Assembly: GCA_030407315.1 (NCBI GenBank)
Contig: JALQPE010001981.1
Span: forward strand, 51,317-115,316
Length of the DNA stretch: 64,000 nucleotides
DNA from: Asparagopsis taxiformis
Taxonomy: Eukaryota > Rhodophyta > Florideophyceae > Bonnemaisoniales > Bonnemaisoniaceae
Direction of reading: 5' to 3'
Part shown: positions 1-64,000 of the stretch, piece after piece
How the letters are laid out: the number at the start of each line of letters is the position of its first letter
Position numbering within the stretch: position 1 is the stretch's first letter
Notes under the pieces: generated by a model
The model's input: only the letters and a program-made list of their open reading frames with translations
What the model was told of the DNA's origin: nothing
Databases searched by the model: none
Program-made: the position numbers and the translations under genes

Positions 1-1573
1 ACAGGTCTTGGTCCTTTTTTCATCATGGTCCTGCCCCACTCTCTCACGACCAACCTGAACTGGACGTCCGGTGGATGTCCAGCTCGATTGCACTGCTGGC
101 CAGCCCAGAAATTCTAAAATTTCCGAAAAATCAATTTGGTGGCCCAGCATCTCCTGTGCCGAAAATTCCCGCACTCACTTCTGATATACTATATCGTAGT
201 AGTAGTAGTCTAGACGTGTTTCGCACTTGTACGCATCAGGGAAGGCTGCACGGAAGGTTGAGACTACGCTACTTGTGTACCGCGTCGTCTGAAATAGCGA
301 GTAGTGTTTGTTGTATAGTTCTGGAGTATGCGTCTAGTGGTTTGTAAAGCTTGCAGAACGGGATAGGGATGTGGGTGGCCCTATTTTATGAATACATGAG
401 TACCAATATTCAGGGTTGACAAAGCGGAAAGCCATAGGCTCATACATGTTTGGGATTGCGTAGTGGAGAAAATATTTACATCGAAAATTTCTGTGGTATG
501 AGGATGTGTTCTGTGAGGGGATGGAATCTTGGGATGGTACAGGGGGAGGTGGAAATGAATGTACGGAGTGCGGGTTTAGATTGGAGTGTGATTCGGAGAG
601 GAGTGCCGACAAGCATATTATGGGGATTGGGGAGACGCTGCGGGGTGTTGGGGTAGTGAGGGCGGAGGAGGTGTTTAGGTGGGACCGTAGGAGGGTGCAG
701 TTGAAGGCCCCGAGAGAAGGGGGTTTTAGGAAAGTGAGGAGAAAGAGGGGGAGGGGGTGGCGTCTGTTCTGGCTGTGACGAGTGGGGATGTGATGGAGAA
801 GAAGGGGGTTATTGTATTTGGGGAGGGGGGAGTGGGAGGAAGGGTGCGAAGTGGGGGTTGATATGTGTTTCAGAGCGGGGAGGTTTCTGGGGAGACGGCA
901 GGGGAGCGGGAGCGTGGGCCGGTGGTGGTGGTGTATACGGTATCGAAGATGCGGATGGCGTGGGGGCATGGAGCAGCTGAGGGAGGGAGGGGTGGAGCAG
1001 GTCGGGTACGGGATGGGGAGTGAGAGGTTTTCGAAGAGTAAGCTGCAGGGGAAGTTTGTCGAGAGGGCGAAGGAGAGGGGTTGAAGGTAGAGGAGAGAGG
1101 GTATTGAAGAACAATACGTTGCAAAGGTGTTGGGGGAGAGCATGGTCGAGGAGATAGGGGGTGTTTTTCCCTATTCTGAGGTAGTATGAGGACTAGTTAT
1201 ACGAAATCTGTACGGTAGAGCAGAACAGTAGGTATGGAATGGAGGTGTGCACCGTGGAAGCGGGGATAGGTAGCTGAAAATGCGTGCTAGAGTGGTATTG
1301 GGGGTGTTTGAGGTACAGTACGGGGGAGGTGAGCACCAACTGGAAGGGGGTGTGAGCGAGAGGATGAAAAAATTAAAGACGAAATTGGAGTCGACCGACA
1401 AGGAAAAATAGAGTGGTCGCCGTGATGGATGCGGACATCCATGTCGAGCACGGCGGCAGAAATTTCTGGGGTCGAAATTTTTGAATTTCTGAACCGGCGC
1501 CCGTCCTAGGTTGACATAGACATGGTGGAAGTCCATCCCGAGGGGGACATCCGTGGTACTAGAAACAGTGAAT
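1..1573. other. Left half of older element E0, no convincing gene
   Basis: No open frame here has recognisable motifs. The stretch carries scattered short palindromic motifs of the GGACGTCC / GGACATCC kind (near 62-80, 1430 and 1548) and a GTACTAGA motif near 1556. The same motifs reappear directly after the right end of E1 (13885-14015). I infer that 1-1573 and 13878 onward were once continuous and were split by E1. Positions about 530-1335 are strongly G-rich and C-poor on the + strand. Confidence 0.45.
1570..1573. repeat. Target-site duplication GAAT, left copy (E1)
   Basis: GAAT directly precedes the first base of the left TIR, and the same GAAT (13878-13881) directly follows the last base of the right TIR. 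Beyond these four bases the flanks differ (AACAGT before, GTCGTC after), so a 4-bp duplication is the simplest reading. Confidence 0.65.
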
Positions 1574-4167
1574 AACACCACTTTCACGTATTTCAGACTG
1601 GTATTTTCAAAATGGACAAAAACCAAAATGTATTTTATTTGGATGAAATTAATGTCATTGGAAAGAGGAGAATCTGAGCTTTACAGTGGTGTAGTTGGTG
1701 AATTAATTGGAAGCCGTGCTACTTAATTAGATGTTAATATTAAATTACTAGCTACGCGGGAGGAATAGAGATAATATCGGTGTAATAAAGTATGACCGGT
1801 TTGGCATGGTGTACTGCATACCCTCTGGAGAGAGTTTCTGGCCGCACCACCATCACGTTTATGCGTTTTCATTCATTGATGAGAAATCCAAGCTATTAGT
1901 CCAGTGGTTTGACTCGATTTTGGAATTTATGCATTTATTTCTCATATGGCTATCTGCAATGCACTACACTGAAGTATTACTCTTTGGTGGCCGTGGCGAT
2001 GTTGAATGAATAGGAGTGTCGATTTCTGACCGCTGGATAGTGATGAAAGTGGTGGTCAGAGAGTGGTAGAGGCGTGTTGGAGTGCTACTGTGACTCTAGA
2101 AGCCGTGGCAGTGCTTGTTGGGGCCTCCGTGAGTGACTGTAATGGTACATTCACAGCTAGCTGGGAATCAATTTAACCCTGGCGTATCACTGGTGAACAT
2201 GAAGGGTTTTTTTCCCTTGCCTGCACGCATACCGCAAAGAAGCTGCAGCTCCAAAAGTCGAAACAAGATTGAGTACGGCCCACATGAACACTGTTTGCAG
2301 CGCACAGAGTACGCTGTGACGTACCGTCACGTCAAGATGGACGTATAGTTTACGTCAGGCTTTCACTGTTTTATACGGATGTAATTTGTCCAAGTGGCAG
2401 TTCACCAGGCATTACAGAGGATATTCATTTGTCTACAAGATAGCCGTCTGACATGGCATGTTTAAATTCACCTAGGTGCCGAGGCAACACTATATCTTGG
2501 CCAATGGAAGTATGAAAAATACCCACAATCATAACTATTTTGATTGGCTGATGTACTTGTGGAGGGCACCGGAGCTGTTTAGGGCCTGCCCAGCCATTAC
2601 TGGGACTTTATGACGTCAACTGCAAAAGAATATATTCATCTGCGTGACACATACCGATGGGCCACATGAGAGCAGCGGCAAAACTATAGAGCAAGGGTTG
2701 TGCTTGTGACACCGCTGGTTTGGCAAAACAATAAAATTCTGGAGTGCTGTAACAAACTAGATCCCTCTTAATTTCATGTTAGATTGGCTAATTCAAAAGC
2801 GGAATGTCACCCATCAATCACGATTGCGATAAGAACACAACCACCAATAGAGTTGTTGGATATTTTTTCATACAAATTCATCAGATCACAGAGTACTGTG
2901 TGCGTTGATCAATGCTCCCAACATATGGAATACTTGCAGGGCTCTACTGAAGCATACTGTAATTATTTTGCGTGATGTCATGCATCATTGTAAATACAAT
3001 CCGTCACTGCGAATCGTGGCTCTCGTTCTAGCGGAAAATATGAGGGAAAACTGCAGCGACATATTGGCGAATGGATTAAACTCCCAGGCATTAGGATGCT
3101 ACTTTGAATCGAGGGCATTCCATTACATGCCATTGTTGTGAGTATAGCATTCACTCTTCGAAATTTTGCAGTCAATGGGAATCATCAAATGGTGCAACAG
3201 TATCCTTTCCTAGTTGAAAAGGATCCTATCTACACTACGGCCACAATGTTTGCACGCATACAAATGCGTAATGCAATGATCGAGGCCATATAATGATGGA
3301 AATCTTCAAGCTGCAGCACTACGCTGGTTGTTACCGGCTACTATTCGACACCAATATATTTTTATAACGTATTGATAGTAGTTTGCAACGGAAGGAAACT
3401 AAGATGAAAGATGTGCCGGTGTATCTCATACAATTGCAAAAGCTCGCTTCAAATACCTTCCCAGCGCTCGAGCTTTCTGATGCTTCAAACACTCTGAAAC
3501 CTGTCGCCAGCAACACTCATAAGGTTAGTTACATAGCAGAAATTTAATTGAACTGAACGAATGATCTATTGCTACTGCCTGTGAGCAGGTGCAGCTCCAT
3601 AGTCTGCTAGCACTTACATGTTGCGTATGATTATCTCGACGCTATTTCATCTTGGAAAGCTGTAGTATGTATGAAAGCTGCTGTAACTACAACAGCTGAT
3701 ATAGATAGCTGACTATCTACCAAGTACTGAATCAGTACTGAAATTCAGCACGGCTACTAATCCTGTGAGAAAATCGTGTATACGACTCTCACATGCATGC
3801 ATGATAAAGGCACTTCCCTTCATCTCATTGATGATTCCCTCCATTAAATATTGATCACCATCTGATGCAGCAATTTGTACGCCAACGCCACGATAGCATC
3901 GGCACCCCTTCCGGATCGGTTTGCACACAGTCGAAGCAGGTTCCTTCAACTTGGAGTTAACAGCTTGATAATAATTTATCATCTCCACGAACGCATGTTT
4001 GATTATCTCCGAGGGGACAGGCAGCGCGTCAATCCATGGAATCCAAATTTCTTTACATCGTCAATCAGTAGCTAGTGAAGTGAATGGAAACTTTGGAAAC
4101 AATTCTCGTTCCAGTATCACCAGATTATCGAATGGCACGCCAGAACAGCTCGGATGAAAACAGTATA
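1574..4167 (+). repeat. E1 left terminal inverted repeat (2594 bp)
   Basis: It starts AACACCACTTTCACG and is the reverse complement of 11284-13877 over its whole length. Identity stops sharply at 4167/11284. It contains small palindromes that could be protein-binding sites, for example GTGACG-TAC-CGTCAC at 2316-2330 and AGTACTGA-A-TCAGTACT near 3722. One small open frame lies inside (3713-3982, -). Confidence 0.9.
3713..3982 (-). CDS. Small unknown protein inside left TIR (89 aa)
   Basis: I do not recognise it. The open frame reads as plausible protein (MINYYQAVNSKLKEP at the start, ending STDSVLGR) and stays open for about 26 further codons upstream of this ATG, with a TGA just before. An upstream exon or a missed start is therefore possible. 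An identical copy sits in the right TIR at 11469-11738 on +. Being in the TIR, it is always present twice per element and could be a small accessory protein, the remnant of a captured exon, or chance. Low certainty. Confidence 0.3.
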   Translation of the reverse strand: MINYYQAVNSKLKEPASTVCKPIRKGCRCYRGVGVQIAASDGDQYLMEGIINEMKGSAFIMHACESRIHDFLTGLVAVLNFSTDSVLGR

Positions 4168-4235
4168 CCTGGACGCAGAAAGTTCATGGAAATGTTCACA
4201 GTCGCTGTTTCCATAAATCTCACAGACCAGTGTGG

Positions 4236-7217
4236 TTAGTCGTTCTGTGATGAGCGAAACGATGCTCTGGAACCTCTGGTGTTTTGGTGAGTCTCATTCT
4301 TGTGGAATGTAGGTGCGCATTTCGAACATATCTTTTCTGCCTTATCACCACCTCCACATAGATTGTGCACTGGAATCTTGCAAGCCACACATCTAGACAG
4401 AATTCTTTCTGGAACTTGAGCTGCATCATCCATCTGAAACTTGCACTCGTCACCTGATGCACATATCACTTTCACCGCTTTTACAACGTGTTTATCCTTA
4501 CTGCAATCCTGAGTCATGTCCTGGACCTGCTCTCTTCTTCTCTTTTCTGTATATCCAGAAGCTCCGTTTTGGTTGCAACCTTCCTCAACTTCCAGTGTTT
4601 CCAATTCCATGTTCTCAATGTATGAATCTCTATTTTGAGAAGATGATATCTTCTTTGAATAGCAGGGCTCAGAGGTAGCGATGTCTTCATTGAAAGTGTC
4701 ACCCTTTGAATCAAAAATACTGATAAGTCTTTGAGAGTCTTCGATAGCTCCTGGAGGACGTGTAGACGACATTCTAGTACACTTCATTCTCTCAAGGCTC
4801 AAAACTTTTTCTTTTGCATACATTCGTATACGTTTTGCAGCCAATCTGAAACAATCTGGAATATTTTCAATAAGAGTACACTTGCGATTGCTAGCTAGAC
4901 ATGCAATTCCAGTGGTCATTGTCCCCGCATAGGGGTCCAGTACATGACCACCATGAGGACAAAATGTGAGGAGGATCTCAAGAAGAAGTGATGGGTTCTT
5001 TTCTTCTACTCTTACACGAGTACGAGTTCCTGGATACACAAGTTTGTTCCTCGTCATTGGCACATTGTCAATAGCTGCAAACTTCCGTTTGTGTGTACTC
5101 TCAACCAGACTATACTGGTCTTCCAAGTTTATCTTGAAGGAAGGATGAATTCCATCTCTTTTTGCAACCAACCCGTACTCAGAAGTGTTCTGAGGAAATA
5201 TTTTGGAGTTATTTATTTGCATTTCACCGGATTTCTTCACAACGTTGAATGGGTATGCCATGACCATCATCCCTACATCGCTGAAGGCCTTTTTCCATCT
5301 CACAAATAGATGAATTGAGGTAAATAGGAAGATGTATGACCCTTCTGAAAGGCACCGCCTCGAGAACTGCGCCAGATCACACATTTCCTTGTCACCTATA
5401 TAGTCTACATATCCCTTTCCAGTCTGAGCTTGGTTGCTTTTCACCGAGTAGGGTGGATCGCACAGTATGAAGTCAAACTTCGCATCTTGCGGTAGAATAG
5501 TCTTTTCGAATTGCTGCCATGTCATTTGATGCAGTTCGATGCCAAAGTTTTCAAGTGGACACTTGCTAGAAGCAATTTCATCAGATGTATCCTGGGCAAC
5601 CTCTATCCTATGCAACCTTTCAGTCTGAGCACCAGAGTTTGCATTAATTTTTTCTCTATCCAACTGGATGCCAGCTTTCCTAAAATCATTCCGTGCATGA
5701 GCAGAATTATTCATTCGAACAGAACCAGACCCACCGTCGCGATTATTCCTTTCATTTTGTGTATCTCGACCATCTTCACTAGGATTCCTTATATCAATGG
5801 AGCAGTTTCCTTCCGTTCCCAAAGATGTGTTCTCTTGATCATCACTTGCAATAGTTTTTGGTTTGTCAGACTCACTTCCTTTCGGAGAGTTGCTCGGTTC
5901 TGCAAGGTCTTTATGTGTGTCGGCACAAATCGCAGATGAATCCTTTGTGTTATCTTGACTCCGACCTGCATTCATGTACTTCTGGGAAAGGAAAGAGTGA
6001 TTATGAGGACAACACTTGGCATGGATTTTGAGCAACGCAAGAAGAATTTCGCGTCCATTGCTTTTGTTTTCTTCAACATCGGAATCAAATAGACTTGATC
6101 GAAGGAGATTTTGTTTGGCTAGAGACATACCAGGAGGCCAGGGATCTCCGCCCAAGAATTCGTCAAATTTTTCAGCTTCTAGACGAGCATTGATGGCCGC
6201 AATGGTCTGTTTCTGCAAAACTGAAGCACTGACAGGTTTGAAACCTGTAGCCTTACAGAATGCTTGAAGTCGATAGAGAGCATTTATCCGATCTTGTTCT
6301 GATGCCGACTTGAAGGAGGAGGCTCCTTTGAGGGTGTTCGTTGTTAGCATATTTCTGTACAATCTACTGTCCACTGAAGATTGAGCAGGAATGGAACTGC
6401 CATCTTGTACCGCTTTCCTCTTGTAGTGTTTACCAGCAAGTTTTTCGTACTCCCCATTCACAATCTCCCCGATCACCTTTAGTACAGGTTCAGTCAAGGA
6501 AATTGCACAACCCGCTAATTGACGGAGAGTGGATGTGGCTCTACCCTGGCCACCACAGTAATGGTCCGCAACAGCGGTAACAAATCCTTTGGTTTTCTCA
6601 TTTGTTCCGAGGAACTTCTGCAGGTAGTACGAATCATCTTTTAAGTTGCGGAGAATGTCATACTGAGTTGTCTCTATTATGTACTCAGATTCCTGGAAAG
6701 CATTGCAAGCACGCGCATAAGCTCGAAGAACGTGTATCTCAGCCGGCTTAACTACCATAACGCTCCACATGAACCCTGACCATTGGTTTGGTTTCTTCTC
6801 AATGAGCCTAAGGATAGTTTGATGGCGGTGTGCCCCATCAACTATCCCATACCAAACCTCCTGAGAAGCCACATGTTTTCGAGCTTCTTCGTCGGAAAGT
6901 CCGCTAGAGCTGAAATATTCTTGTGGGTAGCTATCGTAATGTCCGGCGAGCTTGATAACAGTCGCCTTACCTCCAGCTGAACTTAATCCAGTAATGAAAT
7001 CCTTCCCCGAACTTCCACCTTCAAAGCAGTGCTCCAATCTGGCTATACCAGACTTGGAAAGAGATCGGACCTTTGTCAACGGAATACAAGACCTCGGGTC
7101 GACCTTCGTAAGGAATGCGCCATCTTCAAGCTCAGAGAAAGCAGCTTTAGATACAACCAATTCATTCTCATCTGAGACATTAGTTTTCTGTCTCTTCTTC
7201 TGACGCCTTCGAGACAT
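4236..7217 (-). CDS. ParB-like / beta-class DNA amino-methyltransferase / PHD-like zinc finger fusion
   Basis: 993 aa starting at the ATG at 7217 (the frame is open two codons further). Order: basic N-terminus (RRRQKKRQK, possible nuclear signal); ParB/Srx-like domain about residues 35-240 with the signature DGAHR near 127-131; low-complexity polar linker about 415-545; DNA methyltransferase about 555-800 with DPPY (587-590) followed downstream by the SAM-site motif DPYAG (761-765); C-terminal Cys/His zinc-binding segment about 919-968 (CxxC...HxxC...CxxC, PHD-like). DPPY before the SAM motif is the beta-class order of N6-adenine/N4-cytosine methyltransferases of the N6_N4_Mtase family. No frameshift or stop is present. 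It lies inside transposon E1, divergent from the transposase, and ends about 70 bp from the left TIR. Inference: it methylates element or host DNA, with the ParB and zinc-finger modules as targeting parts. Confidence 0.82.
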   Translation of the reverse strand: MSRRRQKKRQKTNVSDENELVVSKAAFSELEDGAFLTKVDPRSCIPLTKVRSLSKSGIARLEHCFEGGSSGKDFITGLSSAGGKATVIKLAGHYDSYPQEYFSSSGLSDEEARKHVASQEVWYGIVDGAHRHQTILRLIEKKPNQWSGFMWSVMVVKPAEIHVLRAYARACNAFQESEYIIETTQYDILRNLKDDSYYLQKFLGTNEKTKGFVTAVADHYCGGQGRATSTLRQLAGCAISLTEPVLKVIGEIVNGEYEKLAGKHYKRKAVQDGSSIPAQSSVDSRLYRNMLTTNTLKGASSFKSASEQDRINALYRLQAFCKATGFKPVSASVLQKQTIAAINARLEAEKFDEFLGGDPWPPGMSLAKQNLLRSSLFDSDVEENKSNGREILLALLKIHAKCCPHNHSFLSQKYMNAGRSQDNTKDSSAICADTHKDLAEPSNSPKGSESDKPKTIASDDQENTSLGTEGNCSIDIRNPSEDGRDTQNERNNRDGGSGSVRMNNSAHARNDFRKAGIQLDREKINANSGAQTERLHRIEVAQDTSDEIASSKCPLENFGIELHQMTWQQFEKTILPQDAKFDFILCDPPYSVKSNQAQTGKGYVDYIGDKEMCDLAQFSRRCLSEGSYIFLFTSIHLFVRWKKAFSDVGMMVMAYPFNVVKKSGEMQINNSKIFPQNTSEYGLVAKRDGIHPSFKINLEDQYSLVESTHKRKFAAIDNVPMTRNKLVYPGTRTRVRVEEKNPSLLLEILLTFCPHGGHVLDPYAGTMTTGIACLASNRKCTLIENIPDCFRLAAKRIRMYAKEKVLSLERMKCTRMSSTRPPGAIEDSQRLISIFDSKGDTFNEDIATSEPCYSKKISSSQNRDSYIENMELETLEVEEGCNQNGASGYTEKRRREQVQDMTQDCSKDKHVVKAVKVICASGDECKFQMDDAAQVPERILSRCVACKIPVHNLCGGGDKAEKICSKCAPTFHKNETHQNTRGSRASFRSSQND

Positions 7218-8527
7218 CTTCAATTGAAATTTCTTGCTGCGTTGAAAGATAGGTGGAAAATATCGCTACCTCGCAGATGATGGGATAGTGGTCACGAAGT
7301 AGTGCGCTGATCACCGCGTTATGAATAGAGGTGGAAGAAATCGGTTCCAGCTCCAGTTAAAAGCAGGAGTGTCGCGGATATGAAGAAATTTCACTTGGAG
7401 AGGCAACCTATGCGCTTTCCCTAGCCCTTTACCTTTATCATTGATGTCATGGAGCAAAATTGATCCGGATCCAATTGTGATCCGATTCAGCTATGTTCAG
7501 TTCGTTGGGAAGAGTCTCAGAGATCTACATGAATATCCCAATCACTACCATGGAGCTTAGACCTATCACCTGATTCTAAAAACAGGAATTGGCCTGAAAG
7601 AACAGAGATCACAATCATCTCCAATTTATGATGAATCTAGAATGTACAGTAAATTGCGAGTATGTCTGCTTCTAATGTGCTACTGCCAGATACAAAACTT
7701 AAATTATGAATGAAATACAGCCTCTTTTAGAACCCTAGCTTTTCCACAACATGATTCAGTCAGCTTTCAAAGAAGAGAGGCTATCTTCATCCAGCGTGAA
7801 TCTATCGAGTGATATTGAAAACATGTAGTTGATGAGTTTTGTACACGTATAATTGTGCTATCGTGTAGGAAACCCATCATCTTTCAAACTGAGAGAGGTG
7901 TGAATATTATGCAGTTCTTGTAACAACAAGAGGCTGATTTCTATTTCAGCGGTTTACGGGCCAAAGTAAATGGTCGAGCAACGATTGCTGCACAACGGCG
8001 CACCATTCTGTTCTCAAAAGAGTATTCAAACGTAAAGGTTTGGTGCCGTAACATGATATATCGATATCATCAGTATGCGTGGTGCGTCACACATCAGTAT
8101 GATATTCACGCGATGGAACGAAAATATTTGAATATATTTTAATATGGAACAATTGTTCCAGCCCAATAGTGTCGATGAAACTCGAAATCAATCTCAGTTT
8201 TCATGAGCCATCACTATGACTGGATGCAGGTTTACATACATATCTATCGAAGACCATGTGCCTTTTGAATCAAGTGACCGTTTTTTTCAAAGGCTTCACC
8301 TCTGCTTCGTATGATACGGAGTTCAGCTTCATATATGAAGCTAATGCGCCGTAGAACTCCGTGCATTCAGAAGTGAAATTTCATGCGTTCATGTCATTAC
8401 ATGTATACTTCAAAGCAAACGATGCTGCTATGGTAGTCCTCTGGGGCACGAGCTCAACTCCTATCTTCAGATCCAAACTTGTTTCAAGGATAGATACTGT
8501 TATCTACACCATTATCAGGTGTGCCAA
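7218..8527. promoter_or_regulatory. Divergent intergenic region between methyltransferase and transposase of E1
   Basis: About 1.3 kb separates two genes transcribed away from each other, so it should hold both promoters. It is AT-rich with no long open frame. I could not fix a TATA box or initiator. Shared control of the two genes follows only from the head-to-head arrangement. Confidence 0.4.
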
Positions 8528-11048
8528 ATGAGCCCAGACCAAAACAAAGTTCTTTGGAGCCAAATGATGCAGTTGCATGAGAACAAAGACGCAGAAAAGC
8601 TTCCAGGAAACTTCTCGATTTCAAGACGACATTCATGCGCAAACCAGGAGTATTCGGATTCAAATGATTGCTCTGATTTTAGTGGAAATACCTCTAGTTC
8701 CGAAGACCGAGACCCGGATTGGAAACCTTATCGAATAGCTAAGAGTTCCCCTCCTTTCTCCGTTGATAATGCAAAAATGAGGGTGAGTGGTTTTCTTCCT
8801 CTTTAGAACCACAACACTTGTGTAAACCGACATGTCGCTCTGATATACTCGCTTCTGAAGCGGATGGAAGCCCTTACTCGAAGCTTCGAAAAAGGAAATA
8901 CACGTTTAAGAATAGGGCAAGGAGTAAACGAGGAGGGCTAAGTCTTCTACGACAGAAAAGAAAAAATGCCTCAACTTCCACTATCAACCCATTCCTGGAA
9001 GATCGACTGTGTTGCCAGCGTTTGAAGTTCTTCCAGAGAGTTGATAAGCATTATCTTTTTGAACAACACAAAAGGGTGATGGGTATGTCTCGGGAACAAG
9101 TGAAACGTACCCTTACTTCCATGTATAACCCAGAGACTAACAAATTCTACTTCAATGCACAAAAAGTCTGCAGCATATTTATCTCAGAAGCCTTCGGGAT
9201 TTCAAAGACTTTGCAGTCTTGCGTGAAGGGAACCAAATGTGCTCGTGCTTCAAGCTCAATTGAAACGATGCCACGATGTCCTCCAATCAATGGTTGCAAG
9301 AGAGATTTCATCATTAACTTTCTAAATAGTCTCGCTGATAACACTGCCCAGCTTATGCCTGACTGTAATGAGAAGCATTTACCCTGGTTCGATAAGAAAT
9401 CGGTTTACAATCTGTTTCGCGAAGAATTCTCCATGGTAGATGCAGCTGCTAATCCGATACCACCGCCCTCGGCAAGCTATTTCTATAGGACATGGAGTCA
9501 ACACGTGCAGTCTGTGAAAGTTCGTCGCCACCACCGTTTTACTAAGTGCGATGAATGCGAGCTCCTTCGCTCCGAGCTGAACAAGTGTGGTACCAATGAG
9601 CAGAGAGAAAAGCCGATTCTCATGCGTCAAAGATTACATCATGATTTTATTGGCAGAGAGCGACGCGAATATGCGAGGAAAATTCAACAGGCGGAGAGGA
9701 ATCCTTCAGTTATCTGTTCGATGGTTGTAGATGGAGCTGATCAGTCAGCCTTTGGTCTTCCCCATTTCACTTTTGATACCAAGTCGAGTCGAGGCCACAA
9801 GCTCAAAACGAAATTAGTGGGAGTACTGGAACACGGTCCAACAAAAAGGTTGAACCTCTTTCTACTTACAGAGGAGTTTCAGACTGGAGGAAACCACGTG
9901 ATAGAAAGTATCCACCGCGTTATACAGCAAAAATATGAAAGTGGCCTTTTCCCAAAGACATTGTATGTGCAGCTCGATAATTGCACACGAGAAAATAAGA
10001 ATCGCTTTGTTTTGGCCTACCTTGAAATGATGGTGTCAAAGGTGTGTTCGAAGAAGTTTATGCCTCATTTCTACCCATTGGACACACGCACTCAGACATT
10101 GACCAATGTTTCAGCAGGACCTCCCACCGACTTCGCTTGAACGATGCTATCACCATGGATGACCTTTTATCTGAGCTTCGGAAATCATTTAGTCCTACCC
10201 CTCATGTTTCCAGGATGCTTCACGTGGCAAATTTTTCAGAGTTGTGTACACAAGAGAAATGCTTAGCCAAAGTTCCCGCATTCAGCCACTTCAGGTTTTT
10301 TAAATTTTGCCGAGCAAGTGGACCTCCCAGATCTGAATTTGAGTCGTATAGGACATTGTGCTTGGTTCGGATTGGGTGCAACGACAACTGGTGTAATTTA
10401 TCAGAGAACAACAGCGGATTTCTGAGGCGAACTCCTGACATTCGCTTGACGCCTCCAACCGTCTTGGAGGCCCCGGACAACCTTGCAGAGGAAAATAAGT
10501 TTCTGGACTCTAATGAAGCTAGAATTGGAGATGCTACGAAACTTGCATCTCTGAAGCATTTGAGGGATCGCGTGTACACTTCTAGGAATGAGGACTTCCA
10601 CTGGGACATGGGACAGGCGGTAGAGATGAATGGAAAGTACAGGATTCATCAGAGCTTTGATACTGACGGATATTCCTCTAGCGTGGATTTCGCAAATGGA
10701 ACGCCACACTACAAATTAGATTACGATGCTCACGAGTTCATTGCAGTGAAGAAAGATGACAAGAACTCTCCATTTTGGATTGCAGAGATTATATCTATTA
10801 TGAGAGATGGATTTGATTCTACTGCAAGGGCTCTCAAAGTTCGTTGGTATGAGGCTTCTGGAAAGGAGAGAGACGCTTTCTATGCCACATACAAACCGAG
10901 CTTTATGCAGGTATCCGGTGAAAAAGTCCCTTATATGCAAGATATCAGTGTCAAAACAGTTTTGGTGAAGTTCTCAGCGTTGAGAAGAGACAACAAACTA
11001 ACTGTGAATGATTCAAAAAGCATCCGGTCAGCTCTTGGAATATCTTAG
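8528..11048 (+). pseudogene. DUF7869-like DDE-type transposase gene of E1, frame broken by small changes or introns
   Basis: Three consecutive frames encode one protein: 8528-8806, 8818-10140 and about 10044-11048. The motifs VDGADQSAFGLPHF, VQLDNC.RENKNR and FLPIGHTHSDIDQ are spaced like an RNase-H-fold transposase; the Asp residues in them are candidate catalytic acids. I match this by eye to DUF7869-type proteins. Break 1: the first frame runs into GTGAGT at 8783. An intron 8783-8883 ending CGAAG would join the frames; a frameshift is the alternative. Break 2: at 10041-10047 GTGTG appears to carry an extra GT; removing it joins the frames, and the related copy at 15350-15420 reads through at this site. 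After the catalytic region comes a C-terminal domain (PFWIAEIISI near 10770) also found in the second copy. Probably recently inactivated, or spliced. Confidence 0.68.
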
Positions 11049-11283
11049 TACATGAGATATCGCACATCTAGTTGATACCCTGACGTTCATTGCCAATACT
11101 GTCGCACGCCAAGTGACTCCCAAAAGAATATTCTACTCATACGGGATTATTTGTCCAGGATCCCTCCATACTTGACAGACTTCTACTTCAATAGGAACAA
11201 CTTAGTGAGTGAAGCTTCTTCTGTCATGTTTCGCGTCTCAAAACATAGGATAATGAATTTTTCACGACCAGCCAAGAACCTGC
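11049..11283. other. 3' flank of the E1 transposase, nothing recognised
   Basis: A 235-bp unique spacer between the transposase stop and the right TIR. No gene or motif seen. It probably holds the transposase polyadenylation signals. Confidence 0.4.
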
Positions 11284-13877
11284 TATACTGTTTTCATCCG
11301 AGCTGTTCTGGCGTGCCATTCGATAATCTGGTGATACTGGAACGAGAATTGTTTCCAAAGTTTCCATTCACTTCACTAGCTACTGATTGACGATGTAAAG
11401 AAATTTGGATTCCATGGATTGACGCACTGCCTGTCCCCTCGGAGATAATCAAACATGCGTTCGTGGAGATGATAAATTATTATCAAGCTGTTAACTCCAA
11501 GTTGAAGGAACCTGCTTCGACTGTGTGCAAACCGATCCGGAAGGGGTGCCGATGCTATCGTGGCGTTGGCGTACAAATTGCTGCATCAGATGGTGATCAA
11601 TATTTAATGGAGGGAATCATCAATGAGATGAAGGGAAGTGCCTTTATCATGCATGCATGTGAGAGTCGTATACACGATTTTCTCACAGGATTAGTAGCCG
11701 TGCTGAATTTCAGTACTGATTCAGTACTTGGTAGATAGTCAGCTATCTATATCAGCTGTTGTAGTTACAGCAGCTTTCATACATACTACAGCTTTCCAAG
11801 ATGAAATAGCGTCGAGATAATCATACGCAACATGTAAGTGCTAGCAGACTATGGAGCTGCACCTGCTCACAGGCAGTAGCAATAGATCATTCGTTCAGTT
11901 CAATTAAATTTCTGCTATGTAACTAACCTTATGAGTGTTGCTGGCGACAGGTTTCAGAGTGTTTGAAGCATCAGAAAGCTCGAGCGCTGGGAAGGTATTT
12001 GAAGCGAGCTTTTGCAATTGTATGAGATACACCGGCACATCTTTCATCTTAGTTTCCTTCCGTTGCAAACTACTATCAATACGTTATAAAAATATATTGG
12101 TGTCGAATAGTAGCCGGTAACAACCAGCGTAGTGCTGCAGCTTGAAGATTTCCATCATTATATGGCCTCGATCATTGCATTACGCATTTGTATGCGTGCA
12201 AACATTGTGGCCGTAGTGTAGATAGGATCCTTTTCAACTAGGAAAGGATACTGTTGCACCATTTGATGATTCCCATTGACTGCAAAATTTCGAAGAGTGA
12301 ATGCTATACTCACAACAATGGCATGTAATGGAATGCCCTCGATTCAAAGTAGCATCCTAATGCCTGGGAGTTTAATCCATTCGCCAATATGTCGCTGCAG
12401 TTTTCCCTCATATTTTCCGCTAGAACGAGAGCCACGATTCGCAGTGACGGATTGTATTTACAATGATGCATGACATCACGCAAAATAATTACAGTATGCT
12501 TCAGTAGAGCCCTGCAAGTATTCCATATGTTGGGAGCATTGATCAACGCACACAGTACTCTGTGATCTGATGAATTTGTATGAAAAAATATCCAACAACT
12601 CTATTGGTGGTTGTGTTCTTATCGCAATCGTGATTGATGGGTGACATTCCGCTTTTGAATTAGCCAATCTAACATGAAATTAAGAGGGATCTAGTTTGTT
12701 ACAGCACTCCAGAATTTTATTGTTTTGCCAAACCAGCGGTGTCACAAGCACAACCCTTGCTCTATAGTTTTGCCGCTGCTCTCATGTGGCCCATCGGTAT
12801 GTGTCACGCAGATGAATATATTCTTTTGCAGTTGACGTCATAAAGTCCCAGTAATGGCTGGGCAGGCCCTAAACAGCTCCGGTGCCCTCCACAAGTACAT
12901 CAGCCAATCAAAATAGTTATGATTGTGGGTATTTTTCATACTTCCATTGGCCAAGATATAGTGTTGCCTCGGCACCTAGGTGAATTTAAACATGCCATGT
13001 CAGACGGCTATCTTGTAGACAAATGAATATCCTCTGTAATGCCTGGTGAACTGCCACTTGGACAAATTACATCCGTATAAAACAGTGAAAGCCTGACGTA
13101 AACTATACGTCCATCTTGACGTGACGGTACGTCACAGCGTACTCTGTGCGCTGCAAACAGTGTTCATGTGGGCCGTACTCAATCTTGTTTCGACTTTTGG
13201 AGCTGCAGCTTCTTTGCGGTATGCGTGCAGGCAAGGGAAAAAAACCCTTCATGTTCACCAGTGATACGCCAGGGTTAAATTGATTCCCAGCTAGCTGTGA
13301 ATGTACCATTACAGTCACTCACGGAGGCCCCAACAAGCACTGCCACGGCTTCTAGAGTCACAGTAGCACTCCAACACGCCTCTACCACTCTCTGACCACC
13401 ACTTTCATCACTATCCAGCGGTCAGAAATCGACACTCCTATTCATTCAACATCGCCACGGCCACCAAAGAGTAATACTTCAGTGTAGTGCATTGCAGATA
13501 GCCATATGAGAAATAAATGCATAAATTCCAAAATCGAGTCAAACCACTGGACTAATAGCTTGGATTTCTCATCAATGAATGAAAACGCATAAACGTGATG
13601 GTGGTGCGGCCAGAAACTCTCTCCAGAGGGTATGCAGTACACCATGCCAAACCGGTCATACTTTATTACACCGATATTATCTCTATTCCTCCCGCGTAGC
13701 TAGTAATTTAATATTAACATCTAATTAAGTAGCACGGCTTCCAATTAATTCACCAACTACACCACTGTAAAGCTCAGATTCTCCTCTTTCCAATGACATT
13801 AATTTCATCCAAATAAAATACATTTTGGTTTTTGTCCATTTTGAAAATACCAGTCTGAAATACGTGAAAGTGGTGTT
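11284..13877 (-). repeat. E1 right terminal inverted repeat (2594 bp)
   Basis: Reverse complement of 1574-4167, ending ...GTGGTGTT, followed at once by the GAAT duplication. The inner boundary is the start of TATACTGTTTTCATCC at 11284. At one site the left arm encodes Arg and the right arm Cys in an antisense frame (single-base difference near 11428). Confidence 0.9.
11469..11738 (+). CDS. Small unknown protein inside right TIR (89 aa)
   Basis: Second copy of the frame at 3713-3982. The same frame is open back to 11391. No recognisable domain. See the left copy for the alternatives. Confidence 0.3.
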   Translation: MINYYQAVNSKLKEPASTVCKPIRKGCRCYRGVGVQIAASDGDQYLMEGIINEMKGSAFIMHACESRIHDFLTGLVAVLNFSTDSVLGR

Positions 13878-13881
13878 GAAT
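13878..13881. repeat. Target-site duplication GAAT, right copy (E1)
   Basis: Matches 1570-1573 and directly abuts the right TIR end. Confidence 0.65.
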
Positions 13882-14015
13882 GTCGTCCTAGTAATACTAG
13901 ACGTACTAGAGCGCATGGAAGTCCGGTTCTAGGCGGACATCCAAAAATACTGGAGAACATGGACGTCCGCCTAGTAATACTAGGTGTACTAGAGGTTGTG
14001 GACGTCCGCGTCCAT
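13882..14015. repeat. Short palindromic motif array of E0
   Basis: Alternating CTAGTAATACTAG and GTACTAGA motifs with GGACGTCCGC / GGACATCC motifs at short spacing. It resembles subterminal transposase-binding repeats. The same vocabulary occurs left of E1 (about 1420-1565). Confidence 0.5.
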
Positions 14016-16190
14016 TTCCGAGAACACAGACGCATCCCTTTCGGATACTGTGTCCATCAGACATAGTCAGGCAACAATTCCATTGAATGAACGACACAAC
14101 AGAGAGAACAAAATACCATTTAATCAAAGCATTCTTGCGAGAACTCACCCAAATTTCGGAGAGATTAATCACAAACGTCGCCTGTACCGTTCTTCGAATC
14201 GTCGTAAAGTTTCTACGCCACCACCGTCAACTCTGGGAAAAAGGCGAAGGGAAGCTGCCAATGAAATTACAAACACGGAAGTCTCTTCTATCAAGTGCCG
14301 TAAGGGTAGGAGGTGCTTCAACGTAGCAGATAACTCCTTTCTCAAGCTGAAGATTGAATATGCTTCTACTATGTCAAACCGCGAGCGTCGTATCTTCCTG
14401 GAGAACATGATTCGCTACCGACCCACAAAGAACGGACCAAGACCTTTTTTCTCTTTCGACGGTAAGTCTGTCTGCGCAACATTTCTGGATAAAGCGTTTA
14501 GGTTTTCTCGAGACCTGCAGAGTTCTGTGAAATGCACACCAGGTTTTCTACTCAAGTGCAACAAGCGTCTGTCTTCCAGAAACCATGACTGTTCCGCTAT
14601 TGCTCGTGACTCTGTAATATCTTTCCTTGAGAGGTTAGCAGAAAGGACCGGGGGAAAGATGCCTGACAGAAGCGAAGAACATTTACCATTTTTAAAGAAG
14701 TCTGAGGTATATCGGCGGTTCAAACAGGAGTACAATCTCTTACATTCGACGGAGCCACCCAGTTCTTCCTACTTCTTCCAGATTTGGAAGCGGTTTTGCC
14801 CAAGTATAAAGGTACGGAAAGTTTCGCGGTTTGCAAAATGCTACGTGTTTGAAGAGATTCGGGTTGCATTACTCCATGGAGTGCATGCATGCATCCAAAC
14901 CAGGATTCTCCACCAACTTTATTGTTGCCCATCGAAATGCTCATATAGAAATGGTGTCACGCGAGAGATTAGAGTATCAGAAGAAGGCTGAAAAGGCTAT
15001 TCTGAATCCCCAGCAGTTCTGTTCAATCTGCGTAGACGGAGCCGACCAATCTGCGTTTGGTCTCCCTCACTTTGCGGTAAGTACGAAGACAATGAGAGGT
15101 CGAGCTCTAAGCGTGAAGCTTATCGGAATACTGGAACACACATTGCAAAAGAACCTACACCTGTTCACCATGACTGAGGATTTTCAAACAGGAGCCAAAC
15201 ATATCGTCGAATATGTCCATAGATTCCTAATGGAACGGAGTCAAAATGTCCCTTTGCCTCCAGTACTATTTGTACAGCTCGACAATTGTTCGAGATAAAA
15301 TAATAACCGATACTTTCTATCCTTCCTAGAGTCTCTTGTGGCGTGGAATGATTTTGACGAAGTGCATGCTTCTTTCCTGCCTGTAGGGCATACCCACGCG
15401 GACATAGACCAAAGCTTTAGTGTACTTCTTGGCGCCTGCGTTCTTGCGATGCAGTGACACTATCAGAACTGCACTATGAACTACGTCAGGCATACACCCC
15501 AGCACCTATCGTCAGTCACTTGAAACACGTAGCAAACTTCTCCGCTTTGTGTAAGCGAGGAAACAACCTCTTGAAAGTCAAGAAGTTCAGCGATTATCAA
15601 TACTTCAAGTTCAATCGGAGGATTGCAAGAGAAGATGTTTCAAGTCCTGCTAGTAAGACTATATGCCATGTCAAGAATACATGTGATGAAGAATGGAGCG
15701 TGCTACTTAGCGGAAAGAGTAAGATTGACTCATTCCTCAGATCTATACTTGATTTAAGGGATACTCCACCGACCGTAATTTCCTGTCCAGACGGCGCAAA
15801 TGAGGTGGAACTGAGATTCCGATCCGAAGAAGGGAGAATAAACTCTTCCGGAAAGATGTATTCGCTTCGAGATATGGCATCCTGTATCTTTACTTCCAGA
15901 GAGGGCCGTTTCATTGGGACCTATCTAGAAGCATTGAGATGAAAAGGTGGTTATCTCCCCTCACTAGTGAAAATGCTCGTGAGCAACACAATAATGCAGA
16001 AGATGGAAGCTTCCTTGAGCCGGCAAATGAAATTAGACATGGATACACGGCTAGTTCCTTTGTTGCAGTTCGACCAGAGGATCCAACGGCGGCATGTCCG
16101 TTTTGGATTGGTAGAATATGTGGAATATTGCGCAACGGAGATGGAATCCTGTGGCGCAATTTAAGTTGGTCGATGGAACCGATGCGAGCG
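13996..16190 (+). pseudogene. Decayed DUF7869-like transposase (E0), interrupted by gypsy1
   Basis: Related to the E1 transposase along its length. Conserved pieces: CVDGADQSAFGLPHF (about 15030-15073), VQLDNCSR (about 15270-15293), ASFLPVGHTHADIDQSF (about 15368-15418) and CPFWIGRICGIL (about 16097-16131). The frame shifts near 14830-14850, a stop follows DNCSR at 15296-15298, another frameshift comes just after DIDQSF near 15420, and another lies near 16160. Homology to the E1 protein ends near 16190, where GC-rich retrotransposon sequence begins, so the gene was also cut by insertion. No ATG is obvious at the 5' end. Clearly dead and older than E1. Confidence 0.75.
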
Positions 16191-17535
16191 CGCGCGTTTA
16201 CGTTAGTCCGCAAGCATCCGTTTGAGTTAGTTTAGTAAGCGAGCGTACGCGTGGCGCCTTGATTACGTGTCACGGAGCGTCAATGCGAGCGCGTGCGCGC
16301 GTACGTTGCCACGAAACCGCGAGCCGCGCCACGTGTAGCGATTTCCGCGAATTTCCCTTTATTTCCCTTTTTGGGTTTTTTATGACGAAAGTCTTTTTCC
16401 CAAAATATTTCCCTTTTTTGCGTGCGAGCGTGCGGCCGCCCGCCGGCCGGCCACACAAGGACAGACTGTCCCAAGTAAGTTAGCTATTAGTGGTCGCATG
16501 GCTTCGCACCCTACCAATAAACAGTCAGCACTTTCGCAGCTACGAGTTAAGCGTTGAGCGCGTCGCGAGGACCGATTGCGTTACAACGTTGCGTGCGGAT
16601 TGCTCACGATCGCCGACATACGTGCGCGCGCGCCGCGTTTACCGACTGTCGAATTGCGTCGCACCGCGAGACCGCGCGTTGCGTCGCCTACCGCTAGGCC
16701 AGGGATTTACGACCCCTGCGTGGATCGTGTTGAGCTCGAGTTTACTCGGTGATCTCCCCCTGAGATCACGGCTTGCGCCGGCCCGCGAATCCCGTGTTGC
16801 GATCGACCCTGCGCGTTCCGCCGTTGTACCACCCGATCGCCTCCGCGACCGAGCGACGTGCGAAACGCAAGTTCACGAGCGCGTTACGGTTCAACACGCC
16901 CTGACAAGGCAAGCGATTCTAGAACTCTCTTAGTGACCGCCATCCCGGCTGGTCCTACAACTGGTCTCTCGACCTAGAATTGCGCGAACCGACGTGCGAA
17001 CTCAGCGAAGAACAGAAACTCCGCTTGGGGAAACACGGGACGCCAAACCTATCGCTTACTCTAACTTTCCCTTTCTCCGTTCGTCGTGCGCGACAGCGAG
17101 GGCGATTGACGCGTGCGCGCGTATCGCTATCCCGGAAGCAGTGCTATAGCCTCTCTGGTTTGTATAACTATCCTACCTATACTACGACCATTCGCAGCGC
17201 GGAACGACGCGATCGACGACGCAGCGCGTGCGCGCGCTAGTTCGCAACCCTAACGCGGGTTCGGCGGTGCCGAAAATATTGGGTTCGCGGACGATCGAGA
17301 CCCGTCTTTGCGCGTTCCGAGCGAGGAAGAAGCCCTCCTGCGAGCGAACTCGTCCCCCTCACCCTTACTACGCGCGCCCGATACGCAGACAATTTTCGGG
17401 AAGCGCTTCCCTTTTTACTTGCCAATTTTTCGACGCGCCGACGCGAGATTTTGACGCGCGCCGAATTCCCCTTTCTCCCTTCCCATCATCCCTTTTTCCC
17501 TTTTCCCTAGGCGACGATCGAGCGCAACCGCGCCG
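16190..17535 (+). other. Putative LTR plus leader of gypsy1
   Basis: GC-rich, no sustained open frame, ahead of gag. By position it should contain the 5' LTR and primer-binding site, but no second LTR is present in the window for comparison and I could not fix LTR ends or a primer site. Confidence 0.35.
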
Positions 17536-18710
17536 ATGGATCCATCTGCGCCCGAGCGATCGAACGCGCCGACCGAACCGCCGCCAGTCGCGTCGCAAAC
17601 GCACGCAGTCGACGCGCTGGTCGCTTCACATATCCCTGACCCTACCGCTTCCCCGTGGCCGCCGCTACCGACGCAAGCGCTCGCGAGCATTGACGACGAC
17701 GCGCACACGTCCGACGACGGCGCCGCAACGAAGCGCGAGGCCGAGTTCCGCGTTTCCGACGTGCAAGCTACGCCGTCCGCAACGCTTCCGAGCTTGGTTC
17801 GACAAGTAGTGGACGACCCTACGTTCCAATGCATGCTCCAGGCAGAAGTCCGAGCGGCTGTGGACCGCGCCATCAAGGGCCAATCACGTGGATTGACGGC
17901 TCAGATGAGGGCGCAAGTTCACAACCTAATCGTCACTACGATGGACTCCCGCGAGGAGCACAATACCGACCGCGCGAGCGCCGTTACGCGCGAAAACCGA
18001 ACGCGAACCGCAGCGCGCGCAACTCCGACGAACTACGCGCGTAACGCGGATCCCGAAGGATGGCTGGAACTGGCGCGCCAGGACCTGTCATTCGATGATC
18101 ACCCGCGCTCGAATAGCGACGACGGACCCGCGCACCCCGGGCTGGTAGAGATCCAGCCGTTGAACGAGCTGTTCACGCGCGCGCTTTCGTACCGCACGTA
18201 TCGCTTGCGAAATACGGACCGCGCGTTTAATCGGGAAATCGCGAGCGAACTGGCCACACTGCGAAGATGGTGCGCCATTCTATGCAAGGAGAGAATTTCA
18301 CGGGCACTGACGGAATCGCGGTACTATCGTTTCTGAAGTACTTCAAGAGCGCATGCGACGACACCGGCGTATCCGAAGGCGCAGCGCTTCCGATTCTCAA
18401 GTATTTCCTGGCCGACGAAGCGCGCGACACGTTCCAAACGTACGTGGGACGAACGTTCCGAGGAGCGCGCGCGGGCGTCGATTCGATTACGTGCTACGCG
18501 GAAGCCGTTCAGTGGCTCTTACTAACCTACGCGCGCGAAGGCGACGTTGCGCAAGCGTACCGCGACGTGGCGCAACAAACGCAAGACCCGAAGGAAACCG
18601 AAACGCAATTCGCTACGCGATTACGACGACGAGCGCTGCGCTGCAGCGACGCGTTTAGCGAGCGAACGCTTGTTTCTATTTTCGTCGATGGTCTACGCCC
18701 CTATGCGCAA
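17536..18710 (+). pseudogene. gypsy1 gag, N-terminal part
   Basis: The ATG at 17536 opens an acidic, Ala/Thr-rich segment. Around 18240-18265 the reading passes to another frame, where capsid-like sequence follows (FTGTDGIAVLSFLKYF, later LVSIFVDGLRPYAQ). It stops abruptly at 18710, where element A begins. The same frame resumes at 38139 (HLVRDALSRDP...) once A and one copy of its AA duplication are left out, showing this was one gag gene. The internal frameshift makes it a pseudogene whether or not A is present. Confidence 0.65.
18709..18710. repeat. Target-site duplication AA, left copy (element A)
   Basis: AA precedes the CACTA terminus here and AA follows the opposite terminus at 38139-38140. 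Removing A plus one AA restores the gypsy1 gag frame. Confidence 0.6.
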
Positions 18711-18724
18711 CACTACGGTGTTGA
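18711..18724 (+). repeat. Element A left terminal inverted repeat
   Basis: CACTACGGTGTTGA, matched by its reverse complement at 38125-38138 and by the start of element B at 45421. Confidence 0.85.
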
Positions 18725-18732
18725 GAATGAAA

Positions 18733-19083
18733 ACAGACAGTAAATTTACTGTCTGAGACAGTAAAAATTACTGTCTGGCCAAGACAGTGCGCGGAGACAG
18801 TAAAATTTACTGTCTGGAAATTTCAGAATACTGCTGCAGCAGTAAACTGGCACGAAATCTGGACAGTACCAAAAACAGTAAAATTTACTGTCCAGAACAG
18901 TAAATTTTACTGTCCGGAAGTGTTGCCGCCAGACAGTATGTGCAGACAGTACATTTTACTGTCTGAGACAATACATTGTACTGTATTACTGCACTGTCTG
19001 GGGAAATCTGTAGACAGTAGTGTAGATAGCAAATTGTATTGTCTGCGGGTAGTACCGTGCATTGTTTGACAACACTGTCTGGT
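18733..19083. repeat. Subterminal palindrome array, left end of A
   Basis: About a dozen copies of ACAGTAAA...TTTACTGTCT motifs, many facing each other as small palindromes such as GACAGTAAATTTACTGTC. Subterminal arrays of this kind are where CACTA transposases bind in characterised elements. From 19084 to 19616 no gene or repeat was seen; this should include the promoter of the next gene. Confidence 0.75.
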
Positions 19084-19616
19084 GGAGTGGACTTAGAGGA
19101 AATATGGAGCATAGTGTTGGTGTGAAGGTAAATATTGGAATGGTGTGTGGTATACGACTATATTAATTGTGATGGTGCTTTACAGATAGTTGGGTGCGGG
19201 GAAGCTAGATGCTGAATAGGAAGTTGTAGAAAGGAAGATTGGGAGAACAGAACATATCTGGTTTGTCTCACCGTAAGGAGAGAATGTACAGAGTAGCTAT
19301 AATATGTTGAGTTTAGCATTTCAAATTATACCTATCTATCTTTGCATTGAAAGTGTCTAGTAGGAGACGTCAGTCTGGTAGCGAGGTGTGGTATGCACAG
19401 GACGTGGGTGGTGGCAAAGGAAAGAATACGCACCATCCACCACTAAATTATGAAAAATAAACGTTACGGAGCACTGGGAAGCATTATTATTATGTAGAGT
19501 AGACCAGGATGGATGCATCCACTGAAATGATATTTGCTACAACACTGCTGTACTAAGCGTGACATCCTTCCTTCAAAGCAATTCTCCTTTTAGCAAACTC
19601 CAATTGCAAGGTCAAG

Positions 19617-21143
19617 ATGAATCCCGAAACCTCCGTAAGCATCGCCGCATTTTCCGAAATAACGCGTGAGGGCTTTTCGAACATCACTGCAGAGTTGAAA
19701 GCCCTGAGTGATAAAATGGATGCCGTCGAGAAGAGCACCATTCAATTACGCGAGACTCTCGGAAATGTCGCCAAGACTGTCTCCATGCTAAACACCGATA
19801 TGCAGGAGGTCAAGAGCATCGTCGATGGGCTTCTGAGCCAGGGACAAGGACATCCGAAGAAGATCGCCTCCGAGAAGGACAGGGAACGTCTCCGCATTGC
19901 GCAGGACGCGGAGAAATCGTTCACGTTCGAAATGGTGTGTGCTGTGCTGTGTGCTGTTGTTCCAACGTACACGAAGGCAATGGTGGATAAGAGGGATAGG
20001 CATTTCAACGGATGCCAGCTAATCAATACGCTGATGTTCGCCAGGCAGAGCAATGAGCGAAAGGATGTGTTCAATAGGACGCTTGCCGGCCGGAACCACA
20101 TTGAATTGCGCTGCCAAGTTGTGACCTCTTTAATCAAGAATACGTGTCAAAACAATTCTTTCAGACAGGGAGGAGACCGTTCCAGCTCCAATGGAACGTC
20201 GGAAGGTATCGAACGGTGGAGGGCGCGGGGGTATGTGACTACCGGGACCATTGAGGAGACAATTCGCGGAACGGACTCTGCTCGCATGGATGGAATGCAT
20301 GGGACGTCCGAGGGAAGTGATGGGGCCGCTCGAAAGCAGAAGCGAAGAAAGGTTGGTGACAATGGGCCGTTGCACAGAAAGGAGGTAGGCATCACTGTGA
20401 CGAAATCGGCACTGACGGCAGTGACCGGGTTTATGAACAAGTCCAGAGATCATGTGCGAAACCGGTTCATCCGAGATCTTGGATTCTTTCTATACAGTGG
20501 GTTTCAAGGTTCAGTCCGAATGGAGCATCATTTGCACGACGGTGGGCTGGACATTGAGTCAGTTCCAAGTCTGTACTCGGCGCAGAGGAAAATGAATGCA
20601 GCGGAGCGTGCAGCAATGGATGACAAGAATATGAAGATTCTTCGCGACTTCATTGCAGTGCGAAAAGAAATGCTATTCAAAGTCGAGTACGAAGTTCAAA
20701 TAATTGGAGAACCGGACAAGAGGTTTTTGACTAGGAGGATCAATTTAGTAGAGGTTGCACTGAACTTTGCAGTCGCCTACATGCAATGTTCTGATAAGAA
20801 CATGTTCCTGCGACGTTCAGAATACTCCTTGCAATTCATCTACATACTTGCATACGGGTTCCGAACGATTTTGAAATTTCAAAGTGGAACAGAGGTGGAA
20901 GGAGCGCAAATCCGGGAAATCAATGAAGCAGTGAAACTGCTTCTTCCCGGGGAGCGGGTGAGTAGTCGGTTCATGAATGAGGAGGTTTTGACTATATCGC
21001 GTGATAGATATGAAGAACTGAATGTAGACGATGGGGGGGAATCAGTGCTGGAGGAGAGCTTCAGGTCTATGGAAGAGGACGGAGGAGATGCAGAATATGT
21101 GAAGGTATTCGTCGATGATGAAATCGAGAATGAAGGGGAGTAG
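19617..21143 (+). CDS. Unknown coiled-coil protein of CACTA element A (508 aa)
   Basis: Uninterrupted frame from an ATG at 19617. Residues about 20-80 look like an amphipathic coiled coil (TAELKALSDKMDAVEKS, then LNTDMQEVKSIVDGLL). A segment about 100-185 rich in Cys, Leu and basic residues follows (VCAVLCAVVPTYTKAMVDKR). The middle (about 185-265) is polar and low-complexity, with a basic KQKRRKVGD that could be a nuclear signal. The C-terminus is acidic. I recognise no family. It is the first gene from the left terminus, in the same direction as the methyltransferase gene 0.85 kb downstream. A second CACTA protein that binds the subterminal repeats (as TnpA-type proteins do) is one possibility, by position only. 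Confidence 0.6.
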   Translation: MNPETSVSIAAFSEITREGFSNITAELKALSDKMDAVEKSTIQLRETLGNVAKTVSMLNTDMQEVKSIVDGLLSQGQGHPKKIASEKDRERLRIAQDAEKSFTFEMVCAVLCAVVPTYTKAMVDKRDRHFNGCQLINTLMFARQSNERKDVFNRTLAGRNHIELRCQVVTSLIKNTCQNNSFRQGGDRSSSNGTSEGIERWRARGYVTTGTIEETIRGTDSARMDGMHGTSEGSDGAARKQKRRKVGDNGPLHRKEVGITVTKSALTAVTGFMNKSRDHVRNRFIRDLGFFLYSGFQGSVRMEHHLHDGGLDIESVPSLYSAQRKMNAAERAAMDDKNMKILRDFIAVRKEMLFKVEYEVQIIGEPDKRFLTRRINLVEVALNFAVAYMQCSDKNMFLRRSEYSLQFIYILAYGFRTILKFQSGTEVEGAQIREINEAVKLLLPGERVSSRFMNEEVLTISRDRYEELNVDDGGESVLEESFRSMEEDGGDAEYVKVFVDDEIENEGE

Positions 21144-21991
21144 TATCGGATGAAACCAGTTTCGGTGTAGTAGACGAAGAATGAAGAAATAAAATTTCTG
21201 TTGAGTTGAATTTTGTAATAGATGGAAGTAGATAGATGCGAGACATCAGGAAACCAGTCAGACGATAGTGTCAAGTCGAAGGAAAAGCGCAGAGACAGGT
21301 AGTGGAATAGTCGAAGTAAGAAGGGGCGAGGGTATCCGTCTTTACTAGAAATTGATGGCCACAGGAGCTCTAGAATGGAATACCCAGGAACAGGATAACT
21401 ACGGATAGGTGTGCTTTATCATTTTTGCTCCGGACTGCAGGTGGCAGGTGGAGGAGAGGGTGGGTGGGTAGTGTCTGAATCCGCATTGAAGCCAAGACGA
21501 GAGATAGCCTCATAGCCAATGTCTTCAAGCTCCTGGCATATAGTAGTACCACTGAAAATACAGCAAGGTAAGCGTAGATGTAGTGTAGCAAACGTCTCTG
21601 CGGTTGATAGAGGCTGGAAAGTGCTGTAACAAGCTCGGCGCTGAATACGTCTCCACAGTAACGAAAACGTTGCTCCATAAGTAACAGTAGCCTTATCACG
21701 TAGGTGGAAAGAGTCCACGATTGGACTACAAAGATACGCTTAGAGATGTTACGGGGCCCAATAAATTGCATGGAAAAATATTTTGAGTATTACTTTAGTA
21801 TTACATTGATTATTGAGCTAACAGTCGATGTAGTTATCTTGTAAAGGTTCGGACAGGGGTGGAAAGGAAACAGCCACCGAAGTGCTACCACTCGCTGACA
21901 CTTTGTTTTAAACAACCAACTTCTGCTTTGCGCCACCCTGGTCAAGCAGCAACCAACTATCCCTTTCTTATAAACTCTACCTTTGTTCGCC
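21144..21991. other. Intergenic stretch, nothing recognised
   Basis: 848 bp between the coiled-coil gene and the ParB/methyltransferase/SET gene. No supported gene. It presumably carries the 3' end of the former and the promoter of the latter. Confidence 0.4.
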
Positions 21992-24900
21992 ATGGAAGGA
22001 ACGTTCCACAATCACGGTGAAAAGCACGACGGATGGGTGTTCATCGACCCCAATCAAGTCAGCAAATTCGTATCGATTCGCGATGTTGATGCAAGTCATG
22101 TGGAAGCGCTCATGGAGAGCATTCGCAACAGCGGTTATGACACAGCTCATCCCGTGACTGGCAGGTTTCGAGAAGGCGTTCTGGAGATATTGGATGGAGC
22201 GCACCGCTGCATGGCAATTGTACGTGGAATGAAGAAGGGCGTCTTTCCTCCTGGCGTTACGATTCCTATGCGAGAAGAGTCTATCGTGGCGGACACCAAC
22301 AGCAGTACTGCTGTTGTGCTGGACCGTGTGAGAGCGACGACATCCAACGACATTGCAGGCCTGCAAAGGCGCATGATGTTTGTTGAGTATCTGATGATCG
22401 CCGTTGATCTCAGAGACGAGTACTGGGTCCAAAACGGAAAGGACAAGTACGCTCATATTTCGTCTGTGAGGATGGCCGATGTGTTGGGCTGGATCAAATC
22501 CTGCGATACAAGCGGCCAAATTGCTTCAAGCCTGAGTGGTAAACCGCAGTACAGCTCATGCATGTCTATCCTGGCTGTGCTTCGGCCGTATCACCGAGCA
22601 GAAGATTCGAGTTCGATTGATTTGCGTCTGTGGCAAATGTTTTGTCATGCATGGGGACTCAATGCAGAGATGGGTGATTCTCCGAGGATGGTTGAGTTTC
22701 CGAAACAGGTGGGGGTGACTAGTTCTCGTGCCGTCGAAATGTTTGGCAAGACACCCCGCGGAGAATTGTCCTCTCCACTGAACCGCGAACTGCTTTCGAG
22801 CAGGTACTTTCTAGACGGCGCTACATCCGACATGCAAGATTCTTTGCAGGCTAGCCAGAAGCGGTTCAGGAGGCTGATGGTTATGATGTGCCAGTGTATC
22901 TTGGCTATTCGCAGTAAGGAGATGGGCAGTGCGCCATCTAGGCGGGCCAGAGCCACATCCGGGGCCATTGGTGGTGGTGGAATGGTTGGAATTGCAACAT
23001 CCAGTGCGCAAGCCAACGAGCTTGGATTTGTTGTCGACCGTGTGTTAGCTGCGTGGGATACCGGGGCAAGAGTGTTGGGGTATGAGGATGTTGAATCGAT
23101 GTGCTGGCCGTTCATGGTATTCGATCCTGCGAGCCTTTGCTTCAGGTCACTCCCGAATCGGTCTGATGGCTGCGCGGTCGAGGAGCATCGGAAAAACCTG
23201 ACCATTGTCCCGAAAACTGTAGACAGTGAAAACGGGTTCTGTGCCGACCTTCCAGTGGCTGTGGATGCAAGGCTGCGATCATTGACAAGCGCCTTCCTGC
23301 TGTCGATACGCCAATGTGTCACTGAGGTGAATGTGTTCGCCGAGCGTGGTCAGCTGATGCAGAGACTTCGAGCCTTGCTTTTCGACACTCCTGACAAGTT
23401 CGGATTGAACTCGTTCATGCGAGCCAAGTTGAACACGTCTCATGCCCTGGATGGTCAGAGGAGGCTGAAGGCTTGGTTATTGCGAACCCGAGAGCAACGA
23501 AAGCTTCCTCTGACCATGGATGAGTTGCACAGTCTTGAGGATACGCCCGAGCCTGGCATCCTTGAAGGTGTACCTGCGCAGATGGAAATATCCGCAGCAG
23601 TGCCAAACAATGGCAGCGAGGATATAGAAGAGGATAGTCTGGAGCCACAGAGGAAGAAGGCTAGGCTGGAGCGCGGTGGTGGAGAGGACGATAATGCGGC
23701 GGTTGCTAGCGAAACAGCAACAAGAGAAGGTGCGGCCGAGGATGACGCTATGGAGGTTGACACTGTATCGCCTACAGAAGCACCGCTCGTTGACGTCGGA
23801 AAGGAATCCAAGCCGGAATATGTCACCAAGCTGGAAGCTGTGATGGGGCGTTACATTCACACTGTGAATTGTGACGCTACTGATGTAGCCAAAGAGGTGG
23901 AGGACAAAATTAGTTTCCTGGAAGATGGTGTGTTGGAGGACAGTGTTCAGCTTGTGCTCACTGATCCTCCATTCAACACGAGGCGGGAAGGCGGCAGAGA
24001 AAACTCGGAGTACGATATTCTGGAGCCGGAAGAGTTGGCGAGTGTTGCGTGTGAAATAGTTCGAGTTCTTCGGCCTGGCGGTCATGCTCTAATCTATTCC
24101 AGCGTGCGCCAACTCGTGGCATGGATGGATGCAATCAGAAATGCCGAGCCTGGCAAGATGATTGTGGACAGTGTTCCAGTCGTGCTATCTCGCCGACCAC
24201 ACAGCTTTACGTCCAATCCATCGACGAAAACGTGCACACTTCATAATATGCACGATTTCGTTATCCATGCGTATAAGCGGGGGAAGGGTATGGCTGCATA
24301 TGATATGGTGGATTACAGGTTGCACAATCCGGACATATCGAGGCACCCTGGGTTCACCAACGCGATTGACAACGTTCCGAGGTTGTCGGCTGGTGAAGCT
24401 CAATACGATGGGCAGAACAACCGACTGCGCCATGAGCAGAAGGCGTTGACCACTCTTCGTGAGCTTCTGGAACGATTTTCGAAGCAGAACGATATCGTGA
24501 TGGATTTCTTCTCGGGAACATACAGCACAGCCATAGCGTGTATGACGTTGAGGGATGGTACGTATCGTCGGTTCATTGGGTGTGAGAAGGAAAAAAGGTG
24601 CCACGATGCATCGCAGGAGTCGATACTGCATGCTTTCGTCAGTGAGGTGAAAGCCGGGCGATATGGGGGGATCTTGCAGCGTGAGGTGGAGAGTATTCTT
24701 GGGGACGAGTCGGTACCGGTCACAGGAAAAGCTCCAAGGCTTCGTCAGAAGCACATCTCAGATGCACCAGAAGGTTTGCCTGCTGTGACAGCATTGCCGA
24801 ACCACCTGCTTGTGTTCGTTGCGTCAATGAAGAAGGACGGGTCGATGCTTCACAGATTGAGCGGGGTGCCTATGGACCAGTGGCCGGCCGAGGACATGCA

Positions 24901-25459
24901 CTCGTTTTGGAGCATAGACCCGGACGCGATTCTGGCTGCTGATGCCGCATTCTACGGTGTCTATGTTTCGCAATCGGAGGTAAGAGGTGGTGGGTTTGGC
25001 GTATTCGCGGCGAAGAAACTGAAGAAGGGGACGGTCATTGGCTGGTACAACGGGACGATTTTCTATGCGAAGATTCGAGACTCGGAACCGCAGAGATCAG
25101 TGATGTACGGCCCGGAAGGATTTGGGTGCACAGGAGAGAGGTTCCAGGACTACAACATGGAATTGGAAACCACGTACATAGGGAGGGGTGCACCTGTTCG
25201 GAAGGTCTGGCTCGTTCCAGCGGTCTATAATTGTACCAGCTACCTCAATGATTGTCGGGTCATTGACGGAACGGAGAAAGCGACCGAGGTGAGTCGAACA
25301 CAGTCAGCCGAGTTTCGACAAGGCGATGCCATAGACAAACCGGACTTTGCTTCGAATATCAAGAATCCCCATGCTGTCAAGGTCGTTCTGACCAGAGACG
25401 TTGAAGCTGATGAGGAGATATTTGCTGACTATGGTAGAAAATATTGGCCAGCTAACTGA
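21992..25459 (+). CDS. ParB-like / DNA amino-methyltransferase / SET-domain triple fusion
   Basis: 1155 aa from the ATG at 21992 in a good start context (GCCATGG). Order: ParB-like domain about residues 15-150 with DGAHR at 68-72; a long helical region to about 500; acidic linker with a basic patch (RKKARLER, about 554-561) as possible nuclear signal; methyltransferase about 620-880 with DPPF (658-661) before the SAM motif DFFSGT (838-843), the beta-class order; C-terminal SET-like domain about 990-1150 with RGGGFGVFAA, NCTSYLND and EEIFADYG, matching the G-x-G start, the Asn motif and the Tyr-containing end of SET lysine methyltransferases. No stop or frameshift. No cysteine-rich pre- or post-SET segment is evident. 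Predicted to methylate DNA and possibly histones; whether the SET part is active cannot be told. Confidence 0.85.
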   Translation: MEGTFHNHGEKHDGWVFIDPNQVSKFVSIRDVDASHVEALMESIRNSGYDTAHPVTGRFREGVLEILDGAHRCMAIVRGMKKGVFPPGVTIPMREESIVADTNSSTAVVLDRVRATTSNDIAGLQRRMMFVEYLMIAVDLRDEYWVQNGKDKYAHISSVRMADVLGWIKSCDTSGQIASSLSGKPQYSSCMSILAVLRPYHRAEDSSSIDLRLWQMFCHAWGLNAEMGDSPRMVEFPKQVGVTSSRAVEMFGKTPRGELSSPLNRELLSSRYFLDGATSDMQDSLQASQKRFRRLMVMMCQCILAIRSKEMGSAPSRRARATSGAIGGGGMVGIATSSAQANELGFVVDRVLAAWDTGARVLGYEDVESMCWPFMVFDPASLCFRSLPNRSDGCAVEEHRKNLTIVPKTVDSENGFCADLPVAVDARLRSLTSAFLLSIRQCVTEVNVFAERGQLMQRLRALLFDTPDKFGLNSFMRAKLNTSHALDGQRRLKAWLLRTREQRKLPLTMDELHSLEDTPEPGILEGVPAQMEISAAVPNNGSEDIEEDSLEPQRKKARLERGGGEDDNAAVASETATREGAAEDDAMEVDTVSPTEAPLVDVGKESKPEYVTKLEAVMGRYIHTVNCDATDVAKEVEDKISFLEDGVLEDSVQLVLTDPPFNTRREGGRENSEYDILEPEELASVACEIVRVLRPGGHALIYSSVRQLVAWMDAIRNAEPGKMIVDSVPVVLSRRPHSFTSNPSTKTCTLHNMHDFVIHAYKRGKGMAAYDMVDYRLHNPDISRHPGFTNAIDNVPRLSAGEAQYDGQNNRLRHEQKALTTLRELLERFSKQNDIVMDFFSGTYSTAIACMTLRDGTYRRFIGCEKEKRCHDASQESILHAFVSEVKAGRYGGILQREVESILGDESVPVTGKAPRLRQKHISDAPEGLPAVTALPNHLLVFVASMKKDGSMLHRLSGVPMDQWPAEDMHSFWSIDPDAILAADAAFYGVYVSQSEVRGGGFGVFAAKKLKKGTVIGWYNGTIFYAKIRDSEPQRSVMYGPEGFGCTGERFQDYNMELETTYIGRGAPVRKVWLVPAVYNCTSYLNDCRVIDGTEKATEVSRTQSAEFRQGDAIDKPDFASNIKNPHAVKVVLTRDVEADEEIFADYGRKYWPAN

Positions 25460-25760
25460 GCTACTTTGATAGATTTGAGTAAACACGCATTGACAGAGAC
25501 AATAGACTGTGCATCATCTTCCAAGAGCGCTAGATATTATAGACTACACTACAACAATCGTGACATGACTGCAGGAAGGCATCTGCGGCCTGGAGTGCAA
25601 ACTATCCACTTTTCCACTGCTATACCTATGGATACGAAAGGGAGAGAAACTAGAAAGATGTGAGTGCGAAATTGTGTAGCAACGCAGCATGTAGAACACC
25701 AGTAAGAGAGCGATGTAGGAGAAGCAGTCACCCCATTACAGTGCGGGCCGTTTACCGGGG
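25460..25760. other. 3' flank of the SET-fusion gene, nothing recognised
   Basis: No gene or repeat seen before the hairpin cluster that starts at 25762. Confidence 0.35.
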
Positions 25761-25761
25761 A

Positions 25762-26053
25762 TGCTGACAGCAAAGTCATCGTTACGATGACTTTGCTGTA
25801 AGAAAACAAATCATTACAGCAGCCATGATTTCTTTACCGGGTAAAAAAATTGTGGCCGCTGTAATGAAACGTTTTCTTACAGCAAAGTCATCGTAACGAT
25901 GACTTTGCTGTAAGAAAGCAAATCATTACAGCGGCCACAATTTTTTACCCGGTAAAATTTCTTGCTGATTTTTTACCCGGTAAAAAATTCTTCGGCCACT
26001 GCAAGGAAACGGTTCCTTACAGCAAAGTCATCGTAACGATGACTTTGCTGTAA
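25762..26053. repeat. Hairpin cluster 1 (37-nt palindromes)
   Basis: Palindromes at 25767-25799, 25877-25913 and 26017-26053, each with arm TTACAGCAAAGTCATCGT, one central T or A, and the reverse complement (first copy slightly shorter). Between them lie further inverted repeats around TTTTACC-C/G-GGTAAAA and CATTACAGCGGCC. It sits between the stop of the SET-fusion gene and the 3' end of the convergent ParB/oxygenase gene. 25762-26034 is repeated at 26643-26915. Confidence 0.9.
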
Positions 26054-26083
26054 AGAACCCTGGTAAACGGCTTCGGCTGTAAG

Positions 26084-26161
26084 CAGCAGGGAGTTTCGTC
26101 CTTCTCCCATCTTGGTAAAGGTACCTTTACCAAGATCGGAGAAGGAAGAAACTCCCTGCTG
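26084..26161. repeat. 78-bp palindrome
   Basis: Inverted repeat centred on GGTACC at 26120-26125 with arms starting CAGCAGGGAGTTTC. There are a few arm mismatches. Directly adjoins hairpin cluster 1. Confidence 0.85.
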
Positions 26162-26305
26162 TCTCACATGAGAAGCGAAGTGTGAAGTAGGGAACATCAC
26201 GAGAGGATGGTTTGGACGGCTGTTGGTCGCAAAATCTACTCCTTGTGCCGTGAGCCACAGCGACCATATGGTACCTGTGCCTCACGGCATAAAATATATA
26301 TTTAA

Positions 26306-26335
26306 CCCGCCCGGGCGGGAACCGGCGCCGGTTCC
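26306..26335. repeat. Two overlapping GC-rich palindromes
   Basis: CCCGCCCGGGCGGG (26306-26319) overlaps GGAACCGGCGCCGGTTCC (26318-26335). Both are perfect and sit in otherwise AT-rich sequence. The preceding 26254-26288 is also a loose inverted repeat (GCCGTGAG...CTCACGGC). From 26336 to 26642 nothing else is seen. Confidence 0.85.
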
Positions 26336-26642
26336 GGTGCACTATAGTCGTCAATAAGTAGGACTCTAGCTACTCACTATACAACTATAATCGTAAGGTA
26401 GGATAGCCTAAGATCGTAGTACGGAAGAGACGGATGGGAGGATGTGTGTAGAGGAAAATTAAGGCGGCAGTACGAGTAGCCTATCGTGGTAATAGACGAG
26501 TATTTCATTGCGAGAGGGGGCGTGAGGGGGGAAACGAAAGGCGTCAGTCGTCACCAGAGAGGCTGGGATGCTGAAGACGGAGTAGAGAAATGGGGGAGAG
26601 GGTGCAGCCAGACTGCTTACAGCTTTGGCAGTTCCGGCGGGG

Positions 26643-27052
26643 TGCTGACAGCAAAGTCATCGTTACGATGACTTTGCTGTAAGAAAACAAATCATTACAG
26701 CAGCCATGATTTCTTTACCGGGTAAAAAAATTGTGGCCGCTGTAATGAAACGTTTTCTTACAGCAAAGTCATCGTAACGATGACTTTGCTGTAAGAAAGC
26801 AAATCATTACAGCGGCCACAATTTTTTACCCGGTAAAATTTCTTGCTGATTTTTTACCCGGTAAAAAATTCTTCGGCCACTGCAAGGAAACGGTTCCTTA
26901 CAGCAAAGTCATCGTTACGATGACTTTGCTGTAAGAAAGCAAATCATTACAGCGGCCACAATTTTTTTACCCGGTAAAGAAATCGTGGCTGCTGTAATGA
27001 TTTGTTTTCTTACAGCAAAGTCATCGTAACGATGACTTTGCTGTAAGGAACC
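26643..27052. repeat. Hairpin cluster 2
   Basis: Four copies of the 37-nt palindrome family. 26643-26915 is a direct repeat of 25762-26034, 881 bp away, with the duplication ending at the central base of a palindrome. The tail (27050-27110) repeats the CTGGTAAACGGCTTCGGCTG segment found after cluster 1. From 27111 to 27551 no further structure was seen. Confidence 0.9.
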
Positions 27053-27551
27053 CTGGTAAACGGCTTCGGCTGTAAGCAGCAGGGAGTTTCGTCCTTCTCT
27101 CATCTTTGTAAAGGTAAGAAGCGAAGTTTGAAGTCGGGTAAATTGCTCAGCAAAGGTCTGTACGGCTGTGAGCAGCTCTCAGGAGTATTTTACCTCACGT
27201 GGTCTCTGTTCAGGTTATACCCTGTATATATATAGGTAGCCTAGTGTAGGTGGGAAGATAGACGAAAATTCTACAAATAATTTATCACAGTGACGGCTCT
27301 CGTAGTCGAAATCTGCGCGTTGTCAAGGGTTGAAACTAGTCTCCCCCTACGGCCTAGCTAGTAAAATCATATAACGTTGTAGACTAATATTAAAAAGTAG
27401 CAAGCAATCTGCTGAGTAGCACTAAACTATGAGATGAAGGACAGATGTATAGATGAGAACTGAAAAATGGGCTAAGGTAACAATGTTGAGATGAGAAAGA
27501 CAGAACTTTATAGCAGGGAACAGTAGTATAGGTTTTAATACTTCTGATATG

Positions 27552-30500
27552 CTATCTATTGCTCCTATCGTACTTGTAATATTCGACGGTGTGGATGTGG
27601 TCCGTGAGGACGTCCTTCTCCGTCTTCAAGTGAATGTGGCCGCGCGTGGGCAGGCCATAGACTAGCTTTTCGCCCGCAGGAATATCTCCGCGCTTGAAGC
27701 CGACCCCGTAATGGTAAAGGTCACCGCGACCAACCAATACCGAATAGGGTGGCACATACAGCCTATGAATGGGAACCTTCCACATATCGGCGTCCGGATT
27801 GGCCAGGCATACATGACTATAAGGGGCAACTACTATAGAGAACCCATCGGCTCCGCTCGACATCATGAAATATGATGGAGACTTGGTAGGACTTCCAACA
27901 CTATTCGTCGTTACCTTGAAGTCCGTGTGCCCATCCTGGTCCGCAGCCCCATCTGCTGTAAGAAGCAGCCGCAATCCTGTCTTCGGGAAGAAGACAGGAT
28001 CCTCACCCTCCATTCCCAGCTTGAGAAACTCCGCACAAACACCAAGAGCAAGCTCTGCCACCAACTTGTTCTTATACATATCCAAATTTTCCTCCTCCAA
28101 CTTGTCGCACAACTCACGCCGCGGCAGAGTGAGGCGCCCACGACCACCATCTATGCGGTCCTTCGCATCACCCACGTTGTGGATGAACTGCCACGGCGAA
28201 GGATCGAAGCTGGGCTTTGCGAAAGCTGGCGGCTCGTCCTGTGGCTCCCTGTCGTCATCGTTAGAATCAGACTGCTGGGAGGGTTTTTCAACCTCCTCAA
28301 CCAGCGGGAACTGCCTAGCGAAGTGACCGAACAGCTCATGCGTCGCACTACCAGCCGTGGACGATGCCAACAGGCCTTCCAAAACAATAACCCCCAAGTT
28401 TTCCAGCAACGCCCGCTTCACCGCAAAGTACTGTTCCACCACCGTATCCTCAGCACCCGGCGATGCAGCTACCTGGAATGCTGCCGCCCTCATTTCCGCC
28501 CGAACCGTCTCCACCGTCGTACTTTCCATATAGTACTTCATCCGGCTGCCAGACGCAATTGCGCTGGGGAGAACGGCGGCCACATTCTCATCGACGATAC
28601 TGTCGGGAATGGGATTCTCCTGGGCGTCGTCGAACTGGAGAACCGGCTCCCGAGAGCGACCTCGGGAAGCCGACTTGGATTTCTTTGACGACGACTTTGA
28701 TGAAGTCTCACCGAGCATTCTCTTTTTGGTAGAAGGCTCGGGCGTCGCAGAAGGCGCATCCAAGTTACGCTTCCCGAGGATGGAGTTTTCACCCGCATCC
28801 TCGGGGGCGCTCTCCAGCTCGACGACCTCCACAGCACCACCCGCCGTTCCACCACGACCGGAACGACTCGCTTGCAGGCGGGTACTCCTTCTGGGCATCA
28901 CTTTCCTCCCAGAAGTTTCCACTCCGGGCGGTGCAGAATCACTGACTTCAATGACATCCCCGTCAGGATCTGCACCGCCCTTCGCACTGCTGCCCTCGAC
29001 CACATTCTCGGGAGTAGGGCCCTCCGTCGAAATCCTCGCAACCGTCTTCTGTCCAACCCCACCGGATGGTGAAGGGACGAAACTGTCATCGCTGGAGCTT
29101 CCCGAACTGCTAGCAGATGCAGAACGGGAAGCTTCGACAGCGGGGGCCGGAGCAGCAGGGTGCTGCTCGGCAGCCGGAGTCGCAGGCTCAGGCTGCGAAG
29201 CCGGTGAGACCTGCTCCTGCGCGGCTTGGACAGGACGGTTGGGGGTACCAGTCCCGGCGTGGGAAACTGGACCAGACTGTTCACTGCCAGCCTGGGGACC
29301 ACGCGCAGTCGGCTTGACCGGGGTCACCGCAGGGGAGGATGCAGACACGGCAGGGGTAGTGAGAGGAACAGGGGCAACCTCGGAATTACTGGAAGATTCC
29401 AGTTGAGGTGGTGGGGGCAAAGGGATGGAGGATGAAGGGATGGGCAAGGAATTGGAAGAGGAAGGGATGGGGGCATCATCACCACATGTGGCTGGGAGCG
29501 CAGCATGTGGGATGTCTGGGTACATCGCGTGAAAGCGTTTCCGCATAATCATGTCGCGGTACCCAGTGACGCACAGGAGCATTTTCCTGGCGTCCTTCCC
29601 GAAGACAGACTTCTTACGGGGAAAAATGTTCTCCGACTTGTAACCATCGGGGGGGCCTTCCTTGGGACGGAAGTCTGCCCAACACCCCTTCTTGGGGACC
29701 ATCTGAGCAAGAACTTCGACAACGCGCGAGCGAATGTCGAAGCTCTTGCTCGGGTCACCCACGCTGGGAATTGAGCCATCCAGCATCCGCAACACATCCG
29801 ACACGTTCCAGTACTCGGCCACCTCCTTCACGTACCCGAAGATTTCCAACAAACCAGCAATCCATTCCTGCCCAATGGTGCCAACCGAGTACGGTTTCAG
29901 CCCGGCCGACCGACGGCTACAAGTGTAGCGCGCCGTCATCTCCAGGATGAAACACTTCTGCACATCCGGAGCACTCCTGAACGACCCATTGAACAACAAG
30001 TTCACCGTACAACCAGCCAGATCCTCGGTCGAAGAGAACTGCACGAACTCCGGCCTGTTCGGAATACTCGACCAGTACTTGAAAGCAGGGCTTTCAATGG
30101 TCTTGAACCCTCGCGCGATCGAGACGTAGCGCATGAGCTGTCTCGGACGAATCCAGCTCAGCGCTTTCCGTTCTTTGATGTATTGAACGGTCGGCTCGAT
30201 CTTCTTCTTTCCCAGGCGGTGGATATTGATGAACTCCATCACAGAGCACACATTGTCAGCAACTGTTACCTCGCTGACATTGTGGGTGTGGAAGTTCATC
30301 AGCCGTGAAAGCGGGAGTACTTCTTCGGAGCAGAAGACATCCCGGCCAAGCCGAGTCGGTGGGAGGAGAAAGTCGACTGGAATAGTTCCAAAGCGACGGT
30401 AGATGTCAGACTTGACAAACTCCTCCCACTCTGGACTGTCCTTCGCAGGAGCAGGTCCAGCCGACTCGAGAATGGCCTTCAACGCGGTCACTCGGTGAGA

Positions 30501-31199
30501 TCCATCGACGTATTGCAGTCGGACTTTTGCATTGGAATCAATCACCTCGCAGACGGACACGCGTGAAGCAATCACGGAAAATCCCTGAGTGAGAAACGTT
30601 TTCTTCAACTCATCAACGCGATGCGGCCTGACCACCCTGGACACGACTGCCGGAGGAGAAACATCCAGAGGGGAAATGAAGACTGGAATGTTTCGGCAGC
30701 TCTCCGGACTTATGTCGTAGTCCACATCCACCGGGATGGGCACTGTGCCAGGGTAGGCCAGCCTGGTGCTGCGGAGAGGCTTGTTCGGTACGATGTCACG
30801 AGCGTTGTGATCATCGACCTTCTCCGCATCCTCTGCCAAGTCGCTGCCGGACGCGATGATCATGTCCGGAGCAGGCGAACTAGGCAGAGGAGCACCAGAT
30901 CCCTCGACGGCTGGCGCCGCTTCGGCAGATTGAGCCGGAAGCGGAGTTGCGGGAACGCCAGCGTCGATTGTCGGGACAACCGCGGGATCGGAAGCGGAAG
31001 GGGGGGAGGGGACGGGCTTAGGTGCTGGGCTGAGCTGGGTCAGCGCTGCAGCAGCTTCGCAAACGTCCATGGGGACAGGGGGGGCCAGAGAAGGAGAATG
31101 AGAGGGAGAAGGAGAGGGAGAAGGAGTGGGAGAATCGTTGTCACGGCGGCTGGCAGAGCGCACCTGGCGGTCGAAAGCGTTGGGGGATTGTTGAGCCAT
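27552..31199 (-). CDS. ParB-like / 2OG-Fe(II) oxygenase fusion (paralog 1)
   Basis: 1215 aa from the ATG at 31199 (context GCAATGGC); the frame is open further upstream without an ATG. Order: Pro/Ser/Ala-rich N-terminus; ParB-like domain about residues 170-300 with DGSHR at 232-236; a helical domain about 300-480; a long low-complexity linker (about 570-880) with basic patches (STKKRM, SSKKSKS); C-terminal double-stranded beta-helix with HTD (1091-1093), a second His in DLYHYG (1163) and Arg in LPTRGHIHL (1186). HxD...H...R is the metal and 2-oxoglutarate binding set of Fe(II) dioxygenases. TET/JBP-type oxygenases carried by KDZ transposons are the nearest known parallel, which makes oxidation of modified DNA bases a reasonable guess; protein or nucleic-acid demethylation is equally open. 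Intact, inside CACTA element A, convergent with the SET-fusion gene. Confidence 0.78.
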   Translation of the reverse strand: MAQQSPNAFDRQVRSASRRDNDSPTPSPSPSPSHSPSLAPPVPMDVCEAAAALTQLSPAPKPVPSPPSASDPAVVPTIDAGVPATPLPAQSAEAAPAVEGSGAPLPSSPAPDMIIASGSDLAEDAEKVDDHNARDIVPNKPLRSTRLAYPGTVPIPVDVDYDISPESCRNIPVFISPLDVSPPAVVSRVVRPHRVDELKKTFLTQGFSVIASRVSVCEVIDSNAKVRLQYVDGSHRVTALKAILESAGPAPAKDSPEWEEFVKSDIYRRFGTIPVDFLLPPTRLGRDVFCSEEVLPLSRLMNFHTHNVSEVTVADNVCSVMEFINIHRLGKKKIEPTVQYIKERKALSWIRPRQLMRYVSIARGFKTIESPAFKYWSSIPNRPEFVQFSSTEDLAGCTVNLLFNGSFRSAPDVQKCFILEMTARYTCSRRSAGLKPYSVGTIGQEWIAGLLEIFGYVKEVAEYWNVSDVLRMLDGSIPSVGDPSKSFDIRSRVVEVLAQMVPKKGCWADFRPKEGPPDGYKSENIFPRKKSVFGKDARKMLLCVTGYRDMIMRKRFHAMYPDIPHAALPATCGDDAPIPSSSNSLPIPSSSIPLPPPPQLESSSNSEVAPVPLTTPAVSASSPAVTPVKPTARGPQAGSEQSGPVSHAGTGTPNRPVQAAQEQVSPASQPEPATPAAEQHPAAPAPAVEASRSASASSSGSSSDDSFVPSPSGGVGQKTVARISTEGPTPENVVEGSSAKGGADPDGDVIEVSDSAPPGVETSGRKVMPRRSTRLQASRSGRGGTAGGAVEVVELESAPEDAGENSILGKRNLDAPSATPEPSTKKRMLGETSSKSSSKKSKSASRGRSREPVLQFDDAQENPIPDSIVDENVAAVLPSAIASGSRMKYYMESTTVETVRAEMRAAAFQVAASPGAEDTVVEQYFAVKRALLENLGVIVLEGLLASSTAGSATHELFGHFARQFPLVEEVEKPSQQSDSNDDDREPQDEPPAFAKPSFDPSPWQFIHNVGDAKDRIDGGRGRLTLPRRELCDKLEEENLDMYKNKLVAELALGVCAEFLKLGMEGEDPVFFPKTGLRLLLTADGAADQDGHTDFKVTTNSVGSPTKSPSYFMMSSGADGFSIVVAPYSHVCLANPDADMWKVPIHRLYVPPYSVLVGRGDLYHYGVGFKRGDIPAGEKLVYGLPTRGHIHLKTEKDVLTDHIHTVEYYKYDRSNR

Positions 31200-31433
31200 T
31201 GCTTTGGTGAAGAAATGAGGAAAGAAGAGTGAAAGATTGAGAAATAGAGAAGAAGATCTGAACGACAAGCTGTTTTGCTGCGTAAGCTGAGTAAGATAGG
31301 CGAAACTTAGAGATCTGACATATTCCTATTAGTATACACCCTGGTAATGATATTCAGCGGTTGACCAATCCGAACCTTCCACATCACTTTTCGTTGTACG
31401 ACAATTACAGCTCAGGCAGTTTACCAAGGATCC

Positions 31434-31697
31434 TTACAGCAAAGCCATCGTTACGATGACTTTGCTGTAAGGAAACGTTTCATTACAGAGGCCAGGAATT
31501 TTTTTACCGGGTAAAGAAATCATGGCCACTGTAATGTTTTGTTTCCTGACAGCAAAGTCATCGTTACGATGACTTTGCTGTAAGAAAACGTTTTCATTAC
31601 AGCGACCAGGAATTTTTTTACCGGGTAAAGAAATCATGGCCACTGTAATGAAACCTTTCCTTACAGCAAAGTCATCGTAACGATGACTTTGCTGTAA
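31434..31697. repeat. Hairpin cluster 3
   Basis: Three 37-nt-family palindromes (31434-31470 with one arm mismatch, about 31549-31583, 31661-31697) with CATTACAG and TTTACCGGGTAAA inverted repeats between. It lies about 235 bp upstream of the ParB/oxygenase start. 31698-32295 shows only AT-rich sequence and no supported gene. Confidence 0.88.
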
Positions 31698-32295
31698 GCA
31701 TCCCTGGTAAACTGCTTCATCTGTAAGCCGTTGGTCTCAACCCTCGCTCTCGTTTCTGTTGTCCTCCATCATCTCCACCTACCTTCCCCCTACACACCAC
31801 CTCTCTAATGTCACTCTGCCCACCCTTTGGTGCATGAAATATTTTCTTACCACTGCCATAGTCTACACATACTGCTGCCTTCATACTTCTGCATGCCTAC
31901 CCTTCAATCTTTCTTCCATCTTTCTCTACCGTGCTAGGCTTAGACCATGCTCTGTGCACATCTGACTTACTTAATATCATTGTATAGTTAGAAACTAGAA
32001 TAATAATTACATCACTAGAGTACACTGCAAATGTTAGTAACTATGGTTGGTGTGGTACACAACACCCTACCTCCTTCATGAGTAAACTTTGCGCACAGAA
32101 CCGTTCAATACCAGGTAGTGCAGCCAGCGCAAACCAGGCTTGCACGACGCAGAGTGCTCCCCAGAGCCGTCAACAGTCGTCCAAACCATCGTTGTACGAT
32201 GTTCCCGGCTCCACACTTCCCTTCTCACCCTTCCCAGGGTGGGAGACGGACGAAACTCCCAACCGCTTACAGCCGAAGCCGTTTACCCGGGATGC

Positions 32296-32521
32296 TTACA
32301 GCAAAGTCATCGTTACGATGACTTTGCTGTAAGGAAAGGTTTGATTACAGTGGTGAGAAAATTTTACCGGGTAAAAAAATCAGCAAGAATTTTTTACCCG
32401 GTAAAAAATTGTGGCCGCTGTAATGATTTGATTTCTTACAGCAAAGTCATCGTTACGATGACTTTGCTGTAAGAAATCAAATCATTACAGCAAAGTCATC
32501 GTAACGATGACTTTGCTGTCA
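32296..32521. repeat. Hairpin cluster 4
   Basis: Palindromes at 32296-32332, 32436-32472 and 32485-32521. It lies between the promoter side of the ParB/oxygenase gene and the 3' end of the transposase-oxygenase chimera. Homologous to the cluster starting near 63913 in element B. Confidence 0.9.
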
Positions 32522-32710
32522 GCACCCCAGCGAAACTGCATCATCTGTAAGCCTTCCTCACCTCAATGTTGTAACCAAAGACGACTGCGATATTACCTTG
32601 TTCTATTCTAGTAGTGCCCACCATAGTTTCCTCCCCTTCTCATATTAAATTGAGTATTGTATATCTCCCGACCCGTCTACATACGCAAACGTCATGTACT
32701 AGCCTAACTT

Positions 32711-35599
32711 TCATCGTTTACTTGAAGGCGGCCTTGATGCCTGCCATAGAATGCTATTAAGAACTAATTTCATCAGATATCTAAACGCTCCCAGTAGTTG
32801 ACATTGAAGGGAGGCTGTAGCAACTTCTCCCTGGAAGTTCGCAGTGATAGATGGGACCGGATAGGATGCTGGTACCTCACCGAAGAACGACCCTCCGTGA
32901 TACACGTCCGTTCGGCATACAAGCAGGGAATACGGTGGGATGCGCACGTTCGTCACTGGCACGCGGTACTTGTCTTTCGCTGGATGACTTAGGCACACAT
33001 GGCTGAACTTGGCGATACGAATGATGAACCCATCCGCACCAGCAGCCATCATGAAATATGATGGCGAGTTGAGAGGACCAGTTCCAGTTCCCTCACGGAC
33101 GGGAACATCGGTATGCATAAGTTGCTCCTGACTACCTTCTGCGGTCAAAATCAGACGAAGACCCGTTTCTGGAAAGACCACCGCTTCTTCTCTTCCAAAC
33201 CCGAGCTTCAGGTTCTCCGCACAAATCGCCTTACCTAGCTCCAGAATCAGCTTGTTCCTGTACTGCCGCGCGCTTTCTTGCTCAAGGTCATCGCAGATGC
33301 TTTTCCGGTCCGTCTTGAATACACCAGTGCTGTCTTTCGGTCGAAGTGGTTTCCACGGGTTCTTCTGACTTGCACTTGAGCCACTTGTAGTACCTTGGAA
33401 TGTGCTGGCCATCTGTGTGAATAACTCCTGCACTGCTTCCAAGGAAGTGCTCAGGACATGAAATGGTAAATCTTCCCCTTCTTCTGCAGCCAGTCCGAGA
33501 GTGCGAAGCTGGGTTTCTGTGGCATCCTTACGTGTCGATGCATTCCGATACTTGCTCCTGGCATGCGTCGATGTTTGCCCGTTCACTACCGAAGTGTATG
33601 CATTCTTCGTGCCACCAGTACTGCTCAGGTCATATTTGCGGAAACTGCAGATGTGGCACGGAGAGTTTGATGTGTGTCCAAGAACATCCAGGGTATGTGA
33701 AACTGCAGGATAGTCTCCAATGCTCCCCACTGGGTCTAGAAATACCACAATATCTTCTCCCTCTGCATTTTTCGTTGGGAAACCCTCTGTGCTTCCTCGC
33801 ACTATATCTTGAACGATGTATCGCAATACACAATTTGTGGACACTCCCGGAGGTGGCAAACCAATCACTCGAACCGCTTGGTAGCTTCCCCTTTTCCGAG
33901 GCGGTAGATTGAGAGGTAACATATAGCATCCACCAAAACTTCCCTTCCTGCTTGTGAATGGTTCAAAGTCATCCGTGTAAAGGAGAAATCGGTAAACAAA
34001 GTAGTTTCGACCATCCTCCAGCTTTCCCCAACATGGTGCATCTTCTCGCGGAGACGCTGGGTGCCATTGCGACCTGTGGTCTCCGAAACCATCCGAGAAC
34101 ACCCCTGAAACACGAATTTCTTCATAGTTGGGGCTTCCTAGTCTATCGGGCGGGTTTCTGGCTTCAGCAAAGCTCGCGCCCGGTGGAAAGCAAAGTAACA
34201 TGGTGGATGCTTCTCCGACCTGCTCTTTCAAATACCTGTTCACCAATACGACGTGTGGAACAATATCACCCTCTTCCATTCCAATTGGTAATAGAACGGT
34301 TATCACGTCCCCAGCTCGTGTTACTTTTCCCTTGGCTCCTGCTCCGATTACACATTGCGATATCGCTCGCAGAGCATGCTGCCTCTCCCATTCCAATAGA
34401 TGTGACATTCGCGGCTGCAGATATTTTTCGACATGCACATCATGCTCACCGTCGTGTCGAGCCTCATAGGTAACTATGGTCCTAGCATGAAGTTCCCACA
34501 ACGACGTAACCGCCACTCTTCTCCTCTTCGGTTTCCCACCATCTCTGTCATTCTTCCTGAACCCTTTTGCTCTTTCGATGACGGCAACCTGACGAGCTCC
34601 TGGATGACATCGGATTCGAATTGCTGTTCCATCAGGTACATAAATGTGCTTCAAACCCTTTTTCCCATCGCTGTCAATGGGAACAACTGCTGTGCGAACG
34701 AATGGGTCGCTCAAAACACCCCTCCTGCACTTTGCAATGAACGAATCTTCAATGCTGCACTCTGCGGTTGATTTTTCTCCTTCCGAGCTTCGATTGTTCG
34801 CATCACTGCGGAATGCTTCAAAGATTGGTCGAGTCTGGACATCTTTCAGAGCCCATGTGCTTGGGAGTACAATACGAACTTTCGCCATTCCTCCACAATT
34901 GTCTCTGTCATCTGTTGTTCCACGGGTTCCTACTCCATCTCGATGCTGTGCAGCTCTTGCTCCGCTCTTTCGAAGGTCCATCGGAAACTCGATGTCACAG
35001 CTCTTTGCATAGCAGTGTTTCCTCAAGAATGGTAGTATCTTCTGTCGCATCACAGAGTCCGACGGGACGTGCTCACTTGGATCTCTGCGGAAATTCATTC
35101 CGAACAGGGTACCTTCATAGTGGGCTCTTGTCATTCTTTGAGTTCCACTCAGCTGAAGAGCCCCATACATCGCAGGCCATTGTAGTAATGCCTTGAAATC
35201 ACCACATGCTTCATCCCCAGCATTTCGGTCTATCGGGCCTCCAGTTGAAATGGAATCAGAACCTCGTCCGGTTGCTTCTTCCGATTCCATTAGCGTGCTC
35301 GATGCTACGTAGATGTCACTTCCAGCTTCATCGTTGTTGCTGTACACATCAATAAAACCTTCTATTGTGTCACCCATAGGGATTGGGGACTCCAATAGGT
35401 CATCTGTGGTACACTCACGTCGTAGCTCATCACCTCTCGGGATTTCTTTGTTCATGCAGGCTGCATCACTGCTGCGGATTTCTCCCTGCAGTTTCCCAGG
35501 AAGCTGTTTACTGGGACTGGCCACATTGAGTGAATCGAATCTCGCCTTTGTCCTACGACTTGTGGTTTTCTTTCGAATAGGAGTCCGTCTCGGAGCCAT
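32711..35599 (-). pseudogene. Chimera of CACTA transposase N-terminus and oxygenase C-terminus, made by deletion
   Basis: A 962-aa open frame from the ATG at 35599. Residues 1 to about 724 match the transposase of element B (55576-57747), including a CACTA Tnp2-like stretch near 630-650 (SIGDYPAV...CHICSF). At 33426-33427 the sequence switches, in frame, to the C-terminus of the ParB/oxygenase gene of B (from 62990), with HTD, HVCLSH and VYHGG. The junction shares two bases (GA), so a 5.2-kb deletion at microhomology explains it. A further 17-bp loss next to VYHGG shifts the last about 60 codons, removing the oxygenase Arg motif. Transposase C-terminal half, oxygenase N-terminal ParB domain and one hairpin cluster are all lost. 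Probably inactive, though a truncated DNA-binding product is conceivable. Confidence 0.85.
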
Positions 35600-36540
35600 C
35601 TTGATGTTTTTGTTCTTTTCTTCTTCGCTCAGTTTTGTTGCATAGAATACAACTCTAAACTTCTATGACATGACTACTATCTCAATACAGTACTACTACT
35701 TTTAACCGTTACGAAACCTTTCCAGGCTTTCATTCGATCCAATGAACTGGTTCACCACAATGCTTTGCCCTATGCTCATTGCTTTATGCACATTGATTGC
35801 TATTTCATCCGGACTCAACATCGTTTTGCTATCTTGTATCGCATCCCCTAACCACAAACCCAGCCAAGATGTATCCATTTCCGGAAAACGGCCGTTTATT
35901 TCGCAGTGATGCTCTAGGCACTAATACTGAATCTGATTTTCTCATACACGTACTTCCTACTCGTATACTCTACCATTTTCGGCCCTATTTACAAGTTGAA
36001 AGCACAATCTCTCGTTGAATCGTACTCGGTGTGATATCTTAAATTAGCATAAATTTATATATTGCAATGCAGATTCACTGCTCGCTTGCAACATGAAAAT
36101 TATAAAATTTCTCCCACACTGCTGTTTCCTAGCCGCCCACATCCACGTGGCCCGCTTTGACTGCCTGCCAAGTGTGCTCAGAGCATGCAATGACGTCATC
36201 GATATATACCGTCCAAATCATCACTGGAAGCGCGGACTCCTCGTCCAGGAAAGTGCGCCATTTTTCCTACTCTTCACCTCCCCCTTTCCAGTAGGCCCCA
36301 TATGCTAGTGTTTTTCCTATATTTCTGTAGTGATGACGTCATTATAGACTAGAGAAGGCGGTAGAAGATACAATAATTTTGCGCCTGTTCTGCCAGGTCA
36401 TGTGCTTCAAAGCGTAATTCGCACCCTAGGTATCGTTTTTCTGGGCCACCCATCGCACCGCTCCGTTTCAAATTCATCACTCTATTGTTCTCCTACACGT
36501 CATTTCCGCCCGCAGAGTGCTACTTAAACAACAGATTCTG
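35600..36540. other. 5' flank of the transposase gene in A
   Basis: No supported gene. Conserved in inverted orientation in element B (54778-55575 and 46880-47021), where it is interrupted by gypsy2. Probably promoter and untranslated leader. Confidence 0.5.
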
Positions 36541-36562
36541 GAGATCCCTGTTTCCATCTTCA

Positions 36563-36695
36563 TATCCGTCGGAAACAAAGCAACAACTCTGGCTGTGGAA
36601 GCAGTACAGATCATCTATACTGCTTCCAAAGCGTAAGTTGTAGATCATCAATACTGCTTCCAAAGCCAAAGTTGTTGCTTTGTCTCCGACGGATA
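36563..36695. repeat. Long foldback hairpin (44-nt arms)
   Basis: Arms 36563-36606 and 36652-36695 (starting TATCCGTCGG; three mismatches) around a 45-nt spacer that repeats part of the arm (TACTGCTTCCAAAGC). About 1 kb upstream of the transposase start. Element B carries the matching structure at about 46720-46860. Confidence 0.8.
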
Positions 36696-37400
36696 TAAAC
36701 CATGATGGTACGTTTCCACAACTCACGCCACTAACCCAGTTTTCTATTCGTTTTCTCTTTCTCAGGTTTCCAGTCGGTGAGTGTTCCACTTCTACTTTCA
36801 TTTATCTTTCTCTCTTACCACTTCTCCACTACTTTTCTTTTCTGCCTGTGAGTACATATCTCAATTTGGGATGCAATGGTATTTGTTAAGGTACGTTAGT
36901 CTCCTAATCACCATCAATTTCCCTCTCCAATTCAACGTCACTAACTTGTTTCCTTTCTCTACATCATTTTTTCTTCTTCTCTTCATTTCCTAGCTTATTC
37001 ATGCAGCTCAATCAGTTGATAGATTTCTAGACTTTTCTAGTAGTTTTAGTTTTACTCGTCGGAATAGTGTTAGTTGTAGTAGCATTTTTAACATAGGGAT
37101 TGTTTATTCGCAATGTAGCCTGCGCAAATAAACAAATCCAAAGTGAAGCTTCCCATATCGCACCCTCTTAGATTGCTACCTATCCTACCGCGTATACCTC
37201 TCGCTAGCTCATAGTCACTACGAAATAAAAATTCCTAGCCGTACTATTCTGTCCATTCCCATATGAATACCGTCCATGCCCCATCCTCATAGCGCTAGAA
37301 CTGCCTTCCTCTACCCCAGAAAGATGCCCACGACAGCGTGACGCTCCATCTCATCCACCACTCCCAGACACCGAATTTTACTATATCAGGACACTACTTT
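36696..37400. other. Unique part of the right arm of A
   Basis: No supported gene. The same sequence is found in inverse orientation in B at about 46022-46720. Confidence 0.4.
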
Positions 37401-37780
37401 TACTGTCTCCAGGTGCTGCCCAGGGCAGCACGAAATACTGTCTCCAGGTGCTGCCCAGGGCAGCACGAAATACTGTCTACAGGTGCTGCCCAGGGCAGCA
37501 CAAAGTACTGTCTACAGGTGCTGCCCAGGGCAGCACAAAGTACTGTCTACAGGTGCTGCCCAGGGCAGCACAAAGTACTGTCTACAGGTACTGCCCAGGG
37601 CAGCACGAAATACTGTCTACAGGTACTGCCCAGGGCAGCACGAAATACTGTCTACAGGTATTGCCCAGGACAGTGAAAATCACTGTCTCCAGGTATTGCC
37701 CAGGACAGTGAAAATCACTGTCTCCAGGTACTGCCCAGGACAGTGAAAATCACTGTCTCCAGGTACTGCCCAGGACAGTG
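37401..37780. repeat. Tandem 35-bp array (11 units), right end of A
   Basis: AGGT starts recur exactly every 35 bp from 37411 to 37761. Each unit pairs a palindromic CTGCCCAGGGCAGCA with TACTGTCTACAGG. The last units change to ATTGCCCAGGACAGTGAAAAT. Element B has 7 units at 45784-46020. Confidence 0.92.
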
Positions 37781-38124
37781 CACCGTGTTGGTTCCATCTA
37801 TTGTCCCAGGCAGCGTATTTCACTATCCGGCCATGTTGCCTAGGCCAATACACAACACTATCCGCCAACACTGCCCAGTACAGTAAATTACATCATATCC
37901 AACTATTGAATAAATCATTAATTTTTACTGTCTCCATTCACTGCCTCAGACAGTACTGTGAGACAGTGTTTTTTACTGTCTGCAGACAGTGTTCCGTACT
38001 GTCTGCCAGACAGTGCAAATCACTGTCTCCAAGTGTGGCATTAATTTTCATTTGCCGCATAGTGATTTTTACTGTCTCAGACAGTAAAAATCACTGTCTC
38101 GCAGTACTGTCTGAGGCCCCCTTT
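37781..38124. repeat. Subterminal palindrome array, right end of A
   Basis: Repeated CACTGTCT / AGACAGTG motifs, e.g. ACTGTCTCAGACAGT near 38068-38083, merging into the terminal repeat. Likely transposase-binding region. Confidence 0.75.
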
Positions 38125-38138
38125 TCAACACCGTAGTG
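38125..38138 (-). repeat. Element A right terminal inverted repeat
   Basis: Reverse complement of CACTACGGTGTTGA, followed by the AA duplication (38139-38140). Confidence 0.85.
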
Positions 38139-38767
38139 AACACCTCGTGCGGGACGCGCTGTCTCGTGACCCGCGGCGATACACCTTTCGAGAGCTAGTC
38201 TCTATGGCGCAGAGCCACGGGGACACGCACCGAGCGATGACGCCGACGACGAGCGCGCGACCGCTACTGCGACGAACGCCTGCGCTCTACGTAGACGAGA
38301 ACAAGACACCGATGATGCAAGCTCTGACCGTGGGGCACACCCCACCATCAGGTTTCTCATCACCAAACGTCTCAACCTCCGCCGCGACACCGCACGCTCC
38401 GCGCGAACGGAAGTTCTCGACTCCGAGCCCCATGCGAAGTCCGACCTCGCTTGGCACTCCTTCGTCGAATTACCGCACGCCACGCTCGCGCGACGCCTCG
38501 CCCGCCGACAGCCCACGACGCACCGCGCATACCGACGACCGGGAACGCGAACGCGCGGGACCGTACACGGCGCACATACCGCGCGCGACTTACCCACCGC
38601 CTATCGTGAGGCAGACGGCACCGGCCGACACGTCTCGCACGGCGGCGTTCCGATGCCTGATATGCAGGAAGTTCGGGCACCCGATGGTGAATTGCCCACT
38701 GCTCACGTCCGAGCAGCAGGCCGCGATTCGCGAAATGCATAGCCACGCGCGCCTAACGAAGAACTGA
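38139..38767 (+). pseudogene. gypsy1 gag, C-terminal part with zinc knuckle
   Basis: Continues the gag frame broken at 18710 (see 17536-18710). Pro/Ser/Arg-rich, ending with one CCHC knuckle CLICRKFGHPMVNC (about 38654-38695), typical of Ty3/gypsy nucleocapsid. Stop at 38765-38767. Confidence 0.75.
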
Positions 38768-39088
38768 ACCTGCAGCGCAACGTTCAGGTCTTCGAAGTCT
38801 CCGCGCACGCCGACGCGAACGAGAACGAACGACAGCGCGTCGACGGCAACGAGCGAACGCGCGAAACGAGGGCGCACGCGAGCGCGAGCGCGAAAACGAT
38901 CGGACGCGCGAATACGACGCGCATGACAGCGAGCAGCTCACACCCCACTCGGTTCGTTTTGCAGAAGACCCAGGAAACGCCTACGAGGAGCCGTAGCGGG
39001 TGGGCCGGCTCCTCCTCACTCAACGGATACGCGACGCGCGACGACGCAACCACCGCGCGAAAAACCGCCTCCGTTACCACCCGAAACA

Positions 39089-39343
39089 GTGGTCCTGTTT
39101 CAGACCCCTACCGCGAACTACAAACTCGAGACCCGCGTCGGGTATAATCAACGCACGGCCACCGCGGTGACCGCCGTGCTTGATACTGGCGCAGGCCCGA
39201 GCCTCATTCGCGAAAACGTACTAGGCGCCGACTGGAAGCGCCACGCTACGCCGCCGACGCTGCGCTGCGCGATTATCGACGCGAACGGACGACGCCTCGC
39301 GCCAAACGCGTCGCTGCGACTTAGCGTTTTTCTAGGTGCCTGA
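39089..39343 (+). pseudogene. gypsy1 aspartic protease
   Basis: Contains AVLDTGAGPSLI, the DTGA catalytic motif of retroelement proteases (about 39176-39210). It is in a separate frame from gag and from the following reverse transcriptase, so the polyprotein is broken. 38768-39088 between gag and protease has no recognisable domain. Confidence 0.65.
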
Positions 39344-39361
39344 GCGCATCTCCAAACCTTT

Positions 39362-41276
39362 TTGGTGATGCCACGCTTATCCGTCCCATGTATCTTGGGA
39401 GCGGACTTCATCGACCGCGTGGTCGAAATTATCTACACTGGACCGCAGCGCGCGTTGCGAACCCGCTATGGCGACCACGTCCCGATGCTTCCGCGTACGC
39501 CGACGAAACCGCGCCGCGCGCCGACCGCGAAGACGACCCGACCCACAAGCTTCGCGCCGATTCGCGCTGCGCGCCGCACATCGATTCCGCCGAACGCGAC
39601 GCGAGCGATCGACGTTACCACGAGCGCTGAAGGGCGCTGCATCGTAGTTCCCGCGACTAACCTCTACGCGCAGAAACTACTCCGTTTAACCAACGGGGAG
39701 ACGCTGGTTCGAAGGAATGTACCCTTCCGAGCACAGGTACACAACGCTGGCACTCGTCTACAAGTATTGCCCAAAGGCATGAAGGTAGGCACCGCCGTGC
39801 CCAACCCCGTGGGGTGTCTACAAGTCGCTCAGGAAGCGCCGGACCCGCAAGACCGACCGCCCGACGACGCGACGCGACGCAACGTTACGACACCGCCGGA
39901 CCCGCGCGAGACCGACGAAATTGCGAGCGCGACGCCGCCTTGGGAAGAACTCTTACGCGCGACGCTATGCGACGAGCGAGTAGACGACGACCGCGATAAG
40001 ACTACGTTTACGTCGCACGTCGGTACGTACCGCTTTCGCCGCATGCCTTTCGGACTTTCGAACGCGCCCGCGACGTTTCAGCGCGCGCTCGACATTTTGC
40101 TCGCGAACGTGAAGTGGCAACATTGGCTTGTCTACCTGGATGACGTAATCATCTTCTCCGCCGACGTAAACGCGCACGTGCACCACGTCGACGAGATACT
40201 GGGAATCCTCGGACGCGCAGGCGTTTCGCTGAAATTCGCGAAGACCGAGTTCTTCAAGCGCTCGGTGGACTACCTGGGACATACTATTTCGCCTGGGAAG
40301 CTCTCCGTACCGACGACGAAGTGCGACGCGCTGCGCGATGCGACGTACCCGACGACGAAGACGCAGCTGCGAAGTTTCCTAGGAACTTGCAACGTATACC
40401 GCCGATTCGTCGAAAAATTCGCGTTCGTAGCAGCGCCGCTTACGCAGTTGCTAAAGAAGGACCAAGGAGACAACTTACCCGCGCCGACGCCGGAGCAAAC
40501 GCGCGCGTTCGAATCATTGCGACAAGCGATGTTGTCCCCGCCAATCCTCCGTCTACCGCGCGAAGGGCACCCGTATGTGCTCGACACCGACGCGTCGCAA
40601 GGGCAAATCGGATGCGCGCTACTTCAGCTAGACGCGGACGACGACGTACTACATCCAGTCGGATACTGGTCGCGCACGCTTAACGACGCGGAGCGCAACT
40701 ATTCGACAACGGAACGCGAATGCCTCGCAGTCGTATGGGCAGTTTTGCTATTACGCGCATATTTGGAAGGACGAAAGTTCACGGTTCGCACCGACCATAA
40801 TTCGTTGCGTTGGATCCTGAACATGACGTCCGCGGAAGGACGACTCGCGCGCTGGAGATTGCGACTCGCCGAGTTCGAATTCGACGTCGAATACAAGAAG
40901 GGAAAACGCCACGTGATCGCCGACGCGCTCTCGCGAATGGCCACGCGAAGCTGCGACGAGACGGTAATACCGGACGAGATACCCTGCTTCAGCGCCGCGA
41001 ACATCATCGAACCGCACGCGAACGCATACGACCGAACCGACGCTGCGCTACTATGCGACTACGCAGAATACTACCCGAGCTTGGCATGCCTATTGGCAAC
41101 TCGGTCGTGTATCGAGCCGCCCGTGTCCACTGACGAGTGGATTCGCGAACAGGCGACGGACGAGTTCTGCCAGAACGCGAGACGCGACGTCGAAACCGCG
41201 CCGCGTTCGCGCTTCCATCTGTCCCCCGACGGGATACTAATGAGGACCGCTCCGCTCGACGACGACGCAGATAGTT
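39362..41276 (+). pseudogene. gypsy1 reverse transcriptase and RNase H, lacking the RT N-terminal half
   Basis: RT palm motifs [13 protein letters not shown] (about 40043-40081) and YLDDVIIFS (about 40132-40158); RNase H with DTDASQGQIG, ERECLAVVWA and TDHNSLRWI. The fingers region and the first catalytic Asp motif (normally L-D-L-x-S-G-Y) that should precede PFGLSN are absent; unrelated Arg/Asp-rich sequence occupies that place. An internal deletion is likely. The frame passes to the integrase frame near 41270. Confidence 0.75.
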
Positions 41277-42480
41277 GTGCCCGAAGCGATAAAAGGACGT
41301 ATTCTGCGAGCGAACCATTACGCGGTAACTGCAGGACACCCGGGCGCGCGACGCATGTACGACGCAATTCGACGCGCGTATTACTGGCCGATGATGAGCG
41401 TAGACGTCTACACCACGGTGAGACAATGCGATGCGTGCGCGCGCAACCGCGTTACGCAATATCGCCATACGAACGCCCTGAAGCTATTCCCCGCTACGCG
41501 CCCGCTCGAAGACGTCGCTATCGATATTCTGGGACCGCTGCCCGAGACCCCGCGCCAACGCCGCTTCGTACTCGTAATCGCCGATCGCTACAGCAAGCTC
41601 TGTCGACTCATCGCGCTCGGACGCGTATCCGCGCTCGCCGTTGCAAAAGCGTTTTGCCGAGATTGGGTCTTCGTTTACGGACCGCCACGCACGCTACTTT
41701 CAGATAACGGACCGCAGTTCCGCTCGAAGCTGTTTCAGGAAACGTGCGCGCTAATGGGAACGCGTAATATCTTCACGACTACCTATCACCCGCAATCGAA
41801 CGGGCAAGTCGAGCGCATGAACCGCACCATCGTCGCGACGCTGCGCCATTACGTCGACGAAGAGCGAAAGAATTGGGACGAGCACCTAGACGCGCTGGCG
41901 TACGCATACAACCGCGCGATACACCGCTCGACGAATACGTCGCCGTTCGAACTCACGCTCACGCGCTACCCCGTATCGCTGGGGACGGAGCAGGTCGACA
42001 CGATTCGCAGCACGCCGTTCCTCCGCATGGAGTTTCTCGCGAAGCTATCCGACGCGTACGCGCGCGCAGCGAACGCGTTGAAGAAAGCGCAGGCAAGATA
42101 CAAACGCGACTTCGACCGCGGCGCACGCACGGTGAACAAGAGCATCAAGGTTGGCGACCAAGTATATCTGGACACTCGCGCGGGAGCGACGACACGAACG
42201 CAGCGCGACGACGGAACGCGCCCTTCGAAGTTGGACTATCCCGTGTCGGGACCCTTCCCGGTCACCAGCTGCCGGGGGCACACTTACGAAATCATAATCG
42301 ACGGCGTGCCCGAACTCGTCAGCTCCGACCGTATTCGCCTAGCACCGCGCAACGCGACGCGCGCGTCGGTTACGCCAAGCGACGAAGAAGGGGGACGGAC
42401 GCGGAGGACACAAGCGACGCAGCGCGACGTGACGAACGCATACTCGATGACGCACGCAAGGTCAATCCTGAAGCAGGATA
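41277..42480 (+). pseudogene. gypsy1 integrase
   Basis: HHCC zinc-binding motif (HYAVTAGH...CDACAR, about 41310-41440), then the DDE core: IDILGPLP (about 41521), SDNGPQF (about 41701) and HPQSNGQVERMN (about 41791). A frameshift separates it from RNase H, and another near 42470 separates it from the chromodomain. Confidence 0.75.
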
Positions 42481-42811
42481 TGGGACGCGGGAGTTCATGA
42501 TTGACAAATTGACGGCTGAAGGTGTCGACGACACCGGAGCGCCCGTATTCCGTGTACGCTGGAAGGGCTTCTCTCCGCGCGACGACACTTGGGAGCCCGA
42601 AAGTTCGTTACCCGCGCCCATCGTTGCCCGTTTCCGCCGCGACCGCTCCGCCTCTGAAAACACTGCGCGCAACACCGAGATTGACGCCACGTCACCGCGC
42701 AATCGTAGAAAGCGACCGGCACGCGGCGACGCCCCACGTATAACACCACCTAGCCGCGCGAGCGCGCGCATCGCGAGTCGACGAACGCCCCCGCATGCAC
42801 CGCGCAACTGA
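42481..42811 (+). pseudogene. gypsy1 integrase-tail chromodomain
   Basis: FRVRWKGFSPRDDTWEPESSL (about 42548-42609) is a chromodomain signature, as in chromoviruses that direct integration to marked chromatin. It ends at the stop at 42809-42811 after a basic tail. Confidence 0.75.
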
Positions 42812-42879
42812 CGCGCGGAACGGGGCTGAACACGCCAGTTACGCCCAGCGGAACCGACGCGTAGATAAACACGCGGGCC

Positions 42880-43275
42880 AAGCCTCCCATCGCCACCTGT
42901 CGTCGCACGCCGCGCAGTTGCGCCACCGTTTGCCACGCAATTGTTCCCATCGTATGCCGCGCAACCGTTCGACGCAACGCGACCGCGCTTGACCGACGCC
43001 ACGCAATCGCGTTCATCTTTCGCCGCGCAATCGCCAAGCGTCACATCGCCGCGCTACCACGCAATCGTTTTCACCGCGCAACCGTCGCTTGTCGTCTTCG
43101 CCGCGCAACCGCGCCACCGTATGCCGCGCAACCGTTCGACGCAACGCGACCACACCCGACCGACGCCACGCAATCGCGTTCGCCTTTCGCCTTTCGCCGC
43201 GCAATCGCCAAGCGTCGCATCGCCGCGCTACCACACAATCGTCTTCACCGCACAACCGTCGCATTCCACCGTCCG
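42880..43275. repeat. GC-rich imperfect tandem repeats after gypsy1 pol
   Basis: Repeated CCGCGCAA(T/C)CG phrases. A block of about 140 bp starting CCGTATGCCGCGCAACCG at about 42952 recurs from about 43119. Part of the 3' region of gypsy1 or of an adjoining GC-rich repeat. 43276-43805 shows nothing further. Confidence 0.6.
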
Positions 43276-43805
43276 TCTTCCGCTCCTGCACGAACCCAAG
43301 CGGCAACCGTAGCCGGGAGTCCATGTGCCGTTCGCTTCCCATCCCCCATGCCGACAACGCCAGAATCCCCAGGAGTGGGCACGCCCGACAGCGCAATTAC
43401 GCGCGAAAAAGGGAGGCGCGCACACCGGATTGGTCGTTGCGGGGGAGGGATTGGCCCATACAGCATGGCCATTTACGGGGCTGGAAGATTATAGGCCGAA
43501 AAACGAGCCGAGGCCGGGGCAGGCCAGAAATGGACGGCGCCGATCTGCCCCGACGCCGTGGCGAGATGCTTCCTGATGGCACCCCCGGATTGGCTGTTCA
43601 CATACGCGCGCACGCGACGAACCATACGGGTGGCAGGGAACGACGCAGAATACCAGCAAGCGAAAGCCTCCGCTGGAAAGGGGGATGCCACCCACACGCC
43701 CGTCCTCTTCGTCCAGGAAGGCCATGGCGAACCCCAAACCCCCAGGGGCGGGAACCCACCTAGACGCTCGCTAAAAACCAGAGCATTAGAAACCCAGCCC
43801 CCGAG

Positions 43806-43955
43806 ACGCGAACGAAGCGCGACGAAGCGCGAACGAAACGCGACGAAACGCGACGAAACGCGACGAAACGCGACGAAACGCGACGAAACGCGACGAAACG
43901 CGACGAAACGCGACGAAACGCGACGAAACGCGACGAAACGCGACGAAACGCGAAG
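43806..43955. repeat. 10-bp microsatellite-like array (CGACGAAACG)n
   Basis: About twelve uninterrupted 10-bp units from roughly 43830. Simple tandem expansion. The open frame across it is an artefact of the repeat. 43956-44397 has no supported gene. Confidence 0.9.
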
Positions 43956-44397
43956 CGAAAAAGCGAACGAAAACGCGACGAACGCGCGACGATAAGCACG
44001 ACGAGAACGCGCCCGTTCTATATGCCTACCGGCCAGCAGCTCTATCCCCCTCTCTGACGCCTCGCCCTACGCGACCCCAACCGCGTCGCTCGCAAATCCC
44101 GAGCGTCGACGCGGTCACTGGGCAAACACTGCTTCAAGCGGCGACTCGCGCGACGAAACTCGCACCGAACCGTGGCTAGTAGCTCCCCGACCGGACGTCC
44201 GCACGGCACTCCGAGGAGCCGCTGGACGCAGCCGCAGTCGCGCGCGGTACACCGTCGCGCCTACGCATGCGCCGCAAACGCAATTCGCGCCGCGCGTACG
44301 AAAGGAAGGATGGCCAAGGCGAAGTTAACAAAACACAAGAGGTTTAATCAAGGGAGTAGAATGGACTACCGGCTAGCCCGGATGTGGACGAAGAAGC

Positions 44398-45420
44398 TCA
44401 CTCACGTGCGTTATCCTCGCGGCGCGTGCGTCGGCTCGAAGAACTGCCCGTTGCGCCGCGCGCGCGAGCACGACTTGAAGCCGTGTCTGCTTGGTGATTG
44501 CGTCGTCGCTCGGAATTCTGCACGCGGACGACACGCCCGTCTTGCACGCCGAGACGCAAAGGAGGAACGCCGGGACGTGTAGCCGCGGCGGCCGCCACGC
44601 GAGTGCGAGTCGTGGGACGCGCGCCACCGCGACCAGCCCCGTCGCTTCCCACCGCGACCGACGCATCACCTTCCCGTTCCGCTCCCTCGTTAAGACCGCT
44701 GACCGACTGCGTCTCGCTTTTAGTCACCACCCCCGCCGCGGACGTTTCGGGCGACCGCTGCACTAAGCCAACGATATCATTCAGCGTCGTGCCGAGGCGA
44801 TGCGTGCGTTCGATCGTATCCTGGATCCTACGAACGGTTTCCCGTTCACGCGCAGTATACACCCGACGCACCGCAGCAACACGCTCCGCGCCCCGTTGAC
44901 GTTCGCCCGCGAGATTCGCTTCGACATCGCTAAGCGCGCGTTCCGCCAGTTCCTGCGCCGAAGTAGCAGCCTCGCAACGTTCTTGGAGGGTCGTGATCAT
45001 CGCACGATTGCCGCTGGCAGCCCGTTCGTAATTCGCCACGCGTTCTTGCAAGTCACCGATGTCCTTGTGCATCCGCTCGATCCGCGTCGCATCTTCCCCG
45101 GCCTTGCGCTCTAACGTCGCCTCGCGTCCAGCCGCGTCTTTAAGTGTCTTTTCAGCCTCGTGCACGAGACTCACCGCTTCGTCGCACGTTGCGTTCGCTT
45201 TGGTAAGGCGCGCCGCAGCGTCGTCGCGCGCTTGCGCAATCGTCGTCACCCGCGCCAGCGCCTCGTCACGGCTCTGCTCGACCGACGCCAGACGCGCTAG
45301 CGCTTCGCTGCGGCCCTCCACGGCGGAGGCCATTCGCGCCAAAGCGTCGTCGCGAGCTCCTTCGAGCAACGACACGCGCGCCAACGCCTCGTCCCGGCCC
45401 TTTTCGGCGGCGGCAAGCTG
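44398..45420 (-). CDS. Coiled-coil protein, N-terminus cut by element B
   Basis: Open frame of about 340 codons ending at 44398. Its N-terminal part has regularly spaced units of the type RDEALARVSLLEGA (about every 14-15 residues), then a long heptad-like helix (IGDLQERVANYERAASG..., LGTTLNDIVGLV), then a basic Arg/Gly/Thr-rich tail. The apparent start codon falls inside the CACTA terminus of element B, so the real N-terminus is off the window side of B. I recognise no family. It is antisense to gypsy1; either an antisense accessory frame of that element or part of another GC-rich element. Confidence 0.45.
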   Translation of the reverse strand, partial: QLAAAEKGRDEALARVSLLEGARDDALARMASAVEGRSEALARLASVEQSRDEALARVTTIAQARDDAAARLTKANATCDEAVSLVHEAEKTLKDAAGREATLERKAGEDATRIERMHKDIGDLQERVANYERAASGNRAMITTLQERCEAATSAQELAERALSDVEANLAGERQRGAERVAAVRRVYTARERETVRRIQDTIERTHRLGTTLNDIVGLVQRSPETSAAGVVTKSETQSVSGLNEGAEREGDASVAVGSDGAGRGGARPTTRTRVAAAAATRPGVPPLRLGVQDGRVVRVQNSERRRNHQADTASSRARARGATGSSSSRRTRREDNARE

Positions 45421-45434
45421 CACTACGGTGTTGA
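45421..45434 (+). repeat. Element B left terminal inverted repeat
   Basis: CACTACGGTGTTGA, identical to the termini of A. Preceded by AAGCTG of the interrupted coiled-coil frame. Confidence 0.85.
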
Positions 45435-45783
45435 AAAGGGGGCCTCAGACAATACTGCGAGACAGTGATTTTTACTGTCTGAGACAGTAAAAATCACTAT
45501 GCGGCAAATGAAAATTAATGCTACACTTGGAGACAGTGATTTGCACTGTCTGGCAGACAGTACGGAACACTGTCTGCAGACAGTAAAAAACACTGTCTCA
45601 CCGTACTGTCTGAGGCAGTGAATGGAGACAGTAAAAATAAATGATTTATTCAATAGTTGGATATGATGTAATTTACTGTACTGGGCAGTGTTGGCGGATA
45701 GTGTTTTGTATTGGCCAAGGCAACATGGCCGGATAGTGAAATACGCTGCCTGGGACAATAGATGGAACCAACACGGTGCACTG
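45435..45783. repeat. Subterminal palindrome array of element B
   Basis: GACAGTGATTTTTACTGTCTGAGACAG and related motifs, nearly the reverse complement of 37781-38124. Confidence 0.75.
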
Positions 45784-46020
45784 TCCTGAGCAGTACCTGG
45801 AGACAGTGATTTTCACTGTCCTGGGCAGTACCTGGAGACAGTGATTCTCACTGTCCTGGGCAGCACCTGTAGACAGTATTTCGTGCTGCCCTGGGCAGCA
45901 CCTGTAGACAGTACTTTGTGCTGCCCTGGGCAGCACCTGTAGACAGTATTTTGTGCTGCCCTGGGCAGCACCTGGAGACAGTATTTCGTGCTGCCCTGGG
46001 CAGCACCTGGAGACAGTAAA
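45784..46020. repeat. Tandem 35-bp array (7 units), element B
   Basis: ACCT occurs exactly every 35 bp from 45795 to 46005. Same unit as 37401-37780, with four fewer copies. Confidence 0.92.
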
Positions 46021-46719
46021 AGTAGTGTCCTGATATAGTAAAATTCGGTGTCTGGGAGTGGTGGATGAGATGGAGCGTGACGCTGTCGTGGGCATCTTTT
46101 TGGGGTAGAGGAAGGCAGTTCTAGCGCTATGAGGATGGGGCATGGACGGTATTCATATGGGAATGGACAGAATAGTACGGCTAGGAATTTTTATTTCGTA
46201 GTGACTATGAGCTAGCGAGAGGTATACGCGGTAGGATAGGTAGCAATCTAAGAGGGTGCGATATGGGAAGCTTCACTCTGGATTTGTTTATTTGCGCAGG
46301 CTACATTGCGAATAAACAATCCCTATGTTAAAAATGCTACTACAACTAACACTATTCCGACGAGTAAAACTAAAACTACTAGAAAAGTCTACAAATCTAT
46401 CAACTGATTGAGCTGCATGAATAAGCTAGGAAATGAAGAGAAGAAGAAAAAATGATGTAGAGAAAGGAAACAAGTTAGTGACGTTGAATTGGAGAGGGAA
46501 ATTGATGGTGATTAGGAGACTAACGTACCTTAACAAATACCATTGCATCCCAAATTGAGATATGTACTCACAGGCAGAAAAGAAAAGTAGTGGAGAAGTG
46601 GTAAGAGAGAAAGATAAATGAAAGTAGAAGTGGAACACTCACCGACTGGAAACCTGAGAAAGAGAAAACAAATAGAAAACTGGGTTAGTGGCGTGAGTTG
46701 TGGAAACGTACCATCATGG

Positions 46720-46860
46720 TTCATATCCGTCGGAGACAAAGCAACAACTTTGGCCTTGGAAGCAGTATTGATGATCTACAACTTACGCTTTGAAAGCAGT
46801 TTAGATGATCTATACGGCTTCCACGGCCAAGGTTGTTGCTTTGTTTCCGACGGATATGAA
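46720..46860. repeat. Foldback hairpin of element B
   Basis: Counterpart of 36563-36695: ATATCCGTCGGAGACAAAGC near 46723 faces GCTTTGTTTCCGACGGATAT ending near 46857. The spacer differs by several substitutions from A. Confidence 0.78.
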
Positions 46861-47016
46861 GATGGAAACAGGGATTTCCAGAATCTGTCGTTTAAGTAGT
46901 ACTCTACGGGCGGAAATGACGTGTAGGAGAACGATAGAGGGATAATTTTGAAACAGAGCGGTGGGATGGGAGGCCCAGAAAAACGATACCTAGGGTGCGA
47001 ATTACGCTTTGAAGCA

Positions 47017-47021
47017 CATGA
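47017..47021. repeat. Target-site duplication CATGA, left copy (gypsy2)
   Basis: CATGA occurs just before the left LTR and again at 54773-54777 just after the right LTR. Element A carries the uninterrupted site with a single copy near 36410. Confidence 0.92.
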
Positions 47022-47931
47022 TGTGGGGGTTAAGGCACAACTTGGGAGAAGATGTTCCGGTCGAAGGTACCTCCGAATCCCTGAGGTGGGGAGCGGAGGG
47101 TAGTTTATATAGACTAGGAGGTAGCTCTAGGAGGGGTAAAATGAAGGGTAACTACGAGGAGCTACGAGGAGTAGGCATCGGGAGATCAACCAATAGGAGA
47201 GGAGAATGGGAGATATTGTTGGTGGTGGCGGATCTGGAAACGGTCATAAGGAGAGTGTGACAGGGAGGGCCACGTGTAAGAGTCCAGCAATGTAACACGT
47301 GTAAGAGTCCAGCAATGTAACACGTGTAAGAGTCCAGCAATGTAACACGTGTAAGAGTCCAGCAATGTAACACGTGTAAGAGTCCAGCAATGTAACACGT
47401 GTAAGAGTCCAGCAATGTAACACGTGTAAGAGTCCAGCAATGTTCGGCAGGAACCCCTGACACGTGGAAACCTGGAGCCGGGCGCGACCGGGCCCCGCAG
47501 GACGGCTTACAGTGTAAGCTTACATTTCTTACATGTAAGCTTACAGTTGAAATTTCATTGAAAAACGAGGTTTCCGTCAGTTACAGTTGTAAGTTACCTG
47601 TCATACGGGCGTATGTGTGTAAGTAACCCTGTAAGTGGGGCGAAAGTGGCTGAAAAAGCCATGTAATCTTGTAAGTAACCGTGTCAGTCACATGACAGGT
47701 GTTGTAAGTCTATCATAACATGTAAGTAGCCTGCTCAAGTGTCTCCTAGGTGGTGTAAGGTATGTGGAAAGCTGTAAGTAGCCTCGTAGGAGTGGTTACT
47801 GTAAGCTTCCCTTGTAGTTGGGAGCTTTGGTCTCTGTGGAATGGTACTATCTTATTGGTTGGTCGGGGTATGGTGTTATAAGAACAGGAATCTAGTGTTT
47901 ACCATGAGGTCTAGAGGGCTGATCCCTGACA
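47022..47931 (-). repeat. gypsy2 3' LTR (910 bp)
   Basis: TGTGGGGGTTAAGG ... CCCTGACA. Holds seven copies of a 25-bp unit containing AAGAGTCCAGCAATG (about 47270-47440), and a region rich in GTAAGT / TTACAG motifs (47505-47820). Confidence 0.92.
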
Positions 47932-47945
47932 TCACTCCTTCCTCT
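47932..47945 (-). promoter_or_regulatory. gypsy2 candidate polypurine tract
   Basis: On - this reads AGAGGAAGGAGTGA directly before the 3' LTR, the expected place and composition for the plus-strand primer. Confidence 0.6.
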
Positions 47946-47986
47946 GAATAAGAGTCGTGCTCGACTCGAGACTGAAGGGGAGGATA

Positions 47987-48445
47987 CTAACCGTTGAAGA
48001 CTGTTGGGAAGGGGAACACGGTGTGTGTCGGCCTAGGGATTAGGATGAGTGATACGTCCATTTGTTCTTCTTCAGCCAAAGCTGTGACGATATTGCGGAT
48101 CTCATCCGCATAGGACTGGTCGGGGGAGAGGTGCCCATAGGCACCAACTACCCAGTGGTACAGATAACAGATAAAGTTGTATCCTATGGCTTCGGAGAGA
48201 GGAGCCGGTAAATTTTCGACGTTCGGCGAGAGTTCAATTCGATCTATGATCACAGACAGTAGGTCGAAATCTTCCGCTGTTACACAGAAGGGGCCAAAGG
48301 CATGATAGTATCCATAGCATGAGTGGATTAGGGCCCAGCAAAGTACACTTCGTGCATAAGGTTCTGGGGTAACGTCTTGTAACCATGTAGTCAATGTCTC
48401 GCCAGCGATAACGAGCTGGAGGTAAAACTCAGAAGAGGTGGCCAT
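47987..48445 (-). CDS. gypsy2 accessory protein downstream of pol (152 aa)
   Basis: ATG at 48445 (MATSSEFYLQLVIAG). Mostly hydrophobic and helical with several Cys, Tyr and Trp (SVLCWALIHSCYGYYHAFG, about residues 34-52). No recognised domain. It lies between pol and the 3' LTR, 90 bp after the pol stop, in the position where env or other extra genes sit in some gypsy elements. I see no clear signal peptide or fusion-type segment, so an envelope is not supported. Confidence 0.55.
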   Translation of the reverse strand: MATSSEFYLQLVIAGETLTTWLQDVTPEPYARSVLCWALIHSCYGYYHAFGPFCVTAEDFDLLSVIIDRIELSPNVENLPAPLSEAIGYNFICYLYHWVVGAYGHLSPDQSYADEIRNIVTALAEEEQMDVSLILIPRPTHTVFPFPTVFNG

Positions 48446-48534
48446 GGTGGAGAGGGGATATGGATGGGAAGGGGATGTCCAAACGAGGTTGTGGACTGAA
48501 AGGAATTTATAGAGCTGAAAGGGAGACCGGGAGT

Positions 48535-51500
48535 CTAATTCTGATGATATTTGTCAAGAAGTTCCTGACAATTTTTAAGGTTTTCTATGGAAAGCCAGGA
48601 ATTTTCGTGATCTGGATAACCTTTCCATTTCACGAGATATTGGAGTTTCCTGTGTCTTTTTCTGTGGTGAAGAATTCTCTCAACTTCATATTCGTCAGAG
48701 TTTGTTGAAAGTTTGATCGGTGGCGGTGGTACTGGTTTTCGCTCGAATGTGTCCTCTACGTAAGGTTTGAGGAGGCTAGAGTGAAATGCATTGTGGATTT
48801 TGCGATCGATCATTGGTTGGGGAAGGTTCAATCGAAAAGTAACTTCATTGATCTTCTCAGTGATTTCGAATGGTCCACAAAACTTTGGGTGAAGCTTTCT
48901 TGTACCCGATCCATCTTCAAGGGTTAGGTTTGCTGTGGACAGCATGACCTTGTCATTGACCTTGAATGGAGTCGGTAAACGCTTCCTATTGGCTTGCTTT
49001 GCCATTGATTCATTTGCTTTCTTTATGTTTTCGATGGCTTGTTTGGTAGCTTTTCCTATGGTGGATATGAATTTTTCTGCAGTCGGGTTTTCTGTTTCTA
49101 AGGTTTCTATGGGAAGGGTCCTAGGGTGTTGCCCATATGTGAGGAAGAAGGGTGTGAAACTAGTGGCAGCATGTATTGAAGAGTTGTAAGCTACTTCAAA
49201 GTGGGCTAAGTATTCGTCCCAGTTGGTTTTGTTGTAGTTAGCGAAGGCTCTAATCATTTCCTCAATCTTTCGATTAAGTATCTCTGTTTGTCCATCCGTT
49301 TGTGGATGGTATGCGGACGATGGTGATATCTTGGTTTTCAAGGTATGGAAAAGAGACTTCCAGAATTTGCTCATAAATACTGGATCGCGGTCACTAATGA
49401 TTACTGAGGGGAGTCCATGGTGTCGATAAATGTTCTCGAAGAATAACTTTGCTGTTTCAACAGCGTTTGGGTCTCTTTCATACGGGATGATTCGGAGTAG
49501 CTTAGATAATCGATCAACTACAACGAACATTCCGGTGTTGCCTTTCCTGGTTTTGGGTAGAGGTGTCACAAAGTCCATGGTGATGTGTGTCCACTTCCCC
49601 GAAGGGGGTTCTAATGGTTGAAGTAGTCCGAATGGTTTATGGTTTGGAGCCTTAGTTCTTTGGCATGTATCACATGAAGTGACATATTCTCTAATGGTTT
49701 GTTTCATTTTCTTCCAGTAATATTTTGTAGCTATTCTGTGGCAAGTTTTCTTTACTCCAAGGTGACCAGATTGTGGGGTATCATGATGATCATGTAGTAA
49801 TTGAAGTCGATAGGTCCCTTTCGGTACACATAATCGTTCTTTGTAGTACAGAAGGTTGTTTTCTTTTCGGAAGGAGTTCTTCGGTGATTTGTATACTTCT
49901 TGGAACTCAGGATCCTTGGTATAATCTTCTTCTTTTATCTTTGCGTTGCCGTCTGATGCAAAGTACGTAGCATTGGTTTCAAACTGTGATGTTATGGATA
50001 TTGCTTTCGTCAGAAGAGAGTGGTCTCTAGGGGCGGTTGGTTCTTTGTTCAGAAATTGTCTGGAGAGTGCGTCAGCTACTTTGTTTGTTTTCCCTTTTAT
50101 TGGAATTATTTTGAAGTCGAACGAGACAATTGATTCAAGCCATCTTACTTGTCTTTGGGATAGTTGCTTTTGGGTTTCCAAATATCTGAGGGGATAGTGA
50201 TCAGTGTAAACGGTAAATGGTCTACCATGGAGATATGCTCTCCATGTTCGAAGTGTATCGATGATGGCCAGGAGCTCTCTTTCATGAGCTGCATACTTTT
50301 GTTCGGCTGCATTGAGAGTTCTGGAGTAGAATGCAACAGGTCGGTATCTATTTGTGTCCTTTTGTTCCAGGACAGCACCAATTGCAAATTGAGAAGCATC
50401 GGTTGTGACAACTATGTCCTTTTCTGGGTGGAAGGGCATTAGTACTGGGGTTCGAGTCATCACTGTTTTCAGTGTGGTAAAGGATTGTTCGGCGGAGGGG
50501 TTCCACGTGAATGGAGCATTTTTCGTGAGTTCTGTGAGTGGTTTTGCTATGGCTGAGCAGTTTCCGATGAATCTGCGATAATAATTGACTAGGCCCAGGA
50601 AAGACTGGACGTCTCGTTTGTTCCTTGGCCTTGGCCATTCTTTGATGGTTTTGATCTTGGTTTCTTCAACTGATATTCCTCCTGGTGTGAGAACATGTCC
50701 TAAGTATTCTATCTCTTGTACTGCGAAAGAACACTTTGACATTTTTGCGTACAACTGATTCTTGCGGAGTCTCTGCAGAACTAGCTCAATGTGGTGAAGA
50801 TGATCGGTAAATGAGGAGCTATAAATGAGTATATCATCCAGATATACTATAACAAAGTGATCTAGGTAATCTCTGAAAAGATCATTCATCAACGTCATGA
50901 ACGTTGCAGGAGCATTGGATAATCCGAAGGGAAGCACAAGGAACTCGAAGTGTCCGTACCGGGTTCGGAACGCGGTTAGTGGGATAGAGTCCTTTTCTAA
51001 GCGTACTTGATGGTATCCAGATCTTAGGTCGATTTTACTGAAGTATTTGGCGTCCTTCAGCTGGTCAAAGATATCATCAATTCTAGGGAGCGGGTAGCTG
51101 TTCTTCACAGTGAGGCGATTGAGGGCTCGATAATCGATACACATACGTAGTGCACCGTCTTTTTTACTCACAAATAGAACTGGAGCACCCCAAGGGCTGC
51201 AACTTGGCTGGATAAATCCTGCTTCCAGGAGTTCATCGAGTTGTTTCTTAAGCTCTCTGAGTTCAGGTGGGGACATCCGATACAGACCTCTTTTCTGTGG
51301 AATACTTTCGGGAACTAGGTCTATTCGGAAGTCAATTTTTCTTTGGGGAGGTAATCCTTTGGGCAACGTTTCTGGGAAAACGTCATTGTACTTTCCTAGA
51401 ATTTGTTCGACATGTTTAGGAAGTTTTTGTTCGGAGGTCTCTGGTTTATTTGGGTTCAATACGACTGCAAACAAAGGGAAATTTTCTTCGTAGTCTCGGG

Positions 51501-52095
51501 TCATTGCGCTTAGTGAAATACTTTCGCAAAGATGAAATTCATTTGCGTAGATGGTAAATTTTTTGTTTCGGTGGGAGAATGAGATTTGGTTCGAGTGGTT
51601 ATCAATGGTGGCAAAATGGTTGGAGTGCCAATCCTTGCCGAGGATGGCATCATGATTTAACGGGCAGACAGCGAATGACAACTGCTCTGTGTACCCTTGA
51701 ATCTGTAGACTGATAGTAGACTTGGTTTGTTCTAAGGTTTGTGTATTCTTGTTGGCCATGGTGGCTAGGTGATTTGTGTCCTTGATCGGAATTTTGTTCG
51801 ATAAGCAAAACGATCTGTTCACGTAACTGATCTCGGAACCAGGGTCAAACATGAGTTTTGCTCTAACCCCATTTATTTTTCCAGACGACACTAGTAATCC
51901 TATACCAGCTCGTTTGAATGGATCTGGAGTTGTTTCAAAGGGAACTAGGGGAGGGCTTCTTACCATAGTAGGAATTTCTATGGGGTTCTGGACGTCTTGG
52001 GACGGAGATTCGACTAGTTCCGTTTGCCTTTTGGGCAGTTTTTGGCAATATGCCCTGGTTGGCGACAGCGGAGGCAAAGCCCTTTCTTCATGCAT
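48535..52095 (-). CDS. gypsy2 Pol polyprotein: protease, RT, RNase H, integrase, chromodomain
   Basis: 1186 codons. Protease-like site [10 protein letters not shown] (about residues 83-92; the usual Asp-Thr/Ser-Gly has Pro in the middle). RT about 250-430 with IDLRSGYHQ (355-363) and YLDD (418-421). RNase H with TTDAS (564-568), HERE (604-607) and TDHYPLRY (631-638). Integrase HHCC about 770-811 and DDE core at D841 (MDFVTPLP), D902 (SDRDPVF) and E938 ([10 protein letters not shown]). Chromodomain about 1136-1183 (VERILHHR..., [14 protein letters not shown]). It overlaps gag by 82 nt in the -1 frame relative to gag, so expression by -1 frameshifting is likely and the ATG at 52095 need not be used. 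Apparently intact, apart from the unusual protease site. Confidence 0.93.
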
Positions 52096-52883
52096 TGTTC
52101 TCTTTCTTCTTTGGTTAACTTTTTGATTTGAATGTTTCCAAGTTCCATGGGGACGGGCCTTGAGGAATTTCCTTCTGGTTTACGGCCATAGTCCTTATTT
52201 TTTGAAATACCCCCGTTGGGTCCAAGGCGGCGGTGAGCAGCTTCAACGCGTTCAGCGTCACGCATTGCCTCGGCAAGGTCACGATAATCTTTGGTACAAA
52301 GTTCTTTCCAGATATATTGCTTTAAACCCCTGGTATATCGGTCAATTTGTTCTGCCATACTTATAGTTGGGATGTCAAGGAGAATTCTTTGGAAATCATC
52401 GTTGAATGATGATACGTCGCGTACCTGTCTCCAGCGAGCCAATTTATCGCGAGCTACCTTTTCTTTGTTAAGCGTTTCAAAACGAGAGATAATAGCCTTT
52501 CTTAAGCAGTTCCATGTTTTTATTTCGCTTCCATCATCGGTTTTTTGATAAACAATCCACCACTCATGAGCAGCTCCAGATAAATAGCTAACAGCTAGCT
52601 GGAGTGAGTCGTCGTCGGTAGCGTTGGCCAGGTAGTTGTCCATGTGCGTAGCCCAGCTTGTGATCGATCCTCTGCCAGAGAACTTTTCAGGTTGGTGTTT
52701 CTTTGGTTTAGGATTGTCTGATGTTTTAATACTCTGGAGCTCTTCCCTTATACGATCATACGATGCAGCGGCATCGTTTAGGGAGTTCTGCTGGTTATTG
52801 ATCTGGGAGTTGGCTGCCTGGAGTTGAGTTTGTAGATCCTGGACAACCTGGGCAAGGTTTTCAATGGTGATGGGATTACTCAT
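52014..52883 (-). CDS. gypsy2 Gag with CCHC zinc knuckle
   Basis: 289 aa from the ATG at 52883. N-terminal coiled coil ([20 protein letters not shown]), then a capsid-like retrotransposon gag domain about 65-220 ([19 protein letters not shown] ... FQRILLDIP), and a C-terminal knuckle [14 protein letters not shown] (270-283). It ends inside the start of pol. Confidence 0.92.
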
Positions 52884-52929
52884 TTTTTTGTTTTTGAGGA
52901 AGAGAGAGAGTGTGTGTGTTTACTACGTT

Positions 52930-53847
52930 CTAATGGTTCACTCCAAGTCCTACGCGCTCACGATGCTTAGCACTCTTGATGTGACGAGTATAGTCTTCGA
53001 TAGAGACGAAGGAACGATCACACGGGCGACAGTTTAATTCGACTTGATGGTTTCGAACTCGGCGCTTGTGCTTTTCGGAATCGATGTGGGCTAGAAATTG
53101 AGCCCTGGTCTTGGCTGATTTTCGGCAAAGTGTGCAGTCGAAACTTCTTGTGGGAGTCTTTGGTTTAGGGTTCCTCTTGGCTTCTTTGTATGTTGCGGTT
53201 CGGAGAAGATGCTGCGAGGAACGGTCGTCGATTGGCAACAAGGTGCGCTGCGGAGGGATAGTGGTCGAAGCAGAGGCGCGATGTGAGCTAGGAGTTGCTC
53301 TGGGGGCCGGTATGTTTTGTCGGGAGACCGTCTTTCCGAGAATACGATGAGTATTGCCGACCTTCTTGGGCGTGTTCGGAGCGTCCGACTTGGGTGCCAC
53401 CGTGAATCGAGGGAAAGCAGCCCGGGGCGGTTGAGCACGAGGGGCGGGTCGAAGACGTGGGGTAGGAAGAATGGTCTTCTTCGTGATCGGAGGGCGAATG
53501 GCGAGGCGAAGGGTCACTCTCGGCACGAAGGCGGGGAGAACCGCTTTAGGCTTGGCGATAGCAGGAGGTAAAGGGCGGAAGTCGTCGTCAAGGTCGATGA
53601 CGGTCGGCGGCGGAGCGGGCGGAGTATCGACGGTGGGGGTCTGTGGGGTGGTGTCGGCTCTAAGGGCGACGATCCCAAACGGCGGAGTCTGCGGGGGCCG
53701 AGTGAGGGGGGAACTCGGGAATGCGGCACTATCGTCGGAGCGGTATTCCGACGGGGAGTCTGGGGTTCTGTGGGAAAAAGATCGTGGTCCGGCCACTGTC
53801 CAACAGGAAAAATCCTCAAGATGGTTAGTCAAGTCGTAGTCAGTCAC
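52930..53847 (-). CDS. gypsy2 accessory protein with two C2H2 zinc fingers, upstream of gag
   Basis: Open frame of 305 codons between the 5' LTR and gag. Pro-rich, basic N-terminal two thirds; two U1-type fingers at the C-terminus, CTLCRKSAKTRAQFLAHIDSEKH and CRPCDRSFVSIEDYTRHIKSAKH (CxxC-x12-H-x5-H, about residues 240-300). There is no in-frame ATG near the 5' end (the frame opens with GTG), so it may start in a spliced upstream exon or at a non-AUG codon. A gene ahead of gag is unusual for chromoviruses. A nucleic-acid-binding regulator is the likely role, by domain only. Confidence 0.65.
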   Translation of the reverse strand: MTDYDLTNHLEDFSCWTVAGPRSFSHRTPDSPSEYRSDDSAAFPSSPLTRPPQTPPFGIVALRADTTPQTPTVDTPPAPPPTVIDLDDDFRPLPPAIAKPKAVLPAFVPRVTLRLAIRPPITKKTILPTPRLRPAPRAQPPRAAFPRFTVAPKSDAPNTPKKVGNTHRILGKTVSRQNIPAPRATPSSHRASASTTIPPQRTLLPIDDRSSQHLLRTATYKEAKRNPKPKTPTRSFDCTLCRKSAKTRAQFLAHIDSEKHKRRVRNHQVELNCRPCDRSFVSIEDYTRHIKSAKHRERVGLGVNH

Positions 53848-53920
53848 ACAACAGCGTAGACTCGATAGGAGAACTAGACTGCTGTGTGAAGCCAGAGATG
53901 GAGAAGTGGCGGGAACTTAC

Positions 53921-53934
53921 TTGCGATGCTACCA
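53921..53934 (-). promoter_or_regulatory. gypsy2 candidate primer-binding site
   Basis: On - TGGTAGCATCGCAA starts three bases inside the 5' LTR. Its first eight bases match the complement of the initiator-Met tRNA 3' end of many eukaryotes (..TGCTACCA). The match further in is poor. Confidence 0.5.
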
Positions 53935-53937
53935 AGC

Positions 53938-54772
53938 TGTGGGGGTTAAGGCACAACTTGGGAGAAGATGTTCCGGTCGAAGGTACCTCCGAATCCCTGA
54001 GGTGGGGAGCGGAGGGTAGTTTATATAGACTAGGAGGTAGCTCTAGGAGGGGTAAAATGAAGGGTAACTACGAGGAGCTACGAGGAGTAGGCATCGGGAG
54101 ATCAACCAATAGGAGAGGAGAATGGGAGATATTGTTGGTGGTGGCGGATCTGGAAACGGTCATAAGGAGAGTGTGACAGGGAGGGCCACGTGTAAGAGTC
54201 CAGCAATGTAACACGTGTAAGAGTCCAGCAATGTAACACGTGTAAGAGTCCAGCAATGTAACACGTGTAAGAGTCCAGCAATGTTTGGCAGGAACCCCTG
54301 ACACGTGGAAACCTGGAGCCGGGCGCGACCGGGCCCCGCAGGGCGGCTTACAGTGTAAGCTTACATTTCTTACATGTAAGCTTACAGTTGAAATTTCATT
54401 GAAAAACGAGGTTTCCGTCAGTTACAGTTGTAAGTTACCTGTCATACGGGCGTATGTGTGTAAGTAACCCTGTAAGTGGGGCGAAAGTGGCTGAAAAAGC
54501 CATGTAATCTTGTAAGTAACCGTGTCAGTCACATGACAGGTGTTGTAAGTCTATCATAACATGTAAGTAGCCTGCTCAAGTGTCTCCTAGGTGGTGTAAG
54601 GTATGTGGAAAGCTGTAAGTAGCCTCGTAGGAGTGGTTACTGTAAGCTTCCCTTGTAGTTGGGAGCTTTGGTCTCTGTGGAATGGTACTATCTTATTGGT
54701 TGGTCGGGGTATGGTGTTATAAGAACAGGAATCTAGTGTTTACCATGAGGTCTAGAGGGCTGATCCCTGACA
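53938..54772 (-). repeat. gypsy2 5' LTR (835 bp)
   Basis: Same as 47022-47931 except for four instead of seven 25-bp units (the 75-bp length difference) and about two substitutions. It should contain the promoter for the - strand transcript. Confidence 0.92.
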
Positions 54773-54777
54773 CATGA
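54773..54777. repeat. Target-site duplication CATGA, right copy (gypsy2)
   Basis: Follows the LTR end ...CCCTGACA and continues as CCTGGCAG, as at the empty site in element A. Confidence 0.92.
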
Positions 54778-55575
54778 CCTGGCAGAACAGGCGCAAAATT
54801 ATTGTATCTTCTACCGCCTTCTCTAGTCTATAATGACGTCATCGCTACAGAAATATAGGAAAAACACTAGCATATGGGGCCTACTGGAAAGGGGGAGGTG
54901 AAGAGTAGGAAAAATGGCGCACTTTCCTGGACGAGGAGTCCGCGCTTCCAGTGATGATTTGGACGGTATATATCGATGACGTCATTGCATGCTCTGAGCA
55001 CACTTGGCAGGCAGTCAAAGCGGGCCACGTGGATGTGGGCGGCTAGGAAACAGCAGTGTGGGAGAAATTTTATAATTTTCATGTTGCAAGCGAGCAGTGA
55101 ATCTGCATTGCAATATATAAATTTATGCTAATTTAAGATATCACACCGAGTACGATTCAACGAGAGATTGTGCTTTCAACTTGTAAATAGGGCCGAAAAT
55201 GGTAGAGTATACGAGTAGGAAGTACGTGTATGAGAAAATCAGATTCAGTATTAGTGCCTAGAGCATCACTGCGAAATAAACGGCCGTTTTCCGGAAATGG
55301 ATACATCTTGGCTGGGTTTGTGGTTAGGGGATGCGATACAAGATAGCAAAACGATGTTGAGTCCGGATGAAATAGCAATCAATGTGCATAAAGCAATGAG
55401 CATAGGGCAAAGCATTGTGGTGAACCAGTTCATTGGATCGAATGAAAGCCTGGAAAGGTTTCGTAACGGTTAAAAGTAGTAGTACTGTATTGAGATAGTA
55501 GTCATGTCGTAGAAGTTTAGAGTTGTATTCTATGCAACAAAACTGAGCGAAGAAGAAAAGAACAAAAACATCAAG
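54778..55575. other. 5' flank of the element B transposase
   Basis: Inverse counterpart of 35600-36410 in A. No supported gene. Presumed promoter/leader, now split from its distal part by gypsy2. Confidence 0.5.
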
Positions 55576-58500
55576 ATGGCTCCGAGACGGACTCCTATTC
55601 GAAAGAAAACCACAAGTCGTAGGACAAAGGCGAGATTCGATTCACTCAATGTGGCCAGTCCCAGTAAACAGCTTCCTGGGAAACTGCAGGGAGAAATCCG
55701 CAGCAGTGATGCAGCCTGCATGAACAAAGAAATCCCGAGAGGTAATGAGCTACGACGTGAGTGTACCACAGATGACCTATTGGAGTCCCCAATCCCTATG
55801 GGTGACACAATAGAAGGTTGTATTGATGTGTACAGCAACAACGATGAAGCTGGAAGTGACATCTACGTAGCATCGAGCACGCTAATGGAATCGGAAGAAG
55901 CAACCGGACGAGGTTCTGATTCCATTTCAACTGGAGGCCCGATAGACCGAAATGCTGGGGATGAAGCATGTGGTGATTTCAAGGCATTACTACAATAGCC
56001 TGCGATGTATGGGGCTCTTCAGCTGAGTGGAACTCAAAGAATGACAAGAGCCCACTATGAAGGTACCCTGTTCGGAATGAATTTCCGCAGAGATCCAAGT
56101 GAGCACGTCCCGTCGGACTCTGTGATGCGACAGAAGATACTACCATTCTTGAGGAAACACTGCTATGCAAAGAGCTGTGACATCGAGTTTCCGATAGACC
56201 TTCGAAAGAGCGGAGCAAGAGCTGCACAGCATCGAGGTGCAGTAGGAACCCGTGGAACAACAGATGACAGAGACAATTGTGGAGGAATGGCGAAATTTCG
56301 TATTGTACTCCCAAGCACATGGGCTCTGAAAGATGTCCAGACTCGACCAATCTTTAAAGCATTCCGCAGTGATGCGAACAATCGAAGCTCGGAAGGAGAA
56401 AAATCAACCGCAGAGTGCAGCATTGAAGATTCGTTCATTGCAAAGTGCAGGAGGGGTGTTTTGAGCGACCCATTCGTTCGCACAGCAGTTGTTCCCATTG
56501 ACAGCGATGGGAAAAAGGGTTTGAAGCACATTTATGTACCTGATGGAACAGCAATTCGAATCCGATGTCATCCAGGAGCTCGTCAGGTTGCCGTCATCGA
56601 AAGAGCAAAAGGGTTCAGGAAGAATGACAGAGATGGTGGGAAACCGAAGAGGAGAAGAGTGGCGGTTACGTCGTTGTGGGAACTTCATGCTAGGACCATA
56701 GTTACCTATGAGGCTCGACACGACGGTGAGCATGATGTGCATGTCGAAAAATATCTGCAGCCGCGAATGTCACATCTATTGGAATGGGAGAGGCAGCATG
56801 CTCTGCGAGCGATATCGCAATGTGTAAGCGGAGCAGGAGCCAAGGGAAAAGGAACACGAGCTGGGGACGTGATAACCGTTCTATTACCAATTGGAATGGA
56901 AGAGGGTGATATTGTTCCACACGTCGTATTGGTGAACAGGTATTTGAAAGAGCAGGTCGGAGAAGCATCCACCATGTTACTTTGCTTTTCACCCGGCGCG
57001 AGCTTTGCTGAAGCCAGAAACCCGCCCGATAGACTAGGAAGCCCCAACTATGAAGAAATTCGTGTTTCAGGGGTGTTCTCGGATGGTTTCGGAGACCACA
57101 GGTCGCAATGGCACCCAGCGTCTCCGCGAGAAGATGCACCATGTTGGGGAAAGCTGGAGGATGGTCGAAACTACTTTGTTTACCGATTTCTCCTTTACAC
57201 GGATGACTTTGAACCATTCACAAGCAGGAAGGGAAGTTTTGGTGGATGCTATATGTTACCTCTCAATCTACCGCCTCGGAAAAGGGAAGCTACCAAGCGT
57301 TCGAGTGATTGGTTTGCCACCTCCGGGAGTGTCCACAAATTGTGTATTGCGATATATCGTTCAAGATATAGTGCGAGGAAGCACAGAGGGTTTCCCAACG
57401 AAAAATGCAGAGGGAGAAGATGTTGTGGTATTTCTAGACCCAGTGGGGAGCATTGGAGACTATCCTGCAGTTTCACATACCCTGGATGTTCTTGGACACA
57501 CATCAAACTCTCCGTGCCACATCTGCAGTTTCCGCAAATATGACCTGAGCAGTACTGGTGGCACGAAGAATGCATACACTTCGGTAGTGAACGGGCAAAC
57601 ATCGACGCATGCCAGGAGCAAGTATCGGAATGCATCGACACGTAAGGATGCCACAGAAACCCAGCTTCGCACTCTCGGACTGGCTGCAGAAGAAGGGGAA
57701 GATTTACCATTTCATGTCCTGAGCACTTCCTTGGAAGCAGTGCAGGAAGAAGTACCGAAGACGGAAAACGGAGTTTCAGTTGTCCCAGCAATTTTTGACC
57801 CGTACCGTTCCGCAGTGATAGCACCTGACCATCTATTGTCTGGACTGGCACAAGATGTACTGAACGCTTGTATTTCAGCTGCCAGCCCACGGATTCGAGA
57901 GGTAGCTGAATTGCAAATTCTGGGCGCTCTGAAGAAGTTCAGGATGGGAAGGCAGAACCGTTTATTTGGAACCAACAATCTGCTTTCCATGAACATGAGT
58001 GACATATTCAGTGTGCTGCTGATAGCACCTATGGCATTCGAAAACGCAGCTCGAATGATGGATGGGAAAGGGGAAGGTCATCGTGAAAAATTCGATGGGG
58101 CCATCAAACTAGTAGTGAAGTTACAGAAGCTGGTTTCGTGTATCAGTTTCATGCCCGTATGGTGGAAAGACGGTCCACATGAAGTAGAGACGGCTGACGG
58201 AGAAGGTGGCAGGAATGAATAAATTCTGGGAAGAGCCGTAGACTACGTGGAGACGTTGAATGAGTATTGTCGGAAAGTGAAGGGAGCAGGAGCACATTTG
58301 GACAAGCCTAATGTTCATCGTCTTGTCGAGTTTTGTGCTCATACGCTTCCTGCCTACGGCTCTGTGAAGCACGTGCAGGAGCTTATATTCGAACGGATGC
58401 ACCAGCCACTGAAGAAAGGTGTGAGAATGTCCAATCACCAAAGCGAACAGCTTTCAGCGCTGGAATTAGTTCTTGCGGATGACTGGCAGACGAGAGTGGC

Positions 58501-59377
58501 CATTGTTTTGCGCGAAATCGGCATGGAGCCGCAACATTGGTCCTCGTCCGAATGCTCTCAAATGGTCAACGTTCTCTCACAGGAGCTAGGGAGAGAAATA
58601 GATGTGGAAGACGAGGTAGTGAAAAACTGCTTCCAAGAACCGGTTCTCCAGCTTCTCTCCCAGCGGCGAGGAATGACATTGTCGGCGGATGGTGAAATTG
58701 TGACGTGGAGGGGGCATGGAGGTATATCTATTGACGAGGTCAAGGAGTACATGAATGGAAAATGTGATATGGCAGAGGGTGCTGTAGGTGTTTTCAAACG
58801 GTTCTTTACCGAAAGGTACGGAAGCGGAACAAGCGGGTGTGGAAAGTATGCCGAATGGGTGAGAAGAGTTTCTAGAAGCACTACGACAGAGTGGGGAAGG
58901 AAAACAGTGCAGAGGTCTGGCTCTCTAGAATCAGGAGCTATCATCCATGCTGTTTGCCCTGAACAGAGGATATGTGAGGATGGTGCAACTTCACAAGCGA
59001 TTCTGTACCCGGCGTCTCGTCTCACATCAGAGATAATGCGGGGAAGAATTAATTATGAACCGCGGTTTTTTATTGTTCTAGCGTTCTTTATCCTGAGGAA
59101 CGAGAATGCGAGAGATGAGCAAGGTACAGCTTATGGAGTTTGCCTGGGTTTGCAAAAAACTGATGAAGGAGTGTTCAAGGTCGAAGAGAGGCGACGAACA
59201 GTAATTGTGGAGATGAGTGAGGGAGTCACTGAGGTGTTTGGTATGCACTATTGCAATGGGAGTGTATGCGTATATGATGAGAACATGAGGGAGGTAAGGC
59301 ACGGACCCGGACTGCTGGAGGGTGGAGAGATATATGCACTATGTAGGCGAGACGGATTTCCACCGAGGGCTGCATGA
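55576..59377 (+). pseudogene. CACTA (Tnp2-like) transposase of element B, inactivated by point changes
   Basis: Encodes about 1265 residues over 55576-55998, 56005 to about 57290, about 57300-58222 and 58223-59377. Its first part matches A residues 1-724. The Tnp2-like stretch has VVFLDPVGSIGDYPAV (about 57424) and NSPCHICSF (about 57507). The C-terminal part (NVHRLVEFCAHTLPAYGSVK, then ELIFERMHQPLKKGV) fits the conserved end of CACTA transposases. Lesions: TAG at 55996-55998 where A has TGG; two single-base losses near 57285 and 57299 relative to A; in-frame TAA at 58220-58222. The divergence is small, so inactivation is recent. It lies next to the terminus and is transcribed away from it. 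Confidence 0.8.
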
Positions 59378-59498
59378 TTTTTAGGGAAGAATAAAATGAA
59401 TAACCAGATGCATCACATATGAATTGTACACTCTAGGGCGTTGGTGGATTGGTGCAAAGTAGTGGGGAGAGGATCTGAGAGGATGGAGGGAGGTATGC

Positions 59499-59740
59499 TT
59501 ACAGCAAAGTCATCGTTACGATGATTTTGCTGTAAGAAAACGTTTCCATTACAGTGGCCAAGAATTTTTTACCGGGTAAAAAAATCGTGGCAGCTGTAAT
59601 GATTTGCTGTAAGGAACCGTTTCCTTGCAGTGGCCGAAGAATTTTTTACCGGGTAAAAAATCAGCAAGAATTTTTACCGGGTAAAAAAAATTGTGGCCGC
59701 TGTAATGATTTGCTTTCTTACAGCAAATTCATCGATTGTT
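59499..59740. repeat. Hairpin cluster of element B, between transposase and oxygenase genes
   Basis: One near-complete 37-nt palindrome (59499-59535), inverted repeats with TTTACCGGGTAAA, and a truncated half-palindrome ending about 59732 (CAGCAAATTCATCG). This cluster lies inside the segment deleted from A. Confidence 0.82.
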
Positions 59741-60536
59741 AAGGTTAAGTAACCAACTTTAGGATGTCCAGAGGACCTGCTCGTTGTAAGGAATATTGAT
59801 CAACTGACGAAGAGGAAGCATTTTGAATCGACTAGGGTAGGAACGCAATGAGATTTGGTATGCTAGAAAACTGAATCGCAGTAGTGAATAGGTAGTTGAA
59901 ATGAATTCATATTGATGTTCTTTGGTGTATTGTCCATTGGAGCACATTGAAAACCATTTATATGATCACCGTTTAAATGGTCTATGAATCCTTTGCAGCC
60001 GAGTACGCCAATAGGAAGAAATTCAAGCAGTGGCCTGCACGGGAACCGTTTATTTGTGAGTAGCAAAAGTTAGTGTAGAAATGAATTTTTCAGACTTGTA
60101 GGAGAGGTGGATCGTGGTAAATGTATAAAACTCACGTAGAATCAATTGATAGGAATCAATGGTACGGAAGAAGAAGCGAGGTGGAGAGTGTGGATGAAAT
60201 AGGTTGTTGGAATATGAATGATAATTGACGTGGTGAGGTAAACGGGTTCGATTGCATTATATGCGCTAGAGGTACATACTATTAGGTGTAGATTGATGGA
60301 AAGGGCTAAACGCTTTGTGGAGGTATCAGGATCAGGTAGAGTCAGAGGTGCTGAGCGGGTGCAGCGTAAGGTTCATCAGGACTGAAGGTAGGTAGGGGAT
60401 GTCTTGTCCGGACAGTATATGAGAGGAAGCTGAGAGACGGGAAGCGCACTCGGAGGTACCACAATTGTGGATTTCATCGTCTACACAACATTTGAACAGA
60501 GAACCGATTGAACGAACTGAGATTGCAGGGATTACA
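59741..60536. promoter_or_regulatory. Upstream region of the element B ParB/oxygenase gene
   Basis: About 800 bp of AT-rich sequence without a supported gene, between the hairpin cluster and the start codon. It should hold the promoter. Confidence 0.35.
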
Positions 60537-63500
60537 ATGGGAGACAATAGTATCATGAATACTACAGCGGAGAAGAGCAATTCTCCTTCTGCTGAAGAGA
60601 AAAGCATCACTATTGCTCAGTACAGCTCTTCTAAAGTGCAAGTTGATCCTCGCAAAGTGAAGTTTCCGACAGTGACCTCCCGTTTGGTGCGACCGGGTCG
60701 TGTAAACGAACTGGCCAGCATTTTCATGGATAGAGGTTTCTCTACCACTGGAACTATGATTACAGTCTGCAAAATGGAAGATAACGAAGGAGACGAGTTT
60801 TACTGCATCGATGGCTCTCATCGCATAGCTGCTCTGCAACTATGCCTGGAGAAGTACTCAGGAAAGAACAGGGATTCCTTGGAATTGGTTTGGGTACAAC
60901 AGTTGATTGCGCCGAACGGGCGTCTAATTTTCGATGCGCTGGAGGTTCTGAAACTGTCTCTCGAAGCCAATATACAAACTCACGATGTCGCTTCTGTGAG
61001 CATTGCCGACAATGTCTGTGCGGTCATAGAGTTTCTCAGGTTTTCCAACCAGATGGATCTTCCTGTTGTCCGGCTTATTCCTATTCTGAAAGAAGTGAGC
61101 TATATTCTGCCGTCCGACAGGAACCGTTCGGAGAACTCGTATAGGCAGTACATCAACATTGCGAAGGGGTTCAATCGCACAGACAGCGTTGCTTTCGTGT
61201 ACTGGAGCTCTATCCCTAGCGTTTACAATGCTTTGGATAGGAACAGAGAAATCGAGGATGCAAGAACCGAGGGAAGAGATCCGGACTTTTCTCGAATTGA
61301 CTCTGCCGATATGTACGGGTGCGTGCTCGATCTTGTCAATAACGCAATATTCCGCAATGGCACGGACGGACGAGGGACGCGCGATAAGGAGTGGTTCCAA
61401 TGGTTTGTGCTCGAGATGACAGCGTCGTGGACAAGGATGAGGAGGAAGAGAGGACTTGTCAGAAATATCGGAAGCGGAAGTCCGTTCACGATGCGCACTT
61501 GGCTACTGGCTCTGTTGGCCATCTATGATATGGCAGAGGTCGTCCGCAAATGGTTGAACTCTGCAACGATGGAGGAATTCGTGCGAACGGATTTGGCAGC
61601 AGAAAACGCGAAGGAGGTCGGGGATAATGATCATCGCATTGGAGAGCGCATTGTATTCGTCCTTGTCGACTTTCATGACGACGTGGTAGACAGTAGCAGT
61701 CTGAGAACCAAGAACGGGATGTTTACAAACAGTTTTTACGACAAACTGGAATATGCTACCGGGACAAAGGCAATGCAGGAGACGAAAGCGGAGGAGGAGA
61801 GGGAACGGAATCGCATGACCCCCGGAGAAATAGAAAAAGCACTTGTTGCTGGCGCCAAAGCAGAAGACGAAGAAGCACCTACTGCCGCAGAACAGGGAAA
61901 TAATTCTACAGAGAAGGAAACGGTGGAAACTTCTGGTCCTGTTCAAGCAGAAGAAGGAGTATCTGCCGAAGCCCAAGTAGAGCAGGAAGTTTCTGCTGTT
62001 GTGGAGGAAGAACAGGAAATTACTCCAAATGTGGTGGCTGAAGAAGTGATTCCTGCTGTCGCGACGAAAGCAATAGAAGAGGCACTTCTGAGCACCCCGA
62101 AAGAAGCAGAAGACCGTCCTGCCGCAGCAAAAGAGGGAGGACAGGAACGTCCTGCCACGCGTCTTGCAGCAGCTGAGAAGAGGGAAGCAGAACGTCTTGC
62201 TGTTCTCCAAAAAGAACAGGAACGTCTTTCAGCTTCAAGGGCAGAGCGGGAAAGTCGTGCCAGGGATAATTCGCCGGGAAGGATTGTCAGAGAAGATCTT
62301 CCTCAGGGAAGGAAACAAAGCGGCGATACGCAAAGTCTGGATATCAACTTGGACAATAGTGGTCGCATGGACATAGACACGCCTGGACAACAAGCTGGAG
62401 ATGCGCAGAACCGCTCTGTGATATTGAAACTTCGAATCAGGACACCAGAAACTAACAGCACTAGCCCGGCAGAAGCGGACAAGGAGAATTCGGGAAGAAG
62501 CAGGAGTTCTGGTGGAAGCGGCGATGAAAACGAGTCCAGGTTGCATAAGAAGCGAAGAAGGGAAGATACTAGCGCGAAGTTTTCTGAGCCCAATACGCCG
62601 GATGACAACATTGAGATTGGGCCTCCCCGGGAAAAGAAGAGTAGAGTCAATGCAAGAAAACGAACGACTGGAGAAGAAGCACCACTCTTCACTGACGAGC
62701 AAGAAAACTCCCTTCCAGACCGCACATTCGCAGAGGAGATACCTGAGAAGCTGCCTTTATGCGTTCCTTCCAACTCGAGAATGAAGTATTATATCACAGA
62801 AGAAGACATTGATACAATCCGGACGGAGATAATGGAAGCAGCTGCAGGCTACTCTACTTTGGTATGTCCCCTCGGTTCTTGTGAAAGCCAACAATACTTC
62901 AGCTACCAGAGAAGAATGATCGACGAGCTTGGTTACGTGGTGTTGCAAGACATTTTTTCTTCTACTACAGTGGGAGCAGCTACGCACGAGTTATTCACAC
63001 AGATGGCCAGCACATTCCAAGGTACTACAAGTGGGTCAAGTGCAAGTCAGAAGAACCCGTGGAAACCACTTCGACCGAAAGACAGCACTGGTGTATTCAA
63101 GACGGACCGGAAAAGCATCTGCGATGACCTTGAGCAAGAAAGCGCGCGGCAGTACAGGAACAAGCTGATTCTGGAGCTAGGTAAGGCGATTTGTGCGGAG
63201 AACCTGAAGCTCGGGTTTGGAAGAGAAGAAGCGGTGGTCTTTCCAGAAACGGGTCTTCGTCTGATTTTGACCGCAGAAGGTAGTCAGGAGCAACTTATGC
63301 ATATCGATGTTCCCGTCCGTGAGGGAACTGGAACTGGTCCTCTCAACTCGCCATCATATTTCATGATGGCTGCTGGTGCGGATGGGTTCATCATTCGTAT
63401 CGCCAAGTTCAGCCATGTGTGCCTAAGTCATCCAGCGAAAGACAAGTACCGCGTGCCAGTGACGAACGTGCGCATCCCACCGTATTCCCTGCTTGTATGC

Positions 63501-63659
63501 CGAACGGACGTGTATCACGGAGGAATGGGATTCGCAGAGGGTCGTTCTTCGGTGAGGTACCAGCATCCTATCCGGTCCCATCTATCACTGCGAACTTCCA
63601 GGGAGAAGTTGCTACAGCCTCCCTTCAATGTCAACTACTGGGAGCGTTTAGATATCTGA
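60537..63659 (+). CDS. ParB-like / 2OG-Fe(II) oxygenase fusion (paralog 2)
   Basis: 1040 aa from the ATG at 60537 (ACAATGG); the frame is open 24 codons upstream without an ATG. ParB-like domain about residues 25-130 with DGSHR at 92-96. The helical domain about 140-375 is related to paralog 1 (IADNVC.VIEF, then YWSSIPS). Acidic/Glu-Ala-rich linker about 415-575 with coiled-coil character (KREAERLAVLQKEQERLSAS), then basic patches (KKRRRED). C-terminal oxygenase about 735-1030 with HID (922-924), H994 in DVYHGG, and Arg in the following RYQHPIRSHLSL (1007 or 1013). The two paralogs share this architecture but differ widely in linker composition (Pro/Ser in 1, Glu/Lys in 2). Intact here; in element A only its tail survives, fused to transposase. 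Substrate unknown; a modified base in DNA is the working guess. Confidence 0.8.
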   Translation: MGDNSIMNTTAEKSNSPSAEEKSITIAQYSSSKVQVDPRKVKFPTVTSRLVRPGRVNELASIFMDRGFSTTGTMITVCKMEDNEGDEFYCIDGSHRIAALQLCLEKYSGKNRDSLELVWVQQLIAPNGRLIFDALEVLKLSLEANIQTHDVASVSIADNVCAVIEFLRFSNQMDLPVVRLIPILKEVSYILPSDRNRSENSYRQYINIAKGFNRTDSVAFVYWSSIPSVYNALDRNREIEDARTEGRDPDFSRIDSADMYGCVLDLVNNAIFRNGTDGRGTRDKEWFQWFVLEMTASWTRMRRKRGLVRNIGSGSPFTMRTWLLALLAIYDMAEVVRKWLNSATMEEFVRTDLAAENAKEVGDNDHRIGERIVFVLVDFHDDVVDSSSLRTKNGMFTNSFYDKLEYATGTKAMQETKAEEERERNRMTPGEIEKALVAGAKAEDEEAPTAAEQGNNSTEKETVETSGPVQAEEGVSAEAQVEQEVSAVVEEEQEITPNVVAEEVIPAVATKAIEEALLSTPKEAEDRPAAAKEGGQERPATRLAAAEKREAERLAVLQKEQERLSASRAERESRARDNSPGRIVREDLPQGRKQSGDTQSLDINLDNSGRMDIDTPGQQAGDAQNRSVILKLRIRTPETNSTSPAEADKENSGRSRSSGGSGDENESRLHKKRRREDTSAKFSEPNTPDDNIEIGPPREKKSRVNARKRTTGEEAPLFTDEQENSLPDRTFAEEIPEKLPLCVPSNSRMKYYITEEDIDTIRTEIMEAAAGYSTLVCPLGSCESQQYFSYQRRMIDELGYVVLQDIFSSTTVGAATHELFTQMASTFQGTTSGSSASQKNPWKPLRPKDSTGVFKTDRKSICDDLEQESARQYRNKLILELGKAICAENLKLGFGREEAVVFPETGLRLILTAEGSQEQLMHIDVPVREGTGTGPLNSPSYFMMAAGADGFIIRIAKFSHVCLSHPAKDKYRVPVTNVRIPPYSLLVCRTDVYHGGMGFAEGRSSVRYQHPIRSHLSLRTSREKLLQPPFNVNYWERLDI

Positions 63660-63912
63660 TGAAATTAGTTCTTAATAGCATTCTATGGCAGGCATCAAGG
63701 CCGCCTTCAAGTAAACGATGAAAGTTAGGCTAGTACATGACGTTTGCGTATGTAGACGAGTCAGCAGATATACAATACTCAATTTAATATGAGAAGGGGA
63801 GGAAACTATGGCGGGCACTACTAGAATAGAACAAGGTAATATCGCAGTCGTCTTTGGTTGCAACATTGAGGTGAGAAAGGCTTACAGATGATGCAGTTTC
63901 GCTGGGGTGCTG
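63660..63912. other. 3' flank of paralog 2
   Basis: No gene seen. Nearly identical, in inverse orientation, to 32520-32710 of element A. Confidence 0.5.
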
Positions 63913-64000
63913 ACAGCAAAGTCATCGTTACGATGACTTTGCTGTAAGAAATCAAATCATTACAGCGGCCACAATTTTTTACCGGGTAAAAAATTCTTGC
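63913..64000. repeat. Hairpin cluster of element B, cut by the window end
   Basis: Palindrome core 63913-63945 followed by CATTACAGCGGCC and TTTTTTACCGGGTAAAAAA. Corresponds to cluster 4 of A (32296-32521). Confidence 0.85.

Follow-up and report, generated by a model that had tools for sequence, protein, structure and literature searches.

ParB-like modules fused to methyltransferases and putative oxygenases on two unrelated DNA transposon families of the red alga Asparagopsis taxiformis

Why would DNA transposons of a red alga carry ParB-like domains fused to DNA- and chromatin-modifying enzymes? The question is raised by a stretch of 64,000 nucleotides from Asparagopsis taxiformis, here called the window. 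A preliminary description had read it as two unrelated transposon families sharing a ParB/Srx-like module, and had called a ParB module common to writer and possible eraser enzymes undescribed. Our analysis supports the ParB/Srx-like N-termini, the two unrelated families, the common module and, in two subfamily pairs, selection on the methyltransferase; the claim of novelty is not supported in the form given.

Four open genes with a common N-terminal module

The four long genes first noted as unbroken are indeed open frames, two on each strand. P0003 is open over 4236-7223 (minus strand, 995 codons, with an ATG at 7217), P0001 over 21983-25459 (plus, 1158 codons), P0004 over 27552-31268 (minus, 1238 codons) and P0002 over 60465-63659 (plus, 1064 codons). 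The motif DG[AS]HR, previously seen in the N-termini, was found in all four proteins.

ParB proper combines a CTP switch with parS binding and is marked by a GERR-type CTP box and an HTH. The fold of ParB N-terminal domains and sulfiredoxin was recovered by structure for P0001 alone, in a fold search with a weak predicted model (mean pLDDT 45; block means of 53-78 in the N-domain). Sulfiredoxin and free serine kinase scored no worse than ParB in this search, and the fold therefore cannot single out ParB. For the other protein groups, profile matches to the P0001 N-domain support a ParB/Srx-like module, least strongly for P0003. Neither Pfam nor PDB sequence searches named a ParB domain, and a solved-structure search with N-terminal alignment A6 gave a best E value of 0.25, which we take for chance. 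A better PHROG match over the N-terminal region was to phrog_4272 (2.2e-5), a family without assigned function. The single Pfam ParB_N match in the genome, L001 on a 14.7-kb contig, is RepB-like (bacterial) by eye; it was rejected as a host gene, being taken for contamination, and served as reference only. Profile matches against this true ParB were weak (14.7, 1.1 and 0.2%).

Among the C-terminal domains proposed earlier, the methyltransferases and SET were recovered by Pfam, the PHD-like finger stayed below the cut-off and the 2OG oxygenase is recognized at the level of motifs. N6_N4_Mtase covers residues 584-795 of P0003 (E 6.1e-13) and was also found in P0001 (E 2.3e-16). The match to PF01555 and a DPP[YF] motif that precedes an FxGxG-like motif (order read by eye) indicate a beta-class amino-methyltransferase (N6A/N4C). 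SET (PF00856) scored above the cut-off in P0001 (4.5e-6), P0009 and P0010 and below it in P0011; that no SET structure is among the P0001 fold-search matches listed is uninformative. PHD_2 fell below the cut-off in P0003 (E 0.34). By eye, a PHD-like Cys/His pattern, its first spacing unusual for C4HC3, occupies the last 75 residues at 20 of the 30 loci compared; frames at the remaining 10 end elsewhere, and two of the loci, L007 and L008, are one copy.

Judged by sequence, P0002 and P0004 are putative 2OG-Fe(II) oxygenases. The motif expected of a double-stranded beta-helix oxygenase, H-x-D...H...R, is invariant in all three aligned proteins. Pfam gave no match to a 2OG domain in P0002 or P0004, and the best E value of a solved-structure sequence search with oxygenase alignment A7 was 0.29, again taken for chance. 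The full-length P0002 model, built from four sequences, reached a pLDDT of 31 and was not used for fold search. P0002 and P0004 are at most candidate members of TET/JBP. The early proposal of a writer and a possible eraser with a common ParB-like module is supported, with the oxygenase identity at motif level.

Two transposon families

The genes had been placed on two kinds of transposon, DUF7869-like and CACTA. Both kinds were confirmed, with the correction that three genes belong to one CACTA family: P0001, P0002 and P0004 are cargo of one giant CACTA-type element (Table 1). Contig C2637 carries the three ParB genes in series with a transposase-like frame of 1288 codons and two further ORFs. 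A reading as four independent elements was rejected on the common spacing of the genes. The element ends are CACTACGGTGTTGA, in agreement with CACTA/EnSpm termini (5'-CACTA...TAGTG-3'), and all three copies with both ends read are flanked by 2-bp target duplications (AA, GA and AG), within the 2-5 bp given for the CMCT clade (PMC12730594). Compared with the C(2)C and H(3-4)H motifs of CMC-type DDE transposases, the 1288-codon frame contains PCHIC by eye, and its H motif is not clear. Pfam returned no match for this frame and none to a KDZ transposase in either element's transposase, DUF7869 being the only match.

Table 1. Features of the 64,000-nucleotide window.
Feature	Position	Strand	Evidence
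Left terminal inverted repeat, DUF7869 element	1574..4172	.	2599 nt, complementary at 100% of positions to 11279-13877
ParB-like + N6_N4 methyltransferase + PHD-like gene (P0003)	4236..7223	-	ORF, Pfam, locus comparison
DUF7869 transposase-like gene, split into two frames that overlap	8770..11048	+	PF25273 4.7e-21 and 9.4e-22
Right terminal inverted repeat, DUF7869 element	11279..13877		
Target duplication AA, left of copy 1	18709..18710		
CACTA-type element, copy 1, 19,428 bp, internal-deletion form	18711..38138	.	CACTACGGTGTTGA at both ends
508-codon ORF, element cargo	19617..21143	+	
5 bases where C2637 carries 1.3 kb extra, with most of a 467-codon ORF	21717..21721	.	comparison with C2637
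ParB-like + N6_N4 methyltransferase + SET gene (P0001)	21992..25459	+	ORF, Pfam, structure
ParB/Srx-like domain, residues 13-105 of P0001	22028..22306	+	
Palindrome array between P0001 and P0004 genes	25734..27079		
ParB-like + putative 2OG-Fe(II) oxygenase gene B (P0004)	27552..31199	-	ORF, motif
Palindrome array between P0004 gene and oxygenase A part	31403..32553		
Deletion product P0005, transposase N-part fused in frame to oxygenase A C-part	32711..35599	-	
Target duplication AA, right of copy 1	38139..38140		
CACTA-type element, copy 2, opposite orientation, cut by contig end	45421..64000		
Gypsy LTR retroelement within copy 2, 5-bp duplication CATGA (by eye)	47022..54772	-	
CACTA-type transposase gene, frames broken in window	55513..59377	+	open on C2637 (1288 codons)
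Palindrome array between transposase and oxygenase A genes	59493..59734		
ParB-like + putative 2OG-Fe(II) oxygenase gene A (P0002)	60537..63659	+	ORF, motif
Palindrome array reaching contig end	63880..64000		

Copy 1 is inserted into Gypsy gag pieces, and its deletion product P0005 shares 97% identity with P0002 across 187 aa; the LTR element interrupts copy 2, which is truncated at the contig end. The genome holds 1267 matches to the terminal motif, so the family is large, and the element was recently active. Transposases that are broken or rearranged beside open enzyme frames, as described before, are true of the window (the split DUF7869 gene, the P0005 fusion and the several frames of copy 2); open transposase frames do exist outside it for both kinds of element.

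Within the window, palindrome arrays are confined to the CACTA-type element. The cores AGTCATCGTWACGATGACT and TTTACCSGGTAAA each occur at 15 places and were absent from the eight genes checked. A role as promoters is not supported, since the palindromes are sited past 3' ends too and not just ahead of 5' ends.

The ParB-methyltransferase-PHD-like gene rides on a DUF7869 element that is unrelated to the CACTA family. Its transposase frames span 8770-10140 and 10026-11048 in the window, and open relatives of 787 and 815 codons are present in L045 and L046.

Relatives and known systems

The P0001 fold-search matches include 8s9m, 8s9n and 8s9o (bdelloid rotifer N4CMT, a host gene with a chromodomain). 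This is likewise a bacterial-type amino-methyltransferase in a eukaryote, but it lacks ParB. In the phage records listed (25 of 39 and 24 of 24), the similarity to P0001 and P0003 is confined to the methyltransferase part. No relatives came up in scans of viral contigs for which P0001, P0004 or the oxygenase alignment served as query. The methyltransferase alignment found five loci, of which L036 alone has a ParB-like N-terminus by eye; in this protein of 403 aa, DGHTR is recognizable by eye, along with PF01555 and weak matches to HTH. In L036 and in Bce_0392, as far as the available text describes the latter (PMC5512222), a ParB-type domain precedes an amino-methyltransferase as it does here, but these bacterial and phage proteins are short, prokaryotic and without a chromatin domain, and Pfam does not recognize the ParB part of L036.

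Proteins that combine a ParB-like domain with a DNA methyltransferase are already in print for algal transposons, namely Sola1-1_Ec32 of Ectocarpus and its cited green and red algal relatives (PMC12477816). There, too, an accessory gene on a large DNA transposon of an alga encodes a ParB-like domain together with an N4C/N6A-type methyltransferase, and the authors suggest that the protein binds and marks its own element. Sola1-1_Ec32, however, belongs to superfamily Sola-1, and the available part of that report names neither a second ParB enzyme nor any fusion to SET, PHD or an oxygenase. TET/JBP genes with a proposed anti-silencing role are carried by fungal DNA transposons, EnSpm and KDZ among them (PMC12730594). 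These transposons resemble the present elements in their 2OG-type dioxygenase cargo and in having related enzymes across superfamilies, whereas the accessible text describes neither a ParB module nor methyltransferase cargo. Our literature search returned no ParB-SET or ParB-oxygenase fusion, no writer-plus-oxygenase trio and no palindrome arrays of this kind; the Bostrychia study (Petroll 2025), which lay outside the search, may describe some of these.

Possible roles of the ParB-fused enzymes

The gene content, with three enzymes that begin with one bacterial-type DNA-handling module, suggests that the chemical marks on the element are under its own control. We give an even chance to the reading that it is a self-targeting epigenetic kit, in which the ParB module would direct a methyltransferase-SET protein and putative oxygenases. 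The module would recruit every enzyme to the DNA of the element, with the palindrome arrays between the genes as possible sites, and retain it there. The methyltransferase would write adenine marks (N4-cytosine being less likely), SET would add histone methylation, and the oxygenases might oxidise or remove methyl marks, be they the host's or the element's own. Jointly, the enzymes would keep the element readable and mobile against host silencing; the marking could instead serve repression. If true, one mobile element would hold both a writer and a possible eraser that share their targeting module, the old question of how transposons evade epigenetic silencing would become directly testable, and the case would point to ParB as an epigenetic targeting module that eukaryotes can reuse.

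The enzymes might also act host-wide, as a global writer and eraser or in self-repression of copy number. SET and the PHD-like finger are chromatin domains and the family is large, as the terminal-motif matches show, but the common DNA-handling module and the restriction of palindrome arrays to the element in the window suggest self-targeting, and we regard host-wide action as unlikely. A ParB-parS-like system rebuilt by a eukaryotic transposon, in which ParB-domain clamps load at the palindrome arrays, spread over the element and each deliver a different enzyme (a DNA plus histone methyltransferase, or an oxygenase) with which the element would shape and revise its chromatin domain, is rather unlikely. 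Distinctly unlikely is a ParB module that acts as an NTP-dependent nickase in transposition or replication, with the fused enzymes shielding element DNA like restriction-modification on one chain. For Bce_0392, a ParB-adenine methylase from Bacillus cereus, nonspecific nicking by the ParB domain is cited in PMC5512222, and phrog_67 methyltransferases align from profile position 140, leaving space for an N-terminal domain; the SET, PHD-like and oxygenase partners are nevertheless unaccounted for.

Copies of two of the genes were full length and stop-free in 40 of 40 and 44 of 44 cases, where the best candidates were scored. The listed P0001 and P0002 copies are 99-100% alike, and open frames by themselves are therefore weak proof. 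The dN/dS comparison that had been proposed indicates constraint on the methyltransferase in two subfamily pairs (0.10-0.13; subfamily identity 35-46%). Close copies gave 0.245-0.599, with recent P0003-family pairs up to 0.6, so that selection in recent bursts is weak or not resolved; dS is saturated when P0002 is compared with P0004 and in the majority of subfamily pairs, and no ratio is claimed for these. That the genes are passengers useless to the element and spread by recent bursts would fit the near-identical copies, the high ratios of recent P0003-family pairs and an internal-deletion form without oxygenase A that seems mobile too, but we consider it highly unlikely in view of the constraint in the two subfamily pairs, of equal architectures kept at 27-44% identity in other assemblies, and of the DUF7869-type transposase and ParB-methyltransferase found together in both diverged copies fetched.

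Four ParB-like enzyme genes and their relatives

With its 64 kb, the window forms the end of contig C1856 in a 141.5-Mb eukaryotic assembly. Among ten listed sequences, the single RuBisCO large subunit detected in this assembly (contig C469) matches 8bdb best (1049 bits), ahead of 1bwv (971), 4f0h (962) and seven with 951 or less. 8bdb is from Griffithsia monilis, a red alga of the Ceramiales, and 1bwv and 4f0h are from Galdieria, likewise red algae; provided that C469 belongs to the host, the host is probably a red alga. As claimed in the preliminary description, four enzyme frames could be read open. Pfam revealed an N6_N4_Mtase domain in both P0003 (ParB-like, methyltransferase and PHD-like) and P0001 (ParB-like, methyltransferase and SET), and a SET domain in P0001. 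The two methyltransferases are relatives (25% over 204 aa).

Features of the window and their coordinates
Feature	Position	Strand	Remarks
P0003 frame	4236-7223	minus	open
Second DUF7869-type transposase-like frames	13996-15942		by eye; adjoining the first DUF7869 element
Gypsy-type pieces left of CACTA copy 1	17168-18710		gag (by eye); frames broken
CACTA copy 1	18711-38138		CACTACGGTGTTGA at both ends; AA duplicated
P0001 frame	21992-25459	plus	open
P0004 frame	27552-31199	minus	open
P0005 frame	32711-35599		962 codons, open
Gypsy-type pieces right of CACTA copy 1	38139-42811		gag from 38139 (by eye); frames broken; chromodomain-like end at ~42.7 kb (by eye)
CACTA copy 2	45421 to contig end		interrupted by LTR element
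Gypsy-type LTR element within copy 2	about 47022-54772		CATGA duplicated; by eye
P0002 frame	60537-63659	plus	open
Subterminal CAGACAGT...ACTGTCTG-type repeats	18711-19060, 37296-38138, 45421-46018		at CACTA ends

P0002 and P0004 are relatives of each other (34% over the alignment), and Pfam returned nothing convincing for either. Their C-terminal part is a putative 2OG-Fe(II) oxygenase (A in P0002, B in P0004) by motif; Pfam and PDB sequence searches named nothing for this domain. P0004 and P0013, a third protein with this architecture from another assembly (27% identity), both keep H922, D924, H994 and R1013 of P0002 unchanged. Between P0002 and P0004, dS was saturated in the domains; dN stood at 0.70-0.73 for the N-terminal, middle and C-terminal parts and at 1.22 for the linker, a pattern consistent with constrained domains.

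Among further relatives in other assemblies, a ParB-like N-terminus is combined with methyltransferase and SET above the cut-off in P0009 (44%) and P0010 (30%). P0011 lacks the ParB-like N-terminus, and its SET falls below the cut-off. P0008, at 99% identity, probably comes from the same species, and P0007 is a partial P0003 relative.

A giant CACTA element with three of the genes

Genome-wide, all P0001 copies scored (40/40, the best of 3826 candidates) and all P0002 copies scored (44/44, the best of 5155) were full length, 99-100% identical and stop-free. Because the best candidates alone were scored, these counts are lower bounds biased to good copies. Both genes were found on eight listed contigs. 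On seven of these (C2268, C2584, C2805, C2260, C1830, C2637 and C454) they are convergent and ~6.1-7.1 kb apart; the eighth is the window itself, where they sit in different element copies. On C2637 the space between them is taken up, collinearly with the window, by palindromes and a P0004 gene that matches at 97% across its first 948 aa and is broken close to its end. This stretch is flanked on the left by ORFs of 526 and, on the opposite strand, 467 codons; an unbroken transposase-like frame of 1288 codons follows on the right. A fuller element therefore reads ORF526, ORF467, ParB-MTase-SET, ParB-2OG B, ParB-2OG A, transposase, an order taken from C2637 up to the transposase-like frame. The two transposon kinds proposed earlier, CACTA and DUF7869, are both present, but the SET-methyltransferase and both oxygenases belong to one CACTA element. 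ORF467 (locus L033, 3287-4687) is without a Pfam match; its start is Tudor-like by eye.

Counted genome-wide together with the bases that follow it, the terminal motif gives 639+628 hits, whereas the reversed pattern gives 0+0. Two further copies, their ends paired by position, show target duplications GA/GA and AG/AG. Copy 1 has split one Gypsy-type retroelement, whose pieces border it on both sides. The subterminal repeats are partly arranged in 35-bp units and are possibly transposase-binding repeats. In copy 2, the LTR element contains a long open pol frame (P0006), and its LTRs are 99% identical over 300-nt stretches.

At a 5-bp repeat (21717-21721), copy 1 is without 1.3 kb that on C2637 lies between ORF526 and P0001. 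The difference could instead be an insertion in C2637; since ORF467 runs across the edge, loss from copy 1 is favoured. Copy 1 further retains only a minor part of oxygenase A and an incomplete transposase, and P0005 joins transposase and oxygenase parts through this internal deletion (oxygenase part 97% to P0002 over 187 aa). Judged by positions alone, C64 and C83 have 12.6 and 12.7 kb between P0001 and the right end, versus 12.7 kb in copy 1. This near-equal spacing suggests that the deletion form has transposed independently.

Palindromes and a possible role of the ParB module

The palindrome AGTCATCGTWACGATGACT occurs 15 times in the window at ≤2 mismatches (0.00 expected), and TTTTACCSGGTAAA gives 30 strand hits, that is 15 places, at ≤1 mismatch (0.04 expected). 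By position, every one falls between genes of the two CACTA copies or past the last gene, with none inside the eight genes checked and, in the window, none within the DUF7869 element. They are distinct from the subterminal CAGACAGT repeats.

ParB domains are nucleotide-binding or nucleotide-hydrolysing modules that, in bacteria, load at palindromic sites. The likeliest scheme, inferred throughout, is self-targeting: the ParB module would bring the enzyme to element DNA, and the enzyme would mark that DNA. The best fold matches of the methyltransferase are CcrM, HpyAVI and MboIIA, and N4-cytosine enzymes match too; from these folds and DPP[FY] we favour N6-adenine as the target base. SET would tie DNA marking to histone methylation, and the oxygenases may undo marks set by the host. 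A ParB-adenine methylase of Bacillus cereus is described as nicking DNA nonspecifically (PMC5512222).

The preliminary description took a ParB module shared by writer and possible eraser enzymes to be undescribed. As stated, this is not supported: PMC12477816 reports an Ectocarpus transposon protein that, like ours, combines ParB-like and methyltransferase parts, and cites green and red algal relatives as well as giant red-algal EnSpm elements. Word searches of the literature, with most subscription papers outside their coverage, found no ParB-SET or ParB-oxygenase fusion among the matches listed. Oxygenase-type cargo, putative by motif in P0002 and P0004, has a published parallel in TET/JBP genes on fungal EnSpm and other transposons (PMC12730594).

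The DUF7869 element and the P0003 family

The second element has 2,599-nt inverted repeats (100% complementary) that enclose P0003 and a DUF7869 frame. A genome search, scoring 46 of 2641 candidates, listed 56 matching stretches, several of which may come from one copy; some are near-identical, others 35-46% identical. Using the longest frame per locus, trimmed to the first Met, DG[AFHL]HR was found in 18 of 30 loci and [DN]PPY in 29 (all except L005); the remaining loci without a motif are truncated, broken or have a frame that starts after it. In the diverged copies L045 and L046, the DUF7869 frame has open relatives of 787 and 815 codons at 45-53% identity, oriented divergently to the ParB gene.

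The dN/dS comparison suggested in the preliminary description gave 0.104 (L010-L025) and 0.126 (L010-L027) for two distant pairs at dS 1.9-2.0, and 0.587, 0.599, 0.499, 0.445 and 0.245 for close pairs. In the remaining distant pairs dS was saturated over the whole gene.

Next to one P0003-type copy, an open frame (L031, 4509-5360) is hAT-transposase-like by eye. L001, on a 14.7-kb contig (C1526), encodes a RepB/ParB-like protein of bacterial type and is likely assembly contamination.
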